The translations under genes were made by a program, and so were the position numbers. The notes beneath the pieces are model-generated. The model was given only the letters and a program-made list of their open reading frames with translations. It did no database searches and was not told the DNA's origin. From the NCBI RefSeq assembly GCF_009193215.1, contig NZ_VYVA01000001.1, positions 434,001-498,000 on the forward strand: 64,000 bases of DNA, read 5' to 3'. The stretch comes from Flavicella marina (GTDB lineage: Bacteria; Bacteroidota; Bacteroidia; Flavobacteriales; Flavobacteriaceae). Positions 1 to 64,000 of the stretch are shown here, piece after piece; position 1 is the first letter of the stretch; each line of letters begins with the position of its first letter.

Positions 1-1122
1 TAACGTACCATTTTCTAAATCACGTGGTCCTATGGCTATTCTTAAAGGAACACCTTTCAATTCGTATTCAGCAAATTTCCAACCTGGCTTATGTGTATCT
101 CTAGTATCAAATTTTACTGACACTCCTTTACTTTTTAATGAAGCGACAATACCCTTCACTTTTTCTGAAATAGCATCCAACTGCTCTTCTTTTCTATATA
201 TAGGTACAATCACAACTTGAATTGGAGCTAATTTTGGAGGAAGAACCAATCCATGATCATCAGAATGTGTCATTATCAAACCACCAATCAAACGCGTAGA
301 CACTCCCCATGAAGTAGCCCAAACATGCTCTTTTTTACCTTCTTTATTCGTAAACTTCACATCAAAAGCCTCTGCAAAATTTTGCCCCAAAAAATGAGAA
401 GTTCCTGCTTGTAAAGCTTTACCGTCTTGCATTAATGCCTCAATAGTATAGGTATCTAATGCTCCTGCAAAACGTTCACTTTCAGTTTTCACACCTTTTA
501 CCACTGGCATCGCCATAAAATTTTCGGCAAAATCAGCATATACACCTTGCATTTTAGTTGTTTCTTCCAAGGCTTCTGCTTTTGTAGCATGCGCCGTATG
601 TCCTTCTTGCCACAAAAACTCAGCTGTTCTTAAAAACAAACGGGTACGCATCTCCCAACGAACAACATTCGCCCATTGGTTTATTAATAAAGGTAAATCT
701 CTATAAGACTCTATCCATCCTTTATATGTGTTCCATATAATTGCTTCACTCGTAGGTCGAACCACCAATTCTTCTTCTAATTTTGCATTAGGATCAACAA
801 TTAGCTTCCCTTCTTTCTCAGGATCATTTTTTAATCTATAATGAGTAACAACCGCACATTCTTTCGCAAAACCTTCCGCGTTTTTTTCTTCTGCTTCGAA
901 TAAACTTTTAGGCACAAATAATGGAAAATACGCATTTTCATGACCTGTTTCTTTGAACATTTCATCTAAAGCGTTTTGCATCTTTTCCCAAATAGCATAT
1001 CCATATGGCTTGATAACCATACAACCACGTACTGCAGAGTTTTCTGCCAAGTCAGCTCTCACTACTAACTCATTGTACCATTTCGAGTAATCCTCACTTC
1101 GTTTTGTTAATTTTGCACCCAT
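1..1122 (-). CDS. proS: Prolyl-tRNA synthetase, C-terminal part outside window
   Basis: Charges tRNA-Pro with proline in the cytoplasm. The minus frame is open from the ATG at 1122 to base 1, giving 374 residues without a stop, so the gene runs off the left edge; archaeal/eukaryote-type ProS enzymes are near 490 residues. The class II motifs are visible: RPTSE around residue 130, the motif 2 stretch [14 protein letters not shown] near residue 175, and [10 protein letters not shown] further on. The N-terminus ([20 protein letters not shown]) is typical of the short archaeal-type enzyme found in Bacteroidota, without the editing insertion of the E. coli type. It is divergent from the lipoprotein gene at 1224. 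Identification is firm; only the anticodon-binding end is missing. Confidence 0.96.
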
Positions 1123-1163
1123 CTAAAAAAGTTTGGCATAAATATTGTAAATTTCTGTATAAC

Positions 1164-1180
1164 AACTGTTAAAAACAGTT
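1164..1180. promoter_or_regulatory. Inverted repeat in divergent proS/lipoprotein spacer
   Basis: A perfect 7-bp inverted repeat, AACTGTT-AAA-AACAGTT, lies in the short divergent spacer between proS and the lipoprotein gene. The position suits an operator or a short hairpin, but no regulator is known to me for it and chance is possible in AT-rich DNA. Confidence 0.25.
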
Positions 1181-1223
1181 TGGCAAAACTACTAAATTTA
1201 GATTGTTCAACAATAAAAATTCA

Positions 1224-2141
1224 ATGATTATGCAACCAACAACTCAACCTATCAAAAAAATTATTGGCTTTTCATTTTTTACGCTATTCATTGCGATTTT
1301 CACTTCTTGTGGGTCTTCTCAGTATTATGCTGAAAATCCTGATGGTATCTACCCAACTCCGAAAAACAAAAAATCAAATACAATTCAAGACACGAATAAT
1401 ACTTTTTCAAATGGTGTTGCAGATATTGAAGAAGATTTATATTACCAGAATCTTGAAAACAACGAGCAGCAGATAACTGACCAACCTACGATTATTGAAA
1501 ACAACTACACAACTGTGTATGTCAACAATGGTATTGAGCCTTATTGGGGTGGTTTTTATGCCCCATATTATTATGGGAACCCCTATTATAGTTTTCATTA
1601 CTTTTATACTCCTGTATATGCAACACCCTTTTACGGACATAATTACCGCTACCCAAACAACATCTACTATGGTAGAAGAAACACGTACAACTCAAACTAC
1701 TTAGCATCTTCTTCGAGAAACAAATACGACTCTAGAAGACTGTATAGCAATCGAAATAATTACAGCAGAGACTACACATCGTCTGTAAGAAGTAAAAGAA
1801 GCTCAAGCTACTACAAACCAACTTCTTCTAGAAGAAACTACAGCAGTTCAAACTCCAGTGCTCGCTATAAAAGATATACTAGTACTTCAAATAGATCAAA
1901 TTACAATACAAGAAGCTCTAGCACTTCTAATTCTTCAAGAAGTAGAAACTACAGTCGATCTTCAAATTCATCTAGCTCTAGAAGTTATACCCCAAGTAGA
2001 AGTAGTTCTTCCAATAGAACATACTCTCCAAGCACCAATTCTAGTAGAAGTTCTAGAAGCTACACTCCTTCTAGATCAAGCTCATCAAGAAGCATTAGTT
2101 CTTCAAGTAGTAGAAGTAGCAGCGTAAGAAGCCGAAGATAA
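1224..2141 (+). CDS. Ser/Arg/Tyr-rich lipoprotein of unknown function
   Basis: The product has a lipoprotein signal peptide ending at the lipobox FTSC, so it should be lipidated and exported. A Tyr/Asn-rich middle (about residues 95-160) is followed by a tail of about 150 residues made almost only of Ser, Arg, Tyr, Asn and Thr in short SR, SSSR and SRSYTPS repeats. I chose the ATG at 1224 (ATG at 1230 also fits); an in-frame TTG at 1203 would add seven residues ahead of a less natural signal peptide. The gene sits 31 bases before the FadL-like porin gene, so the two are probably co-transcribed. The very basic, low-complexity tail suggests binding to an anionic partner such as LPS, cell wall or nucleic acid, which is only inference. 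No catalytic domain is recognised. Confidence 0.8.
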   Translation: MIMQPTTQPIKKIIGFSFFTLFIAIFTSCGSSQYYAENPDGIYPTPKNKKSNTIQDTNNTFSNGVADIEEDLYYQNLENNEQQITDQPTIIENNYTTVYVNNGIEPYWGGFYAPYYYGNPYYSFHYFYTPVYATPFYGHNYRYPNNIYYGRRNTYNSNYLASSSRNKYDSRRLYSNRNNYSRDYTSSVRSKRSSSYYKPTSSRRNYSSSNSSARYKRYTSTSNRSNYNTRSSSTSNSSRSRNYSRSSNSSSSRSYTPSRSSSSNRTYSPSTNSSRSSRSYTPSRSSSSRSISSSSSRSSSVRSRR

Positions 2142-2172
2142 AAACACTTGAGTTAAACCTAAAAATCTAAAC

Positions 2173-3597
2173 ATGAAGAAAATCTACCTACTTTTTCTAG
2201 TATGCATAGCAAACATTTCTCTTATGGCTCAAAGCATGGGGTATACAGATTTAGGCGTTTTGTTTTCACAAGAAAATTACAACGGAACAGCTAGATACAA
2301 TGCAATGAGTGGTGCATTCGGAGCCTTAGGAGGAGACGTAAGTGCTATTTACCATAATCCTGCTAGTGGAGCAGTTTTTTCTAGAAGTGAAATTTCTGGT
2401 TCTCTTTCTTACGAAACAATAGATACCGATGCAACTTATTACGGAAAAACGACGTTCAACAATCAAACTGATTTTAGAGTTCCTCAATTCGGGTTTGTCA
2501 TCGTTTTTGACGCTCCCTACTCGAGCAACTGGTCAAAATTCACATTAGGCTTTAACTATAGCACTCTAAACGAATTCAAACGCAATTATACAGCAAAGGG
2601 AAATAACGGCAGTTTTGTAAGATACAACCTGCACCCGTTTGACAACCCTGAATTGCCAGACGAACCTATTCCATATAACATCCCTGAATCACAAACATTT
2701 CAAAACAACACTTCAGGAAGATCAGATGTCTATACTTTATCAATAGCTTCAGCTTACAAAGATTTTTTCTACATTGGATCTACACTAAACTTTCACAATG
2801 TAAAATTCTCTCAAGATGTTTACTTAGGTGAACAAAATGGAGATGATGAAGGCAATACACTTTATGCCGATTACAACCAATTTCTATACGAAGAAAGCTC
2901 TGGTATATCTTTGGGTGTCGGTATGATTTTAAAACCTTTTAGAAATTTCAGACTAGGTTTTGCATATCAAAGTCCGATTTGGTACCCAGAAATATATGAA
3001 GAATCTAATGCCATAGACTACGATCTTGAAAATTCTTATTCTGGGTTTCAAGAAAGAGGCTATTTAGACATTCAAAGTACTGATATCCCTGGACTGTATC
3101 GCAACACTTACGACAACAACCCAGAATTCTTGACTTATAAATACAATATGAATACTCCTGAAAAATGGACTGCTAGTGCTGCGATTACTCTAGGCCAGCA
3201 TGGATTAATTAGCGTCGATTATCACCAAAAAAACTATTCATTGATTCGATTTGGAAACGGAAGTAATTTCCAACAAGAAAGAGATGAAATTGCAACTTCT
3301 TTAACAACAGCGAGAGGCTTGAGAGGTGGTGGAGAATTGCGCTTCAATCAAATTAGCTTACGAGGAGGAGCTTTATTGGAAGAAAGTCCATACAAGCCCA
3401 ATAACGAAACCTTTTATAAAAAAGGAGTTTCTTTAGGACTTGGATTAAAATTCAAAAATGCAAAATTAGACTTCGCATATCAATATACAGAAATCGACGA
3501 GAATTACAGCATCTACCACAGCTCTGAATCTGTAAATGATGTAACACTTTTAAACGCTAATTCAAGATTCTCTACAACTTTAGCGCTGTTATTTTAA
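2173..3597 (+). CDS. OmpP1/FadL/TodX-family outer membrane transport protein
   Basis: An outer membrane beta-barrel of the FadL family, which takes hydrophobic compounds across the outer membrane. It has 474 residues with a Sec signal peptide cleaved near SLMAQ. The N-terminal region after cleavage shows family features: an ARYNAMSGAFGALGGD segment and the NPAS motif (HNPASG, about residue 60) typical of the FadL hatch. The rest alternates aromatic-rich strands and ends in Phe (LALLF), the usual barrel C-terminal signature. In Bacteroidota these genes are often labelled hemin receptor, but I see no heme-specific motif. It lies directly downstream of the Ser/Arg-rich lipoprotein gene. The substrate is unknown. 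Confidence 0.85.
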   Translation: MKKIYLLFLVCIANISLMAQSMGYTDLGVLFSQENYNGTARYNAMSGAFGALGGDVSAIYHNPASGAVFSRSEISGSLSYETIDTDATYYGKTTFNNQTDFRVPQFGFVIVFDAPYSSNWSKFTLGFNYSTLNEFKRNYTAKGNNGSFVRYNLHPFDNPELPDEPIPYNIPESQTFQNNTSGRSDVYTLSIASAYKDFFYIGSTLNFHNVKFSQDVYLGEQNGDDEGNTLYADYNQFLYEESSGISLGVGMILKPFRNFRLGFAYQSPIWYPEIYEESNAIDYDLENSYSGFQERGYLDIQSTDIPGLYRNTYDNNPEFLTYKYNMNTPEKWTASAAITLGQHGLISVDYHQKNYSLIRFGNGSNFQQERDEIATSLTTARGLRGGGELRFNQISLRGGALLEESPYKPNNETFYKKGVSLGLGLKFKNAKLDFAYQYTEIDENYSIYHSSESVNDVTLLNANSRFSTTLALLF

Positions 3598-3698
3598 CTC
3601 GCCATAAATTATTGTTATCTCACTAGTTGAAGTTTCAATAAACATCGTATTATTTATTTGAGCAATTAGCTTATTTTTGCATCAAATTAAAATCGAAG

Positions 3699-4595
3699 AT
3701 GATGAAGCATCAAATTAGCACAGAAGCAACAAACAATCCTAGCATTGTTAAGTTCAATAGCAATAAGCTATTAACACAAGGCGGAAGTTATCAATATAAC
3801 AATGTAGACGAAACAAAAGAGTCTCCTCTTTCAAAACAATTGTTTCATTTACCGTTTGTTAGTAAAGTATTTATCAGTGCTAATTTCATTGCAATTGAAA
3901 AATTTGATATTGTAGAATGGTCAGATATTCAAGAAGAGATTAGAGAACTCATCGAAATGTACCTAAATCAAGGTAATGAAGTCGTTACAAGTGCTGCAGA
4001 ACCTAAAAAAATATCGATTGAAATTTACGCAGAGAGCACTCCAAATCCAGAGGTAATGAAATTTGGAAGCAATCGCTTGTTGACAGAAAATGATTTTGAA
4101 TACAAAAACGTCTCTGAAGCAACGAACTCACCATTGGCTGTAGAATTGTTCAAATACGCATATGTAAAAGAAGTATACATTGCAGAAAATTATGTTTCTA
4201 TTACAAAAAACGACTTGGTTGAATGGACTACAGAAACCATCAATGATCTGAGACAATTTATTAAAAGTTATATTGAATCGAATAAATTAATCATCGATGA
4301 AACCGTAGCAAAACCTATCGTTGAAACCCCAACTGTAGACATCAAAGAATTAGAAGGAACTTCACTAGATATTGCAGGGATATTAGAAGAATACGTAAAG
4401 CCCGCAGTGGCTGCCGATGGTGGAAATATTGTTTTTCAATCGTACGACGAAGACACGCAAGTTGTAAATGTAATTTTACAAGGTGCTTGTAGCGGTTGTC
4501 CATCATCAACAGTGACATTAAAAAATGGAATTGAAACGATGCTGAAAGAAATGCTACCAAACAAAATAAGTTCAGTTGTTGCTGTAAACGGATAA
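3699..4595 (+). CDS. NifU-like Fe-S scaffold with duplicated Nfu N-domain
   Basis: An iron-sulfur cluster scaffold or carrier protein of the Nfu type. The 298 residues contain two successive copies of the Nfu N-terminal domain (about residues 6-95 and 105-195; compare NPSIVKFNSNKLLT with NPEVMKFGSNRLLT) and then a C-terminal NifU domain (about 215-295) with the cluster-binding CxxC motif in GACSGCPSS. Most Nfu proteins carry one N-domain, so this is an internal tandem duplication. It has a likely -7 element (TATTTTTG, 3672-3679) just upstream. The ATG at 3699 is one of two adjacent ATG codons. It is followed after 12 bases by ubiE, so an operon with menaquinone synthesis is likely. Confidence 0.9.
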   Translation: MMKHQISTEATNNPSIVKFNSNKLLTQGGSYQYNNVDETKESPLSKQLFHLPFVSKVFISANFIAIEKFDIVEWSDIQEEIRELIEMYLNQGNEVVTSAAEPKKISIEIYAESTPNPEVMKFGSNRLLTENDFEYKNVSEATNSPLAVELFKYAYVKEVYIAENYVSITKNDLVEWTTETINDLRQFIKSYIESNKLIIDETVAKPIVETPTVDIKELEGTSLDIAGILEEYVKPAVAADGGNIVFQSYDEDTQVVNVILQGACSGCPSSTVTLKNGIETMLKEMLPNKISSVVAVNG

Positions 4596-4607
4596 ACCCT
4601 ATTTTAA

Positions 4608-5339
4608 ATGTCAAAAAAAATCACTCCTTACAAAGATTCACAACTAGGAAAAAAAGAACAAGTTGCGAAAATGTTTGATACCATTTCGACAAACTACGAT
4701 GGTTTAAACAGAGTTATCTCTTTTGGAATCGATGTAAAATGGAGAAAAAAAGTGATTGAATTAATTGGAAAGAACAATCCGAAAAAAATTCTTGATATCG
4801 CTACAGGAACTGGTGATCTTGCTATAATGATGGCTAGTTTGCAACCCGACGAAATTGTTGGATTGGATATTTCTGCAGGAATGCTTGAAGTAGGAAAAGA
4901 AAAAATAAAAGAAAAAAATCTTTCAAGCCTCATTGATATGGTATTGGGAGATTCTGAAAATATTCCTTTTGAAGACAACTATTTCGATGCCATAACTGTT
5001 TCTTTTGGTGTCAGAAATTTTGAAAATTTAGACAAAGGGTTAAAAGAAATATATAGAGTATTAAAACCTGGTGGAACCTTTGTAGTTTTAGAAACTGCTG
5101 TACCAACCAAAACCCCTTTTAAACAAGGGTATCAGATACACTCTAAATACATTTTGCCTTTGGTTGGAAAACTCTTTTCGAAAGACAAAACGGCCTACTC
5201 ATATTTGTCTGAATCTGCAAATGCTTTTCCTTTTGGTGAAGCTTTCAACAATATTTTAGAAAAAAATGGGTTTAGTAGTTGTAACAACCTTCCTGTTACT
5301 TTTGGAGTAGCGTCAATTTATACCGCCACAAAAAAATAA
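4608..5339 (+). CDS. ubiE: Demethylmenaquinone methyltransferase
   Basis: Carries out the last C-methylation of menaquinone (MenG/UbiE), using S-adenosylmethionine at the cytoplasmic membrane face. The 243 residues match the family length. The SAM-binding motif [11 protein letters not shown] (about residues 60-70), the acidic loop [10 protein letters not shown] and the family signatures SFGVRNFEN and RVLKPGGTF are all present. Flavobacteria use menaquinone rather than ubiquinone, so the menG role is the one expected. It sits between the nifU-like gene and porT, the usual ubiE-porT pairing in Flavobacteriaceae. Confidence 0.95.
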
Positions 5340-5375
5340 CACTAGAACAAAGGAAGCTTGTAAGCGAATTTAAGT

Positions 5376-6095
5376 ATGAAAAAAAGAAGCATCTTATTAG
5401 TTATTTCTATTCTCTTTATCACTTTGAGTTTAACTGCTCAAAAAAGAAAAGTGAATCAACTTCCTAGTTTTGACAAACATGAAATTCATTGGGGATTTTA
5501 CCTCGGTTGGAACAACAGTAATTATAAACTTACTTATAAAGAAAACATTTTCCCAAACACAAGTGTAAGATTCGACAACAAAACAGGTTTCAATGTTGGT
5601 TTGATTGGAGATGTAAAAATCAATGAGTTTTTTAATTTAAGACTAGAACCAGGATTAATAAGCAACGAAAGTACCATCTATTTTATAGACGAAAACAACA
5701 CAGGTATTTTCGACAACTATTCCTCTGCGAACATAGAATCGACTTTTTTACATGTACCTATTCTTTTAAAGTTTAGTGCACTGCGTTTTAACAACGTAAA
5801 ACCATACTTGATAGGAGGTTTTTCATACGATTACAACTTCTCAAGCAACCAAGACAGTAAAGATGATAATTTTAGTGGACAGTTTAGAATGCAAACGCAC
5901 AACTTCATGTATGAATTAGGTTTTGGATTCGATTTCTATTTCCACTACTTTAAATTCTCACCATCCATTCGTGGGCAATTTGCAATGACCAACGAAATCT
6001 ATTATGACGATCCTGCAAATGGGCCTAGCCCGTGGACAGACCCTATAGATTTTATGGGTACTAGAAGTTTATTTATCAAGTTAGCTTTTGAATAA
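5376..6095 (+). CDS. porT: Type IX secretion system protein PorT
   Basis: An outer membrane beta-barrel needed for type IX secretion, the route by which Bacteroidota export surface adhesins and enzymes carrying C-terminal sorting domains. It has 239 residues with a signal peptide ending near LSLTAQ, then aromatic-rich alternating strands (HEIHWGFYLGWNNSNYKL, a PorT-like start) and a C-terminal aromatic residue (LFIKLAFE). It lies 36 bases after ubiE, the order seen in many Flavobacteriaceae genomes. The T9SS-tailed proteins in the sugar locus of this window would depend on this system. The exact molecular role of PorT is not settled in the literature. Confidence 0.87.
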   Translation: MKKRSILLVISILFITLSLTAQKRKVNQLPSFDKHEIHWGFYLGWNNSNYKLTYKENIFPNTSVRFDNKTGFNVGLIGDVKINEFFNLRLEPGLISNESTIYFIDENNTGIFDNYSSANIESTFLHVPILLKFSALRFNNVKPYLIGGFSYDYNFSSNQDSKDDNFSGQFRMQTHNFMYELGFGFDFYFHYFKFSPSIRGQFAMTNEIYYDDPANGPSPWTDPIDFMGTRSLFIKLAFE

Positions 6096-6109
6096 GCTAT
6101 TTTTTGATT

Positions 6110-6838
6110 TTAGCCTCTTTTAAATTCACTTAGAATTATTGCTGTAGCTGTAGCAACATTCAAACTCTCTGTTTCTTGTATCGTTCCAAATCGCGGTATG
6201 GTTAGTTTGTTAGAACATAGATTCTCTACCGTTTTAGAGATCCCATTGGCCTCATTACCCATCACCAAAACTCCTGTTGTAGGTAATTCAGTATCGTAAA
6301 TATTGTCTCCTTCCATATCTGCACAAAAAACAGGCACATCAACTTTAGATAGATATTCGTCTAGCTGTAAATAAGTAATATTTACACGAGTCAAAGAACC
6401 CATTGTGGCTTGCACTACTTTCGCATTAAAACAATCTACCGTATCTAACGAGCAAACCAATTGTACAACACCAAACCAATCACACAGGCGAATAATTGTA
6501 CCTAGATTGCCTGGGTCATTTATACTATCCAAAGCAACAATCATTCCTGATTTTTGAACTTCTTTTTCTTTAGGAATTTTAAATACCGCCAACACACCAT
6601 TCGGAGTTTTTAAGGCGCTAATTTTTTTAAAGTCCGTATTTTTTATCAGCTGAAAATCGTATGCTTCGAAAAACGGTCTTGTATCTTCAGACACAAATAA
6701 TTTTTCCAATTCAAAAGACGAGGACAAGAGTTCTGAAACTACTTTTTTCCCTTCAGCAATAAAAAGCTGATGTTTCAATCGCTGTTTTTTTTGCTCTAAA
6801 CTTTTGATTAATTTGATTTGATTTTTAGACAATTCCAT
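6110..6838 (-). CDS. TrmH/SpoU-family RNA 2'-O-methyltransferase
   Basis: A SPOUT-class RNA methyltransferase that uses SAM to methylate a ribose in rRNA or tRNA. The three SpoU motifs are clear: motif 1 NDPGNLGTIIRLCDWFG, motif 2 VLVMGNEANGIS and motif 3 IPRFGTIQETESLNVATA. An N-terminal substrate-binding region (SpoU_sub_bind, about residues 1-90) precedes the catalytic domain. I start it at the ATG at 6838 (MELSKNQIKLIKSLEQKK), which matches family N-termini; an upstream codon at 6901 would add 21 residues with no family character. The gene is convergent with porT, only 14 bases apart. The target nucleotide cannot be told from sequence. Confidence 0.9.
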   Translation of the reverse strand: MELSKNQIKLIKSLEQKKQRLKHQLFIAEGKKVVSELLSSSFELEKLFVSEDTRPFFEAYDFQLIKNTDFKKISALKTPNGVLAVFKIPKEKEVQKSGMIVALDSINDPGNLGTIIRLCDWFGVVQLVCSLDTVDCFNAKVVQATMGSLTRVNITYLQLDEYLSKVDVPVFCADMEGDNIYDTELPTTGVLVMGNEANGISKTVENLCSNKLTIPRFGTIQETESLNVATATAIILSEFKRG

Positions 6839-7007
6839 AGGTAAGCATTGAGTAATAAAAGGCAAGGTATTTGTTGTACTACAACTTTTATTGCAGAGCA
6901 AAAATACACTTTTTAGGAAGGAAAATTAAAAAGGAATTTAAACTCTATAAAGAAGCTATGATTATACGCTTCAAAAGTACTATTTTTGAAAATCATTAAA
7001 CCTAACG

Positions 7008-9530
7008 TTGTTGTTTCAAAACACTAAGATATCATTTTTATATTTTGTTGGAATCATGTTCATTTTCAGCGCATGTAAAACCACAAAGTACGTGCCCGAA
7101 GGAGAGTATTTACTTTCTAAAAACGAGGTGTCTATTGATAACAAAAACAAAATTGATAGTGAGGCCAAAGATTATATTATACAAAGACCTAACTCCTCTT
7201 TTCTAGGAATTCCCTTTCCTCTTCATTTCTACAACCGAGGAAATATCGATTACGAAAACAGACATGCGGAATGGGTTGAAAAACATCCAAAAACAAATTC
7301 ATTTTTAAGAGCTGTTTTTTCTCAGAAACAAACTGTGCAAATGGGAGAAACATACAAATCGTTAAATAAATGGTTTTTGAATGGAGGCCAGCCACCCGTT
7401 GTTTTAGACGAAAGAAAATCAGAATTAAGTACTCAAAAACTAAAAAAATATTACTTCAACAATGGATATTTTAATGCGGAAATTAATTACGATATAACCT
7501 TGGACTATGATGTGTTATTAAATGAAGAAAAAGCAAAAATTAAATATAATATTGTAAAAGGAAAGCCTTTTCTTTTAGATAGTATCCGTAGAATAATTGA
7601 CTCTGAAACTTTAGATTCTATATATAAAATCACAAAAACCAACTCACTATTGAAATCTGGAGATATTTATCGAGATGTCAATTTTAGAAAAGAAGCAAAT
7701 CGACTTACGAGAATCTTTAGAAATTCAGGTATCTATCACTTTAACGAAAACCAAATCGGTTTTTATGATATTGACACACTAGCAACCGACAATAAAACAG
7801 ATGTAATTTTAAAAATCACCGACCGATTAACCGAAAACGAAGGTGTCATTGAGACCAAACCATTAAAGGTTCAAAAGGTTACAAAGATTGGGATCTTTAC
7901 TGATTATAGTTACGAACGAAAAAACGAAGCATTTAAAGACACAACCGAATTCAAAGGATTTAGTTTCTATTCTCATGACAAACTAAAATACAACCCGAAA
8001 GCAATTTTAAACGCAGTATTTATAGAACCCGGGAACATCTATAAAGACAGTGCAAGAAGTCTAACAAGAAAACATTTGAAGTTACTTCGAAATTTTAAAA
8101 TGGTGAAAATAAAATACACCGAAATAAATGACGAAGAACTCGCTGCAACCATCGTATTAAGCCCCATGAAAAAATATTCGGTAAGTACCAATACCGAAAT
8201 TATTCATTCTAACATCAAACAACTAGGTTTCGCTGGTGGATTTTCTTTTATCAACAGAAACACTTTCCGAAACGCAGAAATATTTAAACTCTCGTTTAAG
8301 GGATCTATTTTCGACGTAGCAAGAAATATTGGTAATCCAAACGACCGACCTTTTAGTTCTTGGGAGCTTAGCGCCGATGCATCAATTGAAGTTCCGAGAA
8401 TAGTTTTTCCGTTCAACAGCTATCAGATAATAAACAAGAGAATGGCTCCGAAAACCTTGTTCTCAATCGGTAGTAGTTTTCAGAAAAACATTGGGTTAGA
8501 CAAACAGAAATTCACAGCCTTTGTCGATTATTCATGGACGCCTAATAAAAGAACCAAACACACCATTGAGCCATTGAATGCTCAGTATGTAAAGAACCTA
8601 AATAAGGATCAATATTTTTATATTTACTCATCAGAGTACAACGATTTGGTAATCATTCAACAAGCCTATTTCCCAGATTACCCACTTACAGAAGACAATG
8701 CATTGCAGTTTATCAATGACGAAATCGATGAGGATTTTCAGCAAACCGATCCCGATGCCTACCAAAGAGCAAAAAACATTGAGAAACGAAATGAAATAAT
8801 TACCACCGATTTCGTAATTCCGTCTATTACCTATGCCTTTACATATAGTACACAAGATAATTTTAAAGACAAAGAATACTTTTTCTTTAGAGCAAAAATT
8901 GCAACGTCTGGAAATTTACTTACCGCATTATCAAATACACAAATCAACGGAGTAAAAACATTTGCAGACATACCTATTGCACAATACACCAAAACAGATT
9001 TTGAATTCATCAAATACTGGAACCCTACGAAATCTACCGTATTGGTTTCAAGAACATTCGTAGGTATCGCTATTCCTTACGGAAACTCTAAAGACATACC
9101 TTTCACAAGTAGTTACTTTATCGGTGGTTCGAGTGATATTCGGGCCTATAGAACCTATGAGCTTGGACCAGGTTCGAACGATAGTGGCTTAGAATACAAT
9201 GTTGGAAGTTTAAAATTGATTACGAATATTGAGTATAGATTCGGTTTGACAAAGAGTTTAAATGGCGCATTATTTATCGATGCCGGAAACATCTGGGATA
9301 TCACAAACTCTGAAATATCTGAACCAGGAGATAAATTCACCAGTCTTGAGTCGTTAAAAAACAGTGCTATCGGTAGTGGGTTTGGACTTAGATACGACTT
9401 TAGCTTTTTTGTTTTCAGAACTGATATCGGTTTCAAAACCTACGAACCTTACCTAGATGGAAACCGATGGTTCCAAAATCACAACTTTAAAAACGCAGTG
9501 ATTAACATCGGTATTAACTACCCATTCTAA
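7008..9530 (+). CDS. tamL: TamL-type outer membrane assembly lipoprotein (BamA/TamA family)
   Basis: A member of the Omp85 superfamily that inserts or translocates outer membrane proteins. The 840 residues begin with a lipoprotein signal (lipobox FSAC at about residue 22), unlike BamA or TamA of Proteobacteria; such lipidated TamA homologues in Bacteroidota are called TamL. POTRA-like repeats fill roughly residues 30-400 and a bacterial surface antigen (D15) barrel the C-terminal half, with the signature SYFIGGSSDIRAYRTYELGPGS near residue 705 and a terminal Phe (INYPF). No ATG precedes the signal sequence, so TTG at 7008 or 7011 must start translation. A possible -7 box TATTTTTG lies at 6981-6988. 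I see no tamB gene next to it. Confidence 0.87.
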   Translation: MLFQNTKISFLYFVGIMFIFSACKTTKYVPEGEYLLSKNEVSIDNKNKIDSEAKDYIIQRPNSSFLGIPFPLHFYNRGNIDYENRHAEWVEKHPKTNSFLRAVFSQKQTVQMGETYKSLNKWFLNGGQPPVVLDERKSELSTQKLKKYYFNNGYFNAEINYDITLDYDVLLNEEKAKIKYNIVKGKPFLLDSIRRIIDSETLDSIYKITKTNSLLKSGDIYRDVNFRKEANRLTRIFRNSGIYHFNENQIGFYDIDTLATDNKTDVILKITDRLTENEGVIETKPLKVQKVTKIGIFTDYSYERKNEAFKDTTEFKGFSFYSHDKLKYNPKAILNAVFIEPGNIYKDSARSLTRKHLKLLRNFKMVKIKYTEINDEELAATIVLSPMKKYSVSTNTEIIHSNIKQLGFAGGFSFINRNTFRNAEIFKLSFKGSIFDVARNIGNPNDRPFSSWELSADASIEVPRIVFPFNSYQIINKRMAPKTLFSIGSSFQKNIGLDKQKFTAFVDYSWTPNKRTKHTIEPLNAQYVKNLNKDQYFYIYSSEYNDLVIIQQAYFPDYPLTEDNALQFINDEIDEDFQQTDPDAYQRAKNIEKRNEIITTDFVIPSITYAFTYSTQDNFKDKEYFFFRAKIATSGNLLTALSNTQINGVKTFADIPIAQYTKTDFEFIKYWNPTKSTVLVSRTFVGIAIPYGNSKDIPFTSSYFIGGSSDIRAYRTYELGPGSNDSGLEYNVGSLKLITNIEYRFGLTKSLNGALFIDAGNIWDITNSEISEPGDKFTSLESLKNSAIGSGFGLRYDFSFFVFRTDIGFKTYEPYLDGNRWFQNHNFKNAVINIGINYPF

Positions 9531-9676
9531 ACAAGTTTGCACCTGCAAAATCACTAGTAATTAGACAACTATTCCTACATCGATTTCGCGATTTTCTTAC
9601 AGCAACTTCTCTAAAATCCACCAACATCCCATTTAAAATTATTACTTTTGTGTCAAATTTTTTAAAATAACAAACC

Positions 9677-10744
9677 ATGAGTCACAACATCAAACCAGGA
9701 GTTGCTACAGGAGATGCAGTTCAAGAAATTTTCAAGTTGGCAAAAGCAAAAAACTTTGCTATTCCAGCTGTAAACGTAACAGGGAATAATACAATTAACA
9801 CTGTTTTAGAAACAGCTAAAGAATTAAATTCTCCAGTTATTATTCAATTTTCAAACGGAGGAGCTGTATTTAATGCTGGTAAAGGATTAGATAACACTGA
9901 CCAAAAAGCTGCGATCGCTGGAGCAGTTGCAGGAGCAAAACACGTTCATGAATTAGCTGTTGCCTATGGTGTACCAGTAATTTTACATACAGACCACGCT
10001 GCTAAAAAATTATTGCCTTGGATTGACGGATTATTAGATGCATCAGAAAAGCATTTTGCTGAAACTGGAGCGCCATTATTCTCGTCTCACATGATTGATT
10101 TATCTGAAGAACCATTAGAAGAAAACATCGCTATCTGTAAAGAATATTTAGCGCGTATGGACAAAATGGGAATGACTTTAGAAATCGAATTAGGAATCAC
10201 TGGTGGTGAAGAAGATGGTGTTGATAATTCTGATGTTGATGAATCTAAATTATACACGCAACCAGAAGAGGTAAACTACTCTTACGAGCAACTTTCTGAA
10301 GTTTCTCCAAGATTTACTGTTGCTGCTGCTTTTGGAAACGTACATGGTGTATACAAGCCAGGTAACGTTAAATTGACTCCAAAAATTCTTGACAACTCTC
10401 AAAAATTCATCGAAGAGAAGCACGGTTTAGAGCACAACCCTATTGACTTTGTATTCCATGGTGGTTCTGGTTCTTCAGTAGAAGAAATTAGAGAAGCAAT
10501 CGGATACGGAGCTATTAAAATGAATATCGATACTGATTTGCAATTCGCATTTATGGAAGGAATTAGAGATTACTTCGCTGACAATGCTGCTTATTTAGCA
10601 ACGCAAATCGGAAACCCAGAAGGACCTGAGGCTCCAAACAAAAAATACTACGATCCTCGTGTATGGTTACGTAAAGGTGAAGCTACTTTGAAAGCACGTT
10701 TGATCAAAGCTTTTGAAGATCTTAATAATGTGAATACTCTATAA
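9677..10744 (+). CDS. fbaA: Class II fructose-bisphosphate aldolase
   Basis: Catalyses reversible cleavage of fructose 1,6-bisphosphate to dihydroxyacetone phosphate and glyceraldehyde 3-phosphate in glycolysis and gluconeogenesis, using zinc. The 355 residues match class IIA enzymes. Zinc and catalytic motifs are visible: ILHTDHAAKK (about residues 106-115), the TLEIELGITGGEEDGVD segment, NVHGVYKPGN and FVFHGGSGS. A likely -7 promoter box TACTTTTG lies at 9643-9650, about 27 bases before the ATG. A strong terminator follows, so it is probably monocistronic. Confidence 0.97.
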   Translation: MSHNIKPGVATGDAVQEIFKLAKAKNFAIPAVNVTGNNTINTVLETAKELNSPVIIQFSNGGAVFNAGKGLDNTDQKAAIAGAVAGAKHVHELAVAYGVPVILHTDHAAKKLLPWIDGLLDASEKHFAETGAPLFSSHMIDLSEEPLEENIAICKEYLARMDKMGMTLEIELGITGGEEDGVDNSDVDESKLYTQPEEVNYSYEQLSEVSPRFTVAAAFGNVHGVYKPGNVKLTPKILDNSQKFIEEKHGLEHNPIDFVFHGGSGSSVEEIREAIGYGAIKMNIDTDLQFAFMEGIRDYFADNAAYLATQIGNPEGPEAPNKKYYDPRVWLRKGEATLKARLIKAFEDLNNVNTL

Positions 10745-10771
10745 GAGCCCACACATTATTAAATACTACCT

Positions 10772-10811
10772 AAAGAGAAACTGAAATATTTTCAGTTTCT
10801 CTTTATTTTTT
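10772..10811 (+). terminator. Rho-independent terminator after fbaA
   Basis: A long hairpin, AAAGAGAAACTGAAA paired with TTCAGTTTCTCTTT around a short loop, is followed by a T-run. It lies 28 bases after the fbaA stop. Confidence 0.9.
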
Positions 10812-10845
10812 TAGTAAATTAGCCCACTATAAAATAGAATAAATT

Positions 10846-11703
10846 ATGTCAGCTTGGTTTAAAAGAATAGAGAAAGGAATTAATACTCCTACAGAAGCTA
10901 AAAAAGATGTACCTAAGGGATTATGGTACAAAACACCTAGCGGGAAAATTGTTGATACAGAAGACTTAAGACAGAATCTTTATGTGAGCCGTGAAGATGG
11001 TTACCATGTAAGAATAGGTAGTGCAGAATATTTTGAAATATTATTTGATGATAAATTCAAAGAACTTGATGCTTCACTAGAGGCGGCAGATCCTTTAAAG
11101 TTCTCTGACACAAAAGCTTATCCAGACAGATTAAAAGACGCACAAAAGAAGACAAAATTAAAAGATGCTGTTCGTACTGCCGTAGGTAAATCTTTAGGAA
11201 AAGATTTGGTTATTGCTTGTATGGATTTTGCTTTTATTGGCGGATCAATGGGAAGTGTTGTTGGAGAGAAAATAGCTCGTGCTATTGATTATTCGATCAA
11301 AAAGAAAATTCCATTTTTAATGATTTCTAAGTCGGGAGGTGCTCGTATGCAAGAAGCTCCTTTATCGTTAATGCAAATGGTAAAAACTTCTGCGAAATTA
11401 GCTTTGTTAGCTGAAGCGAAAGTACCTTACATCTCTTTATGTACCGATCCTACAACTGGAGGAATTACTGCTTCTTTTGCCATGTTAGGTGATATCAACA
11501 TTGCAGAACCAAATGCATTGATTGCATTTGCCGGACCACGTGTTGTAAAAGACACAACGGGAAAAGACTTACCTGAAGGTTTCCAACGCTCTGAATTTTT
11601 ATTAGAACATGGATTTTTAGATGCCATTTACGAGAGAAAAGAATTGAAAAAACAAATCAATCTTTATATAGATTTGATTTCAAATCAAAAAATAAGATCA
11701 TAA
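10846..11703 (+). CDS. accD: Acetyl-CoA carboxylase carboxyltransferase beta subunit, zinc ribbon cysteines absent
   Basis: Transfers the carboxyl group from biotin to acetyl-CoA, giving malonyl-CoA for fatty acid synthesis; works with AccA, AccB and AccC, none of which is in the window. The 285 residues show the crotonase-like carboxyltransferase core: [50 protein letters not shown] and IAFAGPRVV. The region equivalent to the E. coli N-terminal zinc ribbon (about residues 25-55) aligns by context ([17 protein letters not shown]) but has none of the four cysteines. The Asp/Gly context remains, so the fold may persist without zinc. I believe this loss is shared by related flavobacteria, from memory only. 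Confidence 0.95.
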
Positions 11704-11735
11704 AAAAAGCCCCAATTTTGGGGCTTTTTTATTTT
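11703..11735. terminator. Bidirectional terminator between accD and lipoprotein gene
   Basis: The GC-rich stem GCCCCAA/TTGGGGC has an A-run on one side and a T-run on the other, so it can end both accD (plus) and the convergent lipoprotein gene (minus). Confidence 0.93.
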
Positions 11736-11745
11736 TATACAAAAG

Positions 11746-12597
11746 CTATTTTCTTTTGTTTTTTTGCAATTCGATTTCTTCCACTACTCCATCAGCATCG
11801 GTAAAAGTGGCAATAGCATCGCAACTACCATCTCCAAAATCTAACGTACCCGTTTTATTCGTTTTTGATATTTCTTTCACCCCACTTACAATAAATCTAC
11901 AAGTCAACTCCTTGCGAAGTTTTTGCGTAATCTCAACTGAATGTACTTCTCCATTTTTAGAAGTAGAGGTCCAGTTACCAGATATTTCATATACCTTTGA
12001 AGCCCAATCATCTTGAGTTCCGCCCGAAATTAATTCTGTTACTCGTGTACCTTCTCTCGAAGCCGTTTCTCCAGATTCCCATGAAATTAAGATAGACTCT
12101 GTAAATGTCGTTTGGCGATTTCCATTTTCATTTGACCCTACTTTCACAGAACTACTCTCTCCCGAAATTTGTTTGTCATTTATAAAAAAATCTTCGTAGC
12201 CATGCGTAACCGACTTATTTCTTAACGATTTATCAATAGTATAAGTCATCAGTAATTTTCCTTTTAAAATTTTATCATTTTTTAAAGTACACCCTTCACC
12301 GAAATCAATAATTACATTTTTTACACCTGCCTCAGTTGTCACAGTTTTTACCGCACACTCTGGTAAATATCTATCACGCTTCTCTATTTTATATGCCAAA
12401 GATGAAAACTCTTCATCTGTATAAATTTCCTCAAAAATTGCGACTAATTCGTCAACTACTGCATCTCCATCCTCAATCGAAACAATCGTTTCTTTAGAAA
12501 CATCATCTACATTTACTCCATTGTCTGTTTCACATCCGGTAATTGAGTACATCATCAATACAAATAAAGACATGTATAATAACTTTGTTTTTTTCAT
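11746..12597 (-). CDS. Lipoprotein of unknown function
   Basis: A 283-residue exported protein with a clear lipoprotein signal: basic MKK start, hydrophobic core and lipobox SITGC (Cys 22). The mature part is rich in Thr, Glu, Gly and Lys with alternating polar and hydrophobic residues, suggesting all-beta structure. Segments such as VIIDFGEGC and TLDFGDGSCDAIATF look like two related repeats. Three paired-looking cysteines lie at the ends of such strands. It is convergent with accD and sits alone before the rpsO promoter region. I do not recognise a domain. Confidence 0.8.
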   Translation of the reverse strand: MKKTKLLYMSLFVLMMYSITGCETDNGVNVDDVSKETIVSIEDGDAVVDELVAIFEEIYTDEEFSSLAYKIEKRDRYLPECAVKTVTTEAGVKNVIIDFGEGCTLKNDKILKGKLLMTYTIDKSLRNKSVTHGYEDFFINDKQISGESSSVKVGSNENGNRQTTFTESILISWESGETASREGTRVTELISGGTQDDWASKVYEISGNWTSTSKNGEVHSVEITQKLRKELTCRFIVSGVKEISKTNKTGTLDFGDGSCDAIATFTDADGVVEEIELQKNKRK

Positions 12598-12687
12598 AAT
12601 AATTCAAATTTAGTTGGTTTCACTTTAACTATCAGACTATAAATTTACTAAAAGGTTTAAAACAAACTACATAAATAGTGAAATCAA

Positions 12688-12717
12688 TTGTTAGATTAGA
12701 AAATAATAGTATCTTTG
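12688..12717 (+). promoter_or_regulatory. Bacteroidota sigma-A type promoter of rpsO
   Basis: TTG at 12688-12690, a 19-base spacer and TATCTTTG at 12710-12717 match the Bacteroidota consensus of a -33 TTG and a -7 TAnnTTTG. It lies 60 bases before the rpsO ATG, leaving an AT-rich leader of about 50 bases. Confidence 0.8.
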
Positions 12718-12777
12718 CAGCCTTGATAAAATACTTATCAATACATAAAAATTATTAATTTTAAATTTAATGTTCGC

Positions 12778-13047
12778 ATGTATTTAACATCTGAAGTAAA
12801 AAAAGAAATTTTCAAAAAGCACGGAGGTTCTGAATCAAACACAGGATCAACTGAAGCGCAAATCGCTTTATTCACACACCGTATCAATCATTTAACTGAG
12901 CACTTAAAGTCTAATCGTAAAGATTTTAACACTGAACGTGCGTTAGTAAAGTTAGTAGGTAAACGTAGAAGTTTATTAGACTACTTGATCAAAACAGATA
13001 TCTTAAGATATCGTGCAATTATCAAGGAATTGAACTTGAGAAAATAA
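12778..13047 (+). CDS. rpsO: 30S ribosomal protein S15 (uS15)
   Basis: A primary 16S rRNA-binding protein of the small subunit platform. The 89 residues are the standard length. The motifs GSTEAQIALFTHRINHLTEHL and KRRSLLDYL (about residues 21-41 and 61-70) are the universal uS15 signatures. It has a strong upstream promoter and its own terminator. Pnp follows, the conserved rpsO-pnp order. Confidence 0.98.
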   Translation: MYLTSEVKKEIFKKHGGSESNTGSTEAQIALFTHRINHLTEHLKSNRKDFNTERALVKLVGKRRSLLDYLIKTDILRYRAIIKELNLRK

Positions 13048-13054
13048 AAACTCT

Positions 13055-13090
13055 AAAAAGAGGCAATCTATATTGCCTCTTTTTTATTTT
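13055..13090 (+). terminator. Rho-independent terminator after rpsO
   Basis: The stem AAAAAGAGGCAAT/ATTGCCTCTTTTT with a tiny loop is followed by a T-rich tail. It separates rpsO from pnp, so pnp is either expressed by readthrough or from a promoter in 13090-13176. Confidence 0.9.
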
Positions 13091-13176
13091 TGGCATTAGT
13101 ATTTTACTCCACAGGGACTTCAACAACCCCAAAACAACACACACAATATTTTAATAACAAAATTTAGGATTAAATT

Positions 13177-15396
13177 ATGATTCCAAAAGTATTTAAAGAG
13201 GTTATCGACCTTGGAGATGGAAGATCAATCTCATTAGAAACAGGAAAATTAGCAAAACAAGCTCACGGTAGCGTTGTTGTGCAAATGGGTAAAGCAATGT
13301 TGTTGTGTACTGTAGTATCAAACTACAAACAAAGTGACGTAGATTTTTTACCGTTAACAGTAGATTACAGAGAAAAATTTGCTGCAGCAGGTAAATACCC
13401 AGGAGGATTCTTTAAAAGAGAAGCAAGACCTACAGATGCAGAAGTATTAACAATGCGTTTGATTGACCGTGTATTGCGTCCATTATTCCCAAAAAACTAC
13501 CACGCAGAAACACAAGTGATGGTGCAATTAATGTCTCATGATGAAGACGTTATGCCAGATGCACTTGCGGGATTAGCTGCTTCTGCTGCTATTCAATTAA
13601 GTGATATTCCTTTTGAAACTCCTATTTCTGAAGCACGTGTTGCAAGAGTAAATGGAGCATTCGTTATCAACCCTACTAGAGCACAATTAGAAGAATCTGA
13701 CATCGACATGATGATTGGAGCTTCTGCTGATTCTGTAATGATGGTAGAAGGTGAAATGGATGAAATTTCAGAAGAAGAAATGGCTGATGCTATTAAGTTT
13801 GCACACGAAGCAATTAAAGTACAATGTACTGCTCAAGTAAAATTAGCTGAAGCTTTTGGTAAAAAAGAAACTAGAGAATTTGCTGTTTCTGAAGAAAATG
13901 AAGAATTAGCTGCTAGAATTAATGATTTAGCATACCAAAAATGTTACGACATCGCTAAAAAAGGTACTTCTAAAGTAGAACGTACTGAAGCTTTTGCTCA
14001 AGTAAAAGAAGAAGTTGTAGCTGCATTTTCTGAAGAAGAAGTCGAAGAATTCGGAGATTTAATTGGAAAATATTTCAGCAAATCACAAAAAGAAGCTGTA
14101 CGCGAATTGACATTGGCAGAAGGTTTACGTTTAGACGGACGTAAAACAACTGAGATTAGACCTATCTGGTCTGAAGTTGATTACTTACCTTCAACACATG
14201 GATCTTCAATCTTTACTCGTGGCGAAACACAAGCATTAGCTACAGTTACACTTGGTACATCTAGAGATGCAAATATTATTGACTCACCAACACACGAAGG
14301 TGAAGAAAGATTTTATTTACACTATAACTTCCCTCCTTTCTGTACAGGTGAAGCGAGACCTTTAAGAGGTACTTCACGTAGAGAAGTTGGTCATGGAAAC
14401 TTAGCTCAAAGAGCATTGAAAGGAATGGTTCCTGAAGATTGCCCATACACAGTAAGAGTAGTATCTGAAGTATTAGAATCTAATGGTTCTTCTTCTATGG
14501 CAACTGTTTGTGCTGGTACGTTAGCTATGATGGATGCTGGTGTTCAAATGAAAAAACCAGTTTCTGGTATCGCAATGGGATTGATATCTGATGGAGATCG
14601 TTTTGCTGTTTTATCAGACATCTTAGGAGATGAAGATCACTTAGGTGATATGGACTTTAAGGTTACGGGTACTGCTGATGGTATTACTGCTTGTCAAATG
14701 GACATTAAAATCAAAGGTCTTTCTTATGAAATCTTGGTAAGTGCTTTGAAACAAGCTCGTGAAGGTCGTTTGCATATTTTAGGTAAAATCACTGAAACAA
14801 TTGCAAGCCCTAACGCAGATGTAAAAGAACACTCACCTAAAATGGTTACCAAGAGAATCGCTAATGAATTTATCGGTGCTTTGATTGGACCAGGTGGAAA
14901 AAACATCCAGGAGTTACAAAAAGTAACTGGTACTACCATTGTAATCAATGAAGATCCAGTAACTGAAGAAGGAGTAGTTGAAATTCTAGGAACAGGTTCT
15001 GAAGGAATTGATGCCGTTCTTGCTCGTATTGAATCTTTGACATTCAAACCAGAAAAAGGTGAGAAATACAAAGTTAAGGTAATCAAAATGTTAGATTTTG
15101 GTGCCGTTGTTGAGTATTTAGACGCTCCAGGTAACGAAGTATTGTTACATGTTAGTGAATTGGCATGGGAACGTACAGAAAACGTTTCTGACGTTGTAAA
15201 CATGGGAGATGAATTTGAAGTTAAATACTTTGGAGTTGACCCTAAAACACGTAAGGAAAAAGTATCTCGTAAAGCATTGTTAGAAAAGCCAGAAGGATAT
15301 GTTGCTAGACCTCCTAGAGACAATTCTAAAGGTAGAGATAACCGTGGACGCGATAACCGCAGAGACGACAGAAAACCAAGAGAAAAAAGAGACTAA
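13177..15396 (+). CDS. pnp: Polynucleotide phosphorylase
   Basis: A phosphorolytic 3'-5' exoribonuclease that degrades RNA in the cytoplasm. The 739 residues show the full domain order: first RNase PH domain (about 1-230), an alpha-helical linker, a second RNase PH domain (about 310-545) with [16 protein letters not shown] and [13 protein letters not shown]-like core motifs, a KH domain (about 555-615) with the GxxG loop IGPGGKNI, and an S1 domain (about 625-695). The C-terminus carries an extra Arg/Asp/Gly tail ([14 protein letters not shown]), an RNA-binding extension seen in Bacteroidota Pnp. It lies downstream of rpsO as usual. Confidence 0.98.
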
Positions 15397-15425
15397 TCGT
15401 CGAAAGACAATCTCAAAAATAAATG

Positions 15426-15459
15426 AATCCCATCAATTTTAATTGGTGGGATTTTTTTC
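15426..15459 (+). terminator. Terminator after pnp
   Basis: The stem AATCCCATCAATT/AATTGGTGGGATT (one G-U pair) ends in a run of seven T. It lies 30 bases after the pnp stop. Confidence 0.88.
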
Positions 15460-15472
15460 ATGCAAAAAAACA

Positions 15473-15500
15473 AAAACTCTCACATTTCTGTGAGAGTTTT
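15473..15500. terminator. Second hairpin downstream of pnp
   Basis: AAAACTCTCACA and TGTGAGAGTTTT form a perfect 12-bp stem with a four-base loop, flanked by A and T runs, 14 bases beyond the first pnp terminator. It looks like a back-up or bidirectional terminator. Confidence 0.65.
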
Positions 15501-15662
15501 ATACCCCATAAGTTTACCCAATTAATCACACAAACATGTGAGAAAAAGAACTACTTTATACCATACAAATATAGAGCAGTACCAAATATTCACAATGCAA
15601 AAACCCGATTATAAACTTGTCTATACACTCTTTGAACAAAATACAACGACAAAATTAAACAC

Positions 15663-15693
15663 AAAAAAAGCTCAGAAATTTCTTCCTGAGCTT
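15663..15693 (-). terminator. Terminator of the ppiD transcription unit
   Basis: The stem AAGCTCAG/CTGAGCTT is followed on the minus strand by a run of seven T, 22 bases after the ppiD stop. Confidence 0.85.
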
Positions 15694-15714
15694 CTCTATA
15701 TTTGTTGAAATATC

Positions 15715-17811
15715 TTAGTAAATATTCGCTCTATTATCTTCGATATCAGACAATTCTTTTAAAGAAGTAAACAACTCTCTTGCAAGTTTGTTTTGATTTT
15801 CTTTTGCCAAAGAATTTCTAGATCCTTCGTAGCTAGGCAAATCAGCTGGAGCTTCCTTTTTTGAAACTTTCACAGCGAATACTCCTTTAACTCCTACAAT
15901 ATTAGAAACAACCTTATCCACTGGAGAAGCATAAATAGCTCCAACAACACCAGGCTCAATACCTACACCAGAAATCGTCGGCGCTGCCATTGTCACATTT
16001 GAAAAGTTTTTCACTTCGGTTGCATTCGCCGTAGCTATACTGTTTAAGTCAGCACCATTCATTTTAGCAGCAATCAACGCAGCTTTTTTCTCTTTCAATA
16101 AAATTGGTTTTACTTTTGCAGATGCAGCAGAAGCAGATTGCAAGCCTTTCGCTGTTTTATTAGACAATACAACCACCGCATAACCCTGATCTAAATCAAA
16201 ACGCTTTACAGAGTTTACATTTGTCTCAGCATCAAACGTCCAACGAACAATACTTCTGTTATTACCCAAACCAGCCACAGCATCTTCCATTGCTTTTATA
16301 CCAACTAACGGACGTACTATGTAATTTTTTTCTTTGGCTAATTCATCGATTGAAGCTCCATTCGAAACTTCATATGCCAAAGATTCAGCTTGTTCAAAAA
16401 TTTGATTCTCTGTATCTTCAGAAGCTTCAATTTTCTTAGAAATCGTAGCTAACTTAACTGCCTTTTGAATATTCTTTTGTCCTGTAATTTTTATTACATG
16501 ATATCCGAAGGTTGTTTTAACAATTCCGATTTTTCCATTTTTGTTTAAGAAACAGAAATCTCTAAACTCAGGTACCATTTGGTTATAAGTAAACCAATCT
16601 AAAGCTCCTGCTTTTTCTGAATTCGATTTATCTGCAGAAATATTTTTAGCCAATACTGCAAATTTCGATGGCCTTTTCTTAACTACAGTTAAAATACTAT
16701 CAGCCAATTTTTTCGCTTGCTCTTCTGATCTTGTAATTTCAGGATTTGCCGCTCTCGAACCTACATATGCAACTAGGATATGACTAGCTTGCACAGAGTC
16801 TGGCATTTTAACAAAATCTTGCACTTTAGAAATTCTCAAATGGTTTTGGAATTTATAAGGTCCAACCACGTTTCCTTTATTCGCTGCAAAGATTTCATCT
16901 GCCACTACTGTTGGTAAATTGTTTTTAAACAAAAACCTATCGTCTAATGCAATATCTGTCCCTTCATCCTCAACAAACTCTGCAACATTCTCTGTCTTTA
17001 CAAAACCAGGTACGATATAGTTCAAATCATCTTTCAAGTCATCTTCATCTTTTTGAGATGCCTTGATATCAAAACTCACATACTTGATATCTCTAGTAGC
17101 TTCGGTTTCAAACTGATCTTGATGTGCATTTACATAAGCTTCAACTTCAGCTGCACTTACACTCACCTCATCATCTTTAATTGATGCATAAGGAACATAA
17201 ACATAAGAACCGTCAAGTTTTGTTTGTCCTTCAAGGTAAGCTCTTTCACCTTCTTTTAATGAAGCACCTACTCCATAACGAACCAATTGTGTATAGGCTG
17301 ATTTTTCTAAATTTGCTTTTACACTTCTTTCTGTTTGCAACCAATTCAACCAAGCATTATTTGCTTGATCTTTTGAATTACTTTTCAAATTAGCTAAATA
17401 TTCTTTGAATTTTTCTTCATCAAAAAGACCAATTTCATTTTTGAAAATTTCGGCATTTTTAATTGATGGAATTTCAACGATGGCATCCCATATATCTTTT
17501 TCACCTACAACTATCCCTGCTTCTTCTAACTGTGTCTTGAATATTTTTTCACTCAAAACATTATTCCACACAGCATTTACCGCTTGGGTTTCAGAAACAT
17601 TTGGTCCTACATTTGTCTTGTAAGCCTCAACTTGAGCAGCAAAATCTCTTCTACTTACTGATTCTCCATTAATCTCACCTACTGAATCTACTTTACTTGA
17701 ATTAAAGAAGTCTAAAATGTCTTTTGGACTTGCAACAAAAGCAAACAACGCCAAACCGATAATCACGATTAAAAACATTGAACGTTCTCTAATTTTTGAT
17801 AATATTGCCAT
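15715..17811 (-). CDS. ppiD: PpiD/SurA-type periplasmic peptidyl-prolyl isomerase
   Basis: A membrane-anchored periplasmic folding chaperone for exported and outer membrane proteins. The 698 residues start with a single membrane helix (about 11-28, MFLIVIIGLALFAFVA) followed by a SurA_N-type chaperone region (about 40-180) with the family opening GEINGESVSRRDF. A parvulin rotamase domain lies near residues 340-450: QASHILVAY, GALDWFTYNQMVPEF and VKTTFGYHVIKITG. The remaining C-terminal half is a large chaperone-like region. It is the last gene of a leftward cluster of envelope genes. Confidence 0.9.
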   Translation of the reverse strand: MAILSKIRERSMFLIVIIGLALFAFVASPKDILDFFNSSKVDSVGEINGESVSRRDFAAQVEAYKTNVGPNVSETQAVNAVWNNVLSEKIFKTQLEEAGIVVGEKDIWDAIVEIPSIKNAEIFKNEIGLFDEEKFKEYLANLKSNSKDQANNAWLNWLQTERSVKANLEKSAYTQLVRYGVGASLKEGERAYLEGQTKLDGSYVYVPYASIKDDEVSVSAAEVEAYVNAHQDQFETEATRDIKYVSFDIKASQKDEDDLKDDLNYIVPGFVKTENVAEFVEDEGTDIALDDRFLFKNNLPTVVADEIFAANKGNVVGPYKFQNHLRISKVQDFVKMPDSVQASHILVAYVGSRAANPEITRSEEQAKKLADSILTVVKKRPSKFAVLAKNISADKSNSEKAGALDWFTYNQMVPEFRDFCFLNKNGKIGIVKTTFGYHVIKITGQKNIQKAVKLATISKKIEASEDTENQIFEQAESLAYEVSNGASIDELAKEKNYIVRPLVGIKAMEDAVAGLGNNRSIVRWTFDAETNVNSVKRFDLDQGYAVVVLSNKTAKGLQSASAASAKVKPILLKEKKAALIAAKMNGADLNSIATANATEVKNFSNVTMAAPTISGVGIEPGVVGAIYASPVDKVVSNIVGVKGVFAVKVSKKEAPADLPSYEGSRNSLAKENQNKLARELFTSLKELSDIEDNRANIY

Positions 17812-17964
17812 GTTATTTTATGTATTATTATTTATTGATAGTGTGCGAAAATACAATTTCCTAGGAAATAAAAAAAGGGCAATGTTTATTAAATTGGAAA
17901 CTTTTTGGTTCGAAGAATAAAAAACTTTCAAATCTAGTTACTCACATCGTTTTCAGCGTGTAAA

Positions 17965-19236
17965 CTAGATGATTTTCAACAGGACTTCTTCTATTTTAGA
18001 ACCGCTAACTTTGGTGATTTGAAACTCGTAATTTTCGATATTAAGCACACTTCCTTTTTCAGGAATACTCTCGGTATGTTCTAAGATAAAACCACCTAAA
18101 GTTTCGTAACTCTCTTCTTTTGGGATTTCTAAATTATAAGAATCATTCAAATAATCTATTTCTAAACGAGCTGAAAAACGGTACTCTTTTTCGTCAATCC
18201 TTTCGTCGGTCAACTCCACAGAATCATGTTCATCTTCAATTTCTCCAAAAATCTCTTCGATAATATCCTCAACTGTGATCATACCCGATGTTCCTCCATA
18301 CTCATCTAACACCAATGCAATGCTTTTCTTCTTTTTTGTTAAAGAATTAAGCACATCGCTAATCGTAATAGACTCAGGAACGATTTCTACCGGCATTAAT
18401 ATAGATTTGATACTCTTTGGTTTCGAAAACAAATCAAATACTCTTACATACCCCACAACATCGTCTAAAGAAGTTTTGTACACTAAAATTTTTGACAATC
18501 CTGTTTCAACAAATATTTTTTTCAAGTTCGCCACGGTTTCATGAATTTCTACCGCTGTAATCTCAGTACGCGGAACCATGATTTCTCGCGCCTTAACATT
18601 GTTAAAATCTAGGGCATTCTGAAAAATTTGAATTTCAGAATCTAAGACATTATTTTCATCTGAAGTATCTAATTGTTCTGTTATATAATCTCCTAATTCT
18701 TCTTTGCTAAATTCTTTTTGAGACTCTGTTATATTGGTATTAAAGAAAAGCTTCAGAAAAAAATCTGAAATGCGACGCATAAATCCAGAAATGAAATAAA
18801 ACAGCAAATAAAACAGATACGCCGGAAACACGAACACTTTCAAAGTTTCATTCGCATAAATTCTAAAAATCGCTTTCGGCAAAAATTCAGCTGTAATCAA
18901 AATCACCAATGTAGATATCAGCGTTTGTATAAACAACACCAAAAAATCACTTGACAAACTCTCTGGCAAATAAGGAATGACAGTTTTTACTAAAACATCA
19001 CCCATATAATAACTATAGACTACAAGGGCAATATTGTTACCTACGAGCATCGTAGTAATAAATTTCGAAGATTTTTCTGTAAGTCTACCTAAAAGAACAT
19101 AGGCCAAACCTTCTCGCTTTTTTTCTAATTCAATGTGTAACTTATTTGCAGAAACAAACGCAATTTCCATACCTGAAAAAAAGGCTGAAAGCAAAACGGA
19201 AACAACAATAATAGCAATCTCTAACTGCATTAGCAT
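17965..19236 (-). CDS. CNNM/CorC-family membrane protein with CBS domains
   Basis: A multi-pass membrane protein of the CNNM family (formerly called hemolysin or CorC-like), generally linked to magnesium or cobalt efflux. Of 423 residues, about 1-190 form the DUF21 membrane domain with three to four helices and the opening SAFFSGMEIAFVSANK. A CBS pair follows (about 205-330) with IMVPRTEI and the signature DEYGGTSGMITVEDIIEEIFGEI, then a CorC_HlyC domain (about 340-420). A close paralogue, gldE, lies at 57688 in this window. It follows the small membrane protein gene with a 14-base gap. Transport is known for the family; the ion here is inference. Confidence 0.88.
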   Translation of the reverse strand: MLMQLEIAIIVVSVLLSAFFSGMEIAFVSANKLHIELEKKREGLAYVLLGRLTEKSSKFITTMLVGNNIALVVYSYYMGDVLVKTVIPYLPESLSSDFLVLFIQTLISTLVILITAEFLPKAIFRIYANETLKVFVFPAYLFYLLFYFISGFMRRISDFFLKLFFNTNITESQKEFSKEELGDYITEQLDTSDENNVLDSEIQIFQNALDFNNVKAREIMVPRTEITAVEIHETVANLKKIFVETGLSKILVYKTSLDDVVGYVRVFDLFSKPKSIKSILMPVEIVPESITISDVLNSLTKKKKSIALVLDEYGGTSGMITVEDIIEEIFGEIEDEHDSVELTDERIDEKEYRFSARLEIDYLNDSYNLEIPKEESYETLGGFILEHTESIPEKGSVLNIENYEFQITKVSGSKIEEVLLKII

Positions 19237-19250
19237 AAATTTAGCAACTC

Positions 19251-19433
19251 TTACTTAGATCTTTTTTTTCTAAAGTTACGCTTAAAGAAAAACATAAAGA
19301 TGGCCAAGATTCCAAAACCAATTGAAAGATAAGCTTTTTCCCTATCATCTGCCCATGCCAAAACCCCTTCTCCAATAAAGATAATTCCAATTATTGCGTA
19401 GGCTATTTCTAAATATTTCCCAAACGTATTCAT
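19251..19433 (-). CDS. Small two-helix membrane protein
   Basis: A 60-residue protein with two membrane helices (about residues 7-26 and 34-49) and a very basic C-terminus (KRNFRKKRSK). I use the ATG at 19433, two bases after the lptC stop codon; the longer frame from 19484 would overlap lptC by 49 bases and start mid-gene. Its place between lptC and the CNNM gene appears conserved in flavobacteria, from memory. The role is unknown. Confidence 0.75.
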   Translation of the reverse strand: MNTFGKYLEIAYAIIGIIFIGEGVLAWADDREKAYLSIGFGILAIFMFFFKRNFRKKRSK

Positions 19434-19435
19434 AA

Positions 19436-20008
19436 CTACTCTTCTTTTATTTTTAAATTTCCTGATATTTTCTTCAATACCCATCCCGACAAGTCCATAT
19501 TTGATTCAAAGCCGACTCCATGAATCGTATCACCCTCTGTGATTAAGGTAAATTTTTTATCCGTAAAAACATAATTAGTTTTCTGATCCCAATACAACTG
19601 TGGAGTTAATAACTCTGATTTTTCGGTATGATTGTAAATAACCACATCTCCTATCAATTCAGAAATAGAAGTTTTTGAATAGGATATTGCATAATTACCT
19701 GTCACTGTTGTAGAATCAATTCCTTTTTTGTCGATTGTCACCAATTTAATTCCTTTTGGATATTCAGAATATGGATGATTTTCTCTATTTGAAAAATCAT
19801 ATAATAAAGGGGTATTCAATCGAAACACGATCCTACCAGAATCTTTATAAACATGCTTCACATTTACAGATTCTCCAACAGGTAAATTTTTATCTGCTAA
19901 GAAATCATTCACTTCTTGCACACTGTTTGCACAAGAAAAAAACATTGCTACCAAAAAAATGGCAACAATGTTTTTAAGTATTCTTTGCATGTTTTTCAAC
20001 ATATTCAT
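19436..20008 (-). CDS. lptC: LPS export protein LptC
   Basis: The periplasmic, membrane-anchored component of the Lpt bridge that carries lipopolysaccharide from the inner to the outer membrane. The 190 residues have an N-terminal helix ending in FFSCAN, so it may be a lipoprotein in this lineage, followed by an LptC-type beta-jellyroll with GNYAISYSKTSISELIGDVVIYN and a DTIHGVGFESNMDLSGW signature near the C-terminus. It is in the leftward envelope cluster after the TPR gene. In-frame ATG codons at 20008, 20002 and 19990 are all possible starts. Confidence 0.85.
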   Translation of the reverse strand: MNMLKNMQRILKNIVAIFLVAMFFSCANSVQEVNDFLADKNLPVGESVNVKHVYKDSGRIVFRLNTPLLYDFSNRENHPYSEYPKGIKLVTIDKKGIDSTTVTGNYAISYSKTSISELIGDVVIYNHTEKSELLTPQLYWDQKTNYVFTDKKFTLITEGDTIHGVGFESNMDLSGWVLKKISGNLKIKEE

Positions 20009-20042
20009 TCTTTATCCAGTAAAAGATTATTCTTACTCAAAA

Positions 20043-21398
20043 TTAAGGAATTTTTACGGTAGTATTGATCCAACATCCAATTTTATATGGAGTTCCTGAT
20101 TTTAACCCTTCAGTAAAAATTGCTTTTTTATCTGGAGCTGATGCTTTGTAGCTCTTTACGTATTTGTTAGCGCGAGATCTGTTTACAGGATCTACAGCGG
20201 CAGCTCTTTCTGCCATTTCTTGCGCTGCAACATACACCATTCTTTTTTCAAACTCTGAAGTACCACAGCTATTTGCACTTGAAGCATACAAACCTGCAAT
20301 TAACAAATATGCCTCTCCCATACTTCTTTTGTACTTGATAGCTTCTAAAGCAGAAGTTCTCGCTTTCGTTTTCAAACCTTTTTGTCTTAAAATTTGTGCA
20401 ATTTTATACAAATAATCTGCTTTTTTATAAGGGTCTGATTCTTGATCAACAGCTTTTAAGAAATATTCTCTTGCTTTGTCCATTTGATTCTTTTTTACCA
20501 AAATCCCAGCATAAAATACAGATGCTTCAGGAGATGGCTCAGCTGTAACATAAGCTTCAACCAATGTATCATACAAAGGATCTTCTGTACATTTTTTCTT
20601 GTACATCATATTCACCGCACTTTTCAACCATGGTGCATTCGATTTATTTGCTTCGAAATCTTCAGTATACATAGGAATCAAACGCTCACATGTAGACAAA
20701 TCAGTAATAATTTTATCCAAACCATGAACTACCTGACCCATTGCTTTAGAATTGTTTTCGTACGCTTTCTTTAAAGATTTCTCTTTAGAAGACAAAACGT
20801 TTCCTTGCTCTACTTTTGTAGAATACCCATCAAGTTTCGTCGCGTAGTAGTTTAATTTTTTCTCTACAGCTTTCACCAACAAATCGTACGTATCAAAAAT
20901 GTATTGAACATTCGATTCTTTATGCTCATCTGTCACATACTGAAAATATCTATAGATAGACTTCACTCCCATCTTAGATGGATCTATCTGATATGCTTTT
21001 TTCAATTTATTATAAACCTCAACATCTGGTTGTTTGCTATAAATTAAAAAATCTGCATAATCACTATAGACTTTTGCCAAATCTTTAGGATAATACTCAA
21101 TTCTTTGCTCATAAACTTTGTTTACCAACTCCATAGCAGCCTGTTTATCAGCATCAGCCGCCTTTTTATATCTGTCTTTGGCAATATTTACTCCCAGCTT
21201 ATAGATATTTACTGAAAGTTTTGGTGTATTTTCAAAACACCAAATCCAGTTTTCATAAGCAGCTTCATAATTCTTCGATTTGTAATCTCCTTTAAAAAGA
21301 TTGTACTTAATCATTGCCTCCTCACTTGCAGGTTCTTGAGCTGATACAGTAGTATAGCTTAAAACCAAACTCGCTATAATGAATACAATTTTTCTCAT
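20043..21398 (-). CDS. TPR-repeat exported protein
   Basis: A 451-residue exported protein with a Sec signal peptide (cleavage near TVSAQ). It contains tetratricopeptide-type helical repeats, clearest around residues 290-390 (ASVFYAGILVKKNQMDKAREYFLKA, then GEAYLLIAGLYASSANSC). Such repeats bind other proteins. It sits between the beta-barrel gene (21423) and lptC in one leftward run, which suggests a periplasmic scaffold for envelope assembly. That role is inference; the precise family is not characterised as far as I know. Confidence 0.82.
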   Translation of the reverse strand: MRKIVFIIASLVLSYTTVSAQEPASEEAMIKYNLFKGDYKSKNYEAAYENWIWCFENTPKLSVNIYKLGVNIAKDRYKKAADADKQAAMELVNKVYEQRIEYYPKDLAKVYSDYADFLIYSKQPDVEVYNKLKKAYQIDPSKMGVKSIYRYFQYVTDEHKESNVQYIFDTYDLLVKAVEKKLNYYATKLDGYSTKVEQGNVLSSKEKSLKKAYENNSKAMGQVVHGLDKIITDLSTCERLIPMYTEDFEANKSNAPWLKSAVNMMYKKKCTEDPLYDTLVEAYVTAEPSPEASVFYAGILVKKNQMDKAREYFLKAVDQESDPYKKADYLYKIAQILRQKGLKTKARTSALEAIKYKRSMGEAYLLIAGLYASSANSCGTSEFEKRMVYVAAQEMAERAAAVDPVNRSRANKYVKSYKASAPDKKAIFTEGLKSGTPYKIGCWINTTVKIP

Positions 21399-21422
21399 AT
21401 TTATTTAGTTTATTCTTAACGG

Positions 21423-22679
21423 TTAATTTATTCTTCTTTTGTTGAACCATTTATCTCCTAAAGAGATACTCATTCGTACATTAAAATATTTTTCTTCTAC
21501 TAGTCCTTCAATGACACTACCTTTCACACCATATTCAGCACCAATATTCAAATGTGTCAAACCTTTACCTAACGGCAAACCTACACCAAAAGATATGCCA
21601 ACATCTTTCAAAGCATTTCCCTGAAGCTGCATTCCTAAATCTTCATACTTGATTCCTGCTCGGTAAACCACTCTCTGAAAATAACTTGTAAGCGAGTTAA
21701 ATTTCGGGATATAATACCCTCCAAACGACATTCTAGAGTAATCAGTATATACAACTCCACGTGTATTATTTAACAAAGTCTGTCCAGTATATTGCTGCGC
21801 TTTATTATAACTATATTCAAAACTCGACTGCCACACACTTGCTTTTCCATAAGCAATTGCCATCGTCGTATTTAAAGGTGTAGTAACCGAACCTTTTACT
21901 GTAACAGGCTCTAATGTTTTTCTAGGAAAATCATTGATATCTGAATCTGACAATTTATAGAAGCTACTTGTCTCGGTAACGTTGATTGTACTTTCTGGAA
22001 CAACAGTCAATCCTAAATTCAAGTTTTTTGTTTTACCCACACGTTTTGTATAGAACATACCTAACTTAGCTTCTAGTCCTCTCAAATCAGAAACCGATTT
22101 TTCTCTAGTATCATAAGTAATTCCATCTTGTACCTCAGTAACCACATGCTCTATTTGACCGAACACATAAGACGCCTCAGCTCCTAAAGAAAACCCCTTG
22201 AAAATCTGATAACCAGCACTTAAAAACAAACTACTTGCTCCCCCAGACCCTTCAAATGTCAAATCACTTGTCATATCTTCATTTTCTCCATACAAAGTAT
22301 ATCCAACACCTGTTCGAGCTCTTAAACCTCCGGTAATTCCACCTTTGTTTCCCAATGGGATCCCCATCCCTAAATAAGAAAGAGAGAACAATGACGAACG
22401 TTGTTTATTTGTTCCATCAGAAATTTCGTTCAACGTATTTATAACCCCTAAAGAATAGGTAGTGAAACGCATATTCGTTTGAGCTGCAGGATTACTAAAA
22501 TTCAAGTTTCCTGGAACTGATAAAGCCGTACCTGTAGCTCCCATCATATTCTCTTCAACCGTTTTGGCGAGAAAATTATTTCCCATTCCAAAAAAAGAAT
22601 AAGGTGATGCTTGTTGCTTCTGTGCGAAGTGCTGCGCTGTTATCAGTAAAGCAAAAAACAAAAATGTTTTCTGTATCAT
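21423..22679 (-). CDS. Outer membrane beta-barrel protein of unknown role
   Basis: A 418-residue protein with a signal peptide (cleavage near QHFAQ) and a barrel-like mature part. The N-terminal region has YSFFGMGN and FSNPAAQTN, a hatch-like NPAA motif seen in FadL and PorV-like barrels, and later strands alternate aromatic and glycine residues. Its start overlaps the coaX stop by four bases (ATGA), so the two are translationally coupled. It heads the envelope cluster of TPR, lptC, CNNM and ppiD genes. The cargo is unknown. Confidence 0.75.
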   Translation of the reverse strand: MIQKTFLFFALLITAQHFAQKQQASPYSFFGMGNNFLAKTVEENMMGATGTALSVPGNLNFSNPAAQTNMRFTTYSLGVINTLNEISDGTNKQRSSLFSLSYLGMGIPLGNKGGITGGLRARTGVGYTLYGENEDMTSDLTFEGSGGASSLFLSAGYQIFKGFSLGAEASYVFGQIEHVVTEVQDGITYDTREKSVSDLRGLEAKLGMFYTKRVGKTKNLNLGLTVVPESTINVTETSSFYKLSDSDINDFPRKTLEPVTVKGSVTTPLNTTMAIAYGKASVWQSSFEYSYNKAQQYTGQTLLNNTRGVVYTDYSRMSFGGYYIPKFNSLTSYFQRVVYRAGIKYEDLGMQLQGNALKDVGISFGVGLPLGKGLTHLNIGAEYGVKGSVIEGLVEEKYFNVRMSISLGDKWFNKRRIN

Positions 22680-23407
22680 TCGTTTATATTGTATTTCAAT
22701 ATTGCATGCAAACCTTCTACTAGAAAATTTGGATTCGCAAATATGCCATTTTTTAATCTTTTAGACAAGTAAAACATATCACCGCCTGTTAAAACAACTG
22801 TTAAATCTGAATATTGTTGTAAATAGCTTGAAATAATACCATCAACTTCGCAAACAAAACCATATCCAACTCCCGAATGAATAGATGAATTAGTATCATT
22901 TCCAATCATTTGAAAAGAAGTCTCCGCTGGCAATAAAGGTAATTTTTCTGTAAAAGCATGCAATGCTTTATAACGCATTTCTAAACCAGGAGAAATACCA
23001 CCTCCCAAATATTGATTCTCTGCGTTCAAAAAATCATAAGTTATACAAGTACCAGCATCAATTACCAAAACATTTTGCTTTGCATACTTCGTAGCTGCTG
23101 CACTCATCAAGGCAATTCTATCAACACCAAGTGTTCCTGGTGTTTTGTATAAATTAACAAAAGGCACTTCGGTAGATTGATTCAATAAAATAAGAGGGAT
23201 TCCTATTTTATCCAATCCTGAAGTCTTCGCATCAAATTTACCAACAGTCGATAAAATTATCTGGTCAATTGCAAAATTTAAAAAAATAGTAGAAATTTTT
23301 TTCTCCGTTGAAACCACATCACCTACCTCTTCAAAAACAATGTTATCTCCCTCAAAAACAAATACTTTTACACGCGTATTTCCGGCGTCAATTATTAGAT
23401 ATACCAT
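22676..23407 (-). CDS. coaX: Type III pantothenate kinase
   Basis: Phosphorylates pantothenate, the first step of coenzyme A synthesis, in the cytoplasm. The 243 residues have the ASKHA-fold motifs of the type III enzyme: N-terminal phosphate loop IDAGNTRVK (residues 6-14), VIDAGTCITYDF (about 120-131), the GGGISPGLEMRYKALHAFT segment and VVLTGGD near residue 205. Type III kinases are potassium dependent and not inhibited by coenzyme A. It is first in the leftward envelope cluster and overlaps the next gene by four bases. Confidence 0.95.
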   Translation of the reverse strand: MVYLIIDAGNTRVKVFVFEGDNIVFEEVGDVVSTEKKISTIFLNFAIDQIILSTVGKFDAKTSGLDKIGIPLILLNQSTEVPFVNLYKTPGTLGVDRIALMSAAATKYAKQNVLVIDAGTCITYDFLNAENQYLGGGISPGLEMRYKALHAFTEKLPLLPAETSFQMIGNDTNSSIHSGVGYGFVCEVDGIISSYLQQYSDLTVVLTGGDMFYLSKRLKNGIFANPNFLVEGLHAILKYNINE

Positions 23408-23456
23408 AGTTTTTTATCAATGTTCAAATATACGAATAGATTTTTTTAAAAATTGT

Positions 23457-23488
23457 TTGCATATATCTAAAAAATACATGTATATTTG
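23457..23488 (+). promoter_or_regulatory. Promoter of tRNA-Phe
   Basis: TTG at 23457-23459, a 21-base spacer and TATATTTG at 23481-23488 match the Bacteroidota promoter form, ending 43 bases before the tRNA. Confidence 0.65.
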
Positions 23489-23531
23489 CAACCGCTTAGG
23501 CAAAGAGACAAACTCTAACCTTAGTGACAAT

Positions 23532-23604
<73 letters not shown>

Positions 23605-23613
23605 CATTAAAAC

Positions 23614-23648
23614 AAAGCCCTTGAAATATTTCAAGGGCTTTTTTGTTT
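23614..23648 (+). terminator. Terminator after tRNA-Phe
   Basis: The stem AAGCCCTTGAAA/TTTCAAGGGCTT with a two-base loop is followed by TTTTTG, ten bases after the tRNA. Confidence 0.92.
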
Positions 23649-23758
23649 TAAAACAGTTCGAATAAATCCCCCTCATTCAGGAAAAACAGCCCACTAGTTT
23701 AGCGTAAAATCAAAAAAAATATAATTGTATTTTTGATCAAACAATTTCTAGACATGCT

Positions 23759-25249
23759 ATGCAGAATCTATCTCTTTTAATTATTTCATTTTTTTTCGTC
23801 TTCCAGAACAACCATGCAAAAATCACTCAAAACGAAATAAAACAAGACTCTTTATCGCAAATAGCAGAATCAGAGATTGAAAAATCACAAGATTTAACAG
23901 CATTGGCCTATTATCCTGAAGCCTATGATAAATTATGGAATGTTTTATTACTCTCAGACTCGATCAACAACCCTGTAACAAAATACAAGGCCTACAAAAA
24001 CTTATCAATTTTATATTCTATTTTTCACGATAGAAAAAACGCAAATTCCTCTATTGATTCGATGTTTTACTATGCAAAAAAAGCAAAAATAACATCGTTA
24101 CAAACGCAATGTAATTTGCATTATGCAGCTGCAATTACATACAGAACGAACAACAAACTGGAAAAAGCCAAAGCACAAATAGAAATCTGCAATAGCATAT
24201 TAGACTCATTACAAACACCTTTTAAAGAAAGGCTCTATATACTTACAGAACAGGCACACCAACAAACTTTAGCTGGTGAATTTTTATCTTCAGAAAAGAC
24301 ACTTCTAGAAATTTTATACAGCATCAGCGAACAACATAACTATATTTCTATAATCTATTCAATGCTGGGAGATTTATATCAGAAAAAAAATAAAATGACA
24401 CTTGCACTTTCTTATTACGATAAAAGCTTAAGTGCAATTGCCAAACAAAACAGTAGGATTGGCCTAAAAGTAGGTTTGCTCGAAAAAAGTTCTAACATCA
24501 ATTATCAGTTAGGAAACCATAAAAAAGCTTTTGAATTGATGACCGCTTCGAAAAAACTTGGAGACAGCCTCTTTGGAAGTCAAAGTTCTAGAAACAAGAA
24601 ACTATTTGAAATAAAAGATTCGTATCGAAAAACTATCCAAGAAAACAAAAAAATAAAAAAAGAACAAGAATTGAGTCTTTTGAAAGCAGCAAAAGACAAA
24701 ACTCAAATTCAACTCCTATTCACGAGTATATTAGTCATCATCTTATTGATATCATCTTATATAAGTTATCGACTTATCAGCAAGAAACATCAATTAGAAA
24801 AAAAATTAGCCTCTGAAAAGTCCCATGCAGCAATCAAACTAAAAGAAAAAGAACTTGCATTTACTGCACTTCAAATTATAGAAAAAGACAAACTCTTATC
24901 TGAAATAAAAATTGGCCTAAATAACATAGCAACAACACAACAAGAAGCATCTATAAAAAAACTAAAAAGCAGTATAAACGTTAGTTCAAACACGATGTGG
25001 GAAGAGTTCGAAACAAGGTTTATTCAAGTAAACGGTGAATTTTACGCCTCATTAAAAAACTTGCACCCTGATTTAAGCAGAAATGAATTGAGAATTTGTT
25101 CTTTAGTAAAACTAAATTTTTCTACTAAAGAAATGGCTTCCCTTATGGGAATCTCAGCTGATAGTGCAAATAAAGCACGCTATCGTCTCAGAAAAAAACT
25201 ACACTTAAATCGAGATGCAAACTTGGTTTCTTACATAAATAGCTTATGA
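23759..25249 (+). CDS. TPR-containing membrane regulator with LuxR-type HTH
   Basis: A 496-residue protein with a signal-like N-terminus (about 1-21), TPR-type helical repeats (about 50-290), one membrane helix (about 317-340) preceded and followed by charged coiled-coil stretches, and a C-terminal helix-turn-helix region (about 415-496) with LSRNELRICSLVKLNFSTKEMA and GISADSANKARYRLRKKL, typical of the LuxR-like domain in Bacteroidota membrane regulators. Its TPR part would be periplasmic and the HTH cytoplasmic. ATG codons at 23754 and 23759 are out of frame with each other; 23759 opens this frame. It is convergent with the GH3 gene, their ends overlapping by six bases. Control of the sugar locus is inference. 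Confidence 0.8.
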   Translation: MQNLSLLIISFFFVFQNNHAKITQNEIKQDSLSQIAESEIEKSQDLTALAYYPEAYDKLWNVLLLSDSINNPVTKYKAYKNLSILYSIFHDRKNANSSIDSMFYYAKKAKITSLQTQCNLHYAAAITYRTNNKLEKAKAQIEICNSILDSLQTPFKERLYILTEQAHQQTLAGEFLSSEKTLLEILYSISEQHNYISIIYSMLGDLYQKKNKMTLALSYYDKSLSAIAKQNSRIGLKVGLLEKSSNINYQLGNHKKAFELMTASKKLGDSLFGSQSSRNKKLFEIKDSYRKTIQENKKIKKEQELSLLKAAKDKTQIQLLFTSILVIILLISSYISYRLISKKHQLEKKLASEKSHAAIKLKEKELAFTALQIIEKDKLLSEIKIGLNNIATTQQEASIKKLKSSINVSSNTMWEEFETRFIQVNGEFYASLKNLHPDLSRNELRICSLVKLNFSTKEMASLMGISADSANKARYRLRKKLHLNRDANLVSYINSL

Positions 25250-27823
25250 TTTAGAAGATTTATATACCTCTGACACTATAAAAGCTTCTTTATCACCTGG
25301 CGGAATAATCTTTATTGACTTCACCTTAGCGCTACCTTTGAGTGTCGTAATTTTCAATTCTACAGGCTTACCATATTCGGGAGGTATGGGGATTTTCACT
25401 GATAATTTTAAATCTTTTGGAGCTTTATAACTCTTTATTTTCGCTCCTTGCATAGAAGTTTCTATTTCAGCACCTTCAGACACAGAGTCGAACACGATTT
25501 CTGCATCCCAAGTATTTACGTAAAAACCAGGATCTGTAAAAACAAACCTATAAGACACCCAATCATTCATCGACTTTTCAGAAGCTTGCGTTGTCTTTTT
25601 ATCAGCTTCATTTTTATATATATGATTCCATTTTTTATCTCTGTTTGCATCTTCAGAATCATAATAACCACTTTTTTGTCCTACTCTAATTGGTGCGATC
25701 TCTCCAGATTTGACAGCAATCTTTTTTATTGCTACAATTCTATCACTCGAATTTCCTACAAGAATTTCAAAATCTCCTTTTTCAACAATAAATTTTTCTT
25801 TTTTAACATCATATCGAGCAAATGCCTCAAAAGGAATTTTTATTTTAACCACTTCTGATTCACCACTTTTTACATGTACTTTTTTGAATCCTTTGAGTGA
25901 TTTAATCGGTGTCATTTCAGAAGACTTTACATCTCTTATATAAACTTGCACCACCTCATCGCCATCAATCAATCCTGTATTATCAACCGTAGCTGAGACA
26001 AAAAGATCTTTCATTGCCTTTAATTTCTTCGTACTTAATTGCACATTTTTGATCTCAAAATTGGTATAACTCAATCCAAAACCAAACGGGTACAAAGGAC
26101 TTCCATCAAAATACATATAAGTGCGTTTTCCCTCTCGAATCTTATAATCATTAAAATCTGGCAAATCATCAACTGATTGATACCAAGTCGAATTCAATTT
26201 ACCTCCAGGATTAACTTTTCCGAACAACACATTGGCAAGTGCAGTGCCTTGTTCTTGTCCATTTGGCCAAGCACAAACGATGCCCGGAATATTTTCTTGC
26301 TCCCAATTGATGGCAGTAGGACCACTTGGCACCAAAACTAAAACCACATTTTTATTTACTGCCTGTACAGCCTTTATTAATCGATGTTGATTTCCAGGTA
26401 ATTGTAATGATTTTCTATCCAGATTTTCGGTTGAAGTACTCTCATCATTTCCGACTACCAATACAACATACTCACTTTTTTTAGCCAATGCAACAGCTTG
26501 ATCTATTTTAACTTGATCATCTTCAGCTCCTATAACAGAGCAGCCTTCAGCAAACCTAACGTTAGCATCAGTATAATTTTCAATACCGCTTAAAGGACTT
26601 ATTTTATTTTTCGGATGTCCAGAATATATCCCCATCCAACAACGATTTGCAAATGGACCAATTACCGCTAAGTTTTCAATATCTTTCTTTAAGGGAAGAA
26701 TAGCTTCATTTTTTAATAAAACAATCGCCTCTTCTGCAGCTTTCAATGCTAGAGACCTGTGAGCATCACATTCTAAAACAGAAGTTGGTATTTCTGAATA
26801 TGGATTTAATGAAACATTATCAAAATCAACTGTTCTAAATCTCAGTTTCAGCAACCTTCTTACTGACACATTCAATTCTTCTTCACTAATTAAACCTTGT
26901 TCAATCGCGGGCTTTAATGCATAAACCATCGGAGCAAATTTTTCTAATCTTCTTCGGAAACACTCTTGATCTACCCCTGCTTTTATAGCCATGGCAGCCG
27001 CTTCGGGTTGCGATGAAGCATATTTCATATTTTTTTCAATACCTTCAACCGCAGTCCAATCTGCAATCACATACCCTTGAAATCCCCACTCGTCTCTCAA
27101 AACATCATTGACCAACCAATTATGTGCTGAACACGGAATTCCGTTCAATCCATTCAATGCTGTCATAATACCTGAAGCTTCTTCGTCTATCACACAAGTT
27201 TTATATGCAGGAAAATAATATTCGTACAAATCTTTTTTTCCAATATTAGAATGAATCCTCTCTCTTCCTTTGTCAACATTATTCGCAACATAATGTTTTA
27301 CAGTAGTCACAGCTTTTATATATTTCGAGTCGTTTCCTTCCATCCCTCTCACATACATTCGAGCCATTTCAGACATTAAAAACGGATCTTCACTATAACA
27401 CTCTCCATTTCTTCCCCATCGAGGGTCTCTAGCCATATTAACCGTTGGAGAAAACATCATCACTTCTTTCTTACCCATGTTTTTTAAAGCGCGAACTTCA
27501 TTTGATATTGCGGTAGCGACATCGAACATTAAATCTGGATTCCACGTGCTTCCCATGGCTATGTTCTGAGGAAACTGAGTACAGTTCCAGCCAATTACTC
27601 CATGCAACGCTTCACCATACCATTCAAAATCTGGAATATCTAATCTCTCAATACCAGGAATCACTGAACCACAATAACTGATCTTTTCATCCAATGTCAT
27701 TTTAGACAATAAGTCTTCAACCCTTTCGTCAATAGTTGCATCTGGATTTGTCCACTGCCCTTGAACTGTTAAAGAGGTAATAAATAGTGTGACAAACCAC
27801 ATCATCTGCTTAATAAATTTCAT
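25244..27823 (-). CDS. Glycoside hydrolase family 3 enzyme
   Basis: An exported exo-acting glycosidase of family GH3, with 859 residues from the ATG at 27823 (MKFIKQMMWFVTL); a longer frame to 27898 has a poor start. After a signal peptide ending at VQGQ, the N-terminal GH3 barrel has EALHGV, RDPRWGRNGECYSED, VKHYVANN and the nucleophile Asp 255 in YVIADWTAV. The C-terminal GH3 domain has the likely acid/base region STSTENLDRKSLQLPGNQ, followed by a fibronectin III-like domain (GFGLSYTNFEI) and an extra C-terminal beta region of about 110 residues. The sequence is nearest the beta-xylosidase/beta-glucosidase branch. Its substrate in a galactan locus is unclear. Confidence 0.9.
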   Translation of the reverse strand: MKFIKQMMWFVTLFITSLTVQGQWTNPDATIDERVEDLLSKMTLDEKISYCGSVIPGIERLDIPDFEWYGEALHGVIGWNCTQFPQNIAMGSTWNPDLMFDVATAISNEVRALKNMGKKEVMMFSPTVNMARDPRWGRNGECYSEDPFLMSEMARMYVRGMEGNDSKYIKAVTTVKHYVANNVDKGRERIHSNIGKKDLYEYYFPAYKTCVIDEEASGIMTALNGLNGIPCSAHNWLVNDVLRDEWGFQGYVIADWTAVEGIEKNMKYASSQPEAAAMAIKAGVDQECFRRRLEKFAPMVYALKPAIEQGLISEEELNVSVRRLLKLRFRTVDFDNVSLNPYSEIPTSVLECDAHRSLALKAAEEAIVLLKNEAILPLKKDIENLAVIGPFANRCWMGIYSGHPKNKISPLSGIENYTDANVRFAEGCSVIGAEDDQVKIDQAVALAKKSEYVVLVVGNDESTSTENLDRKSLQLPGNQHRLIKAVQAVNKNVVLVLVPSGPTAINWEQENIPGIVCAWPNGQEQGTALANVLFGKVNPGGKLNSTWYQSVDDLPDFNDYKIREGKRTYMYFDGSPLYPFGFGLSYTNFEIKNVQLSTKKLKAMKDLFVSATVDNTGLIDGDEVVQVYIRDVKSSEMTPIKSLKGFKKVHVKSGESEVVKIKIPFEAFARYDVKKEKFIVEKGDFEILVGNSSDRIVAIKKIAVKSGEIAPIRVGQKSGYYDSEDANRDKKWNHIYKNEADKKTTQASEKSMNDWVSYRFVFTDPGFYVNTWDAEIVFDSVSEGAEIETSMQGAKIKSYKAPKDLKLSVKIPIPPEYGKPVELKITTLKGSAKVKSIKIIPPGDKEAFIVSEVYKSSKS

Positions 27824-28035
27824 AAAATAAATATTTAGATTAACTAAGCCCAAAACTAACAACAGTGAATAGAACCTCACAAAATAACGTATGGACAAAA
27901 CACGGACAAACGGAATTTATACATAACATACGATTACAACAACAGCATAAATGGTTTCTCTTTTTTTAGCATGATATTTTTGGGTTACTACTCTATAAAA
28001 TCATAAATTACCCACCATTAATCAACGTTATTCAA

Positions 28036-28593
28036 ATGACATCTTACGAAAATGAAATTTTAGTTTTAGATATAGAAACCACAGGTCTAAGTTCTAGAAA
28101 CGATTATATTTTAGAATTAGGGATTGTAAAACTCAATATTGACACCGGCGAAATCACTGAATTATTCGACAAGGTATTCAAAGATCCTAATCTAACTGCC
28201 AAACACAGAAACTCATGGATATTTCAAAATGGCTTCATGGATATCGAAGAGGTCCGAAATGCAAATCCTATTAGTGATTACAAAGATGAAATTCAACAAA
28301 CCTTAAATGCATTTAAAGGGAAGATTACAGCGTGGAACTGTGATTTTGATTTTAGCTTTCTCGAAGCAAACGGATTTGAATTAGGTCAAAAAACAACTTG
28401 TCCGATGAAAGCAAGTACTGACTTCTTTAAAATAGAAAGTTCTAGAGGCTACAAGTGGCCTAAGGCACAAGAAGCATGGGATATCTTATTCCCAACAACA
28501 CCCAAAATTGAAGCGCATAGAGGATTGGACGACTCCATCATGGAAGCAAAAATTATTTTTGAATTGATTCAAAAAGGAATTTACCACCTATAA
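28036..28593 (+). CDS. DEDDh-type 3'-5' exonuclease
   Basis: A DnaQ-like exonuclease that removes nucleotides from 3' ends. The 185 residues carry ExoI motif VLDIETTG (Asp 11, Glu 13), ExoII in the AWNCDFDFSFLEA segment and ExoIII as H-x-L-D-D (HRGLDDSIMEA), the DEDDh pattern. It is a stand-alone nuclease domain with no polymerase or helicase part. It is on the plus strand between the GH3 gene and the SusC operon, so it interrupts the sugar locus and is probably unrelated to it. Whether it acts on DNA or RNA cannot be told. Confidence 0.88.
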   Translation: MTSYENEILVLDIETTGLSSRNDYILELGIVKLNIDTGEITELFDKVFKDPNLTAKHRNSWIFQNGFMDIEEVRNANPISDYKDEIQQTLNAFKGKITAWNCDFDFSFLEANGFELGQKTTCPMKASTDFFKIESSRGYKWPKAQEAWDILFPTTPKIEAHRGLDDSIMEAKIIFELIQKGIYHL

Positions 28594-28598
28594 AAACA

Positions 28599-28636
28599 AC
28601 ACCAATTAACGTTAAACATGTAACGTTAATTGGTGT
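28599..28636. terminator. Bidirectional hairpin between exonuclease and SusCD operon
   Basis: A perfect 16-bp stem (ACACCAATTAACGTTA and its complement, loop AACATG) lies between two convergent genes. The minus-strand side ends in a T-rich stretch, so it fits best as terminator of the SusC-SusD-lipoprotein operon. Confidence 0.8.
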
Positions 28637-28663
28637 CAACTACAAACTAATATTTATTTTTAA

Positions 28664-30346
28664 TTAAGGTCTCGGAACTATTTCAATTAATTTTTGATTG
28701 TCGAAGTAAATAGTTTGAGGTCCAGTAACTCCTGCATTATGGGCTGGATCAATCGTTAAGTCTAATCGAGTACCTGAAGTAATCTCATCTACCTCTAATA
28801 CTTGTGAGACTTCTACCCATTCTCCTCTAGGAAGATTTTCTATATCCCAAAAAGTATTTATTGGAGTTGGCAGTTTCAATATCGTCAAAAATTGCTTCAT
28901 TGTATTCCCTTCTTCCAGGTACACCATAAATGAAACTCTATATTTTCCGGCAGGATAACCATTTGGCTTAGAGAAATCAGTTCCTTGTAAATTCACTTTC
29001 ACCAAACCTGAAGGTGCACTGTATTTCATACTGGCAGAACCTCCATCATTACTAAACAAGTTTTCATCTCTAGCAAAATATGGTGCTCCTGCAGAACCAT
29101 TTGTATTACCTACCCAGTAACCTGTACAGAAGGCAGCTTTCCATGCTGTTTTAGAAGTCTCATAACTTGCATAGGATTCAATTAATACACTATCCCCCAA
29201 AGGTATTACCACTGAAGTTGGATCGAACGCTTCTAAAACTCTAGAATCAACAGAAACAATATTCCCTCCAGCATATGATACCTCTACAACATCGGTATTG
29301 TAAATCTCACCATCTATCTCTAATTCAATAACTGTAGCATCTTCTGAGTTTAACCGTGCTGTTTTGACAGGAATATTTCCATCAAAACCAGCATCAGCAT
29401 TGACTACATGCACCGTGAAGTTAGCTTCTTCTCCACTCAAAGTTTCAACCTCTCCTGTAACACTAAGCGTAATGACATTACCTTCTTCAACATTTATTTT
29501 ACCGGTCTGTACAAATGGTTGCGTAGACGGAATTACATTTATTCTCAAAGGAATTAATTTCGTCGCAGAATAATTAGGCACATCATCACCACTACGTTTT
29601 GTCTCCATAGAAGCTGTAAAATCTCCTAGTTTATTGTATTTGATATCTGCAATCTCCGCATTTGATTGATCTGGTTTCCCTCCATCTGCATACCAAGTTC
29701 TACCTGTTGGTCTACCTGAAATAGAGTTGTCTTCATATCTCAATTCAGAACCCGCTTCTATACTAACTTGAGGCCAAGTAGCTTGATCTTTTATATCTGG
29801 GTACTGATCTTCTGTCAATGTCGCGACTAATTCTAATTGCTCTGGGTCAGTCGTTTTATCAATTACTTTGTACACCTTACAAGCTGGTGACACATTAGCA
29901 AATACATCAATCACAAACGTGCTATCTAGCACCCAAACATCACCAACTTTCACAGAACCTACAACAGAATCTTTATAAGTGTTATACAAATTTACCTCGT
30001 TCAAACCTGCCTCTTGAAACAATACGTTTGCCTGAAATTCATTTGAAACACTTCCAGCACCTGGAATGATAAAATCAGTATAGACACTATCTAATTCTGT
30101 AAATTCTTTGTTTAAAAACTTTGCTGAAGAAGGGATCGTCCATTTATGCTCAATCGCATTACTAGACAGATCTTTATAAATGATGTAATTATCTATATTC
30201 AAAACTTTATCACCTTCATCCCATCCATCACTCATGTATAAAGAAAAACTTGAATAATCATTATATGGTAAATCATAATCGTTATCACAACTAAATGCTA
30301 TCAACAAAGCAAATAACAGTGACGTTAAGTTTAATATTTTTTTCAT
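28664..30346 (-). CDS. PUL surface lipoprotein with C-terminal binding module (SusE/F position)
   Basis: A 560-residue lipoprotein (lipobox AFSC, Cys 20) third in the SusC-SusD operon, the slot of SusE/SusF-type glycan-binding lipoproteins. The middle contains Ig- or PKD-like beta domains (for example about residues 150-270 and 275-400). The last 100 residues (about 455-556: KYRVSFMVYLEEGN, LPRGEWVEVSQVL, GPQTIYFDNQKLI) form a jelly-roll-like module that I also find twice in the exported protein at 44473. The layout suggests a cell-surface polysaccharide-binding protein. The module family is not one I can name with certainty; it resembles CBM4/9-type folds by its final FDN strand. Confidence 0.8.
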   Translation of the reverse strand: MKKILNLTSLLFALLIAFSCDNDYDLPYNDYSSFSLYMSDGWDEGDKVLNIDNYIIYKDLSSNAIEHKWTIPSSAKFLNKEFTELDSVYTDFIIPGAGSVSNEFQANVLFQEAGLNEVNLYNTYKDSVVGSVKVGDVWVLDSTFVIDVFANVSPACKVYKVIDKTTDPEQLELVATLTEDQYPDIKDQATWPQVSIEAGSELRYEDNSISGRPTGRTWYADGGKPDQSNAEIADIKYNKLGDFTASMETKRSGDDVPNYSATKLIPLRINVIPSTQPFVQTGKINVEEGNVITLSVTGEVETLSGEEANFTVHVVNADAGFDGNIPVKTARLNSEDATVIELEIDGEIYNTDVVEVSYAGGNIVSVDSRVLEAFDPTSVVIPLGDSVLIESYASYETSKTAWKAAFCTGYWVGNTNGSAGAPYFARDENLFSNDGGSASMKYSAPSGLVKVNLQGTDFSKPNGYPAGKYRVSFMVYLEEGNTMKQFLTILKLPTPINTFWDIENLPRGEWVEVSQVLEVDEITSGTRLDLTIDPAHNAGVTGPQTIYFDNQKLIEIVPRP

Positions 30347-30357
30347 TTTTTTAGTTT

Positions 30358-32118
30358 TTAGTTATTTACTTCTTGATTGTAAAGTACTTCTGTCAAAGGC
30401 AATGGTAAATAGTCATGCAAAGCAGTATTGTACTCTGAAGCTGCTGTTTCAAATTCTTTCAACTGAACCGTTGGATCGGTTGGTGCTGTTGGACTCATAC
30501 CTTCAGTGATCAAACTTTTATTTCTATTAGGTACATCAACTCCTGTCGGCGTATAGTTATCTAAATAAAAGTCCATTGCAGCCAAATCTTGAAATCTTTG
30601 TTTTGCAACTCCCCATCTTCTTAAATCAATCGTTCTTTCAAAATGTCCTTCTAAAGACAATTCAAGAGGCTTTTCAACATGTCTCAAATGTTCTCTTAAA
30701 GTTTCTTGCGTATAAACCACACCATCAAAATCATGATTAGAACCATCAGATACTCCGAGAGATTCAACTCCCCATCTTTGACGAATTTTATTGATATGCT
30801 CAATTGCACCCGCCAAATCACCAGTTTCTATCAAACATTCTGCTTGCATCAAATACGCATCTGCCAAGCGATAAACAACCACATTTTTACCAGATTTCCA
30901 TGGGGTTTGTGCGATATCACCCTCTGAAGAAACGATATCGTGATTGGTGAATTTTTTGAAGAAAGAAAAAATTGTTCCTCCGAACCCAATCAAACTATTA
31001 GCAGCAGGAGCTTGGTAATACTCCGATGTTTCATCATTAACAACTGCTATCATCTGAGCTGCTCTCAACGGTACATTTCTAAGCTTGGTACCTCCTGAAC
31101 CGTCATCTACATAATTTCTGGTATCATTTGAATCTAACACCTCTTTAGAATACGCATGCGTCAACCAAGAAGAAGGCACAAAATACGCCGTACCTTGAAT
31201 TGGTTGTCCTGCTGGTGCTGAAAATCTAGGCCATCTAGTAAAAAAACTTTCTTCATCCCATGTGTTATCCTCTAATTGATGCTGGTCTGAATTGTTGATT
31301 TCAAAAATAGATTCTGCATTAAAATCACCTGCAGAAGTAAATAATAAACTTACCTCATCTCCTTCTAACAGTCTATATCCGTATGCACTGTTATTAATCA
31401 CATCATTCAAATACACCATTGCTTTTGTATACTCTTCTGTATATAAATAGGTCTTACCTAATAACAAAGCCGCTAAACCTGCGTTTGCTCTCGTCTTTTG
31501 AACTTGTTGTGCAGGTAGATTTTGGTACGCATACTCTAAATCTACTCTAAAGAAATCTTGAACTACATCAGCATCTGTTAATCCCGTTGAAAACTCAGAA
31601 GGATCAGCAGGAATTTTATCTCTTAAAATAATTTTTCCGTTATTATACGTTGAATGCAAGTAAAAATGAGCTAATCCTCTAAAAAAACGAGCTTCTGCCA
31701 TTTGGATTGTCCACCTTTCATCTGATTTAAACTCAGCATCCATACCTTCTAATCCCTGAATCACTTGATTCGCTCTAAAAATCACTTGGTATAAAGCTTC
31801 CCATTTTCTAGAAACATCAATTATACTATTGCTAAATCGCTTCTCATACCAAGGCAGTCCTTTTTGGTAAGAATTAGTTCTTGACTTTGGGAAACCCAAA
31901 TCAGATCGCCAAGCCTCTATATCAAAACCCCAGATAAAATGATTGTACATTGCACCGTATACAGATGTTAAGTTCGAATTTGATTCTTCTAGGTTCGACC
32001 AATAAATATCAGCTGAAACACTATTTGGATTGGTTTCTTCTAGCGACTCATCAGAACACGCAGTAATAGCACCAACCATTAAAATCATACTTATGAAATA
32101 TTTAATTTTCGTTTTCAT
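30358..32118 (-). CDS. susD: SusD/RagB-family glycan-binding lipoprotein
   Basis: The surface lid that captures oligosaccharides over its SusC partner. The 586 residues begin with a lipoprotein signal (ITACSDE, Cys 21). SusD family features follow: the helical TPR-like N-terminal part with FRANQVIQGLEGM and EARFFRGLAHFYL (about residue 145), LLLGKTYLYTEEYTKAMVYLNDVI, and the C-terminal RLADAYLMQAECLIETGDLAGAIEHINKIRQRWG and EFE-like ELSLEGHFERTIDLRRWG segments. It follows susC by 11 bases in the same operon. Confidence 0.95.
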   Translation of the reverse strand: MKTKIKYFISMILMVGAITACSDESLEETNPNSVSADIYWSNLEESNSNLTSVYGAMYNHFIWGFDIEAWRSDLGFPKSRTNSYQKGLPWYEKRFSNSIIDVSRKWEALYQVIFRANQVIQGLEGMDAEFKSDERWTIQMAEARFFRGLAHFYLHSTYNNGKIILRDKIPADPSEFSTGLTDADVVQDFFRVDLEYAYQNLPAQQVQKTRANAGLAALLLGKTYLYTEEYTKAMVYLNDVINNSAYGYRLLEGDEVSLLFTSAGDFNAESIFEINNSDQHQLEDNTWDEESFFTRWPRFSAPAGQPIQGTAYFVPSSWLTHAYSKEVLDSNDTRNYVDDGSGGTKLRNVPLRAAQMIAVVNDETSEYYQAPAANSLIGFGGTIFSFFKKFTNHDIVSSEGDIAQTPWKSGKNVVVYRLADAYLMQAECLIETGDLAGAIEHINKIRQRWGVESLGVSDGSNHDFDGVVYTQETLREHLRHVEKPLELSLEGHFERTIDLRRWGVAKQRFQDLAAMDFYLDNYTPTGVDVPNRNKSLITEGMSPTAPTDPTVQLKEFETAASEYNTALHDYLPLPLTEVLYNQEVNN

Positions 32119-32129
32119 ATGTTTTTATA

Positions 32130-35100
32130 TTAAAAAGTTAATTTAAGTCCCATTGTGTATAAAGCACTTACTGGGTATCTAGATACATCTAGACCTCTTC
32201 TTGCAACATTTCCGCCTCCAACTTCAGGATCATATCCTTTATATTTTGTAAAAGTCAATGCGTTTTGTGCCTGCATGTATAGTCTTAGTTTTGTAAGACC
32301 TATACGCTCACATAGTCCAGGACTGAAAGAATATCCTAACGAAATCAACTTAAGTCTCACATAATCTCCACTTTCTAACCATTGATCTGTAACTCCTGTA
32401 TAATTATACAAACCACTTTTTGAATCTCCTGTGTGTAGGGGAATATTTGAAGTTGGATTGTCTGGTGTCCACATTCCAGTTAAGCCTTTATGGGCTCCGT
32501 TCGTAAATGCTGCGGCGTTGTTACCGTTTAATATTTCTGAACCAAATGTACCATACCAATTCATCACCAAATCCCAACTTTTATAACTGAACGTAGAATT
32601 GAATCCCATTTCAAAATCTGGCAACGCACTTCCAAGGTATTGTCTATCAGCTTCATTTATAACTCCGTCACCGTTGTGATCTATATATTTCAAATCTCCT
32701 AATCTTGCATTTTCTCTACCACCTAATTGCTTGTATTCATCTAATTCTTCTTGTGTTTGAATTACACCATCTGTTTTAAACAAGAAGAAAGAACCTACTT
32801 CGTATCCTTCAGCTAAAACGGTAGTTACAGAGTTCTGATCACCAGAAATCAAAGTAGAGTTACTATTGTAAATCAACGGTTGCCCATCTTGCATCTTGGT
32901 TATTTTGTTCGAGTTTTTCGTAAAAGTAGCTCCTACTCTTAGTCTCGATTTCCCAAAGTTTTGTTGGTAATTTGCTGCTAACTCCATACCTCTATTAGTC
33001 ATATCACCGATATTCAGCGTGGTAGTTGTATCATAATATGCTCCCGAAGATGCTGGTAGTCTCACTGGAAACAACATGTCTTTTTTCTGCGTATTATAAA
33101 AATCTGCCGTTAGAGAAAATTTATTTCGCAAGAACGAAACGTCCACACCCAAATTCTGTTGAACAGATGTCTCCCACTTTACATTTTCATTCGCGTAAGA
33201 ATAAATCGCAGTCCCAAAATCTACTTGCGTATCAGTTTCGTCAAAAATATAGTCTGCACCTTGTTGAATTGTTGCTGCATATTCATAAGCAGGGAAACTA
33301 TCGTTACCTACCGTACCTATACTTGCTCTAATTTTTAAGTTATTTACTACTGGTTTTATAGAAGACCAAAAATCTTCACTAGACATATTCCAACCAGCAG
33401 AAACCGATGGGAAGGTTCCCCAGCGATTCGAGCTACCGAACTTAGAAGATCCATCTCTACGAATCAAAGCTGATAATAAATATTTTCCTTGGTAGTTGTA
33501 TTGCAATCTACCTAAGAAACCTATTGTTCTCACATTATAATTGAAACCAGAAGTTGCATTTGGATTAATATTAGCTCCGTTCAACACTTCGATACTATTA
33601 TTCGCTACCCCTTCTTTACGAGCAGTAAAATCTTCAAAATGCTCTTCAAGCAATGTAGCTGAAGCTAATAAATTAAAGGTATGACCACCAATTTTTTTCT
33701 TGTAATTCAAACTACCATCCCAAGAAATTGAATTGAATCTTGAGTGTTGATTGATCACCCAACTTTTTATAGGATCCACTTCCGTAGTATTGTCTTCAAT
33801 ATCAAAAACCCCAAATTTAGGTACAAACTGATGATTCAAAATATTATTCACATTTACTCCTGCTCTTGTAATAAAATAAAAATCCGGAGTAAAATTATAG
33901 CTCAAACTTAAACTTCCGTTTATTTTATCTTGTCTTCTGTTTGTTTTACGTTTCAATGCTTGTGCTAAATTGTTCGCTGGTGTTGTAACTCCTCCACTAC
34001 CATTTGAAACGATAATTTCAGCATCAGGATCAATTTGAGGATAGTACGGAGGATATTTCATTGCTGTGATCAACAAACCTGAACTCACCACATCTTTATC
34101 ATCTAAAGTAAAAGCTAAACTCGTATTTATTTTCCACTTGTCAGACTTGTATGTCGTAGTGGCACGTCCATTCAGTTTTTTATATCCCGAATTGATTATC
34201 GTTCCTTCTTGATTGAAATAACCTACTACTGCATTATAGGTAAATGAATCTGTACCTCCAGTAATATTTAAATTGTGTTGCGTTGTACCTGCATAATCTA
34301 CCAATACATAATCTCTAAACTCATTGTCGTTATTCAACCATTCAGGATTATTATGTGGACCAGGTGGAAATTGAGATGAAACCAAGTTGTATTTTTGCAA
34401 GTCATATCTTAGTCTTTCATCTGTATTCATCAAAGGGGTACCTGTACCTAATGACTGCACACCATACGAAGTATCAAACGAAACTCTAACATTACCCGCT
34501 GTACCACGTTTCGTAGTAATCAAAATAACCCCAGCAGCACCTCTTGTCCCATATACGGCAGCAGAGGCAGCATCTTTCAAAATATCAATTGTTTCAATTT
34601 CGTTTGGAGCCAATCCTGGATCTCCTTGTTGCGGAATACCATCTACAACAAACAAAGGTGTATTACTACCTGATAATGAGGTAATACCCCTAATTTGAAT
34701 ATTAGAAGACTCACCTGGTTCTCCACTCGCAGCTGTAACATTTACACCTGCAACCATACCTTGTAGAGAATTGGCAACATCCGGTGCAACAAAATCTTCA
34801 ATCGCTTCGGCTTTTACTTGAGATACTGCCCCGGTAACTTCTTTCTTTTTCTGAGCACCGTATCCGATTACAACAACTTCTTCTAAGTCTTCAACATCAG
34901 GAGACAAAGAGACATTTGCGGTTGCTCCGTTTACTTTGAGTGTTTGTGTTGTCATTCCAATAAATGTAAATTCTAGAGTATCTCCTTGATTTGCAGAAAT
35001 TGTGAATTCACCGTCAAAATTGGTCGTTGTACCCACAGCGGTACCTTTGACAATAACTGTTACACCAGGAATGGGCATATTGTCTTCTTGACTGACCACC

Positions 35101-35213
35101 ACCCCGGTAATAGATCCTGAGCCTTGTTGTGCGTTTGTTTCAATAGACAACAAAGAAAAAAAAGCGAGTAGCAATAGTACTTGTCCTTTTTTTAAAAAAA
35201 ATAGTTTTTTCAT
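32130..35213 (-). CDS. susC: SusC/RagA-family TonB-dependent outer membrane transporter
   Basis: Imports oligosaccharides through the outer membrane with energy from TonB. The 1027 residues have a signal peptide (about 1-28), a carboxypeptidase-like regulatory domain (about 33-115, ITGVVVSQEDNMPIPGV), the SusC-type segment LEEVVVIGYG, a plug domain (about 125-240: SLQGMVAGV, IQIRGITSL, DILKDAASAAVYGTRGAAGVILITTKRG) and a 22-strand type barrel ending in a terminal Phe. It is the first gene of the susC-susD-lipoprotein operon and is preceded by a 338-base leader region. It is the only SusC in the window. Confidence 0.97.
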   Translation of the reverse strand: MKKLFFLKKGQVLLLLAFFSLLSIETNAQQGSGSITGVVVSQEDNMPIPGVTVIVKGTAVGTTTNFDGEFTISANQGDTLEFTFIGMTTQTLKVNGATANVSLSPDVEDLEEVVVIGYGAQKKKEVTGAVSQVKAEAIEDFVAPDVANSLQGMVAGVNVTAASGEPGESSNIQIRGITSLSGSNTPLFVVDGIPQQGDPGLAPNEIETIDILKDAASAAVYGTRGAAGVILITTKRGTAGNVRVSFDTSYGVQSLGTGTPLMNTDERLRYDLQKYNLVSSQFPPGPHNNPEWLNNDNEFRDYVLVDYAGTTQHNLNITGGTDSFTYNAVVGYFNQEGTIINSGYKKLNGRATTTYKSDKWKINTSLAFTLDDKDVVSSGLLITAMKYPPYYPQIDPDAEIIVSNGSGGVTTPANNLAQALKRKTNRRQDKINGSLSLSYNFTPDFYFITRAGVNVNNILNHQFVPKFGVFDIEDNTTEVDPIKSWVINQHSRFNSISWDGSLNYKKKIGGHTFNLLASATLLEEHFEDFTARKEGVANNSIEVLNGANINPNATSGFNYNVRTIGFLGRLQYNYQGKYLLSALIRRDGSSKFGSSNRWGTFPSVSAGWNMSSEDFWSSIKPVVNNLKIRASIGTVGNDSFPAYEYAATIQQGADYIFDETDTQVDFGTAIYSYANENVKWETSVQQNLGVDVSFLRNKFSLTADFYNTQKKDMLFPVRLPASSGAYYDTTTTLNIGDMTNRGMELAANYQQNFGKSRLRVGATFTKNSNKITKMQDGQPLIYNSNSTLISGDQNSVTTVLAEGYEVGSFFLFKTDGVIQTQEELDEYKQLGGRENARLGDLKYIDHNGDGVINEADRQYLGSALPDFEMGFNSTFSYKSWDLVMNWYGTFGSEILNGNNAAAFTNGAHKGLTGMWTPDNPTSNIPLHTGDSKSGLYNYTGVTDQWLESGDYVRLKLISLGYSFSPGLCERIGLTKLRLYMQAQNALTFTKYKGYDPEVGGGNVARRGLDVSRYPVSALYTMGLKLTF

Positions 35214-35551
35214 TTGGTTTATTTTGGTTAATTAGATTTTTAGGTTCTGATATACAGATTTTTGAATTTTCATGAGGGCATGAAAAATACTGGAGAGTGT
35301 TTTCACATAAGTCGGTTTTAGTTAATGGTTATTTAGTACAGTAAACTTAAACACCCTCTCTATTTTTTTTGTTCATACGAGTAAACAAAATGTGCTCTTG
35401 GGTACAAACTCCAACAAACAAAAACATAAAACACACACAATCAGCACTTTAAAATTTAAAAATCTCAAAAAACTTATAATACTATTCTAAATTTAACAAA
35501 AAAAAGCTCCATTCTTACAAATGGAGCTTTGAAAACAATTCAGTTTACTTG
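35214..35551. other. Leader and promoter region of the SusCD operon
   Basis: This 338-base gap holds the terminator of the GH2 unit at its right end and otherwise AT-rich DNA. I find no good TAnnTTTG box on the minus strand. Near the middle, 35293-35302 and 35349-35360 can pair (GAGAG-TGTTT with AAACA-CC-CTCTC, two-base bulge), which would put a long loop in the susC leader. An activator-dependent promoter is likely, as expected under HTCS control, but I cannot place it. Confidence 0.45.
35495..35530 (-). terminator. Terminator after the GH2 gene
   Basis: The stem AAAGCTCCATT/AATGGAGCTTT is followed on the minus strand by a T-run, 22 bases after the GH2 stop. It separates the sulfatase-GH2 unit from the SusCD operon. 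Confidence 0.9.
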
Positions 35552-37888
35552 TTATCTAATCTTAAAACTATAACTGCCTTCTAATTTATTAGATTTAGCT
35601 TTGACAGTTGTCTTTCCGCTTTTGTCTTTTATTTTTACCAAGGCAGTTGCAATACCTGCTTCTGAAACAATTTTATTTGGGTTTATTACAATCAGTTTGT
35701 CATCAACCTCAACTTGAATTTCTTCGGAAAAATCTGGAACAATTGTACCATTTTCATCAATCGCAGCAACATAAAGGAACAAGACATCATTTACTCCTGA
35801 TTCAGGAGCAATCCCACTTTCATCTACCCAAATTTTCAATGCAATCGGTTGACGTGGAGTTTCTACTTCTGTTTGCATCACTTCTTTTCCGTTAACATAA
35901 CCAACTGCCTTAAGAACACCTGCTTCAAAAGAAGGTAACTTAAAGGTAAAAGGAGGATGGTTTAAATTTATTGAAACCTCATTATTATCGGGTTTTTGCA
36001 ACGCAATTACTTGATTATTTAAAAGCAATTTTATCTCGTCACAATTGCTATAAACCTTTACATTTAAGGGAGATTTATCATTCCAATAACTAGCTATCTG
36101 TAACACCAAACCTTCTTCAATAGCTCTTTGACTTTGATAAAAATAATATCCAAATTTAGGCAGTCTAAAAATATCCATAATTCCTGACTCTTCTAGATCA
36201 TCATAATACCCTCTGTTATAATCATACATTACCCAATAACTATCTGAATATGCAACTGTGCTTAAGTTATCGTTATGTGCTTCTTGTATGTTTGCCGCTT
36301 GTTGTAACAATCTAGCTTCACCATATCCACGAGCCTGTCTTGAACTTTTTTCCTTTCTAACGTTTTTCGGTAACAAATCTTGATTCAAACCAGCATTACT
36401 CGAAAAGTACTCCCAATCACCATATTCAGAAACAGAATAAGGCTTGCTTTTTAACTTATGAGGATGTAAAATTCTGTGTTGTCTGGCCTGTAAATAAATA
36501 TCATAAACATCATCCATCCAACCACAAGAATATACATTCGGACCCGGATACTCACGATGCACAATCTTATGTAACTTTTCCATAAAAAACACTGGCATTT
36601 GGGTTTCATTTAAAGAAACTTCCCACGCCATCACAGAAGGTCTATTTCTATCTCTTCTAATTAATTCTCGGGCAGATCTGTAACAGTATTTTCTAAACAA
36701 ATCGTTGTCTAAATAATATTGCCAACCTAAAATCGCATCGATCACAACCAACCCTAACTCATCGCAGGCATCCATAAAAGCAGGTGATTGAGGATAGTGT
36801 GACAAACGAATATAATTGAAACCTGCTTCCTTAATTTTTACGGCATCTCTGTATTGAGCGTTGTCTGATAACGCATACCCTACAAATGGATATTCTTGAT
36901 GTCGATTCACACCTCGTAAGAAAGTTTTTTCTCCGTTTATGTAAAAATCTTGTCCTTTGAATTCAAATTTTCTAATACCAATTTTAGTTGTTTGTCGATC
37001 TACTTGTTTTTTATCGATCCATACACTTGTTTCTAATCTATATAAATTTGGATTTTTAGGTGACCATAATTTTGCTTTCTTGACATCAATATCACATATA
37101 AATTCTTGACTTGCTTTACTTAGAATCGTATCAACATCAGAAAGTTTTTCTGCCACCAACTGATCTTTATAAAACAGTTTTTGAAATACTTGAACGACCT
37201 CAGACTTATTAGCTTGATTCACCACATCGGTTTTAACATGCACGATTGATTTTTCACTAGAAACCATCGGATAGGTCACGAAAACACCACCTCCTGCAGC
37301 TTTTTTAGCCAATACCGGATGCGTAATATGTACTTTTTCTTTGATGTGTAATTTAGCATTTCTATACAAACCACCGTACATATTAAAATCGAGTTTCTTC
37401 AATGGTTTAGGACCTGTAATAACGTTATCTCTATTATTCAATCGAATTGCCAACACATTTTCCTTCCCTTTTTCAATGTAATTTGTGATATCAATAACCA
37501 CAGGTAAATACCCTCCTTGATGTACTTTCACCAACGAACCATTTATCCAAAATTTTGAATGATTCATTGCTGCTTCCATCTCAAGCAGTACTTGCTTATC
37601 AATTGCCTCTTCTGGAACCACAAATGATTTTCTATACCAACAGATTCCTTGCCACTGATCTGTTACTATAAGTGGCTCAATATGTGCTGAATGAGGTAAC
37701 GAAACTTTTTCCCAAGCAGTGTCGTCGAATTCTTTTTCAGAGTATTCTGTATCAGAAACCACCGAATCATCCAACAGCTGAAACTTCCAATCTTGATTTA
37801 TAATCAAAGTGTTTCCTTTTTGTTGCTCACAAGATTGACTAATTACCATGATCAACAATAAAACAATTCCTTTATATAGCTTATGCAT
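35552..37888 (-). CDS. Glycoside hydrolase family 2 beta-galactosidase-like lipoprotein
   Basis: An exo-acting GH2 enzyme, most likely removing non-reducing-end beta-linked galactose. The 778 residues start with a lipoprotein signal (ISQSCE), then the sugar-binding domain (about 30-190, GICWYRKSFVVP and WINGSLV), an Ig-like domain, and the catalytic barrel with FLRGVNRHQEYPFVGYA. The acid/base is Glu 428 in SLNET and the nucleophile Glu 488 in SVSEYGDW. The C-terminal 120 residues look like an Ig-like domain (PDFSEEIQVEVDD). Its start lies one base after the upstream sulfatase stop, so it belongs to the sulfatase operon. GH2 also includes other activities, so the galactose call rests partly on context. 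Confidence 0.88.
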   Translation of the reverse strand: MHKLYKGIVLLLIMVISQSCEQQKGNTLIINQDWKFQLLDDSVVSDTEYSEKEFDDTAWEKVSLPHSAHIEPLIVTDQWQGICWYRKSFVVPEEAIDKQVLLEMEAAMNHSKFWINGSLVKVHQGGYLPVVIDITNYIEKGKENVLAIRLNNRDNVITGPKPLKKLDFNMYGGLYRNAKLHIKEKVHITHPVLAKKAAGGGVFVTYPMVSSEKSIVHVKTDVVNQANKSEVVQVFQKLFYKDQLVAEKLSDVDTILSKASQEFICDIDVKKAKLWSPKNPNLYRLETSVWIDKKQVDRQTTKIGIRKFEFKGQDFYINGEKTFLRGVNRHQEYPFVGYALSDNAQYRDAVKIKEAGFNYIRLSHYPQSPAFMDACDELGLVVIDAILGWQYYLDNDLFRKYCYRSARELIRRDRNRPSVMAWEVSLNETQMPVFFMEKLHKIVHREYPGPNVYSCGWMDDVYDIYLQARQHRILHPHKLKSKPYSVSEYGDWEYFSSNAGLNQDLLPKNVRKEKSSRQARGYGEARLLQQAANIQEAHNDNLSTVAYSDSYWVMYDYNRGYYDDLEESGIMDIFRLPKFGYYFYQSQRAIEEGLVLQIASYWNDKSPLNVKVYSNCDEIKLLLNNQVIALQKPDNNEVSINLNHPPFTFKLPSFEAGVLKAVGYVNGKEVMQTEVETPRQPIALKIWVDESGIAPESGVNDVLFLYVAAIDENGTIVPDFSEEIQVEVDDKLIVINPNKIVSEAGIATALVKIKDKSGKTTVKAKSNKLEGSYSFKIR

Positions 37889-37889
37889 C

Positions 37890-39362
37890 TTAATCTTTTT
37901 TTCTTTTTTTGTAAAGCATTGAATACTTCTTATAACCTACTTCTACTCCAGCCTGCATTTCTTTATACACCTCTGGATACATATCTTTAACCCATTGCAC
38001 CATTTCGTTACCCGGTACAGCTTTTGGATGGTATTCTTCAGATTTTGACTTCATCTTTTTGTCAAAAGACTTGGTCTTTTTTCTGAGCTTTTTTAAGACT
38101 TTTTTGTACGCAGGATCTTGAGCTAGATTGATTAACTGATATGGATCTTTTTGTAAATCATACAATTCTTCTACTGGTTTTGTAGGCTCGAAAAACGGTT
38201 TCTGATATTCATTTAACTTACCATTTTTATACATTTCTCTCATGATATGAACCGCTGGTCTATAAAACTCTAAATAACCTTGATGTGCATCATAAGGAAT
38301 ATCAGGCTTGTCGTTTTTAATGTAAGCCCAATCAGCGGAGGTTACCCCTTGAGAATCTTCTAATATTTCATCCCACAAATCTCGTGCTCCATATACGTAT
38401 TCCCTATCGAAATCTTCACTAAAAATAGGCTGTCCTGTTAAAAATTCTGGTACTTCAATCCCAGCAGCATCTAAAATAGTTGCAGTAATATCTGTTGCTG
38501 CTACTACTTTGTTCAGTCTCTGACCACCTTTTAACTCATTCGGATAATATATGATCAAAGGAATTCTCAAACCTGGGTCTTGTAAATATCCTTTTCCACG
38601 AATATTACAGCGACCATTGTCACCAATGAAAATAACCATCGTATTATCTGCCATTCCCTTGTCTTCAAGTTCTTTGAAAATCATACCAACTTCATTGTCC
38701 ATGTACTCAATCTGATCTAGATACTTTGCCCAATCCAATCGAATTGCAGGATGATCAGCCATATAAGGTGGCATGCTTAATGTTTCGGTATCAACTGGGT
38801 GTGACGATGCTTCTCTAACTTGATTCCACCAATCACCTCTATGCGTTACTACAAGTTGTATTTGTGCAAAAAAGGGTTGGTCTTCTTTTTCGAAATGGTC
38901 GTATTTATCAAACAAACCAAACTTGTCTATTCCATTCCATTCTCCAAGCGGCTCATGCTTAAAATTTACATCTATTTTTCTCCCTTTTTTCATTACGCCG
39001 TGGTTTCCTAAAATTGTTGTATATCCATGATCACGTAATAATTTAGTAAAGGGAACAAACTCCTTATCAAGAGGTATGTCTCTATTACTTCTATGATGAT
39101 GCGTATTGGTCTTTCGTTGATGAGCACCAACCATCATTGCAGACCTGCTTGGTGAGCATATTGAATTTGTAACAAAAGCATTTTGAAACAGCACTCCTTC
39201 AGATGCCATTTTATTCAAGTTCGGTGTTTTAACATTAGGCATTCCATAACATTCCAAATCCGTACTCATATCTTCTGCCATCAGCCAGATGATATTAGGT
39301 TTGTTTTGTGCCATAACAACAGAACAAAACCATAATGTAATCAGTAATATTTTGAATTTCAT
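37890..39362 (-). CDS. Formylglycine-dependent sulfatase (S1 family)
   Basis: Hydrolyses sulfate esters from a carbohydrate, presumably in the periplasm. I start it at the ATG at 39362 (490 residues, MKFKILLIT), ten bases after the previous sulfatase stop; the frame to 39386 overlaps that gene. After the signal peptide the metal site NIIWLMAEDMSTD appears, then the formylglycine motif CSPSR with Cys 69 to be oxidised, HHHRSN, and MVIFIGDNGR with the second metal site. It is the second of two adjacent sulfatases and precedes the GH2 gene. The maturation enzyme is not in this window. The sulfated position is unknown. Confidence 0.93.
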   Translation of the reverse strand: MKFKILLITLWFCSVVMAQNKPNIIWLMAEDMSTDLECYGMPNVKTPNLNKMASEGVLFQNAFVTNSICSPSRSAMMVGAHQRKTNTHHHRSNRDIPLDKEFVPFTKLLRDHGYTTILGNHGVMKKGRKIDVNFKHEPLGEWNGIDKFGLFDKYDHFEKEDQPFFAQIQLVVTHRGDWWNQVREASSHPVDTETLSMPPYMADHPAIRLDWAKYLDQIEYMDNEVGMIFKELEDKGMADNTMVIFIGDNGRCNIRGKGYLQDPGLRIPLIIYYPNELKGGQRLNKVVAATDITATILDAAGIEVPEFLTGQPIFSEDFDREYVYGARDLWDEILEDSQGVTSADWAYIKNDKPDIPYDAHQGYLEFYRPAVHIMREMYKNGKLNEYQKPFFEPTKPVEELYDLQKDPYQLINLAQDPAYKKVLKKLRKKTKSFDKKMKSKSEEYHPKAVPGNEMVQWVKDMYPEVYKEMQAGVEVGYKKYSMLYKKRKKD

Positions 39363-39372
39363 CTTTCTATTT

Positions 39373-40773
39373 TTATTTGAAAACACCTCCTGAATACGGA
39401 TAATGCTCTATAATTTCACTTTCTTTTTTTAAGATGTTATTTGCTTGCTTTACAATTTCTGGAAACTGATCGGCTAGGTCAGTCACTTCATTTACATCTT
39501 TTTCCAAATCATACAACTCTGTTTGATATTTGTTCCCATATCTCACAGCTTTCCATTTTCCGATTCTAGTTGCTTGCCTAAACCCTTTGACACTAGAACT
39601 TGTTTGAACTTCCCAATACAAATACTCATGTGCTGCTTGTTTTTTACCTAGCAGTTCAGGTAAAAATGAAATTCCATCAGACTGAGCTGGTACTTTTACT
39701 CCGGCAACTTCAGCAAGAGTCGGCATCACATCATAAAATGTTGATGGATGGTTGCTAACAGAACCTGGTTTAATTTTGCCTTTCCAAAATGTAAACATTG
39801 GTACTCGAATACCTCCTTCATACACGTCTCTTTTATGACCTTTTAACCCCCCAGAGCTATCAAAAAATTTATAATCATGATGGTTCTCTGCCGTCGGACC
39901 ATTGTCACTCGTAAATAAAATAATTGTATTCTCTAATTCTCCACTAGCTTCCAACTTTTTATACAAACGTTCTATCTGTTTGTCTAACATTGTAATTCTT
40001 GCCGCATGTCGTCGTTCAATCTCTGGCCATTCTTCTATTTTATCTGCATACAGATCTGTTTTGCTTAAAAAATATTCGTGTGCATGAGGAATACGATATG
40101 ACATAAACAAGAAAAACGGTTTGTCTTCTTCTTTATCATCTAAGTAATCTAAAGCAAAATTCGTTCGAAATTCATCCAAACATGTATAGTTGTTATAATT
40201 ATAAAATATAGCATCTTGGTTGTTATTCACCCAGTGAATTCTTTCATCAATTTCTACTCCTTTGTCATTTTTTCCCCATTGCTCTTGTACCGCATAGTCA
40301 AAACCTCTTCCTTTTGCCCATGTAGACTCATCATGTGAAACTCCTAAATGCCACTTACCAATCATTGCTGTTTGATATCCGGCAGTTTGCAATAATTCAC
40401 CTACAGTAACTTCAGATTTTTTTAATGGAACTCTATCGTATTTATTCGGATACGAACCTTTGTTTCCTCTGATACTTACATGTCCAGTATGCATTCCAGT
40501 CATGAGAACTGCCCTTGATGGAGAACACAGAGGTGCACCCGCATAGAAGTCGGTAAACACCATACTCTTAGAGGCTAATTTGTCTAAGAAGGGTGTTTGA
40601 ATAGTTTTTTGTCCATAAGACCCTAATTCCCCATAGCCCAAGTCATCAGTAAGCAAGAGAATTATATTCGGCTTCTTCTTGTTCCTTTTTTTTTCATCAA
40701 CAACAGCATCGTTGCCAAATGAATACAAAACTGCACTTAAAAGAAGTAACACGAGATAATATTTAATTTTCAT
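39373..40773 (-). CDS. Formylglycine-dependent sulfatase (S1 family)
   Basis: A second sulfatase, 466 residues, with a signal peptide (about 1-20) and the S1 hallmarks: metal-binding NIILLLTDDLGYGELGSYG, formylglycine motif CSPSR (Cys 83) followed by AVLMTGMHTGH, MIGKWHLG and IILFTSDNGP. A C-terminal subdomain ends with ELYDLEKDVNEVTDLA, usual for arylsulfatases. It is the first gene of a unit sulfatase-sulfatase-GH2, beginning after the GH110 terminator. The sequence is of a different subfamily from its neighbour, so the two probably attack different sulfate positions. That is inference. Confidence 0.93.
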   Translation of the reverse strand: MKIKYYLVLLLLSAVLYSFGNDAVVDEKKRNKKKPNIILLLTDDLGYGELGSYGQKTIQTPFLDKLASKSMVFTDFYAGAPLCSPSRAVLMTGMHTGHVSIRGNKGSYPNKYDRVPLKKSEVTVGELLQTAGYQTAMIGKWHLGVSHDESTWAKGRGFDYAVQEQWGKNDKGVEIDERIHWVNNNQDAIFYNYNNYTCLDEFRTNFALDYLDDKEEDKPFFLFMSYRIPHAHEYFLSKTDLYADKIEEWPEIERRHAARITMLDKQIERLYKKLEASGELENTIILFTSDNGPTAENHHDYKFFDSSGGLKGHKRDVYEGGIRVPMFTFWKGKIKPGSVSNHPSTFYDVMPTLAEVAGVKVPAQSDGISFLPELLGKKQAAHEYLYWEVQTSSSVKGFRQATRIGKWKAVRYGNKYQTELYDLEKDVNEVTDLADQFPEIVKQANNILKKESEIIEHYPYSGGVFK

Positions 40774-40943
40774 ATTTCTAATTATTAATACGGGTTAGAT
40801 TATTAATTGAATATACTTGAGCATCAAATTTTGAAAAAAGTCAATACTCAAGTAACAATCAAATAAAAAAAAATACAGAAACAATCTAGTACCTTTACGT
40901 ATATAGGTTGTGTTTTTACGTACAAAACCATAGCGCAAAACAA

Positions 40944-40980
40944 AAACACAGGTTTCTTACCAATGAAGAAACCTGTGTTT
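40944..40980 (-). terminator. Terminator after the GH110-like gene
   Basis: The stem AAACACAGGTTTCTT/AAGAAACCTGTGTTT with a short loop is followed on the minus strand by T-rich sequence, 26 bases after the GH110-like stop. Confidence 0.9.
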
Positions 40981-41006
40981 AGAACTCGTTTTGGGTTATA
41001 AAAAAA

Positions 41007-42815
41007 TTAAAACCCTTTATTCCTTTTTACTTTTAGTGTTTTCTTTGATGTTTCATCTGCTTTAATACCGTTTTTACAATCACCAATGTATTTATTCTTA
41101 TAAATCTCAACATTTTTACAATGAATCAAATCAAACATATAAGCATCTGGAAATTGCGGCTTTTCAGTATTGGTTTGTTCGATCGTATTATTTCGAATAA
41201 TCAAACCATCAACACGGTCGGCCCATACAATTCTATTGTCAAATGTTTTGATTTCATTGTTTTCAAATAGAATATTTCTGTCGTATGATGCTGTTTGATC
41301 AAAAGCTTTTCCTAATCTAGGTGACACTTTTAACACCGCATGTTCAGACCCCGAATATGCGCAATATTCGAAACGGTTATTTCTAATGATAACTTCTTCT
41401 ACATTCCCTGATTCGAACCAATAGTAAGTTTCACCACGCAACATAATTGAAGACATCATAGATGACAAATCATTGTCTTCAATGATAATTTTCTTTGGCG
41501 TTTTGATAATTATATTTCTAGCTCTATGGTCTCTAATCGTATTTCCACGCATCGTGAATACAGGATTCCATGTTTTATTTTCTAAAATATCACCTGTTTT
41601 AAGGTCTGTGGGTATTTCCGACTCAAAAGTAATATCTGAATAGTAGTCATTAATTACCTTAACAGAAGTCACTACATTCACTTCATTTCTACTCGGACTT
41701 GGTACTTTGATAAACCAAATCTCATCTCCAGCTCCTGCAAACTCAAATCCCATTTGTTGTGCATGTTTCAATGCTACTCGAACTGTTTTTGTATCGATAA
41801 TTTTGTTTACTTCAACATAAGTACCATGCACGTTTGTTCCATCATCATACATTCCTTCTAATCGACAATTTTCGATTAAAATATCACCTTTACAGTTGGC
41901 AAAGTGCGTGGCATCCGCGATAATTGATATGACACGATCTGAACCTTCTCTAACGTAAATACCACTATTGATAATTTTAATATTATCAGAACGCTCACAC
42001 AAAAAGCCCATTCCTAAAGCATGGTGAATTACTACATTGTCGAACACAATATTTTTTGAATTTCTCACAAGAAAAGCGGGTGCATATCGGTTATGAGCTT
42101 TATCTCCTTTTGATTGCAACACCGAACCTACACGAGGCCATTTTTTCATATTTTTATCGAAAAAACGTAGGTTTCCGTTTGCCAATTTTTTCACATAATT
42201 TGGTCTCAACGACATATCCCAAGCACCATAATCAACAGCTTTTGTTTCTTTGTTATGTGACAGACTGCTTCCTAGATAAGAAAAATTAAATCCGTTGATT
42301 CCAGGAAACATAATTCTACCTTTTTGTAGTTTCCAAGAAAAACCATCTGTATAAGGTTTTAAATCGTAATACTGTTCTTTTTTATTTACAGCAACCACAT
42401 CTCCTTGAAAGCTAAAAGGAATATCCCAATCTAACGTTAAATTTTTTACTTCAATTTTATTACAACCCTCAAAAACAAAAGGTGCTGTTTGACCTCTAAA
42501 AATAAATTCCGCACCATTACCCTCGATTTCTACAGCATCAAATCCTTCAAAAGAGAAAATAATTTTTTTGAACCCATTTCCATGATTTGTTACATACAAA
42601 TATTTTCCAACAGCATAATCCGTTAAAAAATGATATTGTCCTTTCTCAAAGACCAATTGTATTTCTTTTTCTTTGGCGTTCTCTATTGCATTTCTAACGA
42701 TTGACGTTGCATCTTCATTTGTATGACCTATGTTAATTACTTCTTTGGCCTGCATCGCTAAAGCGCCAACCAACAACAATCCTATCAACACTAACTTTTC
42801 TTTTATACTTTTCAT
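41007..42815 (-). CDS. GH110-type alpha-1,3-galactosidase
   Basis: An exo-acting enzyme expected to release terminal alpha-1,3-linked galactose. The 602 residues have a signal peptide (cleavage near AMQAK) and a long right-handed beta-helix with many short Asn-rich turns (IIRNNTIEQTN, VIIRNNRFEYC). Family features seen are FLTDYAV, VKNLTLDWDIPF, and three aspartates at 301 (IADATHF), 324 and 325 (YDDGTNVHG). Their spacing matches, from memory, the catalytic aspartate set of a characterised marine GH110. It follows the CAASR sulfatase by ten bases in one operon. A beta-helix lyase is the main alternative, but the motifs favour GH110. Confidence 0.82.
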   Translation of the reverse strand: MKSIKEKLVLIGLLLVGALAMQAKEVINIGHTNEDATSIVRNAIENAKEKEIQLVFEKGQYHFLTDYAVGKYLYVTNHGNGFKKIIFSFEGFDAVEIEGNGAEFIFRGQTAPFVFEGCNKIEVKNLTLDWDIPFSFQGDVVAVNKKEQYYDLKPYTDGFSWKLQKGRIMFPGINGFNFSYLGSSLSHNKETKAVDYGAWDMSLRPNYVKKLANGNLRFFDKNMKKWPRVGSVLQSKGDKAHNRYAPAFLVRNSKNIVFDNVVIHHALGMGFLCERSDNIKIINSGIYVREGSDRVISIIADATHFANCKGDILIENCRLEGMYDDGTNVHGTYVEVNKIIDTKTVRVALKHAQQMGFEFAGAGDEIWFIKVPSPSRNEVNVVTSVKVINDYYSDITFESEIPTDLKTGDILENKTWNPVFTMRGNTIRDHRARNIIIKTPKKIIIEDNDLSSMMSSIMLRGETYYWFESGNVEEVIIRNNRFEYCAYSGSEHAVLKVSPRLGKAFDQTASYDRNILFENNEIKTFDNRIVWADRVDGLIIRNNTIEQTNTEKPQFPDAYMFDLIHCKNVEIYKNKYIGDCKNGIKADETSKKTLKVKRNKGF

Positions 42816-42825
42816 ATTTCTTTGT

Positions 42826-44286
42826 TTATAAATCTACACCTGTTCCTTGCAGAGAATTATCGTGGTCCCACATAATCAACCAAGGGTCTCTTGTGTTTAA
42901 TTGAAATTGTTTCAGTTCTTTTTTCATCCTTTCTAAAATTTCTTTGAAATGAACATCGGTTGCGAGATTATTTATTTCACCTGGATCTTTATCTAAATCA
43001 AATAATTCGAACTCTGCATGGTATAAATAATCATCTACTTTTCTTTCTCCGTACATTTCTAAATGATTCCTGTAGATGCTCTGCCATGTCGATGAAGCCC
43101 ATAAATCGGAGGCAAAAGGATAATCCAAACGATAAGCTATATTCCAAATTAATTTGTAGTTTTTATCAATGACTACACGCATCGGATAGTACATCGTAAT
43201 CTCATGAAATGTATGAGATGCATATATTTTATCCCAGCCTTTCGCATCATCCTCTTCTAAAATTGAATAAAATGACTTGCCATGAAAATCATTCTTTTTA
43301 TAAGATACGTTTGCCATTTCCAAAATTGTAGGAGTCAAATCAACCCATGATATTTTTGAATTATTCACAATCCCTTTTTTTGAATTTGTAGGATCTTTAA
43401 TAATGCAAGGTAGTTTTATTCCTGGCTCATAAACCGTAGTTTTTGCCCCTGGAAAGGCCATTCCGTTATCAGAGATATAAAATACAATCGTATTCTCTAA
43501 TTTTCCTGCATTTTTTAGATGATCCATCAATTTACCAAAACCTTGATCAATTCTCGATACACTTTGATAATATTGTGCAATTTCTTCCCTTGACTGTTTG
43601 TTGTCGGGAAGAAAACTAGGTACCAAAACATCCTTAGGGTCATACACCGTTTCATTCACATCTTTATACCCACCTTTTTTGTTACCAAAAGTATTTGGCT
43701 CGTCCCAGCTATCTGGTTTGAAAGGGTGTCCCCTATGAGGGTCGTCTGTACAGAAATATAAGAAAAATGGTTTTTCCGACGCCAATACATCTACACAAGC
43801 ATCTGCCATTTCAACCGTATTTCTAGGGTCAGCTTCTAAAACCGTTTCGAAATTATATACCTTTTCTGGTGCCACATGATATTTACCTATGCGAGCTGTA
43901 TGGTACCCTGCTTCTGTTAGTCTATTTGATAATGAATTCACATGATCCATCGTACTAAAATGATGGTAATCATGCACATGACCGTACGAACCAGTTGCAT
44001 GACCATACAATCCAGACAGAATTACAGATCTACTTGCGGCACAGCTTGCACTTGTACAATATGCATTCGTAAACCTTACTCCTTCTGATGCTAATTGATC
44101 TAAGTTTGGCGTTTTTATCACTGGATTTCCATAACACCCGAGAGCGTCTGTTCCGTGATCATCAGCAACAAACAAAATAATATTTGGTGCATGAACTGTG
44201 GCTACTGAATCATTTTTGGTCGTACATGAAACAACAAGTGCCAAACACACGATGGGAATTTTGATGAAAATTTTTCTAAACTTCAT
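42826..44286 (-). CDS. Sulfatase with variant CAASR active-site motif
   Basis: A third S1-type sulfatase, 486 residues, with a lipoprotein-like signal (ALVVSCT). The metal site NIILFVADDHGTDALGCYG is followed by the modification motif CAASR (Cys 82) where the usual proline is alanine; formylglycine-generating enzymes are known to accept alanine there. GLYGHATGSYGHVHDYHHF and IGKYHVAPE resemble the heparan N-sulfatase-like subgroup of S1. Metal ligands recur in VFYISDNGMAF. It lies directly upstream of the GH110-like gene. The class differs clearly from the two CSPSR sulfatases, implying a third desulfation specificity. Confidence 0.92.
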   Translation of the reverse strand: MKFRKIFIKIPIVCLALVVSCTTKNDSVATVHAPNIILFVADDHGTDALGCYGNPVIKTPNLDQLASEGVRFTNAYCTSASCAASRSVILSGLYGHATGSYGHVHDYHHFSTMDHVNSLSNRLTEAGYHTARIGKYHVAPEKVYNFETVLEADPRNTVEMADACVDVLASEKPFFLYFCTDDPHRGHPFKPDSWDEPNTFGNKKGGYKDVNETVYDPKDVLVPSFLPDNKQSREEIAQYYQSVSRIDQGFGKLMDHLKNAGKLENTIVFYISDNGMAFPGAKTTVYEPGIKLPCIIKDPTNSKKGIVNNSKISWVDLTPTILEMANVSYKKNDFHGKSFYSILEEDDAKGWDKIYASHTFHEITMYYPMRVVIDKNYKLIWNIAYRLDYPFASDLWASSTWQSIYRNHLEMYGERKVDDYLYHAEFELFDLDKDPGEINNLATDVHFKEILERMKKELKQFQLNTRDPWLIMWDHDNSLQGTGVDL

Positions 44287-44472
44287 TGATTCTAATTATT
44301 ACATTTTTTATAACATAAAAATAGCCATACAAATTATCACAATTGTATCTTACGATACAAAACAAGTTGTCATGCATACATTACAGTAAATCAAATTTAC
44401 AATTTAAGGCACATGAAAGTATAATGATAATTAACCTCTAGTTCCTCTATATTACCAAATACAACTACTGTA

Positions 44473-45618
44473 TTACTGAATAACAATTGTTTTTACCGCA
44501 ACACTATTTTCAGAAATAATTCTAAAATAATAGATACCATTTTTCAAAAAAGAGACATCTAAAACTACTTCACCGTTTTCATTTGTTGGAATAATTTTTC
44601 TCACCAATATGCCGAATGAATTGTAAATTTCTACAGGAACATTTTCAGTCATGGTCAGATAGTCACTTGCAGGATTTGGATAAAAAACCACTTCGGTATC
44701 TTCTACTTCTTCAGGAATTGACAGAGTGTCTGTTTTTTGAGAAACCAATACATCATCCACATAAAACACACCTTTTCCTCCTTGAAAGTCAGGATTGTTG
44801 TACGTGGCAATTTTCAACTGCGCATTTTCGGGCTTTTCTTTTAAAATAATTTGCTTCGTCATCTTTACCCATTCACCGGTTGGTAACTCTGAGATTACCC
44901 ATTCAGTTGCTACCCATGGATTGGTTACAAAGGTGTAAAACGAACTAACCGTTGTATTTTCTTCAAGCCAAACATTCAGTGAAATTTCGTACTCACCTGG
45001 AGTAAATCCTAATTCACTATCTATATTTGCCAAAACAAATGATTGTAAAGGAACTTTTACAGGAACAACTTCTCGCTCTACCAAAATTTGCAAATCATCA
45101 ATATAGAAAGTTCCTTTACCTCCAAAGCCTGGTTCAACAATAACGCGAATATTTACTTGATTTAGTGTTTCTGTTAGAACTAAATTTGTTGAAACCTCAA
45201 CCCATTGCCCTTTTGCTATGCCATCTAAACTAAACGTCACAGCTTCTTTTACCGTTGTATCTTCTCTAAAATCTAATTTAAAATGACTTGTTTCCACATC
45301 ATTTTCTAACCAGACCATAGCTTTTACTGGATAAGTGCCTGGCTCAAGCGTCACCAACATTGCAGTAATATCCTTGCTTCCAAAGATTCTCTTATTGCCT
45401 GACACAGTGGTTGCACTTGTATATTTTAAACTACCCAAGGAACCATTCGATGCTTTATCGTTTACTAAAGAAAAATTATCAGGGTGTTGTATCCACCAAC
45501 CGGTATCACCTGATGTTATCTCAAAACCATAATAGTTACTATCTAAAATATTTACCAATTCGGTTTGAGCGAAAGTAATTTGAAACAAAAATATCGCTAG
45601 AAATTTAATCTTTTTCAT
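44473..45618 (-). CDS. T9SS-exported protein with two binding modules
   Basis: A non-catalytic secreted protein of 381 residues from the ATG at 45618 (MKKIKFLAIF), 15 bases after the upstream 988-residue gene. Signal peptide cleavage lies near FAQ. Two related jelly-roll-like modules follow (about 75-180 and 190-295), each with a WLEEN/WLENDV strand, KGQWVEVS or TGEWVKM, and a GKGTFYIDD or GKGVFYVDD end. The last 75 residues are a type A T9SS sorting domain (VVFYPNPASDYL to IKTIVIQ-like end). The same module ends the lipoprotein at 28664. It is probably a surface-anchored or released polysaccharide-binding protein helping the adjacent enzyme. No catalytic motif is seen. Confidence 0.85.
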   Translation of the reverse strand: MKKIKFLAIFLFQITFAQTELVNILDSNYYGFEITSGDTGWWIQHPDNFSLVNDKASNGSLGSLKYTSATTVSGNKRIFGSKDITAMLVTLEPGTYPVKAMVWLENDVETSHFKLDFREDTTVKEAVTFSLDGIAKGQWVEVSTNLVLTETLNQVNIRVIVEPGFGGKGTFYIDDLQILVEREVVPVKVPLQSFVLANIDSELGFTPGEYEISLNVWLEENTTVSSFYTFVTNPWVATEWVISELPTGEWVKMTKQIILKEKPENAQLKIATYNNPDFQGGKGVFYVDDVLVSQKTDTLSIPEEVEDTEVVFYPNPASDYLTMTENVPVEIYNSFGILVRKIIPTNENGEVVLDVSFLKNGIYYFRIISENSVAVKTIVIQ

Positions 45619-45633
45619 ATACATCTGATTCAA

Positions 45634-48600
45634 TTAATTTAAAGGTTGAGCTAAAGTAATATCAATAAATCTGAAACCACCACATGGCACTTCGACTTCC
45701 ACAGCATTTGGATTGCTAATATTATAGCTTGTACCATCAAGAATATCTGACATTCCGACTGGAGTAACCGAGTTGAAATCAACAATTACCTCTCTATCAT
45801 CTGGATTCAAATATTCACCATCAATCAAAGTCAATCTCAATTTAGTAGGTGAAATTTGTGCTGTAACCCATGCTACATTTCCTGAAACTGTTAAAGGCAA
45901 CAAGTCTTTTTTAGTCTCTATTTCATTCTCAATGGTCGTATAATATTCATCTGCATTGTAACGTTGATTTCCATCAGCAGAATAATAATAACGTCCATCG
46001 GTATAATATTCAGTAAGTATATTTTGATATATCGGATGTAAGTTATCTTTTAATTCACCCCTTGCAGCATCGGGTACCGCATGCGCTCCAGCCTGTGGAG
46101 GTGTTATGAGTACCAATCCATTTGGGTATGATGGCAAGTAGTTTTGTCTACGATCTTTGACATGACCAGCATATTTTGAAAAATCCCAGTCGGTAACTTG
46201 AGCTCCACCCCAATTTGCATTTTGTCTACTAAACACGAATGGATTATTTTCAATAAATTCTTCATCATAATGTGTTGCCCATTTCAAGCTACTCGCTTCT
46301 AGCATAAAATCATCATCTGGATCAAACATACTAATATGAACTGGTGATATGCTTAACAATTCGTTTGGTTTGGGAACAAAAAGCGCTCCTTTGGCAGTAA
46401 GCTCCCATACGATGCTCATGTAATCTGGATCGATTGCAAAATTATTCAGGTAGGTAGCTCCGTTGGCCATATGATATATCAAATGACGCAAAAAATGATT
46501 GGGTAATTTTTGATGACAAAATTGTCTAGACCTATCAAAACTAGGGTTGTCAGGTACCGTTCTGGTTCCCCAATCATGAACAGCACCACTCGCCCAAATT
46601 CCAACTCTACTAGCAACACTAATATCCATAGCTTTGTCAGAAGTCTCTTCCATTGAAGGTACAAACACATCTGCAAACTCACCTGACCTCAATCGATCCC
46701 ACATTGGTAGGTAAACATTACCTTGCCAAAAATTATGCTTTGTTCGTACATAAATAGTACCGTTTTTATTCTGTGCATAACTCGCAAGTGGGTAAAACAA
46801 ATCTTCCATTACCCAAGCAAAATCTTCAGAATGATCTTCTAACTCTGGATAAATCAATACCGTTTTTTTATTATTAGCAGCATCTAAGACGAGTTTAGTC
46901 GTACTTAGGTGAAACATATAAGGATCATTTCCATGACCACCCCAATACGCAATACCTTCATCACCATCTGGTGATACACCGTACCAATTTGTAATATGGT
47001 CAACTGCTTCTTGTTGGGTGTAAATATAATTTCTTCTGCTATCTCTTTTATTTTTATACTTTTCGTTCTCCATTGCAGATCGATCCCAATTTTCAGCTTC
47101 ATTCATATGACCACCTCCTAAAAACATTGGAGTCGAATAATTATTTCTGATATAATCATATGTAGTCTTCGCCACACCGCTATCCGTATTCTCGGTCATA
47201 AAATAAATAGCTCTTGCCTCTCTTTGCTCTACAGGTTTCGTATATCCAGCTAAATGTGCTCTGCTCGCTGCAGTGTTTTCTATAATTTTTTGAATCTTTC
47301 CTTTTGGCACCAAGTTCTGATACGCTTCTTTCCATCCAGACATACCTGTATCTAAAATATGAACCTGACTTCCTCCACTTTGACAACTCGCAAAAATCAA
47401 CTGTGATGAATTTGGCTTTTTCCAAACATCGTAATAAGAATAATTCGTGATTAACTTTTCTTGGGATCCACTATCTAAATCGGGGTTCACCAAAACCATT
47501 TGATTACCGACCAGTAACATATACTTAGGGGTAGAAATATCTGTTATTAATTCAGCCTGCATTACAGAGTAACCAAAACCTAAACCAGCCACTGGGTACA
47601 ACTCCAAAGAATCATCAACCAAATTCAAACGTGTTAGATTTGCGCTTTTTTGATGGTTAGAAAACCCCAATAAAACTTCTAGTTTACTATCGTTATCATG
47701 ATCTGAAAACCTTAATTCACCAACCGGACTTGTACCTTGTGTTTCGATTCTTTTTATTGGAGTATCTTCAAGAACATCAAACATATACGTCGCACCTTTA
47801 TCTTGCATGATGTTGTTACTCGCTTGAATCAGCAAATAATCATTGGTAGCGTCTTTAGGCACTGCTTTTAAAAAGTTGGCATAATGAACATAGTCTTTCG
47901 CTTCTGTTTCTCCCCAAGTTTTTTCTTGAGAGTATGTAGATGATTTTAAAGTTTTGGTAAGACTTCCATTTGCTGATAGGTAATAAACATTCAAATCTAA
48001 ACTTCCACCAACAACATATGGAATGTCATTTTTTTTCACAACTGTTATCGCATACATTGGAACTTCGTTTTGTTGGTATTCCCACAAAATTTCACCAGAT
48101 GAGTCTAAGCAATATATTTTTCCATCTGCATTGGCGATCAGTATTTCATCGTTGCCATCTCCGGTAATATCTTCACACCAAATATCGTTGACCATGAAAC
48201 CAGACAACTTGTTTTTCCAATGTATTGCACCATTAAAATCTACTGACATCACAATACCTTCATAAGAACTTGCAATTATCTTAAGTGTATTGTCAAAAGT
48301 TGCGGTACGCACTTTATGAATAGTGTGTTCGGTTTCAATACTATACAAAGGACCTGCTTCAAAAACTTGATTTTCGTTGACTGAAAATTTCAAAGCATAC
48401 TCTCCGTTTAACGATTTCTCGTTTAAAATTGAAAAAACACTGGATGTATCTTTAGCCCAACCCAATCCATTCTCTTCAAAATCGAACAATTGACTAGCTA
48501 AATCCACATCGTCTTCTTGCGCTTTTGTTTCAGTATAAAACCCAAGCAACAAAAGTAGCACTGTAAATAAATGAATTCTTTTTCCTATAACACAAATCAT
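45634..48600 (-). CDS. Propeller-plus-hydrolase protein, probable lambda-carrageenase (GH150)
   Basis: A 988-residue exported protein, signal peptide cleaved near TKAQ. Residues about 60-420 form PQQ- or FG-GAP-like beta-propeller blades (DITGDGNDEILIANADGKIYCLD, FSDHDNDSKLEVLLG). After a linker (about 430-455), residues 460-800 look like an alpha/beta catalytic barrel with acidic and aromatic motifs YWGGHGNDPYMFH, LIYPELEDHSEDFAWVMED, VFVPSMEE and VHDWGTRT, and the end is beta-sandwich-like. The propeller-linker-catalytic plan and about 110 kDa size match what is published for lambda-carrageenase GH150. I cannot align it to that family here. The binding protein at 44473 is co-transcribed with it. 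Confidence 0.55.
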   Translation of the reverse strand: MICVIGKRIHLFTVLLLLLGFYTETKAQEDDVDLASQLFDFEENGLGWAKDTSSVFSILNEKSLNGEYALKFSVNENQVFEAGPLYSIETEHTIHKVRTATFDNTLKIIASSYEGIVMSVDFNGAIHWKNKLSGFMVNDIWCEDITGDGNDEILIANADGKIYCLDSSGEILWEYQQNEVPMYAITVVKKNDIPYVVGGSLDLNVYYLSANGSLTKTLKSSTYSQEKTWGETEAKDYVHYANFLKAVPKDATNDYLLIQASNNIMQDKGATYMFDVLEDTPIKRIETQGTSPVGELRFSDHDNDSKLEVLLGFSNHQKSANLTRLNLVDDSLELYPVAGLGFGYSVMQAELITDISTPKYMLLVGNQMVLVNPDLDSGSQEKLITNYSYYDVWKKPNSSQLIFASCQSGGSQVHILDTGMSGWKEAYQNLVPKGKIQKIIENTAASRAHLAGYTKPVEQREARAIYFMTENTDSGVAKTTYDYIRNNYSTPMFLGGGHMNEAENWDRSAMENEKYKNKRDSRRNYIYTQQEAVDHITNWYGVSPDGDEGIAYWGGHGNDPYMFHLSTTKLVLDAANNKKTVLIYPELEDHSEDFAWVMEDLFYPLASYAQNKNGTIYVRTKHNFWQGNVYLPMWDRLRSGEFADVFVPSMEETSDKAMDISVASRVGIWASGAVHDWGTRTVPDNPSFDRSRQFCHQKLPNHFLRHLIYHMANGATYLNNFAIDPDYMSIVWELTAKGALFVPKPNELLSISPVHISMFDPDDDFMLEASSLKWATHYDEEFIENNPFVFSRQNANWGGAQVTDWDFSKYAGHVKDRRQNYLPSYPNGLVLITPPQAGAHAVPDAARGELKDNLHPIYQNILTEYYTDGRYYYSADGNQRYNADEYYTTIENEIETKKDLLPLTVSGNVAWVTAQISPTKLRLTLIDGEYLNPDDREVIVDFNSVTPVGMSDILDGTSYNISNPNAVEVEVPCGGFRFIDITLAQPLN

Positions 48601-48652
48601 ATGATCCTTCTTTGTAACAATTTTTATTTTAGATTAATTTTGAAAACAGAAA

Positions 48653-48685
48653 AAAATTGCTTCCAATACTATTGAAAGCAATTTT
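48653..48685 (-). terminator. Terminator after the T9SS surface protein gene
   Basis: The stem AAAATTGCTT/AAGCAATTTT is followed on the minus strand by a T-run, 17 bases after the stop of the 428-residue gene. It isolates that gene from the next one. Confidence 0.8.
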
Positions 48686-48702
48686 GAAACTAAACTCAAC
48701 TT

Positions 48703-49989
48703 TTAGTTGATAACCAATTTTGTTATTGCTGTCTTTCCTGCATTTTCTATTTTTACGAAATAAATTCCAGACGTCAGTCCTTGTAATGATATTTCACTAA
48801 CTGCTTTAGTAACAATCTTATTTTTCAATGCTACTCCTGTTGCATCATAAATTGACACATTACTGTTGTTTGGAGCCTCTACATTTACAGCATCCGTTGC
48901 TGGGTTTGGGTATACTGATACGCCTTCTAAGGTGTTTTTAGACACTGAAGCTTCTGCATCTTTATATAAAAAACCGTCTACTCTCTGCGCTACTGTAAAC
49001 CCCTCTTCTAGAGGATCTAAAGTTATTTGTGCCAATTGACCTGCTGATAGCGTTGGAAATTTTATCTTATCATCAGCGAAATTTTGGATTTTAACAGATG
49101 CTGTTTCCCAATCTGCATTTGCAGCACTAAACTCAACTGTATTTACACCAAGATTATCGATATCAAAAATCAACGTTCCAGTTCCTCTTAAATCTAAAGA
49201 ACCAATCGTCTGAGCACTATTAAACTCAATTGTCGAAGTGGCTGTACCTGTTTTTTCTAATTCTCCAGAAAGTGAATTCGCACCATTCAATATCAAAGTT
49301 TGGTCCGAATCATCATTCATATACAATTTAGACCCAGATGGAATAAACTTATCCACCCCAGCTGTATTAACGGTTAGCGTACCATTGTCTTCATATTCAA
49401 TATTCCCAGTAAAAGCACTCAGATCTGCATTTACACCAAAAATATAACCACCTGTAGATGCTGCATGATCAAACAAACGAATATCTTTTGCACCTGTTAC
49501 TACTCCATCAAATTCAAAAGTAGCCAAACTAGAATAGTTTCTCAATTTTAAAATTTGATCTAATTGCAATGTACTATTTGACCCCATTTTGATACCTTGA
49601 TCTGCAGTACCCGTAATATCGGTGTTTTTGACTGAAGCCTGAGCGTAAATCACTTTACAATCGACAATAAACAGTGCATCTTTATTCTGATACAAACCAG
49701 CATCTCCGTTAAATGTAATAGCGCTACCACCTGTACTAGATAGTGTATAACTTGTTGTATTTGAATCAGATCTTAGAAACCTTAACGAGATATCTTCATC
49801 TAAAGTTACATCTGCTTGTATAAAAACATTATCACCTGCAACCGGTTTGGTATCATCAGACCAATTGGTCGCTGTGCTCCATAGCGCATCTGTAGTTCCG
49901 TTAAAAGTTCTATCTGCCTGAGCATTTCCGTTTTGATTTGCAAACAGTATTGCAACCAATAAATTTGTAAAAAGTAATTTTTTAATCAT
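48703..49989 (-). CDS. T9SS-exported repetitive beta protein of unknown function
   Basis: A 428-residue protein with a signal peptide (cleavage near GNAQA), a long Asn/Thr/Ser-rich beta region resembling autotransporter-like passenger strands (ATNWSDDTKPVAGDNVFIQADVTL at the start, later LNGANSLSGELEKTGT), and a type A T9SS sorting domain (about 355-428, GVSVYPNPATDAVNV to ITKLVIN). The opening W..A.NW motif occurs in many surface beta-helix proteins. It has its own transcription unit between the CBM9-like gene and the 988-residue gene. It may be a surface adhesin or glycan binder. No enzyme motif is seen. Confidence 0.8.
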   Translation of the reverse strand: MIKKLLFTNLLVAILFANQNGNAQADRTFNGTTDALWSTATNWSDDTKPVAGDNVFIQADVTLDEDISLRFLRSDSNTTSYTLSSTGGSAITFNGDAGLYQNKDALFIVDCKVIYAQASVKNTDITGTADQGIKMGSNSTLQLDQILKLRNYSSLATFEFDGVVTGAKDIRLFDHAASTGGYIFGVNADLSAFTGNIEYEDNGTLTVNTAGVDKFIPSGSKLYMNDDSDQTLILNGANSLSGELEKTGTATSTIEFNSAQTIGSLDLRGTGTLIFDIDNLGVNTVEFSAANADWETASVKIQNFADDKIKFPTLSAGQLAQITLDPLEEGFTVAQRVDGFLYKDAEASVSKNTLEGVSVYPNPATDAVNVEAPNNSNVSIYDATGVALKNKIVTKAVSEISLQGLTSGIYFVKIENAGKTAITKLVIN

Positions 49990-50207
49990 GTTAATAATCT
50001 TTTAGGTTAGTTCAAATACAAAATAACAACCAACATAAAAAGATCATGTACCTTACTGTAAGTTTAATGTAACCTCGTGTACGCAATACACTTACAACCA
50101 AAAAGAAACCAATAAATACAACGCTAAATAACGACCTTAAAAAAAGAATTATCAAAAGCCAAACATAAATAAAAAGGTGAATTCGTACAAAGCAGAATAC
50201 AAAAAAA

Positions 50208-50975
50208 CTATTCTACGAATTGCATCAAACCAAATCTATTGGGTTGATGTACATCTTTTTCAATGTCATAAATAGGAAATAAAGTAGAAGTAATTCTTCG
50301 CTCACCTTTTGTTTCATTTCTATCTTGCCTAACAACTAAAAAAGCCCATTTGTTACCATTTTTGGCAGGTACAATTTCACCTAAAAATCCGAATACAGAA
50401 AGTGGAATCTCCATTTCCATTGTCCATCCTTCATCGAGGTCAGAATCATCGTTAATAGTACCTTTGTAAGTTACTGCAGTTCTAAAGTCAGGATTGAAGG
50501 TTTTTAACCCCAGGTCTCTACCTTGATAGTAATTATTAAAGAACAAAATATCGTTGGATGCTTGGTACAAATTTACTTCAAACCCAAAATGAACATCTAA
50601 ACTATCAGGAACGGGAATTACAAAAAACTCTGCGCAGTCATCAAAAAATGTTTTCCCATCACGTTTAGTTTCTCTAGCGTTGAGATATTTATCTTCGAAT
50701 TCATAAAACAAATACAAACTTTTCTCGTTCCAAAGCATTCTAAACGTAGCCTTTTGATTGTCGGTTGGTTTGACATTGTTATAGATATAATCTAAGGTTC
50801 TTGATTCTGTACTTCCCCAAGAGTCTTCGTTCATCTTACCATCAATCAAAATAGTTTCTTGAGTTCGTGTAACATGAAAAATCTCTTGTTCACCCAACAC
50901 AAGTTGTTTTTGACTAAACACCATTTTTGACATACAAATGATGATCGCGATAAATAATAGAATATTTTTGTTCAT
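50208..50975 (-). CDS. CBM9-like carbohydrate-binding protein
   Basis: A 255-residue exported protein (signal peptide about 1-21) made of one carbohydrate-binding family 9-like domain. Typical features are the opening TILIDGKMNEDSWGST, the MLWNEKSLYLFYEFEDKYLNA strand, DDCAEFFVIP and WTMEMEIPLSVFG with VVRQDRN near the end. Such stand-alone CBM9-like proteins are common in sugar loci of Bacteroidota. It lies 39 bases downstream of the HTCS gene and is probably co-transcribed with it. The ligand is unknown. Confidence 0.85.
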   Translation of the reverse strand: MNKNILLFIAIIICMSKMVFSQKQLVLGEQEIFHVTRTQETILIDGKMNEDSWGSTESRTLDYIYNNVKPTDNQKATFRMLWNEKSLYLFYEFEDKYLNARETKRDGKTFFDDCAEFFVIPVPDSLDVHFGFEVNLYQASNDILFFNNYYQGRDLGLKTFNPDFRTAVTYKGTINDDSDLDEGWTMEMEIPLSVFGFLGEIVPAKNGNKWAFLVVRQDRNETKGERRITSTLFPIYDIEKDVHQPNRFGLMQFVE

Positions 50976-51014
50976 AAAAGATTAATGTTTGACAAAACAA
51001 TCGTGATTCAACTG

Positions 51015-54000
51015 CTATGCTTCATTTGATTTTTCTCCACCATTTTTCACATGAGTGGCGTACTTACCTGGTGTAACACCATATTTCTGAAGAAATACTC
51101 TACTAAAATGCGGCCTACTCTTGAACCCAGTAAGCGTATATACTTCGTTGACTTTCATATCTTCATTTGCCAACAAACCAGCAGCTTTTTTAAGCCTATA
51201 ATTCTTCAACAACTCAAAAGGTGTTTGACCTGTCAAGGCTTTTACTTTCTGGTAAAAATGAGTTCTATTTAGATATAAGTCTTTCACAAAACTGTTGAGA
51301 TCTAAGTCTTGATTATCTAAATTATCATCAATTAACTTATACAACTTCTCAAGAAACAATACATCTTTTGAACTTTCTTCACCTGACTCTAATTTTAATG
51401 GGATATCTGTTTTAAATCGCTCTCTTAATGTTTTTCTGTTTTTTAAGATCGATTCGATTTTCGTTACTAAAAACTGAATATTGAATGGTTTTTTAACATA
51501 AGCATCCGCTCCATCCTGTAGTCCTTTTAATTGATCTTCAACCGATGTACTTGCTGTAAGCAATACTACAGGAATATGACTCGTTTTTATATCCGTTTTG
51601 ATATGTTTACATAAGTCGAATCCATTCATAACTGGCATCAAAACATCACTTACTACAATATCGGGCCAATCATTTTCCATAGCTTTTATACACCCCTCGC
51701 CATCGACAAAAGTTTCTACTTCAAAAAACTCTGACAATATAGTTGAAACAAACTTCCTCATTTCACTATTGTCTTCTGCAAAAAACACTTTGGCACCCGA
51801 AAATTCTGGATCTACAATTATTTTTGAAAGACTCTTTGTTTTGTCTGTCGTTAGATGAGATACTATCGATTTTTCAGAAGTTAAAATTTGTTGCTCTTTA
51901 TCTTCAAGTGTGGCATCATAGTCTTCGGTTACAATTGGTAATATAACCGTAAATTTTGTTCCTTCTCCGAATACACTTTCTGCAAAAATTTCACCATAAT
52001 GCATATCTACCAGACGTTTTGCAAATGCCAATCCAATACCAGAACCACCTATATATTCACTATGTTTTTTTTCTGATTGATAAAAACGCTCAAAAATATG
52101 AACGATATCTTCTTCGTCAATTCCTCTTCCAGTGTCTTCAAAGGTGATTGTTACATTATTATCTTGTTGCCCAAATGTCACGATTACTTTATCCCCAGCA
52201 TCTGTGTATTTAAAAGCATTGTTTAAAATGTTATTGCATATTTTTTCTAACTTGTCTCTGTCTGCAGAAACATAAACATTATCAACCTCTTCTTTCAATT
52301 GCAATGTTTTTTGATCTGTATGCGCCATAAATTGAAAATTCTCGACAATTTCTTCTACAAATGCATTAAAACTAAAGGTAGAAAATCGCATTTTCAACAA
52401 ATTGGCATCTGATCTTTGAAAATCATGAACTTGATCTACCAATTGTGAGATTTTTTTAGATTGTCTTTGAACAATTGTCAATTTATCTGTGATGTCTGGA
52501 TTGTTTTTAAAACGATCTAACAACAACGCAACGGGTCCAGAAATTAAAGTAAGAGGTGTTTTGATTTCATGAGATATATTTGAAAAAAAGCGCAATTTCG
52601 CATTGTTTATATTTTTTACATTGTCTATTTCTAATTGTTCTATCTCTACCTTATGATTCAGTTTTTGAATTTTAAAAATCACAGCACCAATTAAAGAGAC
52701 AACCCCTAACAAAAGCACAAAATAAAGTAGGTATGCCAAATTACTTTTCCAAAAAGGAGGTACGATTGTAATCAGCAGTTTTCTCGGCTGCGTCCATTTC
52801 CCTAAAGAATTAGAGGCCATCGCTGTCAACTGGTAAGTACCTGGCTGCAATCCAGAATACGAAAGTGTTTTTTTATCAGAAGACACTGTTACCCAACCGT
52901 CTGTAATTGAACTGAACTTATATTTTATTTGATGATTCTTTGGATTGGAAAAATGCAAAGATGTTAGGTCAATTGAAAATACATTCTCGTTATATTTTAA
53001 CTCAAGATGTTTTGTTTCGTTTAAACGTTGTTTTAACAACACTCTATTTTGAACCGTATCGTTTGAAACGATTGCATCGTTATGAATTTTTAAATTCTCA
53101 AATTCTAATCTAGGCAACGCTTCAGTGCGTGAAGCTGCTTTCGGATTGAAATAACACAACCCCTTATCCCCCGAAAATATCAACAGTTTATTTTTATAGC
53201 TTTTCGCATTAAAACCAAAATCTTCAAACGGAAGTCCTTCATCGATTGTAAACTTTCGAATGTGATTATCTTTCGTGTAAAATTTATTCAAACCAATATT
53301 TGTGCTAATCCACAAATTATTCTCCACATCAGATAAAAGTGATTTCACTACATTATTTGACAAACCATCTTTTTCTGAGATTGCCATAAATTTAGCATCA
53401 GCATCACTATCGATCACCTTACAAAAACCTCCACCTTCAGTACCTACATAAAACTCTTCATTCTGCAAGCGAATAGCACTTGTTACAAAATTACTTGATA
53501 TCGAATACGCATTATTTACATCATGGGTAAATTGAGTTACCTCTACATCTTTCAAATCAGTATTAGAAGTATAATCTAATCGAAACAACCCATCTGAATC
53601 TGCTCCGAGCCAAATATATTTATGCAATGGATCGGCATAGACATTTCTTACTAGTGACAATTTTTTATCAGCAAATTTTGGATGGACAGCATTTATAGAT
53701 TCAATATGTTTCACATCTCGTTTAGTATCCAAAGAAATTTTTATCACATCATTTGTTGTCCCTAACCAAATATTTCCATAAGCATCTTCGGCAAACGATC
53801 TTGGTGACATTCTCGAAAATATAGGAATACTCGTATCAATAATTTTCTCTTTTCGAAAAGCATCTTTTCTTATTCTATACAAACCCTTGGTTCCTAATCG
53901 AAACCATAAATCTTTTTTAGAATCAATAAATACATCTGTAACACGATTCTTGTCCTCTTCCGACAACTTGTAATTTACTTTTTCAAAGGACTTGGTCTTA

Positions 54001-55157
54001 AGGTTGTATAACTTCAATCCTCCTTTATTGAGTGCAATCAGTATTTTTTTTCCTTCGTAATTATGAAAACTATGAATTGCAGAAAAACTCATCTGTTGAT
54101 TATTCTTCAAAGGATTTTTTAGATGTTTGAAAGGGTTTTCTTTGATGTCAAATTGGAAAACACCTTTATTGAAAGTAGACAACCAACAACCTCCTATCGA
54201 TGAAAACAGCGCACCGCTTGCACGCAATAAACCATTTTTTTGATGCATCGTTTCATAGCCACAAGCCTCTCCCTTTACAAACTTATCGCTCTCCGAAATT
54301 TTCAACACACCATTGTCATTCATACCAAGCCATAAACTACCATATCTATCTACTCCTACACTCGTAAACACCTGATCATTTCTACGCGTATATTTCAACT
54401 CTATACTATATGAATTGTTCAAGTCTTTTTTATAGCTAAGTACACCAATTCCTCTATTAAGAGTTACCAATATAGTATTATTGTTATATCGAGAAATATC
54501 ATTCGCCGCTTGAGAAAACTTAAAATCTTCATTAGAAATATCAGTGAACTTCTTAGAAATCACATTAAATAAATACAACCCTTCACTCGTCGAAAAGAGA
54601 TAATGAAATTGATCTAACTTTTCTAAATCGTAGTATGATATATCTTCGATTGGAATGGTATATTTTGCTTCCAAAGAATAATCTTCAGAAAAAATCAAAA
54701 TTCCATTTTTTTCTGTCACCGCTACAACAAACTTATTTTCTTTATCTACAAACTGTCGTCTTACAATAACCTCACTATCCCCATCGTTGGCATTCGGATA
54801 AATCGCATTGAATTTTTCAGTTTCGTAATTGTAGCGAGAGATTCCTTTATCAGTACCAATCCAAAGATCACCATTCTTATCTTCAACCATCGAGCGAACT
54901 CTATTACTCAACAATAATTTATTCCCAATGGTATTTTTATAAGTTTTCAATTTATAACCGTCGTACCTATTGAAACCATCATAAGTTCCAAACCACAGAA
55001 ACCCTTTTGAATCTTCTAATATAGAGGTTACACCATTATGAGCCAGACCATCTGAAATTGTGATGTTCTTTTTTACAAGTAATTCTTTGTCTTGCGCAAA
55101 AGAATTTAGAATTACAAATAGTAACAATAATATGCTAAGCTTGTTTTTTGAACTCAA
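51015..55157 (-). CDS. Hybrid two-component system (HTCS) regulator
   Basis: A one-protein sensor and DNA-binding regulator that typically binds an oligosaccharide in the periplasm and activates its sugar locus. The 1380 residues contain a signal peptide, a double seven-bladed propeller of reg_prop repeats (about 25-690; GFLWFGTYDGFNRYDG, GDLWIGTDKGISRY), a Y_Y_Y domain (about 725-795), a membrane helix (about 805-825), HisKA with His 863 (SNISHEIKTPL), HATPase (DTGRGIDEEDI, GGSGIGLAF), a receiver domain (about 1120-1240, VSDVLMPVMNG) and an AraC-type HTH (about 1270-1372). Only TTG at 55157 can start the signal peptide. It sits at the right end of the locus. Confidence 0.95.
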   Translation of the reverse strand: MSSKNKLSILLLLFVILNSFAQDKELLVKKNITISDGLAHNGVTSILEDSKGFLWFGTYDGFNRYDGYKLKTYKNTIGNKLLLSNRVRSMVEDKNGDLWIGTDKGISRYNYETEKFNAIYPNANDGDSEVIVRRQFVDKENKFVVAVTEKNGILIFSEDYSLEAKYTIPIEDISYYDLEKLDQFHYLFSTSEGLYLFNVISKKFTDISNEDFKFSQAANDISRYNNNTILVTLNRGIGVLSYKKDLNNSYSIELKYTRRNDQVFTSVGVDRYGSLWLGMNDNGVLKISESDKFVKGEACGYETMHQKNGLLRASGALFSSIGGCWLSTFNKGVFQFDIKENPFKHLKNPLKNNQQMSFSAIHSFHNYEGKKILIALNKGGLKLYNLKTKSFEKVNYKLSEEDKNRVTDVFIDSKKDLWFRLGTKGLYRIRKDAFRKEKIIDTSIPIFSRMSPRSFAEDAYGNIWLGTTNDVIKISLDTKRDVKHIESINAVHPKFADKKLSLVRNVYADPLHKYIWLGADSDGLFRLDYTSNTDLKDVEVTQFTHDVNNAYSISSNFVTSAIRLQNEEFYVGTEGGGFCKVIDSDADAKFMAISEKDGLSNNVVKSLLSDVENNLWISTNIGLNKFYTKDNHIRKFTIDEGLPFEDFGFNAKSYKNKLLIFSGDKGLCYFNPKAASRTEALPRLEFENLKIHNDAIVSNDTVQNRVLLKQRLNETKHLELKYNENVFSIDLTSLHFSNPKNHQIKYKFSSITDGWVTVSSDKKTLSYSGLQPGTYQLTAMASNSLGKWTQPRKLLITIVPPFWKSNLAYLLYFVLLLGVVSLIGAVIFKIQKLNHKVEIEQLEIDNVKNINNAKLRFFSNISHEIKTPLTLISGPVALLLDRFKNNPDITDKLTIVQRQSKKISQLVDQVHDFQRSDANLLKMRFSTFSFNAFVEEIVENFQFMAHTDQKTLQLKEEVDNVYVSADRDKLEKICNNILNNAFKYTDAGDKVIVTFGQQDNNVTITFEDTGRGIDEEDIVHIFERFYQSEKKHSEYIGGSGIGLAFAKRLVDMHYGEIFAESVFGEGTKFTVILPIVTEDYDATLEDKEQQILTSEKSIVSHLTTDKTKSLSKIIVDPEFSGAKVFFAEDNSEMRKFVSTILSEFFEVETFVDGEGCIKAMENDWPDIVVSDVLMPVMNGFDLCKHIKTDIKTSHIPVVLLTASTSVEDQLKGLQDGADAYVKKPFNIQFLVTKIESILKNRKTLRERFKTDIPLKLESGEESSKDVLFLEKLYKLIDDNLDNQDLDLNSFVKDLYLNRTHFYQKVKALTGQTPFELLKNYRLKKAAGLLANEDMKVNEVYTLTGFKSRPHFSRVFLQKYGVTPGKYATHVKNGGEKSNEA

Positions 55158-55320
55158 AATCGAAAGTTTAGTTTAAAGTATCGTTGTACATTCTCTATGG
55201 ACACAAAACAAATGTAATCTATTTACAGAAATAATTAAAACACAAAAAAACTCGAAACAAATTTGTTAGTAGTTTTTCGAAAATACGGGATTTTGCAAAT
55301 GCAAATGTCTTAAAAAGCAA

Positions 55321-55350
55321 AAAACCACCAAACAAGTTTGGTGGTTTTTT
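55321..55350 (-). terminator. Terminator after tRNA-Ser
   Basis: The perfect stem AAAACCACCAAAC/GTTTGGTGGTTTT with a two-base loop is followed on the minus strand by T-rich sequence, 25 bases beyond the tRNA 3' end. Confidence 0.9.
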
Positions 55351-55374
55351 ATTGTCAAGCTTTGCGCTTGTTTG

Positions 55375-55459
55375 CGGAGAATGAGGGATTCGAACCCCCG
55401 GAGGTGTGACCCTCAACAGTTTTCAAGACTGCCGCATTCGACCACTCTGCCAATTCTCC
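55375..55459 (-). tRNA. tRNA-Ser (anticodon TGA)
   Basis: An 85-base class II tRNA with the acceptor stem GGAGAAT/ATTCTCC, anticodon TGA at 55423-55425 (CTTGAAA loop), a long variable arm (GAGGGTCACACCTC) and T-loop GGTTCGAATCC. The discriminator is G and CCA is not encoded. It bounds the right side of the accessory locus. Confidence 0.98.
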
Positions 55460-55596
55460 AAGTGTCTCATCAGGTATTCCCTGAATGCGGATGCAAATAT
55501 ACACTCATTTTACAATTTCATCAAACTTTTTGAAGTTTTTTTTGAAGTTTTTTTTTAGTTCTAAAAATAACTATCTGATTCTAAAAAAAATAAGTT

Positions 55597-56241
55597 TTAA
55601 TTATTGTAACCTATCTTTTTAAAAACGTAACCCAATGGAACAATTATTAGAAAAGAAACACTCCAAATTCCTGAACCTAAAGAAGCAAAAAACAATGAAA
55701 ACAATCCTGCACAAGGTTCTGGTAACAAAGAGTATAAAAGTTTTTTTTCTTCCGCTTCATTTATTTGATCTGAAGTAAGCTCATTTTTTCTTGCATACAA
55801 CCAGTTATATGCACCAATAAAACCGGCTAACGCTAGAAAGAAACTCTGCATCTGTAAAGCAAACACCATGCCTTCGTAAATTGTTTCTAAGCGCAAAAAA
55901 TACAAATACAACATCAAACATGACATTTGAAAAATTGTAAGCGCTGCGTGCATAGGAGAACTTTTCACTAAATTCCCCAACTGTCTGTTGAACTGTATCC
56001 AATAAACAACAATCATCAACAAACCTATAAACAAAGAAGCTAAAACCATCAGATGCTCACTATAACTTTCAGATAATGTTCCAATATTTAATTTTGAATC
56101 TTCTGGTGAAGGTAGCATTGAAAACAAATCAAAAATCAAAAACGCGTACAGAACGTTTACAATAATAACCAGACTATTCAGTATTCCTTTTCCTCTTTCT
56201 AGCTCAGCTTTACTAAATTTTTCTTTTTTTACTCCAAACAT
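55597..56241 (-). CDS. Multi-pass membrane protein, possibly TMEM175-like
   Basis: A 214-residue integral membrane protein with about five to six helices (about residues 22-44, 65-84, 97-118, 125-145 and 178-208). The pattern, an early helix after FSKAELERGKG followed by LFIGLLMIVVYWIQFNRQL, is like the TMEM175/DUF1211 potassium-channel family, but the usual FSDG motif is not present. It is a single gene between tRNA-Ser and the TauE gene. I give the family only as a weak possibility. Confidence 0.65.
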   Translation of the reverse strand: MFGVKKEKFSKAELERGKGILNSLVIIVNVLYAFLIFDLFSMLPSPEDSKLNIGTLSESYSEHLMVLASLFIGLLMIVVYWIQFNRQLGNLVKSSPMHAALTIFQMSCLMLYLYFLRLETIYEGMVFALQMQSFFLALAGFIGAYNWLYARKNELTSDQINEAEEKKLLYSLLPEPCAGLFSLFFASLGSGIWSVSFLIIVPLGYVFKKIGYNN

Positions 56242-56378
56242 ATGCTTCTAATTTGTGTTGACCTAATCGTAAAAATAACACTTTCAAAGCATTAAAGTAA
56301 AAACTTCTATTAAGTAAAATCGAACTACAAATTGGTTAACCAATTAAATTAATCCTACATTTGCAACAAATTAGTACT

Positions 56379-57134
56379 ATGGGATTTGAATACGATTGGA
56401 TTGTTTTAATAATTATTGGTGTTTTTGCGGGTGCATTGAACACCTTGGCAGGAGGAGGCTCACTCATTACACTGCCATTTTTAATTTTTTTAGGCTTGCC
56501 TCCATCGGTAGCAAACGGAACCAATAGAATTGCCATTTTATTTCAAACAGCATCAGCCGTTTCCGGTTTTAGAAGCAAAGGAATTAATACGTTTCCATTT
56601 AGTCTCTATATAGGAGCTTCTGCCTTTGTTGGTTCGATCGTTGGAACTCAAATAGCCATCGATATCAAAGGTGACACTTTCAATAAAATTCTTTCCATCA
56701 TTATGATTGTCGTGGTGCTATTGATTGTATTCAAGAAAAAAAATCTTGACATACAAAACCTATCAGAAAGAACAACAGGGAAACATTTATGGCTTTCTGT
56801 TGTTGCATTTTTCTTTGTTGGGATCTATGGTGGATTTATCAATGCCGGAATCGGGTTTATTATGCTGTTAGTTTTACCGATGATCAACCGATTGTCTTTG
56901 GTAAAAGCAAACGCTACAAAAGTCACGGTTGCTTTTATCTACACGACTATTGCGGTTGTGTTATTTGTACTGAACGACAAAATAAATTGGAAATACGGAC
57001 TTATTCTTGCTATTGGCAACTCAACTGGTGCTTGGCTTGCAAGTAGATATACTGTAAAAAAAGGAGATGGTTTTATTAGAATTGTATTGCTCGTTGTAGT
57101 AAGCGCAATGGCGGTAAAACTTTGGTTTTTCTAG
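56379..57134 (+). CDS. TauE/SafE-family sulfite or organosulfonate exporter
   Basis: A membrane exporter of the TauE/SafE family (4-toluene sulfonate uptake/sulfite export). The 251 residues from the ATG at 56379 hold eight likely helices, with the family motif AGALNTLAGGGSLITLPFLIFLG near the N-terminus (about 12-34) and its second copy AVVAFFFVGIYGGFINAGIGF in the middle; a TTG at 56361 would add six residues. It is convergent with gldD (ends overlap by four bases). Family members export sulfite, sulfonates or related anions. A link to sulfate freed by the sulfatases is conceivable but it is outside the sugar locus. Confidence 0.9.
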   Translation: MGFEYDWIVLIIIGVFAGALNTLAGGGSLITLPFLIFLGLPPSVANGTNRIAILFQTASAVSGFRSKGINTFPFSLYIGASAFVGSIVGTQIAIDIKGDTFNKILSIIMIVVVLLIVFKKKNLDIQNLSERTTGKHLWLSVVAFFFVGIYGGFINAGIGFIMLLVLPMINRLSLVKANATKVTVAFIYTTIAVVLFVLNDKINWKYGLILAIGNSTGAWLASRYTVKKGDGFIRIVLLVVVSAMAVKLWFF

Positions 57135-57691
57135 TTTTGTTTCCACTCCAAACTTTCCATTAATTTCACCACGTCTTTTCTGATATAATTTACAGCAGGC
57201 AAAATAGAATCATAATTTGGTTTTGCATAAAAATAGAGCGCTCCAGTCATGAAATTTTTCACAGAATCTGTTGCATGAAATTGAATCTGGGTAGCAGCAT
57301 TCCCATACACCTCGAACAACTTTCCGTACACTTTTTTTTCTTGGTTTTCATAAGGAACCGACTGAATATCATCTGCCTTAATCATGTGTTTGAAAGTCAA
57401 TTTTTCTGCATCTTTCATTAGCAATACTAAATTATTTTCAACTGGTTTATAAGTTAAAACCAAGGTTGCTTTTAATTTAGAATACTCAATATCTAAAGAA
57501 CCTTTTTGTTTTTTTATTACGGTTGCAGCATTGGAAAAACTAAAAACAAATGGATACTGAGAATCTTCAAATTTTTGATAACCTACTTCTTTATAATCCA
57601 AACGCAACAAGGCGTTCGGTTTCGGCTGCACTTCATTTTTACAGGCTACCACACTAAAAAACACTATTATTAGACCAATAAACCGAATCAT
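57131..57691 (-). CDS. gldD: Gliding motility lipoprotein GldD
   Basis: A lipoprotein required for gliding motility and type IX secretion in flavobacteria. The 186 residues have the lipobox FFSVVACKN (Cys 17) and the GldD pattern LRLDYKEVGYQKF, YPFVFSFSNAATV, TFKHMIKADDI and FMTGALYFYAKPNYDSILP, all recognisable. Its start overlaps the gldE stop by four bases, so translation is coupled. It shares the gldE-gldD pair found in gliding Bacteroidota. The molecular role of GldD is not settled. Confidence 0.93.
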   Translation of the reverse strand: MIRFIGLIIVFFSVVACKNEVQPKPNALLRLDYKEVGYQKFEDSQYPFVFSFSNAATVIKKQKGSLDIEYSKLKATLVLTYKPVENNLVLLMKDAEKLTFKHMIKADDIQSVPYENQEKKVYGKLFEVYGNAATQIQFHATDSVKNFMTGALYFYAKPNYDSILPAVNYIRKDVVKLMESLEWKQN

Positions 57692-58980
57692 AGCAAAGTA
57701 ACTTTAACTCGTTTGACTCTTTTTCTATCTACGGCTTCTACAATAAATGAATAGTTTTCAAAAATAATTTTTTCATCTCTTCGTGGAAATCTTCCAGTAA
57801 CTTCTAATATAAAACCTGCGATTGTTTCAGATTCACCTTTATTTTTTTCAAAAGGTTCTGGATCTATAGACAATACTTTATAAAAATCTTTCAGTGCTGT
57901 TTTTCCATCGAAAACATAATTATTGGCATCAATTTTAGAATAAATCAAATCATCGGTATCGTACTCATCACTGATTTCACCAACAATCTCCTCAATTACA
58001 TCTTCCAAAGTTACCAAACCGCTAGTACCACCATATTCATCTACAACGATTGCCAAGTGATTTTTTTTCTCTTGAAACTCAGACAGCAAATCGTCTAATT
58101 TTTTATTTTCAGGCACAAAATAAGGTGCTCGAATAAGGGTTTGCCAATTGAAATCTTTTTTTGTGATATGAGGCAACAAATCTCGTGCGTACAACACACC
58201 AATTACATCATCTACATTTTCGTGATATACTGGATTTCTAGAGAAACCATTTGAAATAATCTGCTCTAGCATGGCTTGAAATGGCATCTCATCTGAAACA
58301 GCAAAAATATCAATTCTCGGAGTCATTACTTGCACTGTTTCGGTACTTCCGAAGGCAACGATTCCCTCTAAAATATTTTTTTCATCTTTCGTAGTTGCAT
58401 CATCAGAGGTTAACTCTAACGCCTGTGAAAGAGTTTCTACAGATAAATTGGTATTCTTTTTCTCAAATCGATTCTCAACAAAGCCTGTCAAACTTGTCAA
58501 CAAATAACTCAAGGGTGATAAAAATTTATTTAAAATCGACACTGGTCGTACCATAAACAACGAAAAGCTCATCGCATTTCGTGTCGCGTATACTTTTGGT
58601 AAATCCTCTCCGAATAGCAGTATCAAAAACGTGATGAGTATCACTTCTATGAAAAAACGAATTCCTTCATCTAACTCAGACATGAACACGCTACCCAAAA
58701 CAGAAAACAACAACACAATTAAAATATTGATAAAGTTGTTGGTGATAAGAATTGTGGCCAATAATTTTTTTGGTTTACTCAATAGATCTAGCACTATCTT
58801 GCCATTGGATGACTCACTTTTTGTGATTTCATCTAGAGTGGTTTTTGACAATGAGAAAAAAGCTACTTCAGCACCAGAGATCATTGCAGATGAAATTAGC
58901 AATAAAACTAAGACAAGTATATCAATTACTAAATACCAAGGTATGGTTTCTAAAAAAGTGTAAATGGGTTCTGGGTCCAA
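57688..58980 (-). CDS. gldE: Gliding motility-associated CNNM protein GldE
   Basis: A CNNM/CorC-type membrane protein of 430 residues linked to gliding; it is partly redundant with other paralogues. DUF21 membrane helices fill about residues 1-195 with SAMISGAEVAFFSLSK, followed by a CBS pair (about 215-345) with VMTPRIDIFAV and DEYGGTSGLVTLEDVIEEIVGEI, then a CorC_HlyC domain (about 355-430). No ATG precedes this point; TTG at 58980 starts MDPEPIY, the usual GldE N-terminus. It is 21 bases downstream of ssb. The paralogue at 17965 is about as long. Confidence 0.92.
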   Translation of the reverse strand: MDPEPIYTFLETIPWYLVIDILVLVLLLISSAMISGAEVAFFSLSKTTLDEITKSESSNGKIVLDLLSKPKKLLATILITNNFINILIVLLFSVLGSVFMSELDEGIRFFIEVILITFLILLFGEDLPKVYATRNAMSFSLFMVRPVSILNKFLSPLSYLLTSLTGFVENRFEKKNTNLSVETLSQALELTSDDATTKDEKNILEGIVAFGSTETVQVMTPRIDIFAVSDEMPFQAMLEQIISNGFSRNPVYHENVDDVIGVLYARDLLPHITKKDFNWQTLIRAPYFVPENKKLDDLLSEFQEKKNHLAIVVDEYGGTSGLVTLEDVIEEIVGEISDEYDTDDLIYSKIDANNYVFDGKTALKDFYKVLSIDPEPFEKNKGESETIAGFILEVTGRFPRRDEKIIFENYSFIVEAVDRKRVKRVKVTLL

Positions 58981-59001
58981 TATTAAAATTTATAATTACT
59001 A

Positions 59002-59415
59002 CTAAAAAGGTAAATCATCTTGAATTTCCTTTTCTGAATTGTTTGTTATTTGTGAATTTGTCTGGTTGCTTTCTGGTCCGTTTTTGGCTGATAAAAAAGT
59101 CATATCTACCACATGTATCTCGGTAGCATATCTTTTCACCCCATCTTGCTCCCATTGCCTCGATTTTAATTTACCTTCACAATAAATCTTATCTCCTTTG
59201 CTCAAATATTTCTCACAAATCTCAGCAAGTTTATTTTTTACAACAATAGTATGCCATTCGGTGTTGGTAATCTTTGCACCTGTTTCTTTATTGGTGTACG
59301 TTTCATTCGTTGCAATAGGAAAACGACCAATACTTCCTCCTCCTTCAAAATAATGCACTTTTACCTCGTCACCTAAATTTCCAATTAGCATAACTTTGTT
59401 TAATGTCCCTGCCAT
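59002..59415 (-). CDS. ssb: Single-stranded DNA-binding protein
   Basis: Coats single-stranded DNA during replication and repair. The 137 residues have an N-terminal OB fold (about 1-105: LNKVMLIGNLGDEVKV, NTEWHTIVV, YCEGKLKSRQW) and a short flexible tail ending in the acidic tip EIQDDLPF that recruits partner proteins. The length and tail match the shorter SSB of Bacteroidota. It lies between mutY and gldE in the same orientation. Confidence 0.96.
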   Translation of the reverse strand: MAGTLNKVMLIGNLGDEVKVHYFEGGGSIGRFPIATNETYTNKETGAKITNTEWHTIVVKNKLAEICEKYLSKGDKIYCEGKLKSRQWEQDGVKRYATEIHVVDMTFLSAKNGPESNQTNSQITNNSEKEIQDDLPF

Positions 59416-59499
59416 AATATTCTTTGCTTTATCAAAAATAATAAAAAAAGAGATTTGTTAACCTTTTACTCCTTCGAATTCTTCGTTTTTATCCGTTTC

Positions 59500-60549
59500 T
59501 CAATTCTTATCATTAAAACCATATTCTTGAATAAAACGTTCAACCAGTCTCGGTACGGCAAATTCTTTTATTTTTTCAATAGGCAACAAATCTTCATGAT
59601 TGCTATTAGATTTTAGCACCCAGAATTTCGTATACAAATGTTGATGCGACAATTTATGCACCCATTCTTGTTTATTGAACAATTCGATAGATTGTGTTTC
59701 TTCACTTATTTCTTGAAAATCTGCCCTGGCAATTAATTGATCTAACTCAATCGAATTTTCGCTTTCAATCAACGGAAACTGAAACAAGTTCTCCCATATA
59801 CCTTTTCCTTTTCTTTGAGTCAATATTGTTTGGTTAGCATCTGTAATCACCACAAGAAAATTAAAATACCGTTTCTTTATTTTAATCTTTTTTTCTTTAA
59901 CGGGTAACTGTTTTATGGATTGTTGTCTCAACGCTTCACATCCGCCTACAAGAGGACATACACTACAATCGGGATTCTGAGGTGTGCATTGTAATGCACC
60001 AAAATCCATGATCGCTTGATTGTACCTACCAGGATGATCGGTCTCTAGTAAAGATTGAGCCAAGATTTTAAACTCTTTGATTCCTTTTGCAGAATTTATA
60101 GGAGTATCAATGCCAAAATATCTTGCCAAAACACGAAACACGTTTCCATCAACTACCGCAGTTTTTTCATTATAACATATTGAGGCAATTGCAGAAGCCG
60201 TATAATCACCTACTCCTTTTAGTTGCAATAATTCTTTATAAGTAGCTGGAAACTTACCTTCTAACTCATTTACTATAAATTTAGCAGAGAAATGTAAATT
60301 ACGAGCTCTAGAATAGTACCCCAATCCTTGCCATAATTTCAACACCTCATCTTCATGAGCAGCCGCTAAATCGAAAACTGTAGGAAAGGATTCTAAAAAC
60401 CTATGATAATATGCAGTTCCTTGCGCTACACGTGTTTGCTGTAAAATAATTTCTGACAACCAAACTGAATAAGGATTCTTATTTTTTCTCCATGGCAAGT
60501 CACGATTTATCGACAAATACCACGATTCCAACAAGTTACAAAATCGCAT
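59500..60549 (-). CDS. mutY: A/G-specific adenine glycosylase MutY
   Basis: Removes adenine mispaired with 8-oxoguanine in DNA repair. The 349 residues contain the helix-hairpin-helix catalytic domain with Glu in SEIILQQTRV (about residue 35), Asp in AVVDGNVFRV, and the hairpin LKGVGDYTASAIA. The iron-sulfur loop has four cysteines spaced C-x6-C-x2-C-x5-C (CTPQNPDCSVCPLVGGC). A C-terminal NUDIX-like domain (about 225-345) recognises 8-oxoguanine. It precedes ssb in the same orientation and diverges from the HU gene. Confidence 0.96.
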   Translation of the reverse strand: MRFCNLLESWYLSINRDLPWRKNKNPYSVWLSEIILQQTRVAQGTAYYHRFLESFPTVFDLAAAHEDEVLKLWQGLGYYSRARNLHFSAKFIVNELEGKFPATYKELLQLKGVGDYTASAIASICYNEKTAVVDGNVFRVLARYFGIDTPINSAKGIKEFKILAQSLLETDHPGRYNQAIMDFGALQCTPQNPDCSVCPLVGGCEALRQQSIKQLPVKEKKIKIKKRYFNFLVVITDANQTILTQRKGKGIWENLFQFPLIESENSIELDQLIARADFQEISEETQSIELFNKQEWVHKLSHQHLYTKFWVLKSNSNHEDLLPIEKIKEFAVPRLVERFIQEYGFNDKN

Positions 60550-60612
60550 AAATAAATTTTAATTCTGCAATAATACATCATTTATTGTATTAAATTTTAA
60601 TGATTTAGCTTT

Positions 60613-60640
60613 TTGAAGTTGATTAATTATCATATATTTG
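60613..60640 (+). promoter_or_regulatory. Promoter of the HU gene
   Basis: TTG at 60613-60615, a 17-base spacer and TATATTTG at 60633-60640 match the Bacteroidota promoter consensus, 44 bases before the HU ATG. Confidence 0.7.
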
Positions 60641-60683
60641 CACCCTCAAAAAAATATAACAACACATTAGAATTTAGATTAAG

Positions 60684-60974
60684 ATGACAAAAGCGGATAT
60701 TGTATCAAGTATTTCAGACAAATCAGGAATTGAAAAAGCAGATGTTTTAGCAACTGTAGAAGCGTTTATGAGTGAAGTAAAAGGTGCATTGGAGAATGGA
60801 GACAATGTATACTTAAGAGGTTTTGGTAGCTTCATTATCAAAACAAGAGCTGAAAAAACAGGAAGAAATATTTCTAAGAACACTACTATTAAAATTCCTG
60901 CACACAACATCCCAGCATTTAAGCCTGCGAAAACTTTTGCAGAAGGAGTAAAAAACAACGTACAAGTAAAGTAA
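60684..60974 (+). CDS. HU-family nucleoid protein
   Basis: A DNA-bending protein of the HU/IHF family. The 96 residues have the KADIVSSISDKSGIEKADV helix start, the GDNVYLRGFGSF beta turn, an arm region with RAEKTGRNISKNTTIKIPAHNIPAFKPAK carrying the intercalating proline, and the usual length. It is divergent from mutY and followed after 59 bases by the tiny basic gene, the usual order in Flavobacteriaceae as I recall it. It probably forms a homodimer. Confidence 0.96.
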   Translation: MTKADIVSSISDKSGIEKADVLATVEAFMSEVKGALENGDNVYLRGFGSFIIKTRAEKTGRNISKNTTIKIPAHNIPAFKPAKTFAEGVKNNVQVK

Positions 60975-61033
60975 TTTACTTAAAATTATTAACCAAATCT
61001 GTGCAATAATCAGATTTATAAAACAGAAAAATT

Positions 61034-61123
61034 ATGCCAAGTGGTAAGAAAAGAAAGAGAGCAAAAATCTCTACGCACAAACGTAAGAAAAGAGCAAGAG
61101 CTAACAGACACAAGAAAAAGTAA
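61034..61123 (+). CDS. 29-residue very basic conserved small protein
   Basis: A tiny reading frame, ATG at 61034 to TAA at 61121-61123, encodes MPSGKKRKRAKISTHKRKKR and nine more residues (ending NRHKKK), a protein that is mostly Lys and Arg. The order HU-tiny gene-RNase G, and this kind of sequence, is to my recollection common in Bacteroidota, where it is sometimes annotated as a ribosomal small protein. Its last codons and stop lie in the terminator stem that follows. A role in binding RNA or the ribosome is likely by composition, not demonstrated here. Confidence 0.75.
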   Translation: MPSGKKRKRAKISTHKRKKRARANRHKKK

Positions 61124-61142
61124 TTTTAATTACTTTTTCTTG
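61111..61142 (+). terminator. Terminator overlapping the end of the tiny basic gene
   Basis: A 13-bp inverted repeat, CAAGAAAAAGTAA paired with TTACTTTTTCTTG, includes the last three Lys codons and the stop codon of the tiny gene. A T-rich stretch is part of the stem itself. It ends the HU-tiny gene unit before RNase G. Confidence 0.7.
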
Positions 61143-61274
61143 TTGTTTATAGCAAGTTGCGTTCATTGAAAAAGAAATTTTAAGAAATTAAAATTTCGTT
61201 AGGGTAATATACCCTGTATTAAATTTAATCCATCTATGTAAGAAATACTTCTTATGTAGTTAAAACTATTCGGA

Positions 61275-62804
61275 ATGAAACTAGAATTGATAATCCGTTC
61301 AAATTCATCTGATATTGATTTTGCGCTGCTAAAAGATGGTAAACTTATTGAATTTAATAACGAAACTAACAACAATAAATTTTCTGTAGGTGACATATTT
61401 TTAGCCAAAACAGGAAAAATATTAAGTGGTTTAAATGCCTCATTTGTAAATGTAGGTTATCCAAAAGATGGTTTTTTACATTACCATGATTTAGGGCCAC
61501 AAGTAAACTCGTTACAAAAATTCATTAAAAAAGTAAGTACAGGTAATTACAAAGATTACACTTTAAAAAACTTCCAATTTGAAAAAGACATTGACAAAAG
61601 TGGAAGTATCGATCAAGTTCTCAAATCAAAACAAAATGTACTCGTACAGATTGTAAAAGAACCCATATCTACAAAAGGTCCTAGAATCAGTTCAGAGATT
61701 TCTATAGCCGGTAGATATTTAGTTTTGGTACCTTTTTCTAAAAGAGTATCTGTATCGCAAAAAATCGAAGACCCAAAAGAAAAAGACCGTTTAAAGCGTC
61801 TTGCCAAAAGCATTAAACCTGCTGGATTTGGAGTTATATTGCGAACAGTAGCTGAAGGAAAAAAAGTTGCTGAATTAGACAAAGACTTACAGAACTCACT
61901 AGAACGTTGGAAAGAAATGTGCGGAAAAATCGCAAATTCAAATACACCAACAAAAGTATTGAGTGAACTGAACAGAGCATCTTCAATTTTAAGAGATGTT
62001 TTAAACGAATCTTTTACAAGTATCGTTACAAATGACGAGGCATTGTTTGAAGAAATCAACGACTATTTACAAGAAATATATCCTGAGAAACAGTCTATTT
62101 TAAAAATGCACACTGGAAAATCTCCGATATTTGAAAAATACGGGATTGAAAGACAAATAAAATCTGCATTCGGACAAACTGTTTCTATGAACAAAGGTGC
62201 TTATTTGGTAATTGAACATACCGAAGCATTGCATGTTATTGATGTAAATAGCGGAAACAGATCGAACAAAGCAAATTCTCAAGAAGAAAATGCCTTAGAA
62301 GTAAATTTAATTGCAGCTACAGAAATAGCGCGTCAATTGCGTTTACGTGATATGGGAGGTATTATCGTAGTAGATTTCATCGATTTACATTCTAATGAAA
62401 ATCGTCAGAAACTATACGAGCATTTAAAAAATGAGATGTCGTTCGACAGAACAAAACACAAAATATTACCGCCTAGTAAATTTGGATTGATTCAAATTAC
62501 TAGACAGAGAGTACGTTCAGAGATGAACATCAAAACAAAAGAACCCAACCCAAGCGTAAAAGGTGAGGTTGAGGCACCGATTGTTATGATTGACAAATTT
62601 GACGTAGAATTGAATCGATTACTAGCAAGCAAAAACAAAGACAAAAAAATTGAACTTCATGTTCATCCTTTCGTGGCTGCTTACTTGAAAAAAGGACTTA
62701 TATCTGAACAAATAAAATGGTTCTTAAAACACAAAAAGTGGATCAAAGTAATACCAAGAGATGCTTATCAATATTTACAATACCGATTTAAATTTAATCG
62801 TTAA
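61275..62804 (+). CDS. rng: Ribonuclease G (Rne/Rng family)
   Basis: An endoribonuclease that matures rRNA and degrades mRNA. The 509 residues have an N-terminal S1 domain (about 35-120, GDIFLAKTGKILSGLNASFVNVG), the 5'-sensor region, and the catalytic DNase I-like domain (about 285-420) with HVIDVNSGNRS and GGIIVVDFIDLHSNENR, whose aspartates bind magnesium. The short C-terminus lacks the scaffold tail of RNase E. The ATG at 61275 fits family length. A strong terminator follows. It is downstream of the HU-tiny gene pair and has its own promoter region (61143-61274). Confidence 0.95.
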   Translation: MKLELIIRSNSSDIDFALLKDGKLIEFNNETNNNKFSVGDIFLAKTGKILSGLNASFVNVGYPKDGFLHYHDLGPQVNSLQKFIKKVSTGNYKDYTLKNFQFEKDIDKSGSIDQVLKSKQNVLVQIVKEPISTKGPRISSEISIAGRYLVLVPFSKRVSVSQKIEDPKEKDRLKRLAKSIKPAGFGVILRTVAEGKKVAELDKDLQNSLERWKEMCGKIANSNTPTKVLSELNRASSILRDVLNESFTSIVTNDEALFEEINDYLQEIYPEKQSILKMHTGKSPIFEKYGIERQIKSAFGQTVSMNKGAYLVIEHTEALHVIDVNSGNRSNKANSQEENALEVNLIAATEIARQLRLRDMGGIIVVDFIDLHSNENRQKLYEHLKNEMSFDRTKHKILPPSKFGLIQITRQRVRSEMNIKTKEPNPSVKGEVEAPIVMIDKFDVELNRLLASKNKDKKIELHVHPFVAAYLKKGLISEQIKWFLKHKKWIKVIPRDAYQYLQYRFKFNR

Positions 62805-62836
62805 ACTGTAAGTATTAGCAAAATAATATATCAAAA

Positions 62837-62876
62837 AAAAGCACCAAGTCTTCATTGACTTGGTGCTTTTTTGTTT
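62837..62876. terminator. Bidirectional terminator between rng and nitroreductase
   Basis: The stem AAAAGCACCAAGTC/GACTTGGTGCTTTT with a six-base loop is flanked by A and T runs and lies between two convergent genes, so it may serve both. Confidence 0.9.
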
Positions 62877-63493
62877 TACAACACAACCTGTTTTGTATAA
62901 TCATCAACAGATCCCTGCCTGCCTTTTAGAGCTCCTTTTTTAGTCTTACAACTACTAGTATCTGCATCAAATATAAAAATGCTTCCTAACAACTGTTCTT
63001 CTTCTGGTATACCTAATAAAGATTTGAATTGCACATCTCGAAGTGTACCACCACTAGACCAATAATTCTCATATCCTAAATCGGTTGCAGTTAATAACAT
63101 ATTTTGAATTGCAGCAGCCGTTGCTGCTACATGCTCAATATTTTGCAAAGCTACTTTTTCTGAATTGGTGCCATCTATCTCAGGAGTCCAAGTAACCTGA
63201 ATCAATGTTTGCGCAGCACGCAACATTTGAATTATCTTTCCGCCATCAATATCGTTCTTTATATAATAATCAGCCAATTTTCTACAACTCACACCATCCA
63301 ACACATAAAACCTCCAAGGCGCCAACGATTTCAACTCCTTAGAAGCGCTGTTAGGGTGGATATAATGGAAAGGTGCTTTACCTCCCATTTCTAAAATTTT
63401 TTGAACATCAGATTTTATGTCTCTGATTAGAATATTTTCATCACTCATCACCTTTAAGGTTCTCCGAGCTTCGATGACTTTTTGCAATTCCAT
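62876..63493 (-). CDS. Nitroreductase-family flavoprotein
   Basis: A flavin-dependent oxidoreductase of the nitroreductase fold, 205 residues. It opens with the FMN-binding ARRTLKVMSD segment (usual form RRSxR is weaker here), then APWRFYVLDG, and near the centre AATAAAIQNMLLTATDLGYENYWSSGG, the FMN and dimer segment, with LLGIPEEEQLLGSIFI at the end. The start lies three bases after the stop of the aldo/keto reductase gene, so translation is coupled. The substrate is not known; a detoxification or redox role is typical. Confidence 0.85.
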   Translation of the reverse strand: MELQKVIEARRTLKVMSDENILIRDIKSDVQKILEMGGKAPFHYIHPNSASKELKSLAPWRFYVLDGVSCRKLADYYIKNDIDGGKIIQMLRAAQTLIQVTWTPEIDGTNSEKVALQNIEHVAATAAAIQNMLLTATDLGYENYWSSGGTLRDVQFKSLLGIPEEEQLLGSIFIFDADTSSCKTKKGALKGRQGSVDDYTKQVVL

Positions 63494-63496
63494 CTC

Positions 63497-64000
63497 TTAT
63501 TTTTCCAAGATTTTTTCAATTCTATTTAATGTCTCTGCATCAAAATCTAAACAATCAAGCGCTTTAACACTATCTAACAACTGTTCGCTTCGACTTGCTC
63601 CCACTAGAACAGAAGTTATTCTATCATCTCTTAAAATCCATGCTATTGCCATTTGGGCTAATGTCTGATTCCTCTCCTCAGCAATTATATTCAACTCTCT
63701 TACTTTATCTAAATATTCATTGATCTGTTCTTTTTTCAAATATCGACCGTCTTTTACAGCTCTTGAATTTTCAGGAAAACCATCTAAATATTTATTAGTT
63801 AACACACCTTGACGTAAAGGAGAAAACGCGATTCCGCCAACGCCATTATTCTCTAACACATCTAACAAACCATCTTCTACCCAACGATCTAGCATGTTAT
63901 AACGTGGCTGATGAATCAAACATGGAGTTCCCAATTCTTTCAACACCTTAAAAGCCTTATCAGCCTCTTCTGCTTTATAGTTAGACAAACCGACATATAG
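63497..64000 (-). CDS. Aldo/keto reductase, N-terminal part outside window
   Basis: An NADPH-dependent aldehyde or ketone reductase. The frame is open to the window edge, so the N-terminal barrel half, with the catalytic Tyr and Lys, is missing; 167 residues remain, starting LYVGLSNYKAEEA. The C-terminal half shows HQPRYNMLDRW, AFSPLRQGVLTNKYL, and the NADPH-binding SVLVGASRSEQLLDSVKAL, as in the YghZ/Kv-beta-like AKR group. An internal TTG at 63988 is not the true start. The next gene, the nitroreductase, overlaps functionally in one unit. Confidence 0.93.
   Translation of the reverse strand, partial: LYVGLSNYKAEEADKAFKVLKELGTPCLIHQPRYNMLDRWVEDGLLDVLENNGVGGIAFSPLRQGVLTNKYLDGFPENSRAVKDGRYLKKEQINEYLDKVRELNIIAEERNQTLAQMAIAWILRDDRITSVLVGASRSEQLLDSVKALDCLDFDAETLNRIEKILEK

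What the first reader, a model, noticed from the sequence alone, without database searches (positions are those of the whole stretch)
25244..55157. Candidate PUL for a sulfated galactan lacking anhydrogalactose, probably lambda-carrageenan
One locus holds SusC/SusD, a GH110-type alpha-1,3-galactosidase, a GH2 beta-galactosidase, three sulfatases with different motif contexts and a propeller-plus-hydrolase protein like GH150. No GH16, GH82, GH117, GH127 or GH129, and no anhydrogalactose metabolic gene, is seen in this window. Alternating alpha-1,3 and beta-1,4 galactose with many sulfates and no 3,6-anhydro sugar describes lambda-carrageenan. The motifs are seen; the substrate is inference from families.
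Basis: partly seen in the sequence, partly recalled or inferred. Interest (0 to 1): 0.85.

Follow-up and report, generated by a model that had tools for sequence, protein, structure and literature searches.

The report
Lambda-carrageenan gene cluster, split binding module
A marine bacterium carries a gene cluster for digesting lambda-carrageenan, a heavily sulfated red-seaweed sugar chain, and its main cutting enzyme appears to hold one part of a sugar-binding-type module whose other part sits on the neighbouring exported protein.

Summary
The 988-residue protein is a GH150 lambda-carrageenase (three Pfam domains, best E 8.9e-189), beside a GH110, a GH2, three sulfatases, SusC/SusD and a hybrid sensor. 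The GH110 carries R460, which lets Pseudoalteromonas GH110A accept galactose-6-sulfate. Two sulfatases are S1_8-like; the third is nearest to S1_20, not the expected S1_15. The locus fits a short form of the published cascade and resembles a PUL noted in Flavobacteriaceae bacterium S85, so the substrate call is a new member of a known kind. The GH3 is not part of it.

New here: the GH150 begins with the first part of a CBM4/16-like module. The next gene encodes a T9SS-tailed protein with one complete module plus an orphan second part. Of 21 GH150s found with this N-part, 17 have such a partner directly downstream and 2 upstream; of 78 without it, none has one downstream, 6 have a protein with apparently complete modules upstream. 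I propose that the parts join, tethering or carrying a tail-less carrageenase to the surface. Assembly, binding and export are inferred.

The parts
51015..55157 (-). Hybrid two-component sensor (HTCS): propeller, Y_Y_Y, HisKA, HATPase, receiver, AraC-type HTH
   Evidence: Pfam; a homologue (any length) in 30 of 72 related GH150 loci
50208..50975 (-). CBM9-like exported protein, 255 aa
   Evidence: PF06452/PF16011; no homologue at E 1e-4 in 72 related loci
48703..49989 (-). T9SS-tailed protein of unknown fold, 428 aa
   Evidence: PF18962; without its tail it matches 1 of 72 loci (L036); a full-length match also in L041
45634..48600 (-). GH150 lambda-carrageenase, 988 aa, signal-peptide-like N-terminus, no T9SS tail and no lipobox found
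   Evidence: PF25292, PF25290, PF25291
48361..48492 (-). N-part of a CBM-like module at the N-terminus of GH150 (about residues 37-80)
   Evidence: HMM built from partner proteins only: E 0.0066 for this copy, 2.8e-10 to 0.03 for other flagged GH150s, 1.5e-12 in a held-out one
44473..45633 (-). T9SS-tailed partner protein, 386 aa: complete CBM-like module, then an orphan C-part, then sorting tail; its ORF opens in frame right after the GH150 stop codon (TTG; an ATG follows at codon 4 and at codon 6)
   Evidence: AF2 model pLDDT 83.9; fold match
44728..45036 (-). Orphan C-part of the module in the partner (residues about 200-302), no N-part before it
   Evidence: C2 HMM; strand list of the model shows strands spaced as in the first C-part and no counterpart of the N-part strands (no superposition made)
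42826..44286 (-). Sulfatase, S1_8-like; nearest solved structure human N-sulfoglucosamine sulfohydrolase, then S1_8A
   Evidence: homologue at 60% identity or more in 26 of 72 loci, 23 of them with a GH110 at 50% or more
41007..42815 (-). GH110 alpha-1,3-galactosidase of the GH110A kind (R460, S498), predicted exo-6-sulfo-alpha-galactosidase
39373..40773 (-). Sulfatase; nearest solved structures are S1_20 (BT1622, BT1636); candidate 6-O-sulfatase by elimination only
37890..39386 (-). Sulfatase, S1_8-like; nearest solved structures S1_8A then S1_8B of the Pseudoalteromonas lambda PUL
35552..37888 (-). GH2, predicted exo-beta-galactosidase
32130..35213 (-). SusC-like TonB-dependent transporter
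   Evidence: 63% identical to Maribacter homologues near GH150 (L038, L039)
30358..32118 (-). SusD-like protein
   Evidence: 55-56% identical in L038, L039
28664..30346 (-). Probable surface glycan-binding protein, 560 aa; its C-terminus carries the C-part of the same module
   Evidence: no Pfam hit; C2 HMM E 9.3e-12 at residues 466-550
25244..27898 (-). GH3 (beta-xylosidase/beta-glucosidase-like); judged not part of the PUL
   Evidence: homologue in 1 of 72 GH150 loci

Best explanation
This is a Bacteroidota polysaccharide utilisation locus for lambda-carrageenan. Predicted steps: the HTCS senses an oligosaccharide; the GH150 cuts the polymer outside the cell into lambda-neocarrageenan oligosaccharides; SusC/SusD and the 560-aa surface protein import them; an S1_8-like sulfatase removes the 2-sulfate of the terminal alpha-galactose; the GH110A-type enzyme removes that residue as galactose-6-sulfate; the other S1_8-like sulfatase removes the 2-sulfate of the next beta-galactose; the GH2 releases galactose; the third sulfatase probably clears galactose-6-sulfate. 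Shown here: families, key residues, conserved linkage. Inferred: every reaction and its order. A second, more tentative part (about 0.4): the GH150 has no surface-targeting tail but starts with the N-part of a CBM-like jelly-roll, and the next gene makes a T9SS-tailed protein with a matching orphan C-part, so the two parts would join and tether or carry the carrageenase to the cell surface. The confidence given is for the first part.
For: GH150 by three Pfam domains. GH110 nearest to GH110A, with the 6-sulfate-pocket arginine R460, present in 29 of 39 aligned GH110s of GH150 loci (role of the residue from PMC12549532). Two sulfatases nearest to S1_8-type structures (that N-sulfoglucosamine sulfohydrolase activity belongs to S1_8 is from the paper). 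GH110 at 50% or more and the 42826 sulfatase at 60% or more occur together in 23 of 72 GH150 loci. Same logic shown biochemically in P. distincta U2A. Split module: parts and partner adjacency, reciprocal HMM hit, model and fold match of the complete copy.
Against: The third sulfatase is nearest to S1_20 (3-O-sulfatases), not S1_15, so the 6-sulfate step has no confirmed enzyme. The GH2 is nearer to other GH2 structures than to the U2A lambda GH2. No expression or growth data. For the split module: no complex was modelled; the GH150 N-part of this window scores weakly (E 0.0066; no Pfam hit); 2 of 21 N-part GH150s have no partner next door; 6 of 78 GH150s without the N-part also have a module protein directly upstream; 63 of 79 GH150s without the N-part show none of the surface signals looked for.
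Confidence: 0.85

Rival explanations
1. The PUL targets a related galactan rather than regular lambda-carrageenan, for example a theta-, xi- or pi-type chain or a lambda hybrid (names recalled), and the GH150 here has a shifted specificity.
For: Six GH150 copies in one genome, one tandem pair beside a GH127; the third sulfatase is not the S1_15 kind of U2A.
Against: The GH110A-type pocket and two S1_8-like sulfatases fit 2,6-disulfated and 2-sulfated galactose. No anhydrogalactose enzyme family was seen among the PUL genes. The GH150 family is described as active on lambda-carrageenan only (PMC12549532 Discussion).
Confidence: 0.1
2. The GH150 N-terminal segment and the partner's second copy are not parts of one module but a degenerate relic and a small stand-alone domain that never meet; adjacency reflects shared operon inheritance.
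For: The window copy of the N-part is weak; 2 of 21 cases lack an adjacent partner; module proteins are common around GH150 genes in general; related operons are inherited together.
Against: The N-part label needs at least 7 changes on starred branches; in 8 independent pairs differing in the downstream partner the N-part goes the same way in 6.2 on average and never the other way, median p 0.03. The GH150 next to an orphan C-part protein of L041, fetched later, has the N-part. GH150 N-parts hit only positions 1 to 35-41 of the 143-position PF21253 in 5 of 8 tested, all under Pfam's cut-off: the start of a jelly-roll domain and nothing after it.
Confidence: 0.35
3. The partner is a plain extracellular carrageenan-binding protein; joined parts help both proteins bind substrate but play no role in export.
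For: The complete copy has a CBM4/16/22-like fold; a complete module sits behind a GH16 and the C-part on the SusD-linked proteins.
Against: It does not say how a GH150 without tail or lipobox leaves the periplasm. Own tails or lipoboxes occur in 16 of 79 GH150s without the N-part and 0 of 19 with it (p 0.036, not corrected for kinship).
Confidence: 0.4

Closest known systems
Lambda-CarPUL of Pseudoalteromonas distincta U2A and PUL 8 of P. carrageenovora 9T (PMC12549532, PMC6262041)
   Same: GH150, GH110, GH2, S1_8-type sulfatases; same predicted order of steps
   Different: SusC/SusD and HTCS here; one GH110 (A kind) instead of two; no S1_15-like sulfatase in the locus; GH150 with the N-part of a module and a T9SS-tailed partner
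GH150/GH110 PUL of Flavobacteriaceae bacterium S85 (noted in PMC6262041; L054 here, recorded as Ochrovirga pacifica S85)
   Same: GH150 66% identical, partner 38%, S1_8-like sulfatase 72%, GH110 66%
   Different: Two GH150s and another gene order; the split module is not mentioned in the passages seen
GH150-bearing loci of gut Bacteroidota (PMC13168452, PMC11748540; passages)
   Same: GH150 in Bacteroidota gene clusters
   Different: Bacteroides xylanisolvens and Alistipes; the former with GH16, GH82 and GH167 in one PUL
CBM4, CBM16 and CBM22 jelly-roll modules (PDB 2y6k, 2zew, 4xup)
   Different: 15-17% identity for the two VIA-align rows; here a further copy is divided between two proteins
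Split CBM20 of Toxoplasma laforin (PMC9254107, search listing only)
   Same: A binding module interrupted in sequence
   Different: Recalled as an interruption within one chain; here across two genes
Hitchhiker export through Tat (PaoABC in PMC4273604, listing; hydrogenase in PMC9251779, passages)
   Same: A subunit without an export signal carried by one that has it
   Different: The proposed route here is T9SS across the outer membrane; the listings and the passages read showed no T9SS example

Membership tests
GH150 | Lambda-carrageenase propeller, middle and C-terminal domains | tested here: met
   PF25292, PF25290, PF25291 over cut-off
GH150 | Endo-hydrolysis of lambda-carrageenan | not testable with these tools
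   needs purified enzyme
GH110 (GH110A kind) | D324, mutated in the inactive form, and R460 of the 6-sulfate pocket | tested here: met
   D324 and R460 at the same places in window numbering; roles from PMC12549532
Lambda-carrageenan PUL | GH150 + GH110 + GH2 in one locus | tested here: met
Lambda-carrageenan PUL | S1_8-type 2-O-sulfatases for alpha- and beta-linked residues | tested here: inconclusive
   two S1_8-like sulfatases by nearest solved structure; SulfAtlas and specificity not testable
Lambda-carrageenan PUL | 6-O-sulfatase of the S1_15 kind, as in U2A | tested here: not met
   third sulfatase nearest to S1_20 structures: 266 bits for BT1622 against 153 for S1_15A; elsewhere in the genome not tested
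Bacteroidota PUL | SusC/SusD pair and a sensor-regulator | tested here: met
Lambda-carrageenan PUL | Induction by and growth on lambda-carrageenan | not testable with these tools
   needs the strain
T9SS cargo (386-aa partner) | Type A C-terminal sorting domain | tested here: met
   PF18962 E 9.8e-12, TIGR04183 E 3e-10
CBM4/16-like module (partner residues 23-187) | Jelly-roll fold | tested here: met
CBM4/16-like module | Binds carrageenan | not testable with these tools
   needs a binding assay
Two-protein split module | N-part alone on one protein, C-part alone on the neighbour | tested here: met
   by sequence
Two-protein split module | The parts assemble | not testable with these tools

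The most novel reading that the evidence does not exclude
A carbohydrate-binding-type module is divided between two genes: its first part is the N-terminus of a lambda-carrageenase that has no outer-membrane export tail, and its remainder sits on an adjacent T9SS-tailed protein. Joining of the parts lets the tail-less enzyme ride through the type IX translocon and stay on the cell surface, so the module is an adaptor as well as, or instead of, a sugar binder. Some other GH150 lineages have their own T9SS tail or a lipobox instead.
Probability: 0.35. Interest if true: 0.85.

Novelty: new variant of a known kind. Interest (0 to 1): 0.58.

Why it matters
It gives a compact, testable lambda-carrageenan locus in a SusC/SusD bacterium, with a residue-level prediction for the GH110 and one open step (the 6-O-sulfatase). 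If the split module works as proposed, it would be a way for enzymes without a sorting tail to leave through T9SS, which bears on a tail-less cellulase reported outside cells of a soil Bacteroidetes (PMC6247017, passages), and it would offer a two-part protein tether.

Tried and rejected
GH3 as a PUL member: rejected, see observation check. T9_428 (48703-49989) as a second carrier of the module: without its tail it matched 1 of 72 loci. The 1777-aa protein near the C12 GH150 pair: its hit to the partner is 98 aa long and probably the tail; Pfam shows GH81C, Ig, CBM6 and other parts. GH127 next to GH150 as a general pattern: 0 of 72 loci have a homologue of that GH127 within the fetched flanks, so it stays a lead. 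Single-sequence AF2 of the partner was poor (pLDDT 45.1); the model used is the one made with alignment A4. A GH150 model from A3 was never run: the queue was full and the last job went to A4. Candidate catalytic residues: D391, D559, E586, E651, D684 and D806 are the invariant acidic positions in 80 aligned GH150s; without a structure I cannot say which act. Lipobox calls use home-made rules (strict 7, permissive 13 of 98), and the permissive set includes rows outside Bacteroidota (L051, L062, L087), where T9SS is not expected.

Limits of the counts. Of 19 N-part GH150s in the tree set, 14 were flagged by the HMM at E < 0.05 and 5 (L045, L054, L070, L086, L093) were assigned by eye from extension length and the YxFE...W pattern after the partner idea arose. 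L054 and L163, not used to build A5, were later found by A5 at E 1.4e-16 and 2.7e-13. With HMM calls only, before the held-out set, the table is 10 with and 2 without a downstream partner, against 4 with and 79 without (p 6e-9; the 4 are by-eye cases); with the by-eye calls and the held-out rows it is 16 and 3 against 0 and 78. Counting either side it is 17 and 2 against 6 and 72 (p 4e-12): the 6 are L027_7002, L029_5520, L043, L045_5584, L054_5480 and L068, with upstream proteins whose modules look complete, by eye for L027 and L029. These p values ignore kinship; the independent-pairs test does not (the reverse test gave 7 pairs, 5.7 the same way, 0 the other way, median p 0.03, up to 0.125). 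L034 was dropped (contig end); L037_19733 and L051 have under 600 bp downstream and were kept as without. Left out of the tree set: four rows under 33% identity (L030_5991, L039_7249, L055_19858, L074_20885), the duplicate records of G002 and G004, L057 (no complete ORF) and L038; checked afterwards, L038 has a GH150 without N-part and no module protein in its locus. The 72 loci come from the best 80 of 138 confirmed stretches, so they lean to relatives of this GH150. The L041/L156 expectation was formed before the fetch but was not written in the notebook beforehand.

Papers: the statements that something was not found in print rest on the listings in an open-licence library.
Full report
WHAT IS THERE. 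The window lies in a 3.16-Mb flavobacterial genome. All ORFs of the finding exist. The PUL runs on one strand from 55157 down to 28664; a tRNA-Phe and a tRNA-Ser gene lie outside it on either side. Pfam gives HTCS, a CBM9-like protein, a T9SS-tailed protein, GH150, a second T9SS-tailed protein, sulfatase, GH110, two sulfatases, GH2, SusC, SusD, and nothing for the 560-aa protein. The GH3 at 25244-27898 lies beyond an opposite-strand gene and has a homologue in 1 of 72 GH150 loci.

SUBSTRATE. The 988-residue protein has all three lambda-carrageenase domains. The published cascade of Pseudoalteromonas distincta U2A (PMC12549532; Results parts 1-3 of 4 and Discussion read) uses GH150, S1_8 2-O-sulfatases, GH110, GH2 and S1_15 6-O-sulfatases. 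Against solved structures, the GH110 is nearest to U2A GH110A (E 1.5e-212, against 9e-79 for GH110B). Its residue 460 is arginine, which the paper ties to the 6-sulfate pocket, where GH110B has glutamate. Among 39 GH110s aligned from GH150 loci, the window's included, 29 have R, 6 E and 4 P there. The sulfatase at 37890 is nearest to S1_8A; the one at 42826 to human N-sulfoglucosamine sulfohydrolase, then S1_8A; the one at 39373 to BT1622 and BT1636, which a review lists as S1_20 3-O-sulfatases (PMC10154620, passage). So two sulfate-removing steps have fitting enzymes and the 6-O step is open.

CONSERVATION. A scan of named genomes gave 72 distinct loci. Counted from the table, the 42826 sulfatase has a homologue at 60% or more in 26, GH110 at 50% or more in 28, both in 23; the HTCS has a hit of some length in 30. 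SusC is 63% and SusD 55-56% identical in two Maribacter loci with GH150 (L038, L039); L038 is Maribacter vaceletii, and a characterised lambda-carrageenase is from M. vaceletii (PMC11202985, passages). A 2018 paper already noted GH150 with GH2 and GH110 in Flavobacteriaceae bacterium S85, here L054.

The GH150 starts, after a signal-peptide-like stretch, with a segment that matches the N-part. HMMs were built from ten partner proteins, none a GH150. They hit GH150 N-termini at E 2.8e-10 (L052), 5.8e-8 (L036), 7.5e-8 (L037), down to 0.0066 for the window and 0.03 for L078. An HMM made from GH150 N-parts alone finds the partner's N-part in the window's genome at E 1.5e-6. Of eight GH150 N-parts scanned, five hit positions 1 to 35-41 of the 143-position PF21253 galactose-binding-like domain, E 0.00065 to 0.049, all under Pfam's cut-off; three, the window's among them, hit nothing of it. 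In GH150 the beta-propeller follows at once, and in six partners the C-part starts at residue 36-59, soon after the signal peptide, so neither has room for the missing part.

ASSOCIATION. In 98 GH150s, 19 carry the N-part; 16 of 19 have a C-part protein directly downstream, against 0 of 78 without it (L034 dropped). Six of the 78 have a module-bearing protein directly upstream, with modules that look complete. Held-out genome G409 gave 2 of 2 N-part GH150s with partner (about 10 bp apart and an overlap), while the 7 GH150s without the N-part in the loci had none downstream (three of the 7 from a genome already sampled). Locus L041 held an orphan C-part protein preceded by a cut-off GH150; I expected an N-part on that gene, and it has one, E 1.4e-7 (L156). 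Two Saccharicrinis GH150s (L093, L163) have the partner directly upstream, about 50 and 120 bp away. Two cases, L030 (G004) and L047 (G002), have none next door; G004 has a partner fragment on another contig and G002 one in the same cluster, beside another N-part GH150. In all, 19 of 21 known N-part GH150s have an adjacent partner. The label needs 9 changes on the tree, at least 7 by starred branches. In 8 independent pairs that differ in the downstream partner the N-part follows in 6.2 on average and never goes the other way, median p 0.031, range 0.016-0.063.

EXPORT. Of 11 partners whose C-termini were printed, all 11 look like T9SS tails, and PF18962 hits 17 of the 21 rows of A4, which also hold stand-alone modules. 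GH150s with their own tail (L060, L098, L073, one of ours on C12; L159) and those with a lipobox have no N-part: 16 of 79 against 0 of 19, p 0.036, kinship ignored. L060 sits beside N-part L052 on the tree yet has its own tail and no N-part. This fits alternative ways to the surface but is only suggestive: 63 of the 79 show none of these signals. A review describes T9SS cargo as exported folded (PMC9251779, passages). A complete module also sits behind a GH16 with a T9SS tail in this genome, and the C-part is found on the 560-aa SusD-linked protein, so the module is an ordinary accessory elsewhere.

JUDGEMENT. The lambda-carrageenan reading is right and of a known kind. The divided module is the surprising part: sequence homology of the parts, adjacency and co-variation are shown; assembly, sugar binding and carried export are inferred.

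Noticed in passing
G000:C12:228986-236898 (L019, L020): A GH127 directly precedes two tandem GH150s (about 41% identical to the window's), one with its own T9SS tail; this suggests a lambda-like chain with anhydrogalactose. No homologue of this GH127 within the flanks of 72 named loci.
   Followed up: partly
G000:C7:425334-432372 (L016), about 2-9 kb left of the window: GH16 (T9SS-tailed), GH150 and a GH110 with glutamate at the GH110B position, so the genome seems to hold both GH110 branches.
   Followed up: partly
G000:C7:1150734-1160481 (L018): GH150, an HTCS 46% identical to the window's and a GH110 with proline at position 460, a third kind seen in 4 of 39 GH110s.
   Followed up: no
whole genome G000: Six GH150 genes over several loci. 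Two of eight other genomes searched for it also have six matches, while 13 of 397 sampled genomes of the family have any.
   Followed up: no
window 56361-57134 and 57131-57691: A TauE-type sulfite exporter family gene and the gliding lipoprotein gene gldD just beside the PUL; the former could deal with released sulfur oxyanions (inference).
   Followed up: no
L024:11619-14321, L026:8897-11596, L055:19858-22503: A distant GH150 branch (25-29% identical to the window's), about as far as U2A GH150B is from CglA (26%), recurs in the same clusters.
   Followed up: no
L062, L063, L064, L089: Kiritimatiellota GH150s of 1246-1284 aa with N-terminal extensions of 205-241 residues to which the module HMMs gave no hit.
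   Followed up: no
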